Positions 1-40,227 of a stretch of DNA of 40,227 bases are shown in pieces. The first letter of the stretch is position 1, and each line of letters begins with the position of its first letter. The DNA is taken from positions 1 to 40,227 of the forward strand of contig NKIR01000017.1 in NCBI GenBank assembly GCA_002255985.1. The letters are read 5' to 3'. Under the pieces are notes generated by a model. It saw only the letters and a list, made by a program, of their open reading frames with translations. It made no database searches and was not told the DNA's origin. The position numbers and the translations under genes were made by a program. Origin of the DNA: Sphingomonadaceae bacterium PASS1 (lineage in GTDB: Bacteria; Pseudomonadota; Alphaproteobacteria; Sphingomonadales; Sphingomonadaceae).

Positions 1-102
1 GAAGCCAAACTCAGCGAATGGGAAAACTTCTACAACTTCAACAGACCACACGGTGCCTTCAATGGAAAAACACCCTATGAAGCCCTCCGTGAAAGGCTAT
101 AA
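1..102 (+). CDS. IS481-family transposase, C-terminal fragment (partial at window start)
   Basis: In-frame from base 1 to the TAA at 100-102. The 33 residues match the C-terminus of the intact transposase ending at 24121 at 28 positions, including the WENFYNF and RPHGAF blocks typical of the DDE transposase tail. The catalytic residues would lie upstream, outside the window, so whether this copy is intact cannot be judged. It is on the same strand as the intact copy, so the two elements flank the 23-kb island as direct repeats. Confidence 0.85.
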   Translation, partial: EAKLSEWENFYNFNRPHGAFNGKTPYEALRERL

Positions 103-142
103 TCTTATGCAGTCGATGTCCCGCTAGATCGTCAACCTTACA
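1..142 (+). mobile_element. 3' end of an IS481-family insertion sequence (truncated by window edge)
   Basis: The right end of an IS whose left part lies outside the window. It holds the last 33 codons of a transposase (stop at 100-102) followed by a terminal repeat that runs from TGTCCCGC to TTACA. That layout matches the right end of the complete element at 23159-24161. Sequence beyond TTACA differs between the two copies, which places the element end at about 142. The shared coding stretch differs at about 15 of 102 bases (hand count), so the copies are related but not recent duplicates. Confidence 0.8.
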
Positions 143-165
143 TTCGCACCATGCTCTAGCGGAAA

Positions 166-783
166 TCAAGGAGCATAGAGTCGCTCGAATGCTTTTACAC
201 CGGCAGTGATCGAATTTTCGATGGCTTGCTGGCTCAAAGGGTTGTCTAGATTGAATATGGCATAATTGTGCACATAGCTCAAAACCAGCCCCCAATATTG
301 GTGCGACATAACTGTGCGATCCTCATCAATCAGATCGCCAGTTGAAACATAATGCTGGAGCATGTTTTCAATGCCCTGTTCCGCTTTCAAATAACCGGAG
401 GAATAATAAAGCATGCCCAGTTCGGGAAACCTTTGTGCTTCGCCAGCTATAAGTCGATGCAGGGATATCAGTTCGGGCTGCAATATGACCTTTGAATAAC
501 GTTTCGCAAATTCTAACAATGCAGGAGCTAGAGGGCCTTTTAAAAAAAATTCTTCATTTGACCCTTGAAAAATCTGCTCAACAATCCGCTTTAAGATCGC
601 CTCAAATAAAATCTCTTTTGACTTGAAGTGATTATACAATGTTGGTTTTGATATGCCCACAGATGCAACAATTGAATCCATGCTGGTCCCAACATAGCCT
701 TTGCTTAGAAATTCCTCCATTGCTCCTTTTAAGATCGTTTCGGCTTTTTCCCTTTTCCTAATCTGCCGGATTGCAGCTACCAT
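166..783 (-). CDS. TetR/AcrR family transcriptional regulator
   Basis: A 205-residue protein with a TetR helix-turn-helix in the first 60 residues (GYVGTSMDSIVASVGISKPTLYNHF) and an AefR-like C-terminal ligand-binding half. The ATG at 783 has a good ribosome-binding site, GAGGTGAAG, about six bases upstream. It is the last gene of the minus-strand unit (FAD oxidoreductase, aminotransferase, SRPBCC protein). It is separated from the SRPBCC gene by 106 bp that contain a perfect 18-bp palindrome, so it probably has its own autoregulated promoter. It is the only regulator found in the island and is the likely controller of the neighbouring catabolic genes. The ligand is unknown. Confidence 0.9.
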   Translation of the reverse strand: MVAAIRQIRKREKAETILKGAMEEFLSKGYVGTSMDSIVASVGISKPTLYNHFKSKEILFEAILKRIVEQIFQGSNEEFFLKGPLAPALLEFAKRYSKVILQPELISLHRLIAGEAQRFPELGMLYYSSGYLKAEQGIENMLQHYVSTGDLIDEDRTVMSHQYWGLVLSYVHNYAIFNLDNPLSQQAIENSITAGVKAFERLYAP

Positions 784-854
784 TTAGACTTCACCTCACG
801 ATATGTACATGGAGATTGAAAAATGCTTGTCACTGTTCGATCTGGTTTTTTGCG

Positions 855-872
855 CAAGTTTTGCAAAACTTG
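855..872. promoter_or_regulatory. Perfect 18-bp palindrome, probable TetR operator
   Basis: CAAGTTTTGCAAAACTTG is identical to its own reverse complement. It lies between the SRPBCC stop and the TetR start, 72-89 bases upstream of the regulator start codon. TetR-family proteins typically bind palindromes of 15-20 bp in their own promoter. No T-run follows on either strand, which argues against a terminator. I found no second copy by eye in the other intergenic gaps of the island. Confidence 0.65.
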
Positions 873-889
873 TCTATCGATTTCGCCAT

Positions 890-1453
890 TTATTTGGTAT
901 CCTTTGTACATCTGTCCAGATATTTCAGGCGTAGCGTATCAAGAGCTTTGCGTGTTCCGTCTTTGCTTAAACCCAGCAATGCACGCGCCTCATCTGTAGA
1001 CGGGAAATTGCCCGTTGCAACCCGTACCAGTGTTTGATTCTCGCCAATGGGGGTATAATAATATGTCGATACCGCTTCAGGAAAAAATTTGCCATAGATT
1101 TTCGGCGTCGTGACCGGGACCAGAGAAATCATCCGGCCATAGTCTATGCTGATAATGCGTGTGACAATCGTCTGGTCGTCGCCAAGTTTCCCCCCTTCGC
1201 CAACACGCCGCATCAACATTCCACCAACGCGGTAATCAATCGATGATTGTGCCATGCCCAACTGTTTCATCCCTTGAGGTGTAAACACCGCATCCCATAC
1301 TTCGCTTGCCGGCGCGCAAACCATCTCCTCTATCGCAAAACCGATAGTTTCCTGACGATTGCCATCAGTATCGTTAGCCGATGCGGCAATAGGGTTTGAT
1401 AAGGCTCCTATAGCGACAGCCAGGAGCGCAATTTTGATCAACTTATTGTACAT
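890..1453 (-). CDS. Exported SRPBCC (START-like) superfamily protein
   Basis: A 187-residue protein with an N-terminal signal peptide (KLIKIALLAVAIGALSNPIAASA, likely cleaved after residue 26) followed by one SRPBCC-type fold: a short beta strand, a VWDAVFTPQGM helix and a C-terminal long helix. The reading frame is open further upstream, but the ATG at 1453 is preferred because it begins the signal peptide and has GGAAGAGGAA just upstream. SRPBCC domains bind hydrophobic ligands, and some act as cyclases or dehydratases. Here the role is unknown. It lies 34 bp downstream of the aminotransferase in the same unit, so it may bind or transform a hydrophobic pathway intermediate in the periplasm (inference). 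Confidence 0.75.
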   Translation of the reverse strand: MYNKLIKIALLAVAIGALSNPIAASANDTDGNRQETIGFAIEEMVCAPASEVWDAVFTPQGMKQLGMAQSSIDYRVGGMLMRRVGEGGKLGDDQTIVTRIISIDYGRMISLVPVTTPKIYGKFFPEAVSTYYYTPIGENQTLVRVATGNFPSTDEARALLGLSKDGTRKALDTLRLKYLDRCTKDTK

Positions 1454-1487
1454 TGATAAATTCCTCTTCCTACTAGATATATGAAAC

Positions 1488-2747
1488 TTAATGATCCAGA
1501 TTTGCAACAAGTTCGACAAGCCCGGTCGGCGGCTGCAATAGGTGCTGACGTGCACTAACGGATTCCATCGCGCCATCTGCGGCTGAAAGAATGGATTCGA
1601 TGTCTTCAGTATGCAGGGAATTGCTCAAGAAGATATTGTGCCAAGGGTGAAAATAGACGCCTCTCGCCAGCAGTTCCGAGGCAAATGCAAACCCAAATCG
1701 GAAATCGGTGTCTTCAGCAAAGACGATTTGTGGTATCTGTACGGGCCCAGTCTGTTCGAGCGAAAAATCATGACGGGCAGCGATTTCGGTCAAGCCATTG
1801 CGTAATAGGATTCCAAGCTGTTCTATATGGGCATGGACATGCCGCTCCTTTACTATCCGAAGCGTTTGCAATGCTGCTGCCATTGGTACCGCGCCAAACC
1901 AATATGTACCTGAGCCATACACCGCGCGTGCGGCATCCCGGAATTTATCACAACCTGCAATGCCAGCTATCGGGTAGCCGTTGCCAAGTGCCTTGCCCCA
2001 GGTGCTGAGATCTGGCGCTGGGCCAATCAGCGACCAGCTACAGTCACGCGTTAGCCATAATCCGCCGCGAATATCATCAGCGATATGTACCGCGCCCGTT
2101 TGATCGCACAGAACCCGGACTTGTTTGGCAAACTCAGCACTGGGCAAATCCTGTGAGCCGACGCCATCATTGGCAAACAAGGGGGTGATGATCGCTGCCA
2201 GATCATCGCCAGCTGCGGCAACCGCGCGGCGAAGGCTGTCGATATCGCCCAGATCGAAATATCCCTGATGCGCCCGGTCTTCTTCCAGCAATCCTTTCCT
2301 TACAGGATTGCACCATGGTGCCGCTCCCAGATGAGCTGCTTTGTCAAACAAGATGATCCGCTTGCCGCTATGGGCGCGGGCGATCGCGCAGGCGAGCGTA
2401 TTGGCCTCGGTCCCTGTTTTCATGAACATTGCCCAGTCTGCATGTTGCACAAAATCGGTGAAGCTTTCCGCGAGTTCAATCATCACAGCCATAGGCAGCG
2501 AAGTCGTATCGCCCGCCACACGTTGCTGCGTTGCGGCAGCTTCAACCTCAGGGTTATTATAGCCTAATAGGTTGGTACCATAGCCTGCAACAAGGTCGAT
2601 GTAGCGAACGCCATCTTCTGCCCAGGCGTACGGGCCTTGCGCGCGGTTAAAAAATCTCGGGAAACCCGGCGGCATGAATGACGGGTTTAAGTGGCCGCAC
2701 ATTCCGCCAGGAAGGACAAGATCAGCCCGGCTGAGAAGGTTGCTCAC
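1488..2747 (-). CDS. Class III PLP-dependent aminotransferase (glutamate-1-semialdehyde aminomutase-like)
   Basis: A 419-residue fold-type I PLP enzyme of the class III group, which includes omega-amino acid and beta-amino acid aminotransferases and HemL. Visible landmarks are the TGTEAN phosphate-binding turn (about residues 111-116), an Asp pair in IADDIRGG (224-225) that should contact the PLP ring, and the Schiff-base lysine K252 in TWGKALGNGYP. The usual DEVxTGFR motif is altered to DDIRGGLW, and the usual YHG motif is AHLG, so substrate choice may differ from well-known members. The start is GTG at 2747, overlapping the upstream stop as GTGA with a GGAG site, which implies translational coupling to the FAD oxidoreductase. 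It probably removes or moves an amino group on a pathway intermediate. Confidence 0.85.
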   Translation of the reverse strand: MSNLLSRADLVLPGGMCGHLNPSFMPPGFPRFFNRAQGPYAWAEDGVRYIDLVAGYGTNLLGYNNPEVEAAATQQRVAGDTTSLPMAVMIELAESFTDFVQHADWAMFMKTGTEANTLACAIARAHSGKRIILFDKAAHLGAAPWCNPVRKGLLEEDRAHQGYFDLGDIDSLRRAVAAAGDDLAAIITPLFANDGVGSQDLPSAEFAKQVRVLCDQTGAVHIADDIRGGLWLTRDCSWSLIGPAPDLSTWGKALGNGYPIAGIAGCDKFRDAARAVYGSGTYWFGAVPMAAALQTLRIVKERHVHAHIEQLGILLRNGLTEIAARHDFSLEQTGPVQIPQIVFAEDTDFRFGFAFASELLARGVYFHPWHNIFLSNSLHTEDIESILSAADGAMESVSARQHLLQPPTGLVELVANLDH

Positions 2748-4717
2748 GTGATCTGCTCCATTGCCTGAATAATCGCCCGCTCACCTTCGCGTACGGCCAG
2801 AAACCATGCCTGGGTTCCGCAAAGTTCGGTGTGTCCAAAATGAATGCGTCCATATCCTTTACGCAGGACATCCGATGGGGGTGTTGCGCCATCCTTTGGA
2901 AAATAAAAACCTGGCGGTGGGACGACAAAAGCATGACCCCATCGGTTTGCGACGATCTGAGCGATGTCGCGCTTGGATTCAAAACCATGCGGGCCGAACA
3001 TTGCGTCCAGTTGCTTTGAAACCCGTTTGACAATATCCGCATGTGTCAGCTCGAACAATTGCTGCCTTGCGATAGCCGTTTCTGACGCAATGTCAGTATT
3101 TGCTGGTAAATCCGGTTGCAGAAACGGGATGTACATTGTCATCATAGCGGGCGTGGCAGGATCCAGTGGTTGTGCATCCGGCTCTAACCTCATCGGTGTC
3201 TTGATATTTGCATACCAGCCAAATCCGTCAAACCATCGAGCCGCTGAAATCCCAAGCCTATCCAGAAAGCGCCAGTTTTTGAGGCCAATGCTCAAATTGA
3301 GAATTGGTGCATGGTAAAACGCCTGCATCGCTTTACTGATATGCTCCGGCGCATCACGCAATATGTGTTTGTTTATCCATTGCCCCCCCGCCATCACGAC
3401 TGTCTTTGCCTGCACATGGTGGAGTTTGCCGCCCTTAATATAAGCGACCTCAACTGCCTTTGACGTCATTGGATCGCCCTTGTGCCGAACCGCGACGACC
3501 TGGGCGCCAATTTGCATCCTAACAGGTTGGTTTGGGCGCTCCCACGCTTCTGGGTTAACGCGTCCATAAATTACCTGCTGAAGAGAATTGTCGCCGGTGA
3601 TTGCATCTGGCCAGATCGCCTTGACAATATGGCGAACTATGTCTCCATTTCCTCCCGGAAAAGATGTCGCGTAGACTGGCCCGCTAAGTTTGGGCTGTTC
3701 TTCGGGGGGCAACGCAGCGGCAACAAAAGCCGCAACGCCAATACGCGCAGAGGCATCATCGACACCATAATAAGCCGACGTTAGATTGGACCCCATGGCC
3801 CCGCCCGAAGCGTAGGCATCGTCAAGTAATTTGAAAACCAGCGGATCGGAAATTCCGACTATATTCGTCAAAAATTCATGATAGCTCATGCTGTCCAGCC
3901 ATTGGCGCCAGTTCGGCGGAATAGACTTTGTCCAGCGAAACTCCAAAAGCCGCTTAACATCAGCGCGCGCCTTGGCTGAAATCGGGGCGTTATCGAAACC
4001 GTCCAGCCATGGATCTTTTACCCACTTTCCTGAACCTGTCAGCTGGGGGTCATCGAAGTAAAACCCGATATTTGCTTCTTTTGCACCTTCGGCGCGCGGG
4101 CTTGTGAAATCATTCATGGCGACCCGTATTTGTTTCGTCGTTCCGCTCATATTCTCATGCCAAGCCAGGCCGGTTTCAGGCAATCCGACCTCTGACCATA
4201 TCTCATGATGAACTTTAAGCGCACGAGCCGCCGTCAACGGCCAGATAAAAGCATTCGATCCCTGAGCACCAGATATCCGCGCACCATTAACGTCAAGGTC
4301 GGTTCGCTTCCCCTCTCCGCCAAACATGTTATTGTTTTCGAGAACCAAGCAGGATGCCTTGCCCAGTTTTTTGCAATAAAAAGCTGCCGACAAACCTGAA
4401 AACCCACCGCCCACTATCACGACATCAACTTTTTCTTCAGGCCCGCCTTCAGGTATTGTTTGCCAATAACCGTCACGGATCGAATGTGCGGCATTGACGA
4501 CATCGAACGTGTTGCCATTGGCCAGCCGATAGTCTCCAATGCCCCCAGGACCGCTCCAATCTGCGTTGAGCAGATCATATTCAGCCTTGGCGTGAGCTGT
4601 AGAATCCGAACTGGAAGGATTTCTGCATCCTTGAGTGGCCAACGATCCGCAAATTGCGGTGGCACCCAAGAGAAAGCCCCTCCTGGTCGCATTCCTGTTA
4701 AAGACATCAGATTTCAT
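2744..4717 (-). CDS. Tat-exported FAD-dependent oxidoreductase (amine oxidase-like)
   Basis: A 657-residue flavoprotein. The N-terminus carries a twin-arginine signal (TRRGFLLGA, RR at residues 12-13) and a Cys at position 31 after SLATQG that could be a non-canonical lipidation site. An FAD-binding Rossmann motif follows (VVIVGGGFSGLSAA, about residues 99-112). The C-terminus has the usual flavin-binding end in which FGHTELCGT is followed by a helix, as in the flavin amine oxidase/phytoene desaturase superfamily. The ATG at 4717 has AGGAG a few bases upstream, and the longer frame to 4756 lacks this. The pairing by GTGA overlap with an aminotransferase suggests oxidation of an amine or an unsaturated carbon chain outside the cytoplasm. 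The substrate is unknown. Confidence 0.8.
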   Translation of the reverse strand: MKSDVFNRNATRRGFLLGATAICGSLATQGCRNPSSSDSTAHAKAEYDLLNADWSGPGGIGDYRLANGNTFDVVNAAHSIRDGYWQTIPEGGPEEKVDVVIVGGGFSGLSAAFYCKKLGKASCLVLENNNMFGGEGKRTDLDVNGARISGAQGSNAFIWPLTAARALKVHHEIWSEVGLPETGLAWHENMSGTTKQIRVAMNDFTSPRAEGAKEANIGFYFDDPQLTGSGKWVKDPWLDGFDNAPISAKARADVKRLLEFRWTKSIPPNWRQWLDSMSYHEFLTNIVGISDPLVFKLLDDAYASGGAMGSNLTSAYYGVDDASARIGVAAFVAAALPPEEQPKLSGPVYATSFPGGNGDIVRHIVKAIWPDAITGDNSLQQVIYGRVNPEAWERPNQPVRMQIGAQVVAVRHKGDPMTSKAVEVAYIKGGKLHHVQAKTVVMAGGQWINKHILRDAPEHISKAMQAFYHAPILNLSIGLKNWRFLDRLGISAARWFDGFGWYANIKTPMRLEPDAQPLDPATPAMMTMYIPFLQPDLPANTDIASETAIARQQLFELTHADIVKRVSKQLDAMFGPHGFESKRDIAQIVANRWGHAFVVPPPGFYFPKDGATPPSDVLRKGYGRIHFGHTELCGTQAWFLAVREGERAIIQAMEQIT

Positions 4718-4903
4718 ATGATCTCCTACGCATTCGGTCGCCCTAGCTAAAACCAAATCTCGACTCGCAATGCAAAAGAACCCTGTGAAGAATCCAATTG
4801 CACTTCCAACACCGTGTAGTAAAGATAATTGGCATCGCCGGTCAACGCATGGCGATTCGGTAGGCTAGAAAAACGCAATTTTTTGGAAGGTAATGGGTGG
4901 CTT
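4718..4903. promoter_or_regulatory. Divergent intergenic region between the FAD oxidoreductase and CPBP protease genes
   Basis: This 186-bp gap must hold promoters for both directions. I see a 6-bp inverted repeat with an 11-bp spacer (ATCGCC at 4834-4839, GGCGAT at 4851-4856) and an A+T-rich stretch around 4819-4830. No strong sigma-70 promoter stands out, and the TetR-type 18-bp palindrome found near 855 is not present here. Confidence 0.35.
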
Positions 4904-5911
4904 ATGAACATTCGAAATGCAGTCAAGCAGCATTATTTCGCATTTTTTGCATTTTTTGTCCTGCTTTATGGTTTTCTCACATTTGTGTTTTTGCCATTGT
5001 GGTTGGGCGTAACATCAGCGCCTATCGCAGGCCATAATGTTCGGGACTTCGGCTATATGCCGTTACCGGTCGGGTTGAGTTTTCTGGCGAACCACCCAAG
5101 TCTGTTCCTCTTTTTTGGTTATGGTTTCTCCCCTTCGCTTGCTGGCCTGACGGTCGCTTTTCTTGGGTGGGGGGCACAGGGCATTCGCGACATCTTCTCC
5201 AGATTGCGGCCTTGGGGCAAAGGCGCATCCCGAGCATCCGCCTTGCGTGCTTATGGAACAATCATAGTGGCGGTCACATTGATGCTGTCGGGCATGTTGG
5301 GGCTGCACTATCTAATTGGTGGAAGCAGTGCGACAAATCCGTTGTTGGGAGTTGCGTTCTCCGGATTTCTTATCACATTCCTCGTTGGACTTTGGTTGAA
5401 TCCTGGCGGCGTGCTGGAGGAAATTTTTGGATATCGCGGATTTCTTTTGCCAACTCTGCTGAATGATGGCGTCGGTCCTTTAAAAGCGTCGATCATGATT
5501 GGAATACTGTGGGTCATCTGGCATATGGCAGTCCCTTTCAGTCCGCTGCTTGTTGACACGCGCAAAATCATAGCAGACCCACACTTCTGGACATTCCAAT
5601 TGCCGGCCCTGATTGGGTTCATGATTGTCGGATGCCCCGCACTGTCTGTGGTTATGACTCATTTCTACATAAAGACAGGCAGTAGTTTATCAGGAATACT
5701 GATCCACAGCGGATTTAACTCAACAATAATTTCCTTCGGTTTGAGCGTGCATATCGGGGGGCCGAGTTTTGCCTCACAGGATTCCTTGATCGTGTTCTGG
5801 TTGCTGACAGGACTTATGGCTGCGGCCGCACTGCTGATTATAACAATCTACGGCAGAGGCTTGGTTTCTCCGGAAATAACTGAGACCGTCAGTATAGAGC
5901 AGAATACGTAA
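4904..5911 (+). CDS. CPBP-family intramembrane metalloprotease-like protein (MlrA-like layout)
   Basis: A 335-residue, multi-span membrane protein of the CPBP (CAAX protease and bacteriocin-processing, Abi) family. The motifs are GGVLEEIFGYRGF (E172, E173, R178), WVIWH (W203, H207) and IHSGFN (H268, N272). Length and positions closely track microcystinase MlrA of sphingomonads, which is about 336 residues with, as I recall, catalytic E172 and H205 and oxyanion residues H260 and N264. The canonical EExxxR is altered: aligned on the RG, the second Glu is Ile174, while E173 takes the place of the catalytic Glu. I chose ATG 4904 as the start because the charged N-terminus leads into the first membrane helix. 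The site GGAAGG is rather far upstream. The gene begins the plus-strand unit with the receptor and two peptidases, fitting amide-bond cleavage of an imported substrate (inference). Confidence 0.8.
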   Translation: MNIRNAVKQHYFAFFAFFVLLYGFLTFVFLPLWLGVTSAPIAGHNVRDFGYMPLPVGLSFLANHPSLFLFFGYGFSPSLAGLTVAFLGWGAQGIRDIFSRLRPWGKGASRASALRAYGTIIVAVTLMLSGMLGLHYLIGGSSATNPLLGVAFSGFLITFLVGLWLNPGGVLEEIFGYRGFLLPTLLNDGVGPLKASIMIGILWVIWHMAVPFSPLLVDTRKIIADPHFWTFQLPALIGFMIVGCPALSVVMTHFYIKTGSSLSGILIHSGFNSTIISFGLSVHIGGPSFASQDSLIVFWLLTGLMAAAALLIITIYGRGLVSPEITETVSIEQNT

Positions 5912-5959
5912 AGCTAAAAATTTTACAGAGGGCACTAGGAAAAAGTAAGGGAGACTATC

Positions 5960-8089
5960 ATGAAATCGACTGCCAAGATCACGATCCGTAGAGTACTACT
6001 GACAGGCGCAGCACTAGTGCCTATGTCTGTTGCTCATGCTCAAACCCCGTCTAAGTCGGTTTCTGATGCGTCTACAGACAACATGGAAATCGTTGTTACA
6101 GCTGAACGGCGCGAAACAAAGTTGCAGGAAACACCGATTGCGATTGAGGCCTATTCAGGTGAGGCTCTTACCAAGCGCGGTGTGCTCGGCGTTGCCGAGC
6201 TCACGAGCATATCGCCTTCGCTCTACATTGAGCGATCAAGCGCGCAGGGTTATGTTTTTATTCGCGGTGTAGGAAACAACTCGGTGGGCCTTGGTGCAGA
6301 CGGCAGTTCCTCGGTGTACCTCGATGGAATTTATCTGTCGCGACCCGGCAGCGCGCTCTCGGAGCTTTTTGATATTGCTCAGGTTGAAGTGCTAAAAGGT
6401 CCTCAGGGAACGCTCTACGGCCGAAATGCCACCGGTGGTGCAATACTGATCAATACTGCGCGACCCGAGCTTGGAAAGACAGTTGTCAAGGGTAGAGTCG
6501 GTTATGGAAATTTTGACCGTATTCGCACAGAAGCAACAGTCAATCTTCCTTTTGGGGAGAATGGCGCGCTTCGTGTAAGCGGTCTGTACGGCGATGACGA
6601 CGGGTATCGCACCAATTTGCTGACGAACAAGGGCGTTGACGACCGCAAGGTAACTGCATTGCGTGGGCAATTGCTTTGGGACATCGGCGGTTGGTCCGCC
6701 CGGCTCTCCGGCGATTACATGAACACTCGGGGCAGTCTCGGTAATAGCCTTAAGCTCGACACAACTCAGCCAGCGCCTGTTGTTACCTTTTTTGGCGCAA
6801 CGGTTCCAGCCGATCCCTATGTCGACAGCTATGATTCTCCGAATTTTGCGCGTGTTTTGCAATGGGGTAGTAGCTTCACTTTTGAAGGACAGGCTGGCCC
6901 ACTTGCAGTCAAGAGTGTCACGAGTTTCCGCCGCACCGAACAAAATCGTTCCATCGACCTTGATTCAACGGCAATCAGGTTTGGTGCTACCGAATTTGGC
7001 GATGAGGTATCCGAGGCATTTACCCAGGATATTCAGTTGTCGAACGCAGAGCCCTCGGCATTTGAATATATCGTCGGCGCTTCATATCTGAGTGATGAGC
7101 TGACATCCGCCATTCGGGCAGCGGTGTATCCTTTCGGCCTTGTTGTCGAAAACGGATCCAGAAATAGCACGACATCAATAGCCGTTTTTGGCGAAGGCAA
7201 ATATAACTTTAACGACAACTTCGCGCTTGTTGTCGGCGGCCGTTACAGTCATGAGAAGAAGACGCAGCTTTTCAATACGGCATTGCCCAATCCCGTGTTT
7301 GACCGGAACAGTTGGAACGCGTTCACACCCAAGTTCGGGATTCAATATCAGGGCGACAATGCCCTCCTTTACGCGACCGTTACTAATGGTTTCAAGAGCG
7401 GTGGGTTTAATGCCAATGCTGTTCAGCCGCCCTTTAACGAAGAAAAAATCTGGAGCTATGAGGTCGGGGCCAAGACCGATTGGTTCGACAATAGGCTGAT
7501 TGCCAACTTTTCAGCATTTTACTACGATTATAAGGATCTACAAGTCAGCCAGGTCATTCTACCCAACCCTGTTCCCATCATAGCAAATGCGGGTACGGCC
7601 AAGGTCTATGGCTTGGAAGTCGATTTGATCGCGAGGCCTACCGATCGATTGCGGCTGACAGCTAGCGCAGCCTATCTGCATACCGAATATGGTAATCTCG
7701 TATTGGGGAATGACGAAATAGTCGGCTCACCATTGCAGAATGTGAATGGAAATCAATTTGCCCGGGCACCAAAACTGACACTGACAGGCGGTTTTGACTA
7801 TACTGCACCGATCGGGGATTCGCTTTTGATATTCAGCGGTAACGCCAATTACCGCAGCCGGATTTATTATACCGCGTTTGAAAGCCCAATTACTAGTCAA
7901 GGTGGCTATGTTCTGTTGGATGCGCGCATAGCTTATCAAACGGGTCCTTGGGAACTTTCTGTGTTTGGGCGGAATCTGACTGATAAATTCTACAAGACAC
8001 TCGTGACTTCGAGCCCCTCATTTACGGGAACGCAGTTTCTGGTGAGTGAACCGCGGACATACGGTGTCAGCATCAGCTATGGCTTTTGA
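5960..8089 (+). CDS. TonB-dependent outer-membrane receptor
   Basis: A 709-residue receptor. It has a signal peptide (residues 1-27, cleavage after VAHA), a TonB-box-like MEIVVTAERR, a plug domain with LYGRNATGGAILINT, and a long beta-barrel ending in a terminal YGF, as expected for barrel insertion. The site AAGGGAGA precedes the ATG. It is of the sphingomonad type associated with uptake of large organic substrates; no siderophore or cobalamin genes are nearby. Its place between a CPBP protease and two exported peptidases suggests it imports the island's substrate, perhaps a peptide-like or amphipathic molecule too large for porins (inference). Confidence 0.93.
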   Translation: MKSTAKITIRRVLLTGAALVPMSVAHAQTPSKSVSDASTDNMEIVVTAERRETKLQETPIAIEAYSGEALTKRGVLGVAELTSISPSLYIERSSAQGYVFIRGVGNNSVGLGADGSSSVYLDGIYLSRPGSALSELFDIAQVEVLKGPQGTLYGRNATGGAILINTARPELGKTVVKGRVGYGNFDRIRTEATVNLPFGENGALRVSGLYGDDDGYRTNLLTNKGVDDRKVTALRGQLLWDIGGWSARLSGDYMNTRGSLGNSLKLDTTQPAPVVTFFGATVPADPYVDSYDSPNFARVLQWGSSFTFEGQAGPLAVKSVTSFRRTEQNRSIDLDSTAIRFGATEFGDEVSEAFTQDIQLSNAEPSAFEYIVGASYLSDELTSAIRAAVYPFGLVVENGSRNSTTSIAVFGEGKYNFNDNFALVVGGRYSHEKKTQLFNTALPNPVFDRNSWNAFTPKFGIQYQGDNALLYATVTNGFKSGGFNANAVQPPFNEEKIWSYEVGAKTDWFDNRLIANFSAFYYDYKDLQVSQVILPNPVPIIANAGTAKVYGLEVDLIARPTDRLRLTASAAYLHTEYGNLVLGNDEIVGSPLQNVNGNQFARAPKLTLTGGFDYTAPIGDSLLIFSGNANYRSRIYYTAFESPITSQGGYVLLDARIAYQTGPWELSVFGRNLTDKFYKTLVTSSPSFTGTQFLVSEPRTYGVSISYGF

Positions 8090-8136
8090 CATTAGTTTTC
8101 GACCTTAACTTTCGGGTCAAGAGCAAGATCAGATAG

Positions 8137-8170
8137 CAAGGTTGCCAGCAACGCGTTGCTTGCAACCTTG
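8137..8170. terminator. 34-nt nested inverted repeat after the receptor gene
   Basis: Arms CAAGGTTGC (8137-8145) and GCAACCTTG (8162-8170) enclose a second perfect palindrome, AGCAACGCGTTGCT (8147-8160). The whole stretch is self-complementary except for one opposed base pair (C8146 against T8161). It lies in the 171-bp gap between the receptor and peptidase genes. No T-run follows on either strand, so a classical rho-independent terminator is not certain. An mRNA-stabilising hairpin or a protein-binding site is also possible. Confidence 0.45.
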
Positions 8171-8260
8171 TCGAGTGCAACTTGATTATGGAAACTGCTT
8201 AAAGAAACAGTTCAGGCTGGATCGCTTTGTCCGCCCACTGCCCGTTTTGTGGAGAAGACG

Positions 8261-9484
8261 ATGACAGTAAATATTCTGGCTCGGGTATGTATAGTTTTCG
8301 CGCTGTCGGTGCTCCCAAATCTGGCGGTTGCCGGTCCCGTATTGTCAACGGAGACGACCGAGATAACGCTGCGTTCAAATCGCGCGACAGCACATATTGT
8401 GGCGCTAAAATGGGCTAATCCTGCCATCGAGAGGAAGAAGCATCGGCGCGGCGTCACATTGGTCTTTAGTGGTGGGCCCGGCTTTTCAACCTCGCTGCTG
8501 AATTCGGCATTTCTCGGGCCGCAGCGCGTCGAGACCGGACCTACAGTTGTATTTCGGGCAGACCCTCAAAACCTCTTGAATTATTCTGATTTCATTTTTG
8601 TCGATCCTCCGGGTACAGGCTATTCGACAATAGAGCCCATCGCGCATCTCGCCGAAGCATGGTCCATGCCAGAGGACAATTATCTGTTACTGGGGGCGGC
8701 CAAAAAGTTGCTGTCTGGTAACGCCGGCCCGATCTTTCTTGTGGGCGAAAGTTATGGCGCTGTTCGCGCCGCTGCGGTTCTGGAAGGCCTTAGTAAAGAT
8801 CCGGTTTTTGCACCGCGTCTACGCGGGCTGATATTGTTTTCGCCTGCACTGACATTGGGCTCGAAGGGTGCCACCGAGGATGCTAAACCACCTGTGGTCG
8901 ACAGTCCGACTTACCGGGCTCTGCAAAAACATCACAAAGCGGAAACTTTTTCGCAGAATTTAGAGGCAGAACAATTTCGTTCAGAACTGTTAAAAGACAG
9001 GGGCCTCATTCTCGGCAGGTTTGACGGTCGTTTTACGGCTTCGGTTGCGCGCAATCCGTCACCTTATTCAGATCCCTCATTCGATGATATCTGGGCGTCT
9101 CATCAGGCATTGCTGCCAAAATATCTGACGCAATATCTCCGCGTTTCGGATTCTTTGCGCTATGCTGTCTGGGCTCCGCAGTCCGCAGCGGTGTGGAAAT
9201 GGCGCGACGGAGTTGACGCTGTACTGCCCCCGGTCGATTTGAATACAGCCACCCAAATTGGGGATGTTATCCGGCATAATCGGAAGATTCGGCTTTTCGT
9301 CGCAACCGGTACATATGATCTTGCAGCGCCCTATGCTGATACCAAGGCAAGTTTACGCCGCGCTGGTATTGGTGATGAGGTATCGGTGTTCAAAGTCTAT
9401 CCTGCGGGACATTTTATCTATCTCGATCGCAACGCTGAAAAATCGTTGTCGCGTGACCTTCGATTTTTTTTCAAGGAGCAATGA
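8261..9484 (+). CDS. Exported serine carboxypeptidase-like protein (peptidase S10 type)
   Basis: A 407-residue alpha/beta-hydrolase with an N-terminal signal peptide (cleaved near AVAGP, about residue 25). Visible S10 hallmarks are GGPG at 71-74, VDPPGTGYS at 114-122, the nucleophile in GESYG (S164), Asp in GTYDLAAP (about D353) and His in AGHF (about H384). The ATG at 8261 has GGAGAAG just upstream, and an upstream GTG in frame lacks a site. S10 enzymes release C-terminal residues from peptides or act as acyltransferases and esterases. It is one base away from the DUF885 peptidase and is probably co-translated with it, giving two periplasmic or secreted hydrolases acting on the same substrate (inference). 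Confidence 0.85.
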   Translation: MTVNILARVCIVFALSVLPNLAVAGPVLSTETTEITLRSNRATAHIVALKWANPAIERKKHRRGVTLVFSGGPGFSTSLLNSAFLGPQRVETGPTVVFRADPQNLLNYSDFIFVDPPGTGYSTIEPIAHLAEAWSMPEDNYLLLGAAKKLLSGNAGPIFLVGESYGAVRAAAVLEGLSKDPVFAPRLRGLILFSPALTLGSKGATEDAKPPVVDSPTYRALQKHHKAETFSQNLEAEQFRSELLKDRGLILGRFDGRFTASVARNPSPYSDPSFDDIWASHQALLPKYLTQYLRVSDSLRYAVWAPQSAAVWKWRDGVDAVLPPVDLNTATQIGDVIRHNRKIRLFVATGTYDLAAPYADTKASLRRAGIGDEVSVFKVYPAGHFIYLDRNAEKSLSRDLRFFFKEQ

Positions 9485-9485
9485 A

Positions 9486-11330
9486 ATGACATGGCAAAGA
9501 CCAGCGGCAAAACGCACGCCTTTTTTTAGGCGTATTCCTCTCGTTTCTGCCGTGCTGATGGGATTAATAGCGGCCAGTCCGAATGCTGCATTGGCGGAGA
9601 ATGCAACAAACGCAACGCTGGCGGCGTTGATTGACCGTGCCTGGGAGGTGCGGTTGGCGAATGATTCAATGCTTGCAGCCACGCTTGGAGATCAACGCTA
9701 TGCGGCTGGGTTTGAAAAGGCCGATCTCGCTGGCCTTGCCAAACGAAACGCCGACTTTGAGGCTGTACTCAAGGATTTGAACAAAATTGACCCCAATAGC
9801 CTATCTGCTGAAGATCAGATTAGCTATGGCGTGTTGAAGGATGAGCTGACCTCCCTGATTGCGTTGGGTAAGACCAAGGGTGCGCTGATGCCTAGCCTTC
9901 CTTATTTCGGTTTTTCTGCGCAGCTTCCGCGAAAGATCGCAGGGTTGCCATTCAAAGCCGCGCCTGATTACGAGAATTATCTAAAGCGTTTGGCAGCAGT
10001 GCCAAAATATTTTGATGAAAATATCTCGGTTCTAAGTGAGGGTATCCGCAAGGGTTGGGTGTTGCCCTGCACGGTTATCTCCATAACTGATCAATCTGTT
10101 CAGGGTCAGATTACAGACGTAGAGAAAAGTACATTTTTCGCGCCGTTCAAACGGTTGCCAGCCACGATTCCAGAGGCCGATCGCGCAATCCTAATCCAGC
10201 GCGGCAAGGCAGCGGTTGAGACGAACGTGCTGACGTCTTACAAACGTCTGCAACAGTTCTTGGACAGCAAGTATCGACCCGCGTGTCGTAAGGACATTGG
10301 TGTGTCCGGCCTTGCGGGAGGTCTAGAATTCTATGCCGCAGCATTGCGCCGGGCAACGACAACCAGTTTGTCGGCAAAGGAAATCCATGAGCAGGGCCTC
10401 GCAACCGTTGCCCGGGTTCGCCGCGATATCGAAACAGTCATGGCCGATGTAAAGTTCACCGGCAGCTTTGCCGATTTCAAGAAACATCTGGCTGAAAGCC
10501 CGGAATTTTATACGAATGATCCCGCTATATACCTGGCAGCGGCAGCAGAGGTCGCAAAGCGCGTCGATGGCAAGTTGCCCGAGTTTTTTGGGCGTCTGCC
10601 GGTTGTGCCATTTGGTATAACCATATTCAATATGCCTGGGTTTACTGGTGCCTATTATGAACCAGGTGCCGCAGATGGAACGCGAGCCGCCACGGTATAT
10701 GTGAACGCCGCAGATCTCGGAAAACGACCGCTATTCGGCCTCGGCGCGGTGATTATGCATGAAGGTCAACCCGGGCACCATCAACAGATCATGCTTTGGA
10801 ACGCCGCAACTGATATCAGCCCAGTCCGCAAATTCGGGCTTGATGACCTGTCCAATTTCGCCGTTCGGGAAGGGTGGGGTCTTTATGCAGAATCGCTGGG
10901 ATTCGAGATGGGGGTGTATCAAACACCATATGAAAAGCTCGGGCGGTACAATTTGGAGATGTTGCGGGCAAGCCGAATGGTGATTGACACTGGCATCCAC
11001 ATGTTTGGCTGGAGCGAAGAACGCGCGCGCCAATATCTGACAGAGAACAGCTTCTTCTCTGATTCCGAAGTTGATGCTGAAATCAAGCGTTACATCGTCG
11101 CTCCGGCGCTTAATACATCCTATATGGTCGGTGAAATGCGCATCAAGGCGATGCGCGCGCACGCAGAAAAGCAGTTGGGTACACGCTTTTCAATTCGCAA
11201 TTTCCATGATGAGTTGCTGCGCCACGGCGCTCTTCCTCTTGATGTCCTAGACGTTGTCATGGACGCTTGGGTGAAGGGGGTTGCCATGCGTGCCGATGGT
11301 CAGGGCTCTGGTCTGCAAAAGCCGAAATAG
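9486..11330 (+). CDS. Exported DUF885-family metallopeptidase-like protein
   Basis: A 614-residue protein with an Arg-rich N-terminus and a signal peptide ending near AALA (about residue 37). It has the DUF885 hallmark HEGQPGHHQQ (H425, E426, H431, H432), a zinc-metallopeptidase-like helix related to HExxH, plus the C-terminal RYIVAPALNTSYMVG block with the conserved P, Q/N and Y residues. Most DUF885 proteins have no known substrate. The ATG at 9486 follows the S10 gene stop by one base, with AAGGAG overlapping the end of that gene; the frame extends upstream to 9258 only as overlap with the S10 gene. It probably cleaves peptide or amide bonds in the periplasm alongside the S10 enzyme. Confidence 0.87.
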   Translation: MTWQRPAAKRTPFFRRIPLVSAVLMGLIAASPNAALAENATNATLAALIDRAWEVRLANDSMLAATLGDQRYAAGFEKADLAGLAKRNADFEAVLKDLNKIDPNSLSAEDQISYGVLKDELTSLIALGKTKGALMPSLPYFGFSAQLPRKIAGLPFKAAPDYENYLKRLAAVPKYFDENISVLSEGIRKGWVLPCTVISITDQSVQGQITDVEKSTFFAPFKRLPATIPEADRAILIQRGKAAVETNVLTSYKRLQQFLDSKYRPACRKDIGVSGLAGGLEFYAAALRRATTTSLSAKEIHEQGLATVARVRRDIETVMADVKFTGSFADFKKHLAESPEFYTNDPAIYLAAAAEVAKRVDGKLPEFFGRLPVVPFGITIFNMPGFTGAYYEPGAADGTRAATVYVNAADLGKRPLFGLGAVIMHEGQPGHHQQIMLWNAATDISPVRKFGLDDLSNFAVREGWGLYAESLGFEMGVYQTPYEKLGRYNLEMLRASRMVIDTGIHMFGWSEERARQYLTENSFFSDSEVDAEIKRYIVAPALNTSYMVGEMRIKAMRAHAEKQLGTRFSIRNFHDELLRHGALPLDVLDVVMDAWVKGVAMRADGQGSGLQKPK

Positions 11331-11367
11331 AATTGTTTTGGTTCCGCGTTCAATTGAGGGAATGTGA

Positions 11368-12783
11368 ATGCAGTATACTGATTTCAAGATGCTGATTGGC
11401 GGCGCCCTGATTGGCGGGGGCACAATGATGGATGTCATTGATCCTGCGACAGCCGAACCCTTCGCAATTTGCCCTTGCGCCGATGAGGCGCAGCTGAACG
11501 CGGCGGTTGCGGCCGCACAAGAGGCTTTCCCTGGGTGGTCGTCGACTGAGATGAAAACGCGTCAGGCGCTTGTCACAAGATTGGCGGATGCGGTAGACTC
11601 GCACGCAGAAGAGCTGGCTCACTTACTCACGCGCGAACAAGGAAAGCCCCTGAACGAAGCCCATTGGGAGTTGTCCATGACGGCGGCTTTCTATCGCCAA
11701 TTTGCGACAATGGATTTACCGACCAAGCTGATCGAGGATGGACCAGAGCGCCGGGTAGAGGAACATCGCAAGGCTCTGGGCGTGGTTGGTTTGATTGTAC
11801 CATGGAACTTTCCATTGCTGCTCCTGGCTTTTAAACTGCCGCCTGCATTGCTTGCAGGAAATACGGTTATCGTGAAGCCTGCACCTACCACGCCGCTCGC
11901 AACTTTACGGCTTGGTGAAATGTTTGCAGAACTATTGCCGCCTGGTGTTCTTAATATCGTGGCCGATCACGGAGACCTTGGTCCGCTGCTGACAAGCCAC
12001 CCCGATGTCGCGAAAATTTCCCTCACAGGCTCAACTCAGACGGGCAAGAAGGTGATGCTGAGCGCCGCCAACACATTGAAGCACTTGACACTGGAACTTG
12101 GCGGGAACGATGCGGGTATTGTGCTTGAAAATGTAGATCCAGTGAAAATTGCGCCCGCCATATTCCAGGCAGCATTCATGAATTGCGGTCAGGTCTGTGT
12201 CGCATTGAAGCGTTTGTACGTTCACGAAGCAGTTCATGACGCACTTTGTAGCGCACTTTCCGGCATTGCCGACAGTGCAACGGTTGACAGCGGGCTGGTT
12301 CCCAATGCTCAATTTGGCCCGGTACACAACAAAGCGCAGTTCGAAAAGATCAAAGGTTTGATTGAAGATTCACGACTCAGTGGAACGATAGTTGCAGGCG
12401 GACAAATTATTGACCGACCAGGCTATTTTATTCGCCCCACAATTGTGAAGGACGTTCGAAATGGAACCAGAATTGTCGATGAGGAGCAATTTGGCCCTGT
12501 CCTCCCGATCATAAAATATAGTGAAATTAACGAGGCAATTGTGAGTGCCAACGACTCTGATAATGGTCTTGGTGCCTCAGTCTGGTCAAATGACATTGAC
12601 GACGCAGTCAGCATTGCGCGGCAATTGGAGGCGGGAACGATATGGATAAACACCCATGGCATGCTTGATCCCAATATTGCCTTTAACGGAACCAAACATT
12701 CCGGAATTGGCGTGGAACTCGGTCAAGCAGGCCTTGAGGAATATACCCAGAGAGTGATCGTTAACATTAATAAACTGATGTAA
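11368..12783 (+). CDS. NAD(P)-dependent aldehyde dehydrogenase
   Basis: A 471-residue ALDH superfamily enzyme, full length for the family. Key residues are the general base E243 in LELGGND and the catalytic thiol C277 in CGQVC. The cofactor region has IVPWNFPLL and LTGSTQTGK. The C-terminal block is ELGQAGLEEYTQ. It oxidises an aldehyde to the carboxylic acid. Its position just before the acyl-CoA ligase, P450 and alcohol dehydrogenase genes fits the chain hydroxylation, alcohol, aldehyde, acid, CoA thioester. It ends the first plus-strand unit; the next gene has its own promoter after a 116-bp gap. Confidence 0.93.
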   Translation: MQYTDFKMLIGGALIGGGTMMDVIDPATAEPFAICPCADEAQLNAAVAAAQEAFPGWSSTEMKTRQALVTRLADAVDSHAEELAHLLTREQGKPLNEAHWELSMTAAFYRQFATMDLPTKLIEDGPERRVEEHRKALGVVGLIVPWNFPLLLLAFKLPPALLAGNTVIVKPAPTTPLATLRLGEMFAELLPPGVLNIVADHGDLGPLLTSHPDVAKISLTGSTQTGKKVMLSAANTLKHLTLELGGNDAGIVLENVDPVKIAPAIFQAAFMNCGQVCVALKRLYVHEAVHDALCSALSGIADSATVDSGLVPNAQFGPVHNKAQFEKIKGLIEDSRLSGTIVAGGQIIDRPGYFIRPTIVKDVRNGTRIVDEEQFGPVLPIIKYSEINEAIVSANDSDNGLGASVWSNDIDDAVSIARQLEAGTIWINTHGMLDPNIAFNGTKHSGIGVELGQAGLEEYTQRVIVNINKLM

Positions 12784-12848
12784 AAAACCCAATAATAACA
12801 ACGACTAGCAGGGGCGTGCACGACCGAATTCGGCCGTTGAAAACCACA

Positions 12849-12878
12849 TTGGACATTTGTTAAACTATACGGTATAGT
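12849..12878 (+). promoter_or_regulatory. Promoter with 15-bp palindromic operator upstream of the acyl-CoA ligase operon
   Basis: A candidate promoter with -35 TTGGAC (12849-12854), an 18-bp spacer and -10 TATAGT (12873-12878). The perfect interrupted palindrome ACTATACGGTATAGT (12864-12878) covers the -10 element, so a bound protein would block polymerase. The palindrome sequence differs from the one upstream of the TetR gene, so the two may be read by different regulators. Confidence 0.55.
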
Positions 12879-12899
12879 ACAATAAATGGAGGTATTTAG

Positions 12900-14516
12900 T
12901 TGCCGCAGCTTGGTATGTTAGATGTCGAGAAGGCTGTACCTGTATCGCAGCAGATATTTGCTATGCTCGACCAAGATCTTTCCGCAAATGCCATCATCTG
13001 GAACGATCAGAAAATAAGCGCCGCTATGCTGAAGCATCGAGCTAAGGCTGTTGCTGCAGGCTTGACGGCACTGGGTTTGAAAAAGGGCGACCGGGTTGTG
13101 TATCTTGGTCAAAACAATCCGGCGATCATCGAACTGCTGCTGGGTGCTGCAATTGCGCGGGCCGTGCTGACCCCAATAAGTTGGAGATTGACAGTAGTTG
13201 AGGCGCAGGCCGTTATCAACGACAGTCGGGCGAAGCTTGTCGTGGTGGGCAAGGAATTTGCGAACCATCTGCAATCGTCAGATGATTGTCATGTCCTGTT
13301 ACTCAATGATTATGTAACCGGCACGCCGCAAGAGGATGATTATGCTGCATGGCGGAATAGCTATTCTGGAGATGGAGTCGTTGTACAGCCATTAGGTGTT
13401 AGCGAACCTGAAGATATTTTTGTGCAGCTTTACACCAGCGGAACGACCGGTCTGCCCAAAGGCGTGCCCCAATCCCACCGCAATCATTTGTCAACGGTCG
13501 CGCAATGGCGGGATTGCGGCTATGGCGAATGGAGCCGTTCTGACATCGTACTTTGCTCCCTGCCAATGTTTCATACTAGCGGCCTGAATCTTTGCCTCAC
13601 AGCCTTGCTCAGTGGCGCGACTTTAATCATTCATGCAGCCGTCGACCCCGACGCGATATTGAACGATATTGCGAGATATCATGTCACGCGTTTTGCCGCT
13701 GTGCCGACATTATTGTTAGTGCTGAGCCAAAAGGTTGAGGTCGGGAGACAAGATGTAAGCTCGATTGCAGAAATAGCCTATGGTGGCTCGAGCATTTCTC
13801 CAGAGCTTCTGGCGCGGGTGCGTTCCGTATTTGGTTGCAACTTCGTTCAAATTTACGCCTCGACCGAGACCACCGGAGCGCTGACTATTCTGACGCCAGA
13901 AGATCATCTTAATCAGGCCGCTGGATCTTGTGGCAGGCTATCTGACATGGCCGAAATGAAGCTGGTGGACCCCAAGGGGCAAATGGTAACCGTGGGCGAA
14001 GTGGGTGAAATCTGGGTTCGCTCCGAAAGCGTCGTAAATGGTTACTGGAATAATGAGCAGGCAACCAGAGAGAGTTTTTCCGACGGCTGGTATCATACTG
14101 GTGACCTCGCCTTGCAGGATCAAAGCGGCTATGTTCATATTGTCGACCGCTCGAAAGACATGATCGTTACCGGGGGCGAGAATGTCTATCCAGCCGAGCT
14201 TGAACGACTGCTCAATGCATATGGTGCTTTGAAGGAATTTTCGGTCATCGCATCCCCGCATGATGTCTGGGGAGAGGCGGTAACGATTGCTGTTGCTGGC
14301 GCAAATGACCAAATTCCCGATCTGGAGGATGTGCGCGCATATCTTATGCCAAGTGTAGCCCGTTACAAACTGCCACTGCGGCTTGTTCAAGTCCTCTCCA
14401 TGCCGCGAAACGCGATGGGCAAGATTTTGAAGCGTGAGTTGCGCGATCAGATTCGGAATGGACAATATACAAGCGAACAAAACTATGTTGGCGGTTATGG
14501 CGTTCAGAAACCATGA
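12900..14516 (+). CDS. AMP-dependent acyl-CoA synthetase/ligase
   Basis: A 538-residue ANL-superfamily enzyme that activates a carboxylic acid to its CoA thioester through an acyl-adenylate. The motifs are the P-loop LYTSGTTGLPKGV (about residues 178-190), the A5 region QIYASTETTGA, YHTGD, and the hinge/A10 region DRSKDMIVTGGENVYPAE. A C-terminal lysine lies in RNAMGKILKRELR. The start is TTG at 12900, chosen because GGAGG at 12888-12892 sits seven bases upstream; the next ATG at 12915 is too far from it. It heads the second plus-strand unit. The acid is probably the P450/ADH/ALDH oxidation product, handed on to the thiolase and FadJ-like enzymes. Confidence 0.92.
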   Translation: MPQLGMLDVEKAVPVSQQIFAMLDQDLSANAIIWNDQKISAAMLKHRAKAVAAGLTALGLKKGDRVVYLGQNNPAIIELLLGAAIARAVLTPISWRLTVVEAQAVINDSRAKLVVVGKEFANHLQSSDDCHVLLLNDYVTGTPQEDDYAAWRNSYSGDGVVVQPLGVSEPEDIFVQLYTSGTTGLPKGVPQSHRNHLSTVAQWRDCGYGEWSRSDIVLCSLPMFHTSGLNLCLTALLSGATLIIHAAVDPDAILNDIARYHVTRFAAVPTLLLVLSQKVEVGRQDVSSIAEIAYGGSSISPELLARVRSVFGCNFVQIYASTETTGALTILTPEDHLNQAAGSCGRLSDMAEMKLVDPKGQMVTVGEVGEIWVRSESVVNGYWNNEQATRESFSDGWYHTGDLALQDQSGYVHIVDRSKDMIVTGGENVYPAELERLLNAYGALKEFSVIASPHDVWGEAVTIAVAGANDQIPDLEDVRAYLMPSVARYKLPLRLVQVLSMPRNAMGKILKRELRDQIRNGQYTSEQNYVGGYGVQKP

Positions 14517-14541
14517 CAACATTTATGCGAAAAGGTAGTGC

Positions 14542-15786
14542 TTGGTGTTAGATCCAGAAATTGATATTGTAACTCCATCTGTATTCACAGATATGACGTC
14601 TCTTCATCGTAAGTATAAAAAGTTACGCACCGAAAATCCTGTGTGCTGGATGGAGCCGGATGGATATCGCCCATTTTGGGCGCTCACTAAGCACAAGGAT
14701 GTTATGGATGTTGCCAAGCAAAACAATGTTTTCTTAAACGGCCCGCGCACTCAGCTTTTTCCGGCGGTTGTCGAAGATTACATCAAAATGGCGCGTCCCG
14801 ACGGAGTGGGTCTTATCCGCTCCATTGTGCATATGGATGGGCCGGAACATAAAGTGTATCGAAACCTCGTCCAGCCATGGTTCATGCCCGGTAACCTGAA
14901 AAAGGTCGTAGAACCGAAAGTCGCTACTTTAGCGGCGGTCTATTCAAAGAAAATGATGGAAATGGAAGGCGAATGCGATTTTGTGCGCGACGTTGCCCTC
15001 TGGTATCCTCTGCGGGTTATCATGAGCATATTAGGCGTTCCTGATGAGGACGAGCCGCTGATGCTGAAGCTTACCCAAGAGGTTTTTGGGCCATTCGATC
15101 CGGATAATCAACAGGGCGACGCGCCGCCAGACATGACTTTTATTATTGATCAATTTTTCGATTATTTCCGTGATCTAGCCAAGGATCGCAGGCGAAACCC
15201 GAAGAATGATCTTGCCAGTGTCATCGCCAATGCCTCGGTCAATGGCGCCGATATTCCTGACTTTGAAGCGATGAGCTATTTTACCGTAATTGCAACGGCC
15301 GGTCACGACACGACAAGCTCAAGTTCGGCGGGCGGATTACTGGCGTTGATCGAGCATCCCGAGGAGTTTGTAAAACTGCGCGCAGCGCCAGAGATGATGG
15401 CGACGGCTGTTGATGAAATGATCCGCTGGGTGTCGCCCGTCCGGCATTTCATGCGAACTGCGGCATCGGATCATGAAATACGCGGGCAGACCATCAAAGC
15501 GGGGCAGGACGTGCTGCTCGCATACCCTTCAGCCAATCGGGATGACGATGTTTTTGAACAGCCCGACATGTTTATTACCGGGCGCAAACCGAACCCGCAT
15601 TTGGCCTTTGGATTTGGTGCCCATTACTGCCTTGGTCATATGCTGGCTAAGATGGAAATTGCGGCACTGTTTCAAGAATTGATAAAATCGACGTCGCATT
15701 TTGAACTGAATGGCACGCCGTCATGGACAGCATCAAATTTCATTGGCGGGTTGAAAACCCTTCCAATCCGCTTCGCCGCATCATGA
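14542..15786 (+). CDS. Cytochrome P450
   Basis: A 414-residue soluble bacterial P450. It has the oxygen-activation motif AGHDTT in the I helix (residues 253-258), the ExxR-type sequence EMIR in the K helix with downstream PVRHF, and the haem-binding loop FGFGAHYCLGH with axial ligand C363. It hydroxylates a C-H bond using electrons from a ferredoxin and reductase, neither of which is encoded in the window. The start is TTG at 14542 or GTG at 14545, six or nine bases after AAAGG; no ATG is well placed. It is followed by an alcohol dehydrogenase, which suggests hydroxylation of an alkyl position that is then oxidised to an acid. Confidence 0.94.
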   Translation: MVLDPEIDIVTPSVFTDMTSLHRKYKKLRTENPVCWMEPDGYRPFWALTKHKDVMDVAKQNNVFLNGPRTQLFPAVVEDYIKMARPDGVGLIRSIVHMDGPEHKVYRNLVQPWFMPGNLKKVVEPKVATLAAVYSKKMMEMEGECDFVRDVALWYPLRVIMSILGVPDEDEPLMLKLTQEVFGPFDPDNQQGDAPPDMTFIIDQFFDYFRDLAKDRRRNPKNDLASVIANASVNGADIPDFEAMSYFTVIATAGHDTTSSSSAGGLLALIEHPEEFVKLRAAPEMMATAVDEMIRWVSPVRHFMRTAASDHEIRGQTIKAGQDVLLAYPSANRDDDVFEQPDMFITGRKPNPHLAFGFGAHYCLGHMLAKMEIAALFQELIKSTSHFELNGTPSWTASNFIGGLKTLPIRFAAS

Positions 15787-15827
15787 TGTCAGCATAGCAT
15801 CAGTTTCAGTAAAGGGAATTCGTTCTC

Positions 15828-16946
15828 ATGAGGTTCAAAGCTGCAATATCAAAAAGTGATGAGAGCAGGTTTCAGATTGCTGACGTTGTTCTCGGCCCCT
15901 TACGAAAAGATGAAGTACTGGTGCGAATCGTCGCTACCGGCATTTGCCATACCGATGCGATTTGTCATGAAGGCCACGTGCCCATTCCCAAGCCAATAAT
16001 CCTCGGTCACGAGGGGGCGGGCATAGTAGAAAGAATCGGTGCGGATGTTGGTGATTTGAAACCGGGCGATCATGTTTGCCTAACATTCAATAGCTGCGGC
16101 GAATGTAGCAATTGCAAGGATTCCGCTCCCTTTTACTGTGAGTATTTCTTTCCAGCAAATATTCTTGGGCGACGTCTGGATGGATCAACGGCGATTACGC
16201 AAGACAATGATGTCACAGGGGACGCAGCGATCAGCGCTCACTTTTTTGGTCAGTCTTCATTCGCCGAATATTCCGTCGCAAACCGGAATAATGTAATCAA
16301 AGTACCGCATGATGTTCCCCTCGACATGCTTGGGCCGCTGGGATGCGGAATTCAAACCGGTGCAGGTGCAGTATGGAACGTTTTGAAAACTGCTAGAGAA
16401 GACAGGCTGGCGATATTTGGGGTCGGCACCGTAGGGCTGTCAGCGATAATGGCCGCGCGCATTTCGCAGCCCGCGATGCTGATTGCTGTTGATCCCAATC
16501 CCATACGGCGGGCATTGGCTCTGGAACTTGGCGCAACCCATGCCGTGGATCCGACGCAGGCCCAGTTTCCGGGGTGGTTTGATGCGCACGCGGGTCGATT
16601 AACGCAGGCCATAGATACGACGGGCAATCCCGAAGTTGTAAAATCGATTGTCAATAGTCTGGGCGCACGCGGTACTTTGATCCTGCTGGGTGCCGCCGCC
16701 CAAGGAACGGAACTGAGATTTGATCTTATGCACATGCTGAACAACGGAATAACGATAAAATCGGTAATTGAGGGCGAAAGCAACAGCCGAAAAATGATCC
16801 CGCACCTTATTGGTCTTTATCAGCAGGGACAGTTCCCATTTGACCGAATTCTGCGGTTTTATGATTTTGCAGACATCGATATAGCGATGGCAGACCATTT
16901 GAGTGGTGAGACTATCAAGCCGATACTGCGGATCGGCAACGCTTAG
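15828..16946 (+). CDS. Zinc-dependent medium-chain alcohol dehydrogenase
   Basis: A 372-residue MDR enzyme. Catalytic zinc ligands are C40 in GICHTD and H61 in GHEGAG. The structural zinc site is in the SCGECSNCKDSAPFYC stretch. The NAD-binding Rossmann motif is FGVGTVGLSA. It resembles aryl- and allyl-alcohol dehydrogenases and formaldehyde-dehydrogenase-type enzymes in arrangement. The site AAAGGGAA precedes the ATG. It lies 41 bp after the P450 and 47 bp before the thiolase start, and probably oxidises the P450-generated alcohol to the aldehyde used by the ALDH. Confidence 0.92.
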   Translation: MRFKAAISKSDESRFQIADVVLGPLRKDEVLVRIVATGICHTDAICHEGHVPIPKPIILGHEGAGIVERIGADVGDLKPGDHVCLTFNSCGECSNCKDSAPFYCEYFFPANILGRRLDGSTAITQDNDVTGDAAISAHFFGQSSFAEYSVANRNNVIKVPHDVPLDMLGPLGCGIQTGAGAVWNVLKTAREDRLAIFGVGTVGLSAIMAARISQPAMLIAVDPNPIRRALALELGATHAVDPTQAQFPGWFDAHAGRLTQAIDTTGNPEVVKSIVNSLGARGTLILLGAAAQGTELRFDLMHMLNNGITIKSVIEGESNSRKMIPHLIGLYQQGQFPFDRILRFYDFADIDIAMADHLSGETIKPILRIGNA

Positions 16947-16993
16947 ATGAAGCCGGACTTTTGCTCAATAGCTTTCCCCTGGACTTTAACGCA

Positions 16994-18205
16994 ATGACCG
17001 ATGCATTCATTTACGATTCGGTCCGTTCCCCGCGAGGGAAGGGGCGACCCGGCGGTTCCTTGCATGCAGTGACGCCGCTCAACCTCGCTGCGCAGATGCT
17101 GCGTGCCATTCAGTCGAGAAATGCGATTGACACAGCGGATTTGGACGAGGTGGTGCTCGGCTGCTCCACACCCATTGGGGAGCAGGGGGCGGTTCTGGCA
17201 CGCACCGCATTGCTGATGGCGGATTATTGTGAAACCGTTTCCGGACTGCATGTAAGCCGGTTTTGTGCCTCTGGCCTCGATGCGGTCAACATCGCTGCGG
17301 CCAAAGTGATGAGTGGGGAAGCCGATTTTACAATTGGTGGCGGCGTTGAAAGCATGAGCCGTGTACCGCTTGGCAGCGATGGCGGCGCGTGGATGACCGA
17401 CCCGTCGGCCGCGTTCCAAACATATTTCGTGCCGCAGGGCATCAGCGCAGATTTGCTGGCAACGAAATATCATTACGCGCGCGAGGCACTAGATGCGTTT
17501 GCTGCGACCAGTCACGCTAAAGCTGTGGCTGCGTGGGATGAAGGCCGCTTTAAGAATTCCATCGTCCCAGTTTGTGATCAGCTTGGTCGCGTTGTTTTGG
17601 AAGTTGACGAAACAATTCGCCGTGAGACCAATGCTGCCCAAATCGGCAAGCTTGAGCCCTCATTCGCATCGATCGGAGAAGCTGATCCTGGCTTCGACAC
17701 ATTGGCGCTCATGAAATATCCTGAAGTAGAACGCATCATTCATAGCCATCACGCAGGCAATTCGTCCGCCATTGTCGATGGTGCTGCGGCAATCATGATT
17801 GGTAATGATATCATCGCCAAGAAATATCAGTTGCGGCCGCGTGCGCGCTTTGTGGGGTGCGCATCTATTGGTTCGGAACCCACAATGATGCTGACCGGAC
17901 CCGTTACGGTAACGTCAAAATTGTTAAACCGATTGGGATTAACTCCGGACGATATCGATATATTTGAGGTCAACGAGGCATTTGCGAGCGTGGTTCTGCA
18001 TTTTGCCGATAGCTTACATATCCCGATGGAAAAGATTAATCCCAATGGCGGCGCAATCGCCATGGGTCATCCGCTCGGCGCAACGGGTGCCATTCTGGTC
18101 GGCACTGCTCTGGATGAGCTGGAGCGAACGGGGGGATCGAAAGCGTTGATCACTTTATGCGTGGGTGCAGGAATGGGCGTGGCGACTGTCATTGAACGCG
18201 TATGA
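16994..18205 (+). CDS. Thiolase (acetyl-CoA acyltransferase)
   Basis: A 403-residue thiolase with the acyl-accepting cysteine C91 in RFCASGLDA, the NEAFA loop, the base His in GHPLGATGA and the second Cys in TLCVGAGMG. It carries out thiolytic cleavage of 3-oxoacyl-CoA to acetyl- or propionyl-CoA plus a shortened acyl-CoA. An alternative TTG start at 16961 exists, but the family normally begins near the ATG at 16994 (MTDAFIYDSVRSPRGK). No clear ribosome-binding site is visible. It overlaps the FadJ-like gene by ATGA, which makes the two a beta-oxidation pair. It is a different protein from the pcaF thiolase at 35464. Confidence 0.92.
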   Translation: MTDAFIYDSVRSPRGKGRPGGSLHAVTPLNLAAQMLRAIQSRNAIDTADLDEVVLGCSTPIGEQGAVLARTALLMADYCETVSGLHVSRFCASGLDAVNIAAAKVMSGEADFTIGGGVESMSRVPLGSDGGAWMTDPSAAFQTYFVPQGISADLLATKYHYAREALDAFAATSHAKAVAAWDEGRFKNSIVPVCDQLGRVVLEVDETIRRETNAAQIGKLEPSFASIGEADPGFDTLALMKYPEVERIIHSHHAGNSSAIVDGAAAIMIGNDIIAKKYQLRPRARFVGCASIGSEPTMMLTGPVTVTSKLLNRLGLTPDDIDIFEVNEAFASVVLHFADSLHIPMEKINPNGGAIAMGHPLGATGAILVGTALDELERTGGSKALITLCVGAGMGVATVIERV

Positions 18206-20436
18206 CTCCAGAATTTACACCGAGATCATCGAAAGCAGGTGCAGATATGCCGATGACAACTATCGATTTTACTGTTGACCCTGACGGTGTGGCTGTTGTG
18301 AATATCAATGTACCAGATCGTCCTGTTAACGTTACCACGCCAAATTTTTTCGATGATTTCGAGCATGCCATTTCCCGCATTGCAAATTATCCGAGCATTG
18401 TGGGTGCGATCATCACGTCATCCAAGGCCGGCAGTTTCATGGCAGGCGGCGACCTTACCAACATGGGCGCTCTTTTTTCCTCTGCGCTGCTGCCAAATGG
18501 GCAAATTGACATCGATCGGTTGTTGGTAACCTGCACACGGTTTTCCGATCTGTGTCGAAAATTGGAAACATGCGGAAAACCGACCATATCAGCGATAAAC
18601 GGCTCGGCGCTTGGCGGTGGCTTGGAAATCTGCCTTTCCAGCCATTACCGGATGGTCGCGGATGATCCCAAGATCAAGTTGGGGCTTCCCGAAGTCCAGG
18701 TCGGTCTTATGCCCGGTGCCGGCGGCACACAAAGGTTGCCGCGGTTGATCGGACTGCCAAAAGCTCTGCCGCTTCTCATTGATGGCACTTTGCTGTCGCC
18801 ATTCGAGGCTCTAAATCTGGGCATCATAGATGCAGTAGTGCCTGCACAAAATCTTTTGAGCAAAGCAAAAGCATGGATCATGCGCAGCCCGGTATCCCAG
18901 CAGCCATGGGACGATCGCAAATTCCGTTTTCCCGGTGGTACGACACAGAATAACCCCTCAATCATGCAACTGTTCGTTGCAGGCAATGCGCGAGTCAAGC
19001 GTAAGGAAACCGGGCCAACGCCAGCGCCACGAGCGATCATGTCGAGCCTGTATGAAGGCAGCCTTTTGCCAATTGTCGATGCGTTGACCGTGGAAAGCCA
19101 ATATTTCTGCAAGCTTGCCATGATGTCGCAAACAACGAGTAAAATCCGGACCCTCTTTCTTGAAAAACCGGCCGCCCAGAAACGTGCCAGATTGATAGCA
19201 AGTACCGTAGAAAAACCTATCCGCAAGATTGGAATTTTGGGTGCCGGCATGATGGGTTCAGGCCTTGCCATCGCCTGCGCCATGGCCGGGATTGAGGTTG
19301 TGCTTGTTGACCGAAATAGCGAGATTGCCGCGCAGGCCAAGTCCAAGCTCACTGCGTATTTGGATAAGCAAATTTCACGTGGCACGTTAAATCCGCTGAC
19401 CACAAAACAATGGCTTTCTGCCATTTTGATAACGGATGAATACGGCCATGTTGGCGGTGCTGACGTGATTATCGAAGCCGTATTTGAAGATCGGGATCTG
19501 AAATCGGATGTCATTAAAAAGGTTGCTACAATCGTTGGTCATGGGACGGTTATAGCTTCCAACACCTCAACCATCCCAATTTCCGATCTGGCCCGGTCAT
19601 GTGAAAGACCGGAGCGATTTATTGGGCTGCATTTTTTCTCTCCAGTCGAAAAAATGGATATGGTCGAGACTATTCGGGGACGTGAAACGTCTGACGAAAC
19701 AACTGCAATTGCGATGAAACTTGTTTCAATTCTTAAAAAGACGCCGATTATCGTTTCGGATTCGCCTGGTTTTTATACATCCCGGTGTTTCGAGACTTAT
19801 TTGCAGGAAAGCCTGTTGATGATTGCCGAAGGCGTGTCGCCGGCACTTGTCGAAAATGTGGCAAGATTTTCGGGGATGCCAATGGCGCCGTTAGCGCTAA
19901 TCGACACGCTTTCTATCGATCTTGCGCAAAGTATCGCAGCGCAAACTAAAAGAGCCGGAGAGGATTCGGTCGATGCGCGCGCAGCCGATGATGTCAGGGA
20001 CCGGATGTTGAGCCTTGGCCGTCTCGGCCGCAAGGTAAAAAAAGGTTTCTATGATTATCTGGATGACGGTAGCATAGATTCCATCTGGGGTGGCCTTGCT
20101 TCTGAGTTTATCGCGTGTGATGACTTTACGCAGCCATCTGCTGACATCGTCCGCGACCGGTTGATCTACCGTCAAGTTGTCGAGTGTGTACAGTGTCTTG
20201 AAGAAGATATCATACATAGTCCTGCGGACGGTGATCTTGGCGCGGTATTGGGCTGGGGTTTCTTGCGGGGTTTTGGCGGGCCGTTTTCGTATCTGGATTG
20301 CATTGGATTACCTGCTGCATCTGCAAAATTGCAACAATTAGAGCGCGCCTATGGCAATCGTTTTCAGGTGCCAAGACTAATATGTGATTTGGCCGGCTCA
20401 AACTCTCAATTCTTTAGCGCAGGTCATGCAGCGTGA
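18202..20436 (+). CDS. fadJ: Bifunctional enoyl-CoA hydratase / 3-hydroxyacyl-CoA dehydrogenase (FadJ/FadB-like)
   Basis: A 744-residue fatty-acid oxidation alpha subunit. The N-terminal crotonase domain (about 20-300) has the oxyanion-hole stretch NGSALGGGLEIC and catalytic-Glu regions LPEVQVG. The central 3-hydroxyacyl-CoA dehydrogenase (about 340-640) has ILGAGMMGSGLA for NAD and HFFSPVEKMDMVE with the catalytic His, followed by the C-terminal helical domain. The ATG at 18202 overlaps the thiolase stop as ATGA. A second ATG at 18247 has a better site (GCAGGT) and begins where most homologues begin, so the protein may be 15 residues shorter. It hydrates and oxidises enoyl-CoA intermediates before thiolysis. 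Confidence 0.92.
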   Translation: MTPEFTPRSSKAGADMPMTTIDFTVDPDGVAVVNINVPDRPVNVTTPNFFDDFEHAISRIANYPSIVGAIITSSKAGSFMAGGDLTNMGALFSSALLPNGQIDIDRLLVTCTRFSDLCRKLETCGKPTISAINGSALGGGLEICLSSHYRMVADDPKIKLGLPEVQVGLMPGAGGTQRLPRLIGLPKALPLLIDGTLLSPFEALNLGIIDAVVPAQNLLSKAKAWIMRSPVSQQPWDDRKFRFPGGTTQNNPSIMQLFVAGNARVKRKETGPTPAPRAIMSSLYEGSLLPIVDALTVESQYFCKLAMMSQTTSKIRTLFLEKPAAQKRARLIASTVEKPIRKIGILGAGMMGSGLAIACAMAGIEVVLVDRNSEIAAQAKSKLTAYLDKQISRGTLNPLTTKQWLSAILITDEYGHVGGADVIIEAVFEDRDLKSDVIKKVATIVGHGTVIASNTSTIPISDLARSCERPERFIGLHFFSPVEKMDMVETIRGRETSDETTAIAMKLVSILKKTPIIVSDSPGFYTSRCFETYLQESLLMIAEGVSPALVENVARFSGMPMAPLALIDTLSIDLAQSIAAQTKRAGEDSVDARAADDVRDRMLSLGRLGRKVKKGFYDYLDDGSIDSIWGGLASEFIACDDFTQPSADIVRDRLIYRQVVECVQCLEEDIIHSPADGDLGAVLGWGFLRGFGGPFSYLDCIGLPAASAKLQQLERAYGNRFQVPRLICDLAGSNSQFFSAGHAA

Positions 20437-20472
20437 TCGCGGTAACCCGAGCATCGCCAAGAAAACGATCAC

Positions 20473-20886
20473 ATGATGACCGTTGACGCCAGAAATCAAA
20501 TCGAAACACTGCTGTCGGTATCGCCCTATCACCGGTTTCTTGATCTGAAGCTGGTCGCGCTGGATAACGATGGGGGTGAGCTGCGATTGTTGATGCCTTA
20601 TCAGGAGCGGCTTCTTGGCGACATGATTTCCCGCCGTTACCATGGCGGTGCCATCGCAGGCTTAATTGACGCCACTGGCGCGCTTGCGATGATGGCGAAA
20701 GTCGGACGGGATACCCCAAGCATAACGATCAGTATTGACTATCTTCGGCCTGCAGTTGCGACCGACCTCTTTGCTAAAGCAAAAATTCAGAAAAGTGGCA
20801 AGAAAATTGGAATAGTGGCAGTAGAGGTAATTGATATCGATAACAGAATTGTCGCTATTGGCCGAGTTATTTTGTCATTATCTTAA
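20473..20886 (+). CDS. PaaI-type hotdog-fold acyl-CoA thioesterase
   Basis: A 137-residue single hotdog domain of the PaaI group, with YHGGAIAGLIDATGALA as the catalytic helix region (the usual HGG plus acidic residue) and the SITISIDYLRPA beta strand. It hydrolyses acyl- or phenylacetyl-CoA thioesters and is often found in catabolic operons as a CoA-releasing safety valve. It is 36 bp after the FadJ-like gene, so probably the same transcript. The start may be either of two adjacent ATGs at 20473 and 20476. Confidence 0.85.
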   Translation: MMTVDARNQIETLLSVSPYHRFLDLKLVALDNDGGELRLLMPYQERLLGDMISRRYHGGAIAGLIDATGALAMMAKVGRDTPSITISIDYLRPAVATDLFAKAKIQKSGKKIGIVAVEVIDIDNRIVAIGRVILSLS

Positions 20887-20941
20887 ATCCACTGTTTAAA
20901 TGCACTAATATTCAAGTACGTATATCACGGGATTCGCGTCT

Positions 20942-21844
20942 ATGATGGAATTTGTTAACTCGATTATGCCGTTTTTTATAATATTATTGATGGCGGGTGT
21001 GGGATTGAGCGTTTCCTTTCAGCAATTGGGCCAGTCTTTGGGTAAATGGAAGATCATGCTCGCGACTGTTTTTTCGATGCAGGTTATCTTGCCACTGATA
21101 TGCATTGGGCTTGCCAGCATGCTGACGTTGCAGCCGGACATCGCAGTCGGCTTTGTTTTGCTGGCGAGCTGCCCTGGCGGGCTTTTCTCGAACTATCTCG
21201 TGCTGCTCGCAAGGGCAGATACAGCGTTGTCCATTTCCTTGACCGTTTTTATCACCCTCATTTATGCAATAACGGCCCCGCTTTGGGCGGGTGCGGCTCT
21301 GCATTTGTTCATGCCGGAAGGCACCGCAATCCGCGGGTATGATCCATGGAGCGTTCTTATATCGCTTGTCGGCTTTGTACTGGTTCCGACGGGCGTTGGA
21401 GTGGCACTGAAAACAAAGCGACCCATTCTCGCAGACCGGATTGGTGCGGTCATCCGTAACCCTGCGGCAATCGGGTTATTGCTGATGTATTTTTTGATAC
21501 TTTATGACCTTAGAGATACTCTAATAATTGGTGCAAAAGCGGCAATTATCCCAGTTTTTCTATTCAACCTTTTCGGCGCTGCATTGGGAGCGGGAATTTC
21601 AGTATTTCTGGGATGGAAATCACAGCAGGGCATCCCTGTTATTGTAGAGCATGTTGTGCGGCAGGAGGGCACAGGAATTTTCATTGCATCCGCACTGATT
21701 GGCAGCGTGGCGATGACGTATCCTATGCTGCTCAACTCTTTGACTGGCATGATTATCGGTTTGTCACTCGCGGTGTTTTTCAGACGCAAAGCGCGCTTGT
21801 CAGCCAAAAAATCTATAATAGATCCGAGAAACAGAAATGACTGA
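20942..21844 (+). CDS. BASS-family (bile acid:Na+ symporter-like) membrane transporter
   Basis: A 300-residue integral membrane protein with about nine or ten hydrophobic segments. It has the family signature LLASCPGGLFSNYLVLLARADTALS, in which SCPGGxxSN is the sodium/substrate crossover region, and a short basic C-terminal tail. BASS proteins move bile acids, pantoate, pyruvate or other organic acids with sodium. Coupling to the preceding catabolic genes and to an aminotransferase by an 8-bp overlap suggests transport of an organic acid substrate or product across the inner membrane. The direction is not known. Confidence 0.85.
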   Translation: MMEFVNSIMPFFIILLMAGVGLSVSFQQLGQSLGKWKIMLATVFSMQVILPLICIGLASMLTLQPDIAVGFVLLASCPGGLFSNYLVLLARADTALSISLTVFITLIYAITAPLWAGAALHLFMPEGTAIRGYDPWSVLISLVGFVLVPTGVGVALKTKRPILADRIGAVIRNPAAIGLLLMYFLILYDLRDTLIIGAKAAIIPVFLFNLFGAALGAGISVFLGWKSQQGIPVIVEHVVRQEGTGIFIASALIGSVAMTYPMLLNSLTGMIIGLSLAVFFRRKARLSAKKSIIDPRNRND

Positions 21845-23123
21845 AACAATCGAAATGCGCTCAGACATTATAGCGCGGATTGCCACGCTTGCATCGTCCC
21901 GTGTGGCCAATGCTTTCTGGCCCGATGGGCTGGGCAGTCCTTCTTTTATGGCCACAATGTCACAGCTCTACCCTGTTTTTGGTAGAAGCCTGAATTCTGG
22001 CTCAACAACAGGGCAGGGTGATGGCACCCTTTTCAATTCAGGCAAGCAGATCGATATTGGGGTCGGCCATTATCTCTCTGCACCACCAGAAGCGATCACT
22101 GCGGCTATCCAATCGCTTCAGGCGGGACATACACGCTATACCCATGTCCCTAATCTTTATCGGGCTATAATCGCAAAATATCTGGTTGAACAGCATGTCG
22201 ATGTGCATGAACAGCAGATTGTTACCACCGCCGGAGCGAGGACCGCAATGGGCTTGGTATTTTCCGCATTGCTGGAACCAGGACAGACTGTGGTTATCGG
22301 AGATCCGGATTATATTGGGCTGACGCATATGGCGGCATCGATTGGGTGCCGGATCGTGCGCCCGGCGTCAAAGCGGGCAAGCACAGGTGAATTGCGACCG
22401 GACATAGATCGCATTGTTACCGAAATTGAAGCCGGGGCAAGGATGTTCGCTTTTACAAATCCTTGTAATCCAACGGGCTATATCTGGAGCCGCGCGGAAA
22501 TTGCGGCGATTGTGGCAGCTGCGCAAAAATCTGGCACGTGGATCATGGCCAACGAAATTTATGACAAATTGTATTTTGATGACACTGACCATATCAGCTT
22601 GGTTCAATTCGAGGATACCGATCGGACAATCGTGGTGTCCGGCACCGCGAAAAACTACGACATGACCGGGTTCGGGCTTGGATGGATTGTCGGGTCGGGC
22701 AAATTGGTTGCCCTCTTGTCAGATTGGCAATTTATAACCCATAGCGGGGCACCAGATGCCCTATCGCAATACGCAGCGGCGGCAGCTCTATGCGATCCCG
22801 TGCGCGACCGTCACCCTGCCGCTTCGCGAAAACTACTTAAGGAAAACTGGATATTGCTGCGCGACGCTTTGCAGCAGGCCGGTTTGGAGACCTGTGGCGC
22901 GCCCAAAGCGGGGCAGTTTGCATTTCCTTACATCGGCGGCGACGACATTGCGCTCAGCCTCCAGATGATGCGTGAATTTGATGTCTTGGTTACGCCCGGC
23001 GGCATTTGGGGCGGCATGGGTGCTGGTCATATCAGGGTTGCCCTGTCGAATCCGGCCGAAACGCATTGTGAAGGAGTCGCACGGCTTATGACAGGGTTGG
23101 GAATCAAAGTAAGCCAGAATTGA
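21837..23123 (+). CDS. Class I/II PLP-dependent aminotransferase
   Basis: A 428-residue fold-type I aminotransferase. It has the substrate/cofactor motif FTNPCNPTG, the tyrosine region NEIYDKLYFDD and the Schiff-base lysine K272 in SGTAKNYDMTGFGLGW. The C-terminal Arg contacting the substrate carboxylate lies in HIRVALSN. It transfers an amino group between an amino acid and a 2-oxo acid and may release nitrogen from the island substrate or from peptide products. The start overlaps the transporter stop by 8 bp, so the genes are translationally coupled. It is the second aminotransferase of the island, after the unrelated class III one at 1488. Confidence 0.9.
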   Translation: MTETIEMRSDIIARIATLASSRVANAFWPDGLGSPSFMATMSQLYPVFGRSLNSGSTTGQGDGTLFNSGKQIDIGVGHYLSAPPEAITAAIQSLQAGHTRYTHVPNLYRAIIAKYLVEQHVDVHEQQIVTTAGARTAMGLVFSALLEPGQTVVIGDPDYIGLTHMAASIGCRIVRPASKRASTGELRPDIDRIVTEIEAGARMFAFTNPCNPTGYIWSRAEIAAIVAAAQKSGTWIMANEIYDKLYFDDTDHISLVQFEDTDRTIVVSGTAKNYDMTGFGLGWIVGSGKLVALLSDWQFITHSGAPDALSQYAAAAALCDPVRDRHPAASRKLLKENWILLRDALQQAGLETCGAPKAGQFAFPYIGGDDIALSLQMMREFDVLVTPGGIWGGMGAGHIRVALSNPAETHCEGVARLMTGLGIKVSQN

Positions 23124-23134
23124 TGCTGGCAAGT

Positions 23135-23153
23135 GCCTGCGTCGGTCGCAGGC
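23135..23153 (+). terminator. Hairpin after the class I aminotransferase, next to the IS left end
   Basis: GCCTGCG (23135-23141) and CGCAGGC (23147-23153) form a 7-bp stem with loop TCGGT, 11 bases after the aminotransferase stop. The IS481 element starts only five bases later, so any natural T-run may have been removed by the insertion. It could be a truncated rho-independent terminator. Confidence 0.4.
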
Positions 23154-23158
23154 AAAGG

Positions 23159-24161
23159 TGTAGACATGTAGGGACTCGCGAGACACCTTTTGTATTATTC
23201 CAGTGATGGAAGGAGGTGTTTTCGATGACGAAGAACGACGAGCGCGAGGTGCAGCGCAAGCTTCGGGTGCTGCAGCACGCTGAACGAACTGGGCAAGTGG
23301 CGAAGACTTGCCGCTATTTTGGCATTGGCCGGGCCAGCTTCTACAGATGGAAGCGGGCCTATGAGCAATACGGTGAAGCTGGGCTGGTCAATGCCAAAAC
23401 CATTCCAAAAAATCCACCCAACCAGACACCACCTGAAGTAGCCGAGAAGGTGTTACACCTGCGGCGCAAATACCATCTCGGGCCGGAACGCATCATGTGG
23501 TATTTGGCGCGCTATCATGGCATCAAATTATCCGACGCTACCATCTACCGGATACTCAAACGCAATGGCCTGAACAGGCTGCCACGCGGAACACGCCTGC
23601 GCAAAGTCCATACCAAGCGCTACAACAAACAGGTCCCGGGCCATCATATCCAGATGGACGTCAAGTTTCTGACTTTCATCGGAAAGAAGGGCGAGAAAAT
23701 ACGCCGCTTCCAGTATACTGCTATTGATGACGCTACGCGTGTTCGTGCACTCAAAGTCTACCAAAAGCATACCCAGGCTAACGCGATCGACTTTGTCGAT
23801 CACATCATCGACAAGTTCCCGTTCCGTATCCGGGAGATCCGCACTGATAACGGTCATGAGTTCCAGGCCAAGTTCCATTGGCATGTCGAAGATCTCGGTA
23901 TCCGGCACGCATATATCAAGCGCGGTACGCCCCAGCTCAACGGAAAAGTCGAACGATCACATCGATCCGACGGCCAGGAATTTTATCAGCTGCTCAGCTA
24001 CAAAGGCGATGTCGATCTGGAGACCAAACTCGACCAGTGGGAGAACTTCTATAACTTCCACAGACCACACGGAGCCTTCAAAGGAAAAACACCCTATGAA
24101 GCCCTCAGAGAAAGATTATAATCGCATACGGTGAATGTCTCGCCAGTCACTCGATGTTACA
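23159..24161 (+). mobile_element. Complete IS481-family insertion sequence
   Basis: An element of about 1.0 kb with one transposase gene and imperfect terminal inverted repeats. The left repeat runs 23159-23185, from TGTAGACATG to GCGAGACA. The right repeat is 24136-24161; its reverse complement runs from TGTAACATCG to GGCGAGACA. The repeats share the TGTA start and GCGAGACA inner end. No direct target duplication is visible outside the ends (CAAAGG on the left, CCCTTG on the right). That fits an insertion whose flanks were later rearranged, for example by recombination with another copy. Confidence 0.85.
23225..24121 (+). CDS. IS481-family transposase (DD35E)
   Basis: A 298-residue transposase. 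The N-terminal helix-turn-helix (KTCRYFGIGRASFYRWKR, about residues 28-44) binds the terminal repeats. The catalytic core has D145 in HIQMDVKF, D208 in RTDNGHEF and E243 in NGKVERSH, with exactly 35 residues between the last two. The reading frame is intact. The ATG at 23225 is chosen because AGGAGG lies at 23211-23216, eight bases upstream; an in-frame GTG at 23216 overlaps that site. The C-terminal 33 residues closely match the truncated copy at the window start. Confidence 0.93.
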   Translation: MTKNDEREVQRKLRVLQHAERTGQVAKTCRYFGIGRASFYRWKRAYEQYGEAGLVNAKTIPKNPPNQTPPEVAEKVLHLRRKYHLGPERIMWYLARYHGIKLSDATIYRILKRNGLNRLPRGTRLRKVHTKRYNKQVPGHHIQMDVKFLTFIGKKGEKIRRFQYTAIDDATRVRALKVYQKHTQANAIDFVDHIIDKFPFRIREIRTDNGHEFQAKFHWHVEDLGIRHAYIKRGTPQLNGKVERSHRSDGQEFYQLLSYKGDVDLETKLDQWENFYNFHRPHGAFKGKTPYEALRERL

Positions 24162-24193
24162 CCCTTGTGATTTGCGAACGGCGCAGCGGTACC

Positions 24194-24667
24194 TCACCCC
24201 GGAAAATCTTCGAGGTTGGCAAATACCCGTTTTAGGGTCTCGTTCAGGCCATTGATCTCTTTGGCATCAAAGTCTTGAAAGGCTTGGCGAAAGACTTTGC
24301 TGGCCTGCTTTCTGACACTGCCGATTGCGCTGCGCCCGACCTCCGTGAGACTGACTTCTGTAACCCGCGCATCGCTTTGTCTGGGGGATGTCACAACTAA
24401 GCCTTCGGCCTGCATCCGAATGACAGTTTTTGTCATCGTCGAAAGTTTGATGACGGCGTGATCTGCCAACTCGCTTACGCTCGCGGGGTTGATCTCGTTG
24501 AGGATCATGAGGACACGCCACCGTGCAACGTCCATGCCGATCTTCTTCAGCACATCCTCCATGTCATGGGTGTATCGGCGCGAGACCCGGGTAATCCAGT
24601 AAAATGGCCAATTTGCCATCTCAAAGTCACCGTCGAGGGGGTCTATGGAACCAAAATCATCAACCAT
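24194..24667 (-). CDS. iacR: MarR-family transcriptional regulator (IacR-like)
   Basis: A 157-residue MarR protein with a winged-helix core: recognition region SELADHAVIKLSTMTKTVIRM, then the wing SPRQSDARVTEVSLTEVG. In described indole-3-acetate degradation clusters iacR encodes a MarR repressor, and this gene sits beside a full iac gene set, so the symbol is given from context. It is 45 bp downstream of the hydratase-like gene on the same strand and is probably co-transcribed from the divergent promoter that carries a 12-bp palindrome near 25549. The ATG at 24667 lacks a strong ribosome-binding site; ATG 24619 with GGTGA upstream is an alternative. Confidence 0.8.
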   Translation of the reverse strand: MVDDFGSIDPLDGDFEMANWPFYWITRVSRRYTHDMEDVLKKIGMDVARWRVLMILNEINPASVSELADHAVIKLSTMTKTVIRMQAEGLVVTSPRQSDARVTEVSLTEVGRSAIGSVRKQASKVFRQAFQDFDAKEINGLNETLKRVFANLEDFPG

Positions 24668-24712
24668 GCAGGACTTTCATAAAACTAGGAGCAACGCATT
24701 CGACAGCTTTCG

Positions 24713-25519
24713 TTATGCATCTTGCCACTTGCGGATATCAGACGTGACCATTTCTATCGAATCATATCCTTCGAACTGTACGATTGCGTTCTGGTCGCAA
24801 GCAATTGGATGAATACCGGTCAATGCTCCAGTTGCGACCCAGTGACCAGCTTTGAAGGTCGTATCGAATGCCTTCGTTTCTTCGAAAGCTTCGCCAAGAG
24901 CGGTTGTCACAATATTCCAAGGCGATGCAACTGCGAGCGAGCCAACGATTTCACCCTCTATCGCCGTGGTAACGTGAAGCGGCCATCGATATCGATGGGG
25001 TGGGATTCGGTCTCCAACCAACAGGCCCCGATTGTTGCCGAACGCGGCAATCTGGATGTATGAAATGCTTTGATCACACACATCCAAACCATTGCCCGCC
25101 AGTTCGACGCCAACGTGAATGGCGGCGATATGCTCGAGCCAGAAATCATGGTTCATTATGGGCTGCGTCTTTCCAAGGGGCTTGGCAAGACGCACGATAA
25201 ACTCTGCTTCAACCGCGTTCTGGCCTTCATTCAAGACCGGAACCCTCGAGATCGCGCCCGACAATTTGCGCACCGACTTGGAGAAGATGGGACCGATGAA
25301 CCTTGGCGTGGAGCCCGGGCCGGAAACTGAGGCAGGTAAACGTCCGATCTTCCAACCCGCCACCTGGTCATCCCAAAGCCCGGTTGCTGACTTTTGGATG
25401 GCATAAGCTGTTTCAAGCGGAAGGTCGCGGGCGACATCGAGCCGCTCCACAAGCCGATTGAGGCGACGGCCTTTGACGAGCATTCCAGCGGCGTGATGCA
25501 CAGGGGCGATGTCGAGCAG
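24713..25519 (-). CDS. 2-keto-4-pentenoate hydratase-like protein (MhpD/fumarylacetoacetase superfamily)
   Basis: A protein related to 2-keto-4-pentenoate hydratases and 4-oxalocrotonate decarboxylases. It has the N-terminal helix followed by AYAIQ, GWKIG and SGPGSTPRFIGPIF, then the metal-site Glu regions AEFIVRLA and HVGVEL. The start is uncertain. The frame is open to a TTG at 25576, but that lies in the divergent promoter. The first ATG, at 25483, cuts into the conserved N-terminal helix. A CTG at 25519 has GAAAGG seven bases upstream and gives 268 residues, close to MhpD (269), so I used it. These enzymes serve catechol meta-cleavage, yet only ortho-cleavage genes are present here. It may be a relic, or may act on an indole-3-acetate intermediate. 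Confidence 0.75.
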   Translation of the reverse strand: MLDIAPVHHAAGMLVKGRRLNRLVERLDVARDLPLETAYAIQKSATGLWDDQVAGWKIGRLPASVSGPGSTPRFIGPIFSKSVRKLSGAISRVPVLNEGQNAVEAEFIVRLAKPLGKTQPIMNHDFWLEHIAAIHVGVELAGNGLDVCDQSISYIQIAAFGNNRGLLVGDRIPPHRYRWPLHVTTAIEGEIVGSLAVASPWNIVTTALGEAFEETKAFDTTFKAGHWVATGALTGIHPIACDQNAIVQFEGYDSIEMVTSDIRKWQDA

Positions 25520-25542
25520 AAAAACACCTTTCAGCTTATTAG

Positions 25543-25571
25543 TTGACAATTCACGTGAATAAGACACTATA
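25543..25571 (+). promoter_or_regulatory. iacH promoter with embedded 12-bp palindrome (probable IacR operator)
   Basis: TTGACA (25543-25548) and ACTATA (25566-25571), separated by 17 bp, make a good sigma-70 promoter pointing at iacH. The spacer holds the perfect palindrome ATTCACGTGAAT (25549-25560), the size and position expected for a MarR-family repressor site. The -10 element ends only five bases before the iacH ATG and there is no ribosome-binding site, so the transcript may be leaderless. The palindrome also lies upstream of the leftward hydratase-iacR pair. Confidence 0.7.
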
Positions 25572-25576
25572 GCCAA

Positions 25577-26761
25577 ATGTCAACTCTTTCCCTCTTGTCC
25601 GAGTCGCGCCCCGAACCATTTGATCCGTTCGGAGCGCTGGCCGTGTCATTGTCGCTCGGCGGCGATGGGCTACGCGGGGTTGTGAAAGACAATTTCGATG
25701 TCGCCGGACTTTCAACCAGTTGCGGCAGCGCGCGATTCGCCCGCAGCGATGCTGCGGTAAGAAATGCTGATGTGGTGCAAGCGTTGGTTGCAGGTGGCGC
25801 GCATCTGATTGGTCGCGCCCGTATGCACGAATTGGCCTATGGTGTGACCGGCATCAACCATTGGTCCGGCTCGCCGCTCAATCCAGCAGCACCCGAGCGT
25901 ATTCCCGGCGGCTCGTCAAGCGGCTGTGCGGTGGCCGTGGCAAGCGGATTGGCTGATTTTGCGATTGGTACGGACACGGGCGGTTCTATCCGCGTACCTG
26001 CGGCCTGTTGCGGCATTGTTGGCCTGAAACCGAGCTTTGGGCTGGTTAGCCGCGATGGCGTTCATCCAAGGCGATCCAGCCTCGATTGCGTCGGCGTGAT
26101 GGGTCGCGATTTGGCGACGATCAATCAAATCATGCGGCTCATAGCGCCCGGTTATTCGGCGCAAATGGCTCCTGCGGCGTCCGCAATCAGAGTGTTGAGA
26201 ACGCAAGCTGATCCCGAAATTCTCGAGCCGTTTTATAAGCTCATCAATTCAGCGGTTTGCGAAGGCGATATTGTCGAGTTGCCGCAGATGCGGGGGGCGT
26301 TTGAGGCTGGAGTGCTTCTGATCGCGGCCGAAATGTGGGAGGAATACTCTTGGCTGGCGCCAGATTTCGACGGCGTTGGCGATGACGTTGCACAAAGGTT
26401 GAGACGCGCGGAAAGCATCAGCAACGCCCAGGCCCAGGCCGCTCAGGCTGTTGGTCAAGACTTTGCAAGCGACGTTGACGCGCTCCTTGGTACCGATGAT
26501 TTTCTCGTCCTCCCAACGCTGCCGTGCGTGCCGCCATTGGTGCGCGATGCCGGAAATTCGACCGCGACATTGCGGCTGACTGAACTGGTTCGACCGTTCA
26601 ACCTGTCAGGCCACCCCGCGCTGACATTGCCGTTTGCAAAGGAGGGCGGTCTCCCGACGAACGTCCAGATCGTCGGGCGGCGAGGCAAAGATGCCGAGCT
26701 TTGCGCATTTGCGGCCCGTTTTGCGGCCAGAATCAATCAGAAGATTGGAGCAAGATTATGA
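25577..26761 (+). CDS. iacH: Amidase-signature family hydrolase (IacH-like)
   Basis: A 394-residue amidase-signature enzyme with the complete Ser-cisSer-Lys triad: K37 in GVVKDNFD, the cis-Ser in PGGSSSG (about 113-115) and the nucleophile S137 in TDTGGSIR. IacH is the amidase of iac clusters; it is thought to hydrolyse indole-3-acetamide-type or conjugated substrates, and its exact role there is not settled. It is the first gene of the 15-gene rightward operon. The ATG at 25577 lies right at the expected transcription start, which suggests leaderless translation. It overlaps iacA by ATGA. Confidence 0.88.
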   Translation: MSTLSLLSESRPEPFDPFGALAVSLSLGGDGLRGVVKDNFDVAGLSTSCGSARFARSDAAVRNADVVQALVAGGAHLIGRARMHELAYGVTGINHWSGSPLNPAAPERIPGGSSSGCAVAVASGLADFAIGTDTGGSIRVPAACCGIVGLKPSFGLVSRDGVHPRRSSLDCVGVMGRDLATINQIMRLIAPGYSAQMAPAASAIRVLRTQADPEILEPFYKLINSAVCEGDIVELPQMRGAFEAGVLLIAAEMWEEYSWLAPDFDGVGDDVAQRLRRAESISNAQAQAAQAVGQDFASDVDALLGTDDFLVLPTLPCVPPLVRDAGNSTATLRLTELVRPFNLSGHPALTLPFAKEGGLPTNVQIVGRRGKDAELCAFAARFAARINQKIGARL

Positions 26762-27930
26762 GTGCAATTGCTTTGCGGGAACCTGCCGCAACCCTCGATG
26801 ACAATGGCCTGTCCGATCCACTCGCCGGATTGCTGAAGCAAGTGTCTGCGCGTTACGACGAGTTTAACACGCAGCGACGCCTGAGCAGCGATATTGTTGA
26901 ACTACTCAAGCAGGCTGGTGTCTATCGCGCTCTGGTCGCAAAACGGTTTGGCGGCGACGAAAAGTCGCCAAGCGAATTCCTCCAATTGGTTGAGAGAATC
27001 TCGACTGCGGACGGCTCGACGGGGTGGGTTGCAAGCTTCGGCTTCTCGTCGGTGTACCTGTCGGCGCTTCCGCTCGACACGCTGGAGACGATGTATGCCA
27101 ATGGTCCCGATGTGGTTTTCGCAGGTGGCATTTTCCCGCCCCAGAAAGCGATCCCAGTCGAAGGTGGAATTCAGGTTTCGGGTCGCTGGAGTTGGGGCAG
27201 CGGCTGTACTGGCGCCGATTTGATTGGTGTCGGCGTACAGGTCGATAACGGGACGAAGACAAACGGCTTGCCGCGCATCGCCGTTATGCCGAGCGACCGC
27301 GTGACCATCGCCGAAAACTGGAATGTCAACGGGCTGAAGGGCACGGGAAGCCATGATATGGTCGTCGACAACGTCGTCGTGGCACCTGAATGGACCTTCG
27401 TCAGAGGGGGCGCTTCGAGCCTGGATGAACCGCTCTACCGCTATCCGTCGATGGCACTGGCGGCGCAAGTGCTGGCGGTAGTAGCGCTGGGTGTTGCGCG
27501 GGCCGCCCTGGATCACATGAAAGCGATCGCCGCAAATCGCGTCTCGATCACGGGCGCTCCAACCTTCGGCGACCGGGCGCATGTACAGATCGAAATTGCA
27601 AAAGCCGAAGCACTACTCCGATCGGCGCGCGCGTTCTTCTATGAAACGACTGATGCGGCATTCGGCAAGCTGTGCGCTGGCGATGAGTTATCTCTGGAGG
27701 ATCGCGCTCTTATCCGATTGGCATCGACGAATGCCGCGCGCAGCGGCGCGGATGTTGCCGCAGCCATCTATCGCCTGTCCGGCACTGACGGAATTTTCAA
27801 GGCCAATCCAGTGGCTCGGTTCATGCAAGACGCGATGATTGTGCCGCAGCACGCCTTTCTTTCAGAGGGCACCTGGCAAAGCGCAGGGCGGATATTGCTT
27901 GGTTTCGAACCTGCACCAGGATTCCCATGA
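26758..27930 (+). CDS. iacA: Flavin-dependent monooxygenase of the acyl-CoA dehydrogenase fold (IacA-like, indole-3-acetate oxygenation)
   Basis: A 390-residue group-D flavin monooxygenase related to HsaA, HpaB-C2 and DszC. It has an acyl-CoA-dehydrogenase-like N-terminal helical domain (AGVYRALVAKRFGG), the TADGSTGWV region, a central beta domain (SGRWSWGSGCTGAD) and a C-terminal four-helix bundle ending WQSAGRILLG. IacA uses reduced flavin to oxygenate indole-3-acetate at the start of the pathway. The reduced flavin would come from the IacG-like reductase at 31266. The start is the ATG of an ATGA overlap with iacH; the frame extends upstream only as overlap. Confidence 0.88.
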   Translation: MSAIALREPAATLDDNGLSDPLAGLLKQVSARYDEFNTQRRLSSDIVELLKQAGVYRALVAKRFGGDEKSPSEFLQLVERISTADGSTGWVASFGFSSVYLSALPLDTLETMYANGPDVVFAGGIFPPQKAIPVEGGIQVSGRWSWGSGCTGADLIGVGVQVDNGTKTNGLPRIAVMPSDRVTIAENWNVNGLKGTGSHDMVVDNVVVAPEWTFVRGGASSLDEPLYRYPSMALAAQVLAVVALGVARAALDHMKAIAANRVSITGAPTFGDRAHVQIEIAKAEALLRSARAFFYETTDAAFGKLCAGDELSLEDRALIRLASTNAARSGADVAAAIYRLSGTDGIFKANPVARFMQDAMIVPQHAFLSEGTWQSAGRILLGFEPAPGFP

Positions 27931-27946
27931 TTGAAAGGAATAAGCC

Positions 27947-28300
27947 ATGACTTCGCAACCGATACGCGCCCTGTTTTGCGGCGCCGTCCTGCAGAATTTC
28001 TTCGACCTACCAGGGGCCGAGATTCCGACCGTGCTCAAGGCTACCGGGCGGCTGCTCCGGACGATCCGTGAGATGCCGGGCGTCAATGTGCTGGGTAGCT
28101 TTGACGACGACGAAACCATGGTCGGAACCTCGCCCAATGGCTGGCCCTGGACTTTCTATATCCTTGCTGACGTACCCGACCGCGATACGGCGGTCGCGAT
28201 CTGCAACCTGTTTCGCACAACTGAAGTCGGGGAATATCGACTTTGGAAATTTATGCGGGTCGAGGCGCGATTAGGGCGCGAACTGGTAATGCCCGAATGA
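27947..28300 (+). CDS. iacB: IacB-like small protein
   Basis: A 117-residue protein of unassigned fold, without signal peptide or membrane segments. It has a Pro/Gly-rich middle (TSPNGWPWTFYILADVPDRD) and ferredoxin-like alternation of strands and helices. It is called IacB from its position between iacA and iacI, which matches the iacHABICDE order of described clusters. IacB is reported to help convert the IacA product, but the mechanism is not evident from the sequence. AAAGGA precedes the ATG at 27947. It overlaps iacI by ATGA. Confidence 0.75.
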   Translation: MTSQPIRALFCGAVLQNFFDLPGAEIPTVLKATGRLLRTIREMPGVNVLGSFDDDETMVGTSPNGWPWTFYILADVPDRDTAVAICNLFRTTEVGEYRLWKFMRVEARLGRELVMPE

Positions 28301-28821
28301 GCGAAGCGGGTCTCCTTGCTCGGCTTGAGGAGCTTGAGGCGGAAAGCGCAATTCGGCGACTTGTCGCGCGTTACTTTGCGATCTGTGACGATCTTGGTCC
28401 CAATACGCCTTTCGTGGAACTTGGCAGCCTATTCACGCAGGATGCCGTTTGGGAAGGACGCGGGCGCTATGCCAAGGCGTTCGGGCGTTACGATGGGCGC
28501 GAAGCAATCATAGGGATGATCCGCTCTTACTGCCTGCCTCAGCCGCACTTCGATATGACCGGGCATTTCTTTTCTGCGGAAGCGATCGAGGTCGAGGGCC
28601 CTGCCGCCAGTGGCCATTGGATGATGCTTCAGACCAGCGACTATGCCGAGGGCAAAAGCGATTTTCGCGGTGCGCGTCTCGCTCTGCGCTTTGCGCTCGA
28701 AGACGGGTGCTGGCGCATAGCCCATTTTCGTACCCAGAACATCTTTTCCCGCCAAGAAGATCGCTGGAGCGACGAAGTGTCGATCCCCGTCCCCATTGGC
28801 AGCCGCGGAGCCACAAAATGA
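28297..28821 (+). CDS. iacI: SnoaL/NTF2-like protein (IacI-like)
   Basis: A 174-residue protein with an NTF2-like cone fold of the SnoaL/ring-hydroxylating-dioxygenase-beta type: N-terminal helix AESAIRRLVARYFAICDD, then FTQDAVWEGRG, a YDGREAIIGMIRSY helix and the terminal strands WRIAHFRTQNIFS. The ATG at 28297 overlaps iacB by ATGA. The frame continues upstream to 28243 but only as overlap. IacI is a conserved iac gene of poorly defined function. The fold suggests a small isomerase or hydratase, or a structural partner of an oxygenase. Confidence 0.78.
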   Translation: MSEAGLLARLEELEAESAIRRLVARYFAICDDLGPNTPFVELGSLFTQDAVWEGRGRYAKAFGRYDGREAIIGMIRSYCLPQPHFDMTGHFFSAEAIEVEGPAASGHWMMLQTSDYAEGKSDFRGARLALRFALEDGCWRIAHFRTQNIFSRQEDRWSDEVSIPVPIGSRGATK

Positions 28822-30050
28822 CATATGCCGACTACGCCACCCTGGTCCAACCCGACCGCGTTCACAGCCGATTGTATAAAGACCCGGCGATTTTTGAAGA
28901 CGAGATGGACCGCATCTTTTCAAAAACCTGGGTCTGGGTTGCCCATGACAGCCAGTTGCCCAATCCAGGCGATTTCGTAACTACCCACGTCGGACGCCAA
29001 CCGGTGATCGTCAATCGCGACAAAAAAGGTGTCGTGCGTGTCATGCTCAATCGCTGCCGCCACCGCGCCGCAACGGTGTGCGAGGCGGTGTCGGGAAACG
29101 CGGCAGGGTTTGTTTGTCCCTATCATGCATGGACTTACGCGCAGGACGGCAGTCTGCGAGGTATGCCTTTGCCAAAGGGTTACAAGGATTTTGATAAAAG
29201 CAATCACGGCCTCGTCCAGCTCCGGGTCGAGAGCTACGGCGGCCTGATCTTTGCAACCTTCAACGAGAGCGCCCCGCCGCTCGAAGACTTTCTCGGGCGC
29301 GCTCGCCCATGGATTGACCTGTTCATGAAACAGGCAGGGGGTTTCCCGGTCAAAGCAGCTGGGGAGCATCGCTTCACCTTCCCTGGAAACTGGAAGATTC
29401 AACTCGAGAACACGACCGACGCCTATCATTTTCCCGTCGTCCACAAATCTTTCCTGACCTCGTTGGACAACGCCACCGAAGAGCTTTTCTCGTTCATGCA
29501 GGGCGACGGATATGTTGAGGATCTAGGCAACGGACACAGCGTCCTCGTCATGATTCCCGAGTTGGTCGATCTTGAAGGCGATCTGGATGCCCCAGTTCCC
29601 GAGCGGTTCGAGGCCCTCGCCGAGGAATTGCGCGCAGATTATCCGGAGGAACAGGTCCGTCGCATTGTCCGCGCAGTTGGCGGTTCGGGATTTAATCTCA
29701 ATCTTTTTCCGAACCTTGCCTGCTCAATGGCGTTCTTCCGTGTTCTAAGGCCCATCACAGTCGACAAGACTGAAATCCGACACATAGCGATCACGATGGA
29801 TGGCGGGCCACCCGCAGCCAACCGCGCCCGGCTGCGTCTGCACGAGCACTTTCAGGGGCCGATGGGCTTTGGAACACCCGACGACGCCGATGCGTGGGAG
29901 CGCGTTCAGCGCGGTGCGCAAGCGGGTGACGATGTCTGGATCATGGTCAATCGCGGTGAAGACAAGACAGCATCGAACGCTGGCGACGTGACCGCCGAAA
30001 CGGGCATGCGTGCCGCCTATCAAATGTGGAAAAGGATGATGGTGGCATGA
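28818..30050 (+). CDS. iacC: Rieske non-haem iron oxygenase, large subunit (IacC-like)
   Basis: A 410-residue ring-hydroxylating oxygenase alpha subunit. The Rieske [2Fe-2S] ligands are C80 and H82 in CRHR and C100 and H103 in CPYH. The mononuclear iron site has D201, H204 and H209 in NTTDAYHFPVVH. In the iac pathway IacC with IacD dioxygenates an oxindole-acetate intermediate on the way to catechol. The ATG at 28818 forms ATGA with the iacI stop; the longer frame upstream is only overlap with iacI. The enzyme needs a reductase (IacF), which is missing from this operon. Confidence 0.92.
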   Translation: MTYADYATLVQPDRVHSRLYKDPAIFEDEMDRIFSKTWVWVAHDSQLPNPGDFVTTHVGRQPVIVNRDKKGVVRVMLNRCRHRAATVCEAVSGNAAGFVCPYHAWTYAQDGSLRGMPLPKGYKDFDKSNHGLVQLRVESYGGLIFATFNESAPPLEDFLGRARPWIDLFMKQAGGFPVKAAGEHRFTFPGNWKIQLENTTDAYHFPVVHKSFLTSLDNATEELFSFMQGDGYVEDLGNGHSVLVMIPELVDLEGDLDAPVPERFEALAEELRADYPEEQVRRIVRAVGGSGFNLNLFPNLACSMAFFRVLRPITVDKTEIRHIAITMDGGPPAANRARLRLHEHFQGPMGFGTPDDADAWERVQRGAQAGDDVWIMVNRGEDKTASNAGDVTAETGMRAAYQMWKRMMVA

Positions 30051-30526
30051 GCGGCGTCGACCAGGCCAAGGCAGCCGAAGCCTTCATCGCTCTCGAAGCA
30101 GACCTTCTCGATCACGCAGAATATCAGCAATGGCTCGATCTGTGGGATGACGGCGGACTTTACATTATCCCGATCGGCGAAGGTGACGATTTTGAAGACC
30201 GGCTTAATTATGCTTACGACGACGCCGCCATGCGGCGCATGCGGGTTGCGCGGCTGACAAGCGGACAATCCATGTCGGCAAACGAAGCTGCAAGAACCGT
30301 CAGAGTTACGGGCCGCTATCGGCTGCTCGATTCATCAGCGGACGACGTGGTCAATATCCGCTGTGCGCAGACGCTAACCGAATATCGCCGCGAAACTCTG
30401 CGCACCTATGCCGCCAACGTCACCTTCGTTCTGAAACCCTGTGATGACGGCTTCCGCATACAAAAGAAGGTCGTTCGGTTGATAAATTCGGACGGCGCGC
30501 TCGCTGGGTTGACTTATTTGTTATGA
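30047..30526 (+). CDS. iacD: Ring-hydroxylating oxygenase small (beta) subunit (IacD-like)
   Basis: A 159-residue NTF2-like beta subunit, with EADLLDHAEYQQWLDLWDDGGLYIIP and the late RIQKKVVRLIN strand typical of aromatic dioxygenase beta subunits. It pairs with the upstream alpha subunit to form the hexameric oxygenase and has a structural role. The start ATG at 30047 overlaps the iacC stop by ATGA. It ends in another ATGA overlap with iacE. Confidence 0.9.
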   Translation: MSGVDQAKAAEAFIALEADLLDHAEYQQWLDLWDDGGLYIIPIGEGDDFEDRLNYAYDDAAMRRMRVARLTSGQSMSANEAARTVRVTGRYRLLDSSADDVVNIRCAQTLTEYRRETLRTYAANVTFVLKPCDDGFRIQKKVVRLINSDGALAGLTYLL

Positions 30527-31269
30527 GCAAGCGCGATCCAAGACGTGTGGCGATCGTCACAGGCGGAGCGGGCGGCCTCGGCCTTGCAATAACGCGTGCG
30601 CTCATTTCCGGCGGATGCGCTGTCTTGCTTACAGATATCGATGGAGACGCTGCGGCGAAGGCTGCGGCGTCGGTTGAAGGGGAATGCAAGGCCACCGAGC
30701 TCGACGTCACGCGCAAGCCCGAGTTTGAAAAGGTATTGGAGTTGGCCTGCTCACATTGGGGCGGTGCCGGGATATTGGTCAACAACGCGGCGCTCACCAA
30801 GACCACCCCAATCTTCGACATATCGGGCGATGAGTTCGATCATGTCGTTGCCATTGCTCTTAAGGGCACGTTCCTTGGCTGCCAGGTGCTTGGGCGCTAT
30901 TTCGCGGACCAACGCTATGGCCGGATCATCAACATGGCGTCTTTGGCCGGTCAGAATGGCGGGGCGGCAACCGGCGCGCATTATGCCGCCGCAAAAGGCG
31001 GAATTCTGACCCTCACCAAAGTCTTCGCGCGCGAGCTCGCGTCAGCTGGTGTAACGGTGAATGCGATCTCTCCTGGACCGCTGGACCTCGATTCTGTCCG
31101 CAATCTGCTTCCGCCCGATAAATTAGCAAGTGTCGTACAATCCATTCCGGTGGGCACCCTTGGTGACGCCGGTTTTGTGGCCCGGTTGATCGAACTGCTC
31201 ACCTCTCCAGATGCAGTTTCGGCAACCGGTGCCACATATGATCTCAACGGAGGGCTGTATCTGCGATGA
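30523..31269 (+). CDS. iacE: Short-chain dehydrogenase/reductase (IacE-like)
   Basis: A 248-residue classical SDR with the NAD(P)-binding TGGAGGLG near the N-terminus, the NNAAL motif, catalytic Ser in NMASLAG and the YAAAK Tyr-Lys pair. The NAVISPG-like block (VTVNAISPGPL) follows. In the iac pathway IacE acts on the oxygenated oxindole intermediate. It directly overlaps iacG by ATGA: in described clusters iacF lies between these two genes, so a reductase gene is cleanly absent here. Confidence 0.88.
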   Translation: MSKRDPRRVAIVTGGAGGLGLAITRALISGGCAVLLTDIDGDAAAKAAASVEGECKATELDVTRKPEFEKVLELACSHWGGAGILVNNAALTKTTPIFDISGDEFDHVVAIALKGTFLGCQVLGRYFADQRYGRIINMASLAGQNGGAATGAHYAAAKGGILTLTKVFARELASAGVTVNAISPGPLDLDSVRNLLPPDKLASVVQSIPVGTLGDAGFVARLIELLTSPDAVSATGATYDLNGGLYLR

Positions 31270-31775
31270 GCGACCAACAGCTCTTTCGCAGCGCCATATC
31301 GCGCCTTTCGGCAGCAGTGAATGTCATTGCCACCGATGGGGAGGTTGGGCTTTACGGCATGACTGCCTCTGCGGTGTGCAGTGTCTCCGACGATCCGCCA
31401 ATGATCCTCGTGTGCGTCAATCGCAACGTGCGCGCCAACGAAATCTTCAAGGTCAATGGGCGGCTGTCGGTGAACATCCTTGCCGATGGCCAGTCGGACA
31501 TATCGGCGCGGTTTGCATCAAGCGCTTTGTCGATAGGCGAGCGTTTTGGCGAAATGTCCGATTGGTTCGTTGGAGAAACGAGCGCGCCTTTGCTTAGCGA
31601 CGCACTTGCGGCGCTCGACTGCACAGTTGAAAGCGTGACGGAAATTGCCACGCACAGCGTCTTCTTCTGCAAAGTCGAGCGTATTGAACTGGGCGAATTG
31701 CGCGACGGTCTTGTATATTTCGATCGTAATTATCGTCGGACCGCAATGGCTATTTCACAGGATCTGACGACATGA
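31266..31775 (+). CDS. iacG: Flavin reductase (IacG-like)
   Basis: A 169-residue member of the flavin reductase-like, FMN-binding split-barrel family, with AAVNVIATDG, MTASAVCSVSDDPPMILVCVN and a late HSVFFCKVERIEL. It supplies reduced flavin from NAD(P)H to a two-component monooxygenase, here IacA. It has no iron-sulphur motif, so it is not an obvious electron donor for the Rieske oxygenase. ATGA overlaps with iacE and catB fix both ends in the operon. Confidence 0.9.
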   Translation: MSDQQLFRSAISRLSAAVNVIATDGEVGLYGMTASAVCSVSDDPPMILVCVNRNVRANEIFKVNGRLSVNILADGQSDISARFASSALSIGERFGEMSDWFVGETSAPLLSDALAALDCTVESVTEIATHSVFFCKVERIELGELRDGLVYFDRNYRRTAMAISQDLTT

Positions 31776-32896
31776 GCAGCGTGGTCCGCATCCGCGATGT
31801 TCGCGTCGTCCTTGCTGACGTGCCGACAATCAGGCCGCATGTTCTTGCGATGACGACGATGAATACGCAGACCATCGTTCTGGTTGAAGTGGAACGCGAC
31901 GACGGGATTAAAGGCTTCGGTGAAGCGACGACAATCGGCGGGCTCGCTTATGGTGACGAAAGCCCCGAAGGCATCAAGCTGGCGATCGAGACTTATTTCA
32001 AACCGCTGATGCAGAATTGCGATGCCAACAGGCCCGCAAATGTTATGGCGCTGCTGCACCGGCACATCGTCGGCAACCGCTTTGCCAAATGTGCGGTCGA
32101 GACTGCGCTACTCGATGCGCTGGGGCGGGCTTGCAATCTTTCGTTATCGGAACTGCTCGGCGGTCGGCGCAGAGACGCTTTACCTGTCGCCTGGACGCTC
32201 GCGAGCGGTGAGACGGCAAAAGATATCGAAGAAGCCGAGCAGATGCTTAGCGCGAGGCGTCACAATGCTTTCAAGCTCAAGATCGGTAAGCGTGACGTCG
32301 CCAGCGACTGCGCTCATGTCGCAGCTATTGCAAAGGCATTGGGAGATCGCGCGTCGATCCGCGTCGACATCAACCAGCACTGGACGCGGGCGCAGGCCGT
32401 CGATGGCATAGCGCGTTTGCAAGACGCTGGCGTCAGCCTGATCGAACAGCCGATCGCTGCAAGCGACGTCATCGGCATGCGAGAGCTCTGCGACCAGTTC
32501 GACGTCGCGATCATGGCAGACGAAGCACTGACTGGGCCGTCCTCAGCGGCGCGCTTCATCGAATCCCGCGCTTGCGATGCGATGTCGCTCAAGATCAATC
32601 AATCAGGTGGTTTGACCGAGGCACGCAAGGTCGCGGCGTTAGCCGAAGTCGCGCATGTCGCGCTCTACGGCGGTACAATGCTTGAAGGCGGCATTGGCAC
32701 TGCGGCGGCTGCGCATCTGTTTTCATGCCTGCCGGACATGGAATGGGGAACCGAGCTTTTTGGCCCGTTGCTCCTCACCGAGGAGTTGCTCGCTGATCCG
32801 CTGGTCTATCGCGATTTTGGTCTGATCGTGCCGACCGGTCCAGGCCTCGGTGTCACGATCGATACCGGAAAACTCGGGCATTTCGAACGAAAATAG
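31772..32896 (+). CDS. catB: Muconate cycloisomerase
   Basis: A 374-residue enolase-superfamily enzyme. It has the N-terminal capping domain (AMTTMNTQTIVLVEVERDDG), the KxK base motif FKLKIGK, metal ligands in VDINQHW and EQPI and MADEAL, and the late GGTMLEGGIG. It converts cis,cis-muconate to muconolactone. It begins with an ATGA overlap to iacG, so the catechol branch is physically fused to the indole-acetate branch. No LysR-type CatR gene is next to it, unlike most catBCA loci. Confidence 0.92.
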   Translation: MSSVVRIRDVRVVLADVPTIRPHVLAMTTMNTQTIVLVEVERDDGIKGFGEATTIGGLAYGDESPEGIKLAIETYFKPLMQNCDANRPANVMALLHRHIVGNRFAKCAVETALLDALGRACNLSLSELLGGRRRDALPVAWTLASGETAKDIEEAEQMLSARRHNAFKLKIGKRDVASDCAHVAAIAKALGDRASIRVDINQHWTRAQAVDGIARLQDAGVSLIEQPIAASDVIGMRELCDQFDVAIMADEALTGPSSAARFIESRACDAMSLKINQSGGLTEARKVAALAEVAHVALYGGTMLEGGIGTAAAAHLFSCLPDMEWGTELFGPLLLTEELLADPLVYRDFGLIVPTGPGLGVTIDTGKLGHFERK

Positions 32897-32910
32897 GAGG
32901 GAGTGGATCA

Positions 32911-33198
32911 ATGTTGTTCATGGTTCAGATGGATGTTCACGTTCCGCCGCACGTCAGCAGCGAGTCGTTCGATCAACTCAAGACAACCGAGAAAGCCAGG
33001 GCTCAGCAGCTCCAGCAATCGGGCAAATGGCGACATTTGTGGCGCGTGGCGGGGCGCTATTCGAACGTAAGTATTTTCGATGTCGCAGACGCCGCCGAAC
33101 TTCACGACATCATGACCAGCCTGCCGCTTTTTCCCCACATGACCGTTGAGGTGACTGCGCTCTGTCAGCACCCGTCGGCCATAGAAAATCAGGCATAG
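32911..33198 (+). CDS. catC: Muconolactone delta-isomerase
   Basis: A 95-residue protein of the expected size. The family pattern is LFMVQMDVHVPP at the N-terminus, EKARAQQLQQSGKWRHLWRVAGRYSNVSIFD with the conserved Glu and Arg, and the LPLFPHM block. It isomerises muconolactone to 3-oxoadipate enol-lactone. AGGAGGGAG lies upstream of the ATG, 14 bases after catB. Confidence 0.95.
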   Translation: MLFMVQMDVHVPPHVSSESFDQLKTTEKARAQQLQQSGKWRHLWRVAGRYSNVSIFDVADAAELHDIMTSLPLFPHMTVEVTALCQHPSAIENQA

Positions 33199-33213
33199 GA
33201 AAGGAGAGTTGCG

Positions 33214-34119
33214 ATGACAGGTTTTGTGAAATCGGAAGCGGTTCAGGCATTGCTCGATAGAGCCAGTGGTGTTGATGGTTCGGGAGGCAATCAACGGCTT
33301 AAACCCATTGTTCGCGACCTCCTCGAAGCTCTGATGGCAGTGATCGAAAAGCATGACATCAGCGAAAGCGAATTCTGGCTTGGTCTCGAATTTCTGGCCA
33401 AGGGTGCACCGGAGTTTGGCCTGATCGCGCCCGGTGTCGGCATAGAGCATTTTCTCGATCTATATATGGATGAGAAGGATGCCCGTGCAGGCCGGTCGGG
33501 TGGGACGCCACGAACCATTGAAGGGCCGCTCTACGTTGCCGGGGCGCCGCTGGTCGACGGAGATGTCAGCAAGACCAACGCTGTCGAGCTGACGCAAGAT
33601 CCGGATGAAACCGAAACTCTCACAATGTCAGGCCAAGTGACAGACCTGTCTGGCGAGCCGGTGAAGGATGTTATCCTGCACGTGTGGCACGCGAATTCGA
33701 AAGGCTTCTACTCACACTTCGATCCGACAGGTCAGCAAACGTCGTTCAATAACCGCCGCAGGATCAAACTCGGCCCTGATGGCCGCTACCGCTTTTCGTC
33801 CAAGATGCCGCGAGGCTATAGTTGCCCGCCCGACGGTGCTTGCGAGAAGCTGATGCAGTTGCTCGGTCGGCATGGCGACCGTCCTGCACATGTCCACTTC
33901 TTTGTCGAGGCATCAGGCTTTCGTTCGCTGACCACCCAGATAAACTTTGGCGATGACCCACGCGCAAAAGATGATTTCGCGTTTGGGACGCGCGAGGGCC
34001 TGCTGCCCGTGCCTGATCGCAGCAGCGGCGCGCCCATCGTGGAATTTGATTTCACATTGCTACCCGCCGAGACGGCAGCCGATGAACATTTCTCCGAGAG
34101 ACCGCGAGCGGCTGCATGA
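33214..34119 (+). CDS. catA: Catechol 1,2-dioxygenase (intradiol)
   Basis: A 301-residue intradiol dioxygenase. The Fe(III) ligands are visible as Y166 (GFYSHFD), Y202 (RGYSCPP), H226 and H228 (PAHVHFF), nearly the same numbering as in characterised CatA enzymes. The N-terminal helical dimer domain is present. It cleaves catechol to cis,cis-muconate. GGAAAGGAGAG precedes the ATG. It overlaps pcaI by ATGA. The order catB-catC-catA is common, but here it is followed at once by the beta-ketoadipate genes. Confidence 0.96.
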   Translation: MTGFVKSEAVQALLDRASGVDGSGGNQRLKPIVRDLLEALMAVIEKHDISESEFWLGLEFLAKGAPEFGLIAPGVGIEHFLDLYMDEKDARAGRSGGTPRTIEGPLYVAGAPLVDGDVSKTNAVELTQDPDETETLTMSGQVTDLSGEPVKDVILHVWHANSKGFYSHFDPTGQQTSFNNRRRIKLGPDGRYRFSSKMPRGYSCPPDGACEKLMQLLGRHGDRPAHVHFFVEASGFRSLTTQINFGDDPRAKDDFAFGTREGLLPVPDRSSGAPIVEFDFTLLPAETAADEHFSERPRAAA

Positions 34120-34823
34120 ACAAGGTGTTTCCTGACGCTAATGCCGCATTGAAAGGCCTGCTCGCCGACGGCATGACCATCATGTCGGGTGGCTTTGGCC
34201 TCGTCGGCAATCCGGAAAATCTGATTCCCGTGATCCGTGAAAGCGGCGTAAAAGACCTCACCATCATTTCCAACAATTGTGGAGCGGACGGTTTCGGCTT
34301 GTATACCCTTTTGGCTAACGGCCAGATCCGAAAAATGGTCTCGTCCTATGTAGGGGATAACCAGCTCTTCGAGCAGCTGTATCTTGAGGGCAAGCTGGAG
34401 CTAGAGCTCAATCCGCAAGGCACGCTCGCTGAGCGCATTCGTGCGGGCGGGGCCGGTATCCCGGCATTCTATACGCGCACCGGCGTCGGCACGTTCGTGC
34501 AGGACGGCAAGCCGATAGAGTCATTTGAAGGTGTGACATATCTTCGCGAGACCTGGCTTAAAGCCGATCTTGCGATCGTCAAGGCATGGAAGGCCGATCC
34601 GGCTGGAAACCTGATGTTTCGCAAGACTGCGCGCAACTTCAATCCGGTGATGGCAACAGCTGCCCGAACAACTGTCGTGGAAGTCGAGGAATTGGTCGCG
34701 GAGGGTGCGTTAGATCCGGAGTCGATCCACACGCCGGGCATTTACGTCGACCGGATTATCGTCGGCGCTCAATATGAAAAGCGTATCGAAAAGCGCACCG
34801 TTCGCCAAAGAGAGGCGGCATAA
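34116..34823 (+). CDS. pcaI: 3-oxoadipate CoA-transferase subunit A
   Basis: A 235-residue class I CoA-transferase alpha subunit with the CoA-binding [21 protein letters not shown] and the [22 protein letters not shown] blocks. With PcaJ it transfers CoA from succinyl-CoA to 3-oxoadipate. It starts in an ATGA overlap with catA and ends in a TAATG overlap with pcaJ, so the two subunits are made in tandem. Confidence 0.93.
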
Positions 34824-35467
34824 TGGCGTGGACGCGCGATCAGATGGCGGCGCGCGCAGCGCTTGAATTGCGCGATGGCTATTATGTCAATCTTGGCATC
34901 GGCATTCCGACGCTGGTTGCCAATCATATTCCGCCTGACATTCATGTCGTGCTGCAATCTGAAAACGGCATGCTGGGAATGGGACCGTTTCCCTACGAAG
35001 ATGAAGTCGATCCTGATCTGATCAATGCCGGCAAGCAGACGATCAGCGAGCTGCCCACGTCGAGCTATTTTTCGTCTGCGGAGAGTTTTGCGATGATCCG
35101 CGGCGGGCATATTGACCTTACTATTCTCGGCGCAATGGAGGTCGCGGCGAACGGCGATCTCGCGAACTGGACGATCCCTGGAAAGATGCTGAAAGGCATG
35201 GGCGGGGCGATGGACCTCGTTGCCGGTGTAAAAAGGGTCGTGGTTTTGATGGATCATGTCAGCAAGTCAGGTCAGCCGAAGATCCTCGAGCAATGCACAC
35301 TTCCGCTCACGGGTGCGCAGGTCGTTGACCTTATCATTACCGATCTATGTGTATTTGAATGCGACAAGAATAGCGGCGGTCTGGCACTAGTCGAACTCGC
35401 GTCTGATGTGACTTTCGCTCAGATTGCGACATCGACCGGGGCTGCATTTCGGGATGCACGTCCATGA
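34823..35467 (+). CDS. pcaJ: 3-oxoadipate CoA-transferase subunit B
   Basis: A 214-residue class I CoA-transferase beta subunit. It has [15 protein letters not shown] and the catalytic glutamate in [11 protein letters not shown], plus [14 protein letters not shown]. It pairs with the subunit encoded immediately upstream. It ends in an ATGA overlap with the thiolase gene. Confidence 0.94.
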
Positions 35468-36675
35468 GCCAGCCCAATGCTTTCATTTGTGATGCTGTCC
35501 GAACACCAATCGGCCGCTACGGAGGCGCGCTGTCCGGCGTGCGTCCGGATGACCTTGCAGCGAATGCTATCGCTGCTCTCGTGGCACGAAACCCCGGGCT
35601 TGACGCAGAGCGTCTGGATGACGTGATTTTGGGTTGCGCCAATCAAGCCGGTGAAGACAATCGCAACGTCGCGCGAATGGCACTCTTGCTGGCGGGCTTG
35701 CCTGAAGCCGTGCCCGGGGTGACCGTCAACCGTCTTTGCGCAAGCGGCGCGGAAGCCGTCGCCATCGCCACTGCAAAGATCGCCTCAGGGCAGGTAGATG
35801 TCTGCATCGCCGGGGGTGTCGAAAGCATGAGCCGGGCACCTTTTGTTATGGGGAAAGCCGACCAGCCATTTTCGCGAAATACCCGGCTTGAAAACACGAC
35901 GATTGGCTGGCGCTTCATCAACAAAGAATTTGCGGCGCGGTTCGGGACTGATCCCATGCCGACGACGGCGGAGAATGTGGCTGAGAAGTTCGCCATTTCG
36001 CGCGGGGATCAAGATGAATTTGCATGGAATAGTCAGCAGCGCGCCGCCTCTGCAGCGAGATCGGGGTACATTGCTGAAGAGATTGCATCGATACCTGTGG
36101 TTACTGCAAAATCGACCACGACCGTGACGGACGACGAACATCCGCGCGCCGACACATCGCTTGAGGCTCTGGCAAAGCTTAAACCAGTCGTGCGGGATGG
36201 GGGCACTGTGACTGCTGGTAATTCTTCGGGAGTCAATGATGGCGCCGCCGCGCTTATCATTGCAAGCGAAGCAGCAATCACGCGATACGGCCTCATTCCG
36301 CGCGTACGTGTGCTTGGGGCGGCGGCTCGCGGCGTTGCGCCGAGATTGATGGGTATCGGTCCTGTTGCGGCGTCTCAAGCGCTCACCGAGCGCTTGGGGA
36401 TGAACATTACTGATTTTGACGTGATCGAAATCAACGAGGCGTTCGCGTCGCAGGTCATCGCTTGTTTGCGTGAGCTCGGACTTAGCCAGCATGACGACCA
36501 TGTCAATCGGTACGGCGGGGCTATCGCGCTTGGTCATCCGCTCGGAATGTCCGGGGCGCGACTGGTGCAGACGGCCACGCACCAGCTTCAGCAGGTTGGA
36601 AAAGGGCGGGCGCTTGTGACAATGTGTATCGGCGTCGGACAAGGCCTCTCGATCGCACTGGAGGCCGTGGCATGA
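35464..36675 (+). CDS. pcaF: 3-oxoadipyl-CoA thiolase
   Basis: A 403-residue thiolase with the nucleophile Cys in [18 protein letters not shown], the His in [11 protein letters not shown] and the Cys in TMCIGVGQG. Context in the pca genes makes it the beta-ketoadipyl-CoA thiolase that yields succinyl-CoA and acetyl-CoA. It is bounded by ATGA overlaps with pcaJ and pcaD. It is distinct from the beta-oxidation thiolase at 16994. Confidence 0.92.
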
Positions 36676-37466
36676 CCATGCGCGGTTCGTTCCGGACGCT
36701 CGACGGCTGCGAGATCGCTTATTGGGTCGATGGCTCTGCCGATGCGCCCGCTTTGCTATTGTCAAACTCGCTCGGCGCAACGCACAAGATGTGGGACGAT
36801 CAGGTTCCGGTCTTTGCGAAGCATTGGCGCACGGTTACATATGACACACGAGGCCATGGTGCCTCGGCGGCGCCTGCCGGGGCTTATTCGCTCGACCGGC
36901 TGGGCCGCGACGCTTTAGACCTTCTGGATCATTTGCAGATTGGCAAAACGCACTTTTGCGGAATCTCGCTTGGCGGCATGACCGGACAGTGGCTTGGGGC
37001 TCACGCCCCAACAAGAGTGGATCGGCTGATCCTCGCGCACACCTCCGCGTATTTGCCACCTGCCGCCGCCTGGCAGGAGCGCATCGAAACCGTCCTCAAG
37101 AATGGCGTCTGTAGCATTGCCGAAGCAGTCGTCGGTCGGTGGGTGAGCCCCGCCTTCAAAGATAACCACCCCGATAAATTTACCGAGTTGGTGGAGGCAG
37201 TGGCGAAGATCGATGCTGCGGGATACTCCGGTTGCTGCGCCGCGATACGAGACATGGATCAGCGTCCGTTGCTTTCAGCCATAAACGCGCCGAGCTTGAT
37301 CCTTGCCGGGCTCTGCGATCAGGCGACGCCACTGGCTCATTCCCAGCTCTTGGTTGACGCCATGCCGAACGCCAAGCTTGCGACAACCGATGGTGCGCAT
37401 TTGTCAAATCTAGAGTATGTCGACCAATTCAACAATCTCGTGCTGAAACATGTTCTGATGAACTGA
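36672..37466 (+). CDS. pcaD: 3-oxoadipate enol-lactonase
   Basis: A 264-residue alpha/beta-hydrolase. The nucleophile elbow is GISLGG, the oxyanion region SNSLGATHKMW is typical of PcaD, and the catalytic Asp (GLCDQATP) and His (DGAHLSNLE) are near the C-terminus. It hydrolyses 3-oxoadipate enol-lactone to 3-oxoadipate, the step before PcaIJ. The start is the ATG of an ATGA overlap with pcaF. It is the last gene of the operon, followed by a terminator. Confidence 0.93.
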   Translation: MTMRGSFRTLDGCEIAYWVDGSADAPALLLSNSLGATHKMWDDQVPVFAKHWRTVTYDTRGHGASAAPAGAYSLDRLGRDALDLLDHLQIGKTHFCGISLGGMTGQWLGAHAPTRVDRLILAHTSAYLPPAAAWQERIETVLKNGVCSIAEAVVGRWVSPAFKDNHPDKFTELVEAVAKIDAAGYSGCCAAIRDMDQRPLLSAINAPSLILAGLCDQATPLAHSQLLVDAMPNAKLATTDGAHLSNLEYVDQFNNLVLKHVLMN

Positions 37467-37530
37467 ATGGAAGGGGATATTGTGAGATGCACACTCCAAT
37501 ACTGAAGTCACCGGTCTCGGTGGGTCAAAG

Positions 37531-37923
37531 TCAATCGGTCGAGGCTATCCTCGATATTTTTAGCACGCAATTTTGCACGCGACATGCACTCCAACTGGCA
37601 TTGTCTTGTCTGGACATCCGGTAATCGCGGCAGCGTGCTGACGCGCTAACATGTCGCGATCCGGGCGCTGTTGCCTGTGTAGGGGTTGGATTATATTCCT
37701 GATCTTCAGTGGAAAGATCGTCATCTCCACCAAGAATAAGGGACGTTTGGTTTTGATTTTGCTTCCGCTTCTTGGGCTTCGGAACCGGCGTAATAAGGTC
37801 GGAACGCCTGCGCGTTTCCAATATGCTGCTGGTCGGCTGACCGTCCGCGTCAAGTTCCCAATGACGTCCCGGGTAGGCATATGGGGAATTGAGGATCGGA
37901 TGATGAAAAAACTGATCAGTCAC
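37531..37923 (-). pseudogene. N-terminal remnant of a restriction helicase-like gene (BPTD_3080-type)
   Basis: About 130 codons from a GTG at 37923 with GGGGGATCAA upstream. The first 70-80 residues (FFHHPILNSPYAYP, GRHWELDADGQPT, ILETRRRSDLITPVPKPKKRK) look like the N-terminus of the large DEAD/DEAH-type restriction proteins of the BPTD_3080 family, which run to roughly 1000 residues. After an ILGGDDDLSTEDQEYNPT stretch the similarity stops, and the frame ends at 37531 without any helicase motif. I therefore read it as a truncated gene. It overlaps the upstream HTH gene by 8 bp. The family assignment is from memory of the N-terminal pattern. Confidence 0.5.
37539..37563 (+). terminator. Rho-independent terminator of the iac-cat-pca operon
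   Basis: Stem TCGAGG (37539-37544) and CCTCGA (37549-37554) with loop CTAT, followed by TATTTTTAG. It is 73 bases after the pcaD stop. The stem is short but the T-run is in the right place on the plus strand. Confidence 0.6.
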
Positions 37924-38125
37924 TTGATCCCCCCTCGACAGCCTTCCCCCTGATGACGGCCTGCTGCTGGTCAATCCATTGATCGAGGTCGGACCGCCGG
38001 AAACGCCATTGCCCCCGGACTTTGAACGCCGGCAGCTGGCCGCGCTGAGCCATCGTATACACGGTCTTATCTGCGACCTTCAGCAATGCAGCGACCTCCG
38101 GCAAAGTGAGAATTGAATCCGGCAT
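37916..38125 (-). CDS. Excisionase/AlpA-like helix-turn-helix DNA-binding protein
   Basis: A 69-residue protein with a MerR-like excisionase HTH: LTLPEVAALLKVADKTVYTMAQRGQLPAFKVRGQWRFRRSDLDQWI. Such proteins act as small regulators or recombination directionality factors, and also occur upstream of restriction genes. The ATG at 38125 has GAGGAG upstream, and a TTG at 38155 in frame is less likely. It overlaps the restriction-like remnant by 8 bp, so it was the first gene of that unit. A 13-bp palindrome lies just upstream of its start. Confidence 0.75.
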   Translation of the reverse strand: MPDSILTLPEVAALLKVADKTVYTMAQRGQLPAFKVRGQWRFRRSDLDQWIDQQQAVIRGKAVEGGSSD

Positions 38126-38137
38126 GGACCCGTCACT

Positions 38138-38150
38138 CCTCGATTCGAGG
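38138..38150. promoter_or_regulatory. 13-bp palindrome overlapping the ribosome-binding site of the HTH gene
   Basis: CCTCGATTCGAGG is a perfect palindrome around a central base, 13-25 bases upstream of the HTH start codon. On the minus strand its end runs into the GAGGAG ribosome-binding site. It could be an operator for the encoded HTH protein or a small hairpin that masks the site. Confidence 0.4.
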
Positions 38151-38155
38151 GTCAA

Positions 38156-38642
38156 CGGATACCAGACTTTACCAAACTCGAATATCCCGTAAAGCTTGTG
38201 GTCGTCGGGACCGCCACACCTGCCTTCGTGCCAAGCTCAGATCGTCAGCCACCAAAAGGTCGAGTGGTGACCCGGCGATAGTTCGCTATCAGGCTCTCTC
38301 CCACCGCCAACGCACCGAGTTGCGAAACAAACTGTCTCCCCCGACCATGGACAGTGGCCATGGCATCTTGGAAACCGTTGAATTTCCGTGGTTTGTTGAG
38401 CGGAATGGCTTTCCACTGCCGCTTAACCACTTAGGGGCCGGGAGTTGGAAAAACCGCCCACCTACCGAGAGCGTCACGAACTTCATCACCTGCCCGAAAG
38501 CCTAAAGCATCGGAAATCTGCCATTCTCACTGGCCGAACCGCTTCTTTCGAGGTTCGGTCGATATGATGATCTCGCTGTCTGCGACGACCTACGCCACTG
38601 GCGTAGGTCCGACATTTGGAATTCTTTCCGCAGTTACGTCAT
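38156..38642. other. About 490 bp without a recognisable gene
   Basis: Short open frames exist on both strands (for example 38245-38430 minus) but none has a convincing start site or family pattern. The visible structure is a perfect 10-bp hairpin at 38587-38609 (GACCTACGCC, loop ACT, GGCGTAGGTC) just beyond the end of the leftward thioesterase gene, and a weaker GAACC/GGTTC repeat near 38535-38555. No T-run follows the hairpin. The stretch may be decayed remains from the rearrangements around it. Confidence 0.5.
38587..38609 (-). terminator. Perfect 10-bp hairpin downstream of the thioesterase gene
   Basis: A 10-bp perfect stem with a 3-base loop, 34 bases past the stop of the leftward thioesterase gene. 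It is well placed to end that transcript but has no T-run, so it may act as a 3' stabiliser rather than a classical terminator. Confidence 0.4.
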
Positions 38643-39068
38643 CTACTCTGCCACTCGTGCGATGATACGAAATGTCGCACTAGCCCGTGCAATCAGATCG
38701 TCATCTGCGAAAATCCGAGCGTTTGCGAAGGAAAGCGTGCGGCCAAGTTTGTCCGGCCGGGCGCGCACCTCCAGCCAATGACCAATCTTCCCAACATGCA
38801 GGAAATCGACCGCAAGATTGACGGTCAAAGCAGAGACATTCTGCATCTGAAGGATGCAGCTCAGACCCATGGCATTGTCAGCCAATGCTGATATGACGCC
38901 TCCATGGAGCAGGCCTCGTGCGTTGCAATGTTGCCTGTCGATCCTCAGTGCCAATATAAAATCTGGCCCTGATCGCTTGATATAGAGCGGCTCCCAAGGA
39001 TCGGTGACCGGACTTTGCCGGAAATGCGGTTCAAAGCCGGGCGGTATGGGATGTTCCGTGCCGGTCAT
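38643..39068 (-). CDS. PaaI-type hotdog thioesterase
   Basis: A 141-residue hotdog protein with the HGGVISALADNAMG catalytic helix (RGLLHGGV start, Asp in the helix) and the ALTVNLAVDFLHVG strand. It is a likely acyl-CoA or aryl-CoA thioesterase. It starts inside an ATGA overlap with the upstream alpha/beta hydrolase, so the two are made together. It is not the same protein as the thioesterase at 20473. The substrate is unknown. Confidence 0.85.
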   Translation of the reverse strand: MTGTEHPIPPGFEPHFRQSPVTDPWEPLYIKRSGPDFILALRIDRQHCNARGLLHGGVISALADNAMGLSCILQMQNVSALTVNLAVDFLHVGKIGHWLEVRARPDKLGRTLSFANARIFADDDLIARASATFRIIARVAE

Positions 39069-39973
39069 GACCGGTCCACAAAGTTAGTGATTGCGTCGAG
39101 GACCAGCGCTGGCTCCTCCAACTCGGGTGTATGGCCAAGGTGGTCGAAGGTCACGCTGTGCACGTCGCTATACAGCCGGGCCAGCGAATGTGCGTTACTT
39201 GCCGGATGCGAGCGGTCGGCGCTTCCCCAGATGGAGAGCATAGGCTGCGGCGGCTGGGGTAGTTCTTGCCGCTGGTCGAGGTAAAGCTGATAGGCGCTGG
39301 CCAGCGACCACATCGCACCATGTGCGAATGACCGCTCGGCACAGGAACAGAAATGCTCGACCTGTTCCCTTCGCCCGACAGACAAGCCATACCATTGCGG
39401 CATTCGACGCGGTGCCATGCGCTTCATGGTCAGCTGCCCAATAACGGGCTTGGCAAGAATGCCCTTAGGGTCGCGAGCTGCTTTCCATATCACGAACGCC
39501 TCTGTCCCTCCTGCCTGGATCAAGCAGAGGTGCGAAGCAAGCTCAGGCATGCGGTGGGCAATATCGATTGCAGCCAGGCTGGCTGCGCATGAAAAGGCAA
39601 AAATGCTTCCCTCACCGCAGACCGCACGAATGAAAGACGCCAGGTCATCATTTGTCTCATTAAAGCCGAAGCTGTAGCCGCTTAAAGTTGCGGAGAACCC
39701 CATTGCAGGCAATTCAACCACCACCACACGAAACTGTTTGGAGAATGCCTCTACCAGCGGACCATAGACTTCGATCGTCATTGGCGGGTCGACGGTAAAG
39801 ATAATCGTCGGTCCATTACCTTCGTCCAGATAGCGGTATTGCACCATGGGCGTTCGATGAAACCGTACATTCGGTGTTGTCTTGGCAGGCCAGCCGTTCC
39901 GGTACTGCTCCATTTTCTTTGCGCCATTCCAAGTGTCGATGCGCGCGCCGAGACTAGATATGAAGCTTCTCAT
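39065..39973 (-). CDS. Alpha/beta-hydrolase fold protein with atypical nucleophile elbow
   Basis: A 302-residue alpha/beta-hydrolase. The nucleophile position reads AFSCAAS in place of the usual GxSxG, giving AxSxA with Ser followed by Cys. The usual HG oxyanion stretch is FTVDPP. An acid (WGSADRSHPAS) and a His (DHLGHTPELEEP) remain in the expected places. The ATG at 39973 has AGGACAG upstream. The gene begins only 15 bp from the end of an IS21-family element, so its native promoter has probably been lost or replaced. It is coupled by ATGA to the thioesterase; the function is unknown. Confidence 0.8.
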   Translation of the reverse strand: MRSFISSLGARIDTWNGAKKMEQYRNGWPAKTTPNVRFHRTPMVQYRYLDEGNGPTIIFTVDPPMTIEVYGPLVEAFSKQFRVVVVELPAMGFSATLSGYSFGFNETNDDLASFIRAVCGEGSIFAFSCAASLAAIDIAHRMPELASHLCLIQAGGTEAFVIWKAARDPKGILAKPVIGQLTMKRMAPRRMPQWYGLSVGRREQVEHFCSCAERSFAHGAMWSLASAYQLYLDQRQELPQPPQPMLSIWGSADRSHPASNAHSLARLYSDVHSVTFDHLGHTPELEEPALVLDAITNFVDRS

Positions 39974-39988
39974 CAATTGCTGTCCTGC

Positions 39989-40227
39989 TGTTGATTGTCG
40001 TTGAGAAGTGACCCTTTATTTTCACTGAGAAGTGACCCGGGTGGTTGTTATGTCGCGCATTGCGGGTTTTGGGTCAAGAGGTTGGTTTTTCCTTTCTGTT
40101 TTTGGGCGCTGCGGCACTGGCGCGGAAGCGGAAGCTGTCATTCCCGGTCTCAAGGATGTGGCAGTGGTGCGTAAGCCGATCGAGGAGGGCTGTGGTCATT
40201 TTGGCATCACCGAACACACCGCCCCAT
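39989..40227 (-). mobile_element. End of an IS21-family insertion sequence (runs off the window)
   Basis: The 3' end of an istB gene is followed by the multiple terminal repeats typical of IS21 elements. TGAGAAGTGACCC occurs twice (40002-40014 and 40026-40038), and the outer end is probably TGTTGATTGTCG at about 39989. Only one end is in the window, so target duplication cannot be checked. Confidence 0.8.
40074..40227 (-). CDS. istB: IS21-family helper ATPase IstB, C-terminal fragment
   Basis: About 50 codons in the minus frame ending at 40074. They read [21 protein letters not shown] then [11 protein letters not shown], the conserved C-terminus of IstB, which assists the IstA transposase. 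The Walker motifs lie outside the window. The basic tail ([11 protein letters not shown]) ends the protein. Confidence 0.85.

Follow-up and report, generated by a model that had tools for sequence, protein, structure and literature searches.

An IS481-flanked gene island of Sphingomonadaceae bacterium PASS1 and its CPBP-ACS-ALDH-BASS-AT1 core in a second genus

Described systems and their likeness to the island

The mlr (microcystin) island is the closest working analogue of the island described here. In the excerpted text of PMC12474180, MlrA is a 336-aa CPBP protease with the residues E172, W176, W201, H205, H260, and N264. The mlr islands are lower-GC islands in sphingomonads (PMC6563193, section 7), and the same section states that, as of 2019, the genes behind Adda breakdown had not been worked out. 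Breakdown genes for cyanobacterial peptides other than microcystins are not named in the literature passages covered. A second related system is the fumonisin catabolism of Sphingopyxis sp. MTA144 (fum cluster record FJ426269; PMC2933618). FumI of this system deaminates a long-chain amino polyol, and FumD is a carboxylesterase-type enzyme. The third system is terpenoid oxidation by P450terp, which acts on an allylic methyl group and leads to an acid that is already alpha,beta-unsaturated. Membership in CYP108, the P450terp family, requires more than 40% identity to P450terp.

The window analysed is the entire contig C27 (40,227 nt), in which the interval 143 to 23158 was examined as the island; a Pfam scan covered 18 ORFs between 166 and 24121, including that of the insertion sequence (IS). 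Similar to the mlr island, this lower-GC region combines a CPBP-family protease, a TonB receptor, peptidases, an FAD oxidoreductase (a DAO flavoenzyme in mlr), a class III aminotransferase, an acyl-CoA ligase, and beta-oxidation genes, but it differs in carrying S10, DUF885, P450, alcohol dehydrogenase (ADH), and BASS genes. The statement in the earlier note that no described cluster has this make-up is not contradicted by our searches, although the logic is that of the mlr island. An mlr cluster proper is rejected. The window CPBP protein is not an MlrA orthologue (23% identity; 27% over a 156-aa local match), and the 18 ORFs contain neither the M81 families of MlrC (PF07364, PF07171) nor a beta-lactamase family as in MlrB, nor a PTR2/MFS transporter as in MlrD, BASS (PF01758) being the sole inner-membrane transporter family.

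The fumonisin system resembles the window in its FumI-type aminotransferase, 46% identical to the class III enzyme AT3 of the island, and differs in that no carboxylesterase-type Pfam family was found in the ORFs scanned. Compared with the P450terp operon and its gene surroundings as they are reportedly arranged, the window has a P450 whose nearest relative in the PDB is P450terp, surrounded by ADH, aldehyde dehydrogenase (ALDH), ligase, and thiolase genes. However, its intergenic gaps leave no room for a ferredoxin gene, and the peptidases and aminotransferases are foreign to the P450terp type.

Flanks, composition, and gene content

Both borders carry IS481 sequence on the plus strand: an element truncated by the contig edge to its final 142 nt (1–142; from sequence reading and copy comparison) and a complete element (23158–24165, ends placed by eye) with its transposase gene at 23216–24121 (NF033577, 271 bits at a cutoff of 224). 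Since the left end shares 96.5% identity with a copy on contig C4 but 83% with the right IS (123 nt compared), the flanking elements are different members. Of the two same-direction IS481 elements reported earlier, the direction and the complete right copy are confirmed, but the left one is a 142-nt 3' end only and unlike its partner. A composite transposon is rejected, as the ends do not match and the left copy is cut by the contig end.

The GC content is 50.9% in 143–23157 versus 57.1% right of the IS. GC3 ranges from 0.48 to 0.56 in 16 of the 17 island genes, from an exported protein without assigned family through AT1, versus 0.60–0.67 in seven right-flank genes. The lowest values are those of the TetR gene (0.43) and the exported protein (0.48), and between AT3 and AT1, i.e., across both halves, GC3 stays even. 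The shift in GC and GC3 is more than chance. No two neighbours among the 17 genes are more than 186 nt apart. Among 30 further genomes of the genus, matches to the left 8.8 kb do not exceed about 120 nt. The right flank has just two short matches there, and C27 could be wrongly binned. A search for plasmid homes gave no megablast match to 143–23158 and, at the limits used, no tblastn match to CPBP, AT1, or S10.

At the left border lies a TetR/AefR-type regulator gene (166–783, minus strand; PF00440, PF14246), followed by a perfect 18-nt palindrome, CAAGTTTTGCAAAACTTG (855–872), a candidate TetR operator. With up to 3 mismatches allowed, the palindrome occurs once in the window, against an expectation of 0.02, and no second copy was found there, e.g., in the divergent region 4717–4904. 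The exported-looking protein at 890–1453 (minus strand, corrected start) has a hydrophobic N-terminal segment, appears SRPBCC-like by eye, and belongs to no Pfam or NCBIfam family; it was absent from the gene list of the earlier note.

AT3 (1488–2747, minus strand; PF00202) is a FumI-type class III aminotransferase. Its best solved structure is FumI (6hbs, 410 bits, next 124), a full-length similarity far above that to other solved class III enzymes, with 190 of 411 aligned residues identical. The type is widespread (927 proteins at E<=1e-60 among 7992 candidates scored), and 119 other listed relatives, functionally uncharacterised, share 47–53% identity with AT3 and are thus as close as FumI or closer. 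On plasmids, 13 records were found (ten listed at 43–49%); at the four of 13 loci looked at, the neighbours are diverse, and the P450 present at one of them has no similarity to the window P450 at E<=1e-5. The adjacent FADox gene (2744–4717, minus strand; PF01266, PF13450; likely start at 4717 within the listed ORF) encodes a spermidine-dehydrogenase-like FAD oxidoreductase, predicted as Tat-exported from a twin-arginine N-terminus seen by eye. Its nearest solved structure is SpdH (7d9i, E 3.7e-42), and its plasmid relatives are two Gemmatirosa records (35–36%).

The divergent CPBP gene (4904–5911, plus strand as are all following genes; start likewise within its ORF) belongs to the MlrA superfamily of intramembrane proteases (PF02517, 36.7 bits at a cutoff of 22.4) and encodes the catalytic E, H, H, and N. 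Five of the six MlrA residues are kept, W176 being replaced by Y; in full, E172, E173, R177, W201, H205, H260, and N264 are conserved, and the EExxxR motif is longer by one residue. A structure model (mean pLDDT 72.8, 8 sequences) found no PDB match at E<=0.001 and is uninformative. Next are a TonB-dependent receptor (5960–8089; PF00593, PF07715), an exported S10-type serine carboxypeptidase or alpha-beta hydrolase (8249–9484; PF00450, 27.5 bits at a cutoff of 21.9; GESYG motif) that has no relative in the PDB, and an exported DUF885 protein, a putative metallopeptidase (9486–11330, likely start at 9486 within the ORF; PF05960, E 1.3e-134; HEGQPGHH motif).

The right half comprises genes for ALDH (11368–12783; PF00171), an acyl-CoA ligase (ACS, 12900–14516; PF00501), a P450terp-like cytochrome P450 (14542–15786; PF00067; best PDB match P450terp 1cpt, E 2.5e-110, 372 bits), a zinc ADH (15828–16946; PF08240, PF00107), a thiolase (16961–18205; NF006090, 621 bits at a cutoff of 514), a FadJ-type enoyl-CoA hydratase/3-hydroxyacyl-CoA dehydrogenase (18202–20436; PF00378, PF02737, PF00725; under the FadJ cutoff), a 4HBT hotdog thioesterase (20473–20886; PF03061), a BASS-family symporter (20942–21844), and AT1, a class I/II PLP aminotransferase-fold enzyme (21837–23123; PF00155). 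Searches for catalytic motifs found them intact in P450, thiolase, ALDH, ligase, S10, DUF885, and CPBP. The search pattern for the AT1 lysine gave no match, although inspection by eye shows an SGTAK segment.

All families listed in the earlier note, from TetR to BASS, were thus found. Its "full set" for hydroxylation to beta-oxidation holds for the families it named but lacks an acyl-CoA dehydrogenase, for which Pfam found no family in the 18 ORFs from 166 to 24121, so that a complete beta-oxidation operon is not present. Ferredoxin and ferredoxin reductase families are likewise missing from these ORFs, and with them a redox partner for the P450.

A core shared across two genera

Among 298 genomes of the family, own genome included, CPBP has one strong relative outside its own genome (49%, 310 bits), located in the genome G127; the next hit, with 72 bits, is the own genome's second CPBP protein. 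CPBP is absent from five congeners checked. The one strong outside relative of AT1 occurs in G127 as well (243 bits, next 119), and in a search scoring 7996 candidates AT1 had 19 relatives at E<=1e-20, own copy included. The best BASS match among 39 chosen genomes also lies at the G127 CPBP locus (196 bits, next 123). Genes are ordered there as CPBP (minus strand), PhyH dioxygenase, ACS, ALDH, BASS, and AT1 within 8 kb, BASS and AT1 being adjacent in the same order as in the window. The locus has a GC content of 50–53%, flanked on the left by 57–61% and on the right by DNA that climbs slowly to 59%, and two of its encoded proteins are identical to P0002 and P0142 of Aquisediminimonas profunda. 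Scans of genome and viral contigs with CPBP gave 99, 50, and 10 stretches fitting a pattern, none confirmed; they carry little weight, since A. profunda, which holds a relative, was missed too.

The core CPBP-ACS-ALDH-BASS-AT1 appears to be a real unit across two genera, and as CPBP of the left half and AT1 of the right half are neighbours in G127, genes of both halves travel together. Unlike the window, the G127 locus has a PhyH dioxygenase in place of P450 and ADH. In the 54 kb examined, no match was found for TetR, the exported protein 890–1453, FADox, AT3, S10, P450, ADH, thiolase, FadJ, or thioesterase; a P450 with 46% identity and an S10-like match are located some 40 kb from the CPBP locus. 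ACS (31%) and ALDH (46%) of G127 are no closer to the window proteins than matches at other loci (27–30% and 46%). The earlier note took the whole island for one pathway, to be refuted by homologues scattered without synteny. For five of the 17 genes, drawn from both halves, synteny exists, but the other 12 are outside that locus; the idea of one pathway is partly supported.

The core synteny, the even GC3, the left 8.8 kb without long congener matches, and the rarity of CPBP support an acquired single unit. A tentative alternative, to which we give clearly less credence, is that two or more unrelated modules were joined by insertion sequences, with amine and peptide genes on the left and P450-led alcohol or terpenoid oxidation on the right. 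It accords with the 12 genes lacking from the G127 locus, the low GC3 of TetR and the exported protein, the IS481 copies or pieces at several sites of the genome, and the 16 P450 loci compared, of which three have both ACS and ALDH nearby and none has CPBP, AT3, or FADox. However, it has to accommodate the neighbourhood of CPBP and BASS-AT1 in G127 and the even GC3 from AT3 to AT1; moreover, IS481 occurs on C27 only at the two flanks, and Pfam found no transposase domain in any scanned island protein.

Proposed pathway and its meaning

We give an even chance to the reading of the island as a horizontally acquired uptake-and-catabolism unit for an amine-bearing, probably peptide-linked hydrophobic compound with an oxidisable methyl group; substrate, localisation, order of steps, and regulation are proposed here from gene content. 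The compound would enter the periplasm via the TonB receptor, where peptide or ester bonds may be cut, by CPBP in the membrane and by the exported S10 and DUF885 proteins, and an amine would be oxidised by the SpdH-like flavoenzyme. The acidic product may be moved inward by BASS, and amino groups would be removed in the cytoplasm by AT3 and AT1. The P450 would hydroxylate the methyl group, which ADH and ALDH could convert to an acid, followed by CoA ester formation by the ligase and shortening by FadJ and thiolase, presumably under control of TetR. The missing acyl-CoA dehydrogenase fits an allylic methyl group, because the acid formed from it has the alpha,beta double bond from the start, as in P450terp chemistry. 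Against the reading stand the lack of this enzyme and of a P450 redox partner, and the confinement of synteny to five of the 17 genes.

As P450terp-like P450s (118 of 298 genomes at E<=1e-85) and FumI-type aminotransferases are both widespread, neither names a substrate. An island for degradation of sphinganine analogues or sphingoid bases, fumonisin-like and with AT3 as a true FumI, is improbable in our view: the similarity to FumI over 411 residues is far above that to the next solved structure, and chain oxidation by P450, ADH, ALDH, and ligase is possible, but many uncharacterised relatives are at least as close to AT3, a carboxylesterase-type family is lacking, and CPBP, S10, and DUF885 are left unexplained.

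Contig C1 of the same genome unexpectedly carries a divergent mlr-type island. Its MlrA homologue (40%), TonB receptors, ligases, class III aminotransferase, and two M81 genes correspond to those of an mlr island. (Genes in G380, C1, and G083 were picked by a longest-ORF rule, which included some over-long or wrong-strand ORFs.) The mlr analogue and the C1 island support the uptake-and-catabolism reading, as do the intact motifs and the activity of FumI, the nearest solved relative of AT3, on a long-chain amino polyol. The island might instead be an accessory to that of C1, with a shared target: a microcystin- or nodularin-like peptide or the Adda (beta-amino acid) of that peptide. Its contribution would be P450, ADH, and ALDH, none of which is matched on C1 at E<=1e-5, and ADH (41%), ALDH (45%), and thiolase (37%) have matches at 399–403 kb of the G380 contig, in higher GC beside its mlr island. 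Nevertheless, we hold this to be unlikely, as the window brings a receptor and a protease of its own, distant from those of C1 (TonB 26–27%, CPBP 31%), and P450, FADox, and AT1 have no counterpart in the 72 kb surrounding the mlr genes of G380. Two further readings, a prenylcysteine-peptide and a side chain of steroids or bile acids, were raised by P450, BASS, and ligase similarities and dropped, as no protein reached a family cutoff specific for them.

Going beyond the uptake-and-catabolism reading, one may speculate, with considerable reserve, on a second, mlr-independent class of CPBP-led sphingomonad islands, with a CPBP-BASS-AT1 core and interchangeable oxygenases (P450 or PhyH), for another amino-polyketide or lipopeptide family. 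For microcystins, the first breakdown genes are already known, and the C1 island beside those of G380 and G242 shows flanking genes travelling with MlrA, which makes these genes candidates for Adda breakdown. A recurring CPBP-BASS-AT1 core outside mlr would supply marker genes for cyanobacterial-peptide breakdown pathways, and if the second class is true, the host of the window would carry two island types and specialise in consuming such peptides.

Gene content and placement of the island

The island (143-23158 of the window) comprises 17 genes, and all gene families named for it in the earlier note are present. The first four, encoding a TetR regulator, an exported-looking unknown protein, a FumI-type class III aminotransferase (AT3) and a Tat-type FAD oxidoreductase (FADox), are located on the minus strand, followed on the plus strand by CPBP, TonB receptor, S10, DUF885, ALDH, acyl-CoA ligase, P450, ADH, thiolase, FadJ, 4HBT, BASS and AT1, a class I/II PLP aminotransferase-fold enzyme. 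The widest gap between these genes is 186 nt. GC content is 50.9% in the island versus 57.1% right of the IS element; GC3 is 0.43 in TetR and 0.48-0.56 in the other 16 island genes, compared with 0.60-0.67 in seven genes right of the IS. A perfect 18-nt palindrome (855-872) upstream of the TetR gene is possibly the operator of this regulator.

A complete IS481 element directly follows AT1 at the right end. IS481 sequence is indeed situated on both sides and in the same direction, as noted earlier, but on the left only 142 nt of an element remain, cut off by the end of the contig. Because this stretch aligns with the right IS at 83% identity (123 nt) but with a copy on contig C4 at 96.5%, the flanking elements form no matching pair. 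The C4 copy weakly suggests that the window (contig C27, 40,227 bases) belongs to the same assembly (3.07 Mb, 30 contigs, 95.9% complete), which may be a binned one; wrong binning of C27 or of contig C1 is possible. DNA comparison with 30 other genomes of the genus covered the left 8.8 kb (166-9000) and the right flank (24194-32896). Only short matches were observed in both parts, which are therefore regarded as accessory.

Right of the island, a separate aromatic catabolic cluster (24194-37466) encodes MarR, an amidase, an HsaA-like monooxygenase, a Rieske dioxygenase pair, an SDR, muconate cycloisomerase, catechol dioxygenase, a CoA transferase, a thiolase and PcaD, and is presumably akin to a combined indole-acetate (iac) and catechol pathway.

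Occurrence of CPBP, AT1 and BASS

A search of 5.8 billion proteins, of which 7996 candidates were scored, gave four CPBP homologues (E<=0.001): one with 94%, one with 49% and one with 40% identity, and a chimeric fragment. The metagenome protein P0003 begins as FADox and ends as CPBP, the genes of which are divergent in the window, and is probably an assembly chimera. CPBP matches at the same threshold occur in 5 out of 298 family genomes, including the own genome. The sole strong match outside the latter is found in G127 (310 bits), followed by the second CPBP of the own genome (72 bits; on contig C1, 31% identical to the window copy) and the next match with 58 bits. Similarly, G127 is the one genome besides the own with a strong AT1 match (243 bits, next 119), and the best BASS match outside the own genome lies at the same G127 locus (196 bits versus next 123 among 39 chosen genomes).

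The G127 locus is ordered CPBP (minus strand), PhyH, acyl-CoA ligase, ALDH, BASS and AT1; next comes a GntR/FCD regulator gene on the opposite strand. It encodes exactly the Aquisediminimonas profunda proteins P0002 and P0142; NCBI assigns this species to the family Aquisediminimonadaceae of the Sphingomonadales, and the genome collection places G127 in the family of the window genome. Due to their weak matches (27-30%, about 7-15 kb from CPBP), DUF885 and TonB were left out of the shared core. A P450 (46% alike, about 44 kb from AT1) and an S10-like match approximately 6 kb from this P450 were left out as well. Of the conserved gene order which the earlier note proposed to look for in sphingomonads, G127 thus shows a shared neighbourhood of CPBP, acyl-CoA ligase, ALDH, BASS and AT1, with DUF885, TonB, P450 and S10 outside it. 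Since a more distant BASS-AT1 pair also occurs in G083 (C1:297153-302191), adjoined by a DAO flavoenzyme, a GntR/FCD regulator and amidohydrolases, we infer from sequence that BASS-AT1 may represent a transport-and-amino-group pair.

Predicted amine and chain chemistry

AT3 has FumI (6hbs) as its top PDB match (410 bits, runner-up 124), with 190 of 411 aligned residues identical. Its family is broad, as 927 of 7992 candidates scored were related at E<=1e-60 and the 119 matches listed beyond the own near-identical copy are 47-53% identical. In four plasmid loci compared out of 13 found, neighbours of the FumI-type gene vary: three loci have ABC-transporter genes, annotated as oligopeptide at one of them, two have genes for a class II aldolase and a sugar kinase, and one has a P450, an ALDH and a TonB receptor. 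FADox is closest to spermidine dehydrogenase in the PDB; 8 of the 298 family genomes encode full-length relatives (37-41%), and 71 have any match, mostly to short nucleotide-binding stretches. A TonB receptor gene adjoins it in three of nine flanks compared, AT3 in none.

The P450 best matches P450terp among PDB entries (372 bits) and has relatives at E<=1e-85 in 118 of 298 genomes; acyl-CoA ligase and ALDH are both nearby in 3 of 16 flanks compared. The full hydroxylation-to-beta-oxidation set formerly attributed to the island is incomplete, as a family scan of its ORFs yielded neither an acyl-CoA dehydrogenase nor a P450 redox partner. This missing dehydrogenase is the observed part of the allylic-methyl argument for the island, the other part being P450terp chemistry, which we presume to apply. 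The catalytic residues of CPBP are kept.

Relation to mlr-type islands

A published mlrA primer, with up to two mismatches allowed, matched 1 of 397 family genomes, namely G380, and did so exactly. All six MlrA residues named in PMC12474180 are found at the named positions of a 336-aa protein from the mlr island of G380 (C30:406000-441500). Its gene adjoins one of PTR2/MFS type and an M81 gene that includes an MlrC_C domain. Its surroundings encode M19 and S58 peptidases, an amidohydrolase, two DAO proteins, a class III aminotransferase, C26, SDR, acyl-CoA dehydrogenase, ECH, a thiolase-like protein, MaoC, two ligases, a CoA-transferase III and two TonB-receptor matches. Another mlr-type island occurs in G242 (C2:73700-99800), with an MlrA 87.5% identical to that of G380.

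The logic of the window island is common with mlr, but its genes are not: MlrB, MlrC and MlrD families are lacking, and its CPBP is 23% identical to MlrA in alignment (44-51 bits), comparably far as from other sphingomonad CPBPs (51-58 bits, those of G127 and C1 excepted). In the literature on mlr and Adda (the beta-amino acid of microcystin), CPBP and mlrA homologues, MlrA residues, MlrA-like clusters, cyanopeptide degradation, fumI and A. profunda, of which subscription journals are mostly uncovered, no title or opening of an abstract described a cluster of such make-up; this weak absence does not contradict the earlier view that none is described. In G108 (L004) and G277 (L005), CPBP genes with an MlrA-like EELGWRG motif directly adjoin class III aminotransferase genes, a putative recurrence of this pairing.

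On contig C1 of the own genome (1-35700; 35.7 kb), 20 of 32 script-called ORFs match the G380 stretch at E<=1e-10 and 12 do not. The 20 matching ORFs include TonB (89% and 60%), thiolase-like (85%), S58 (76%), ligase (75% and 57%), class III aminotransferase (74%), CoA-transferase (74%), SDR (72%) and DAO (68%) genes, two M81 genes (50% and 36%, both to the single G380 M81 gene) and an MlrA homologue (18319-19269; 40% over 310 residues). Judged by these similarities, C1 is a predicted divergent mlr-type island. The peptidase, aminotransferase, ligase and beta-oxidation genes that flank the mlr genes of G380 and G242 recur on C1 and would be candidates for genes of Adda breakdown.
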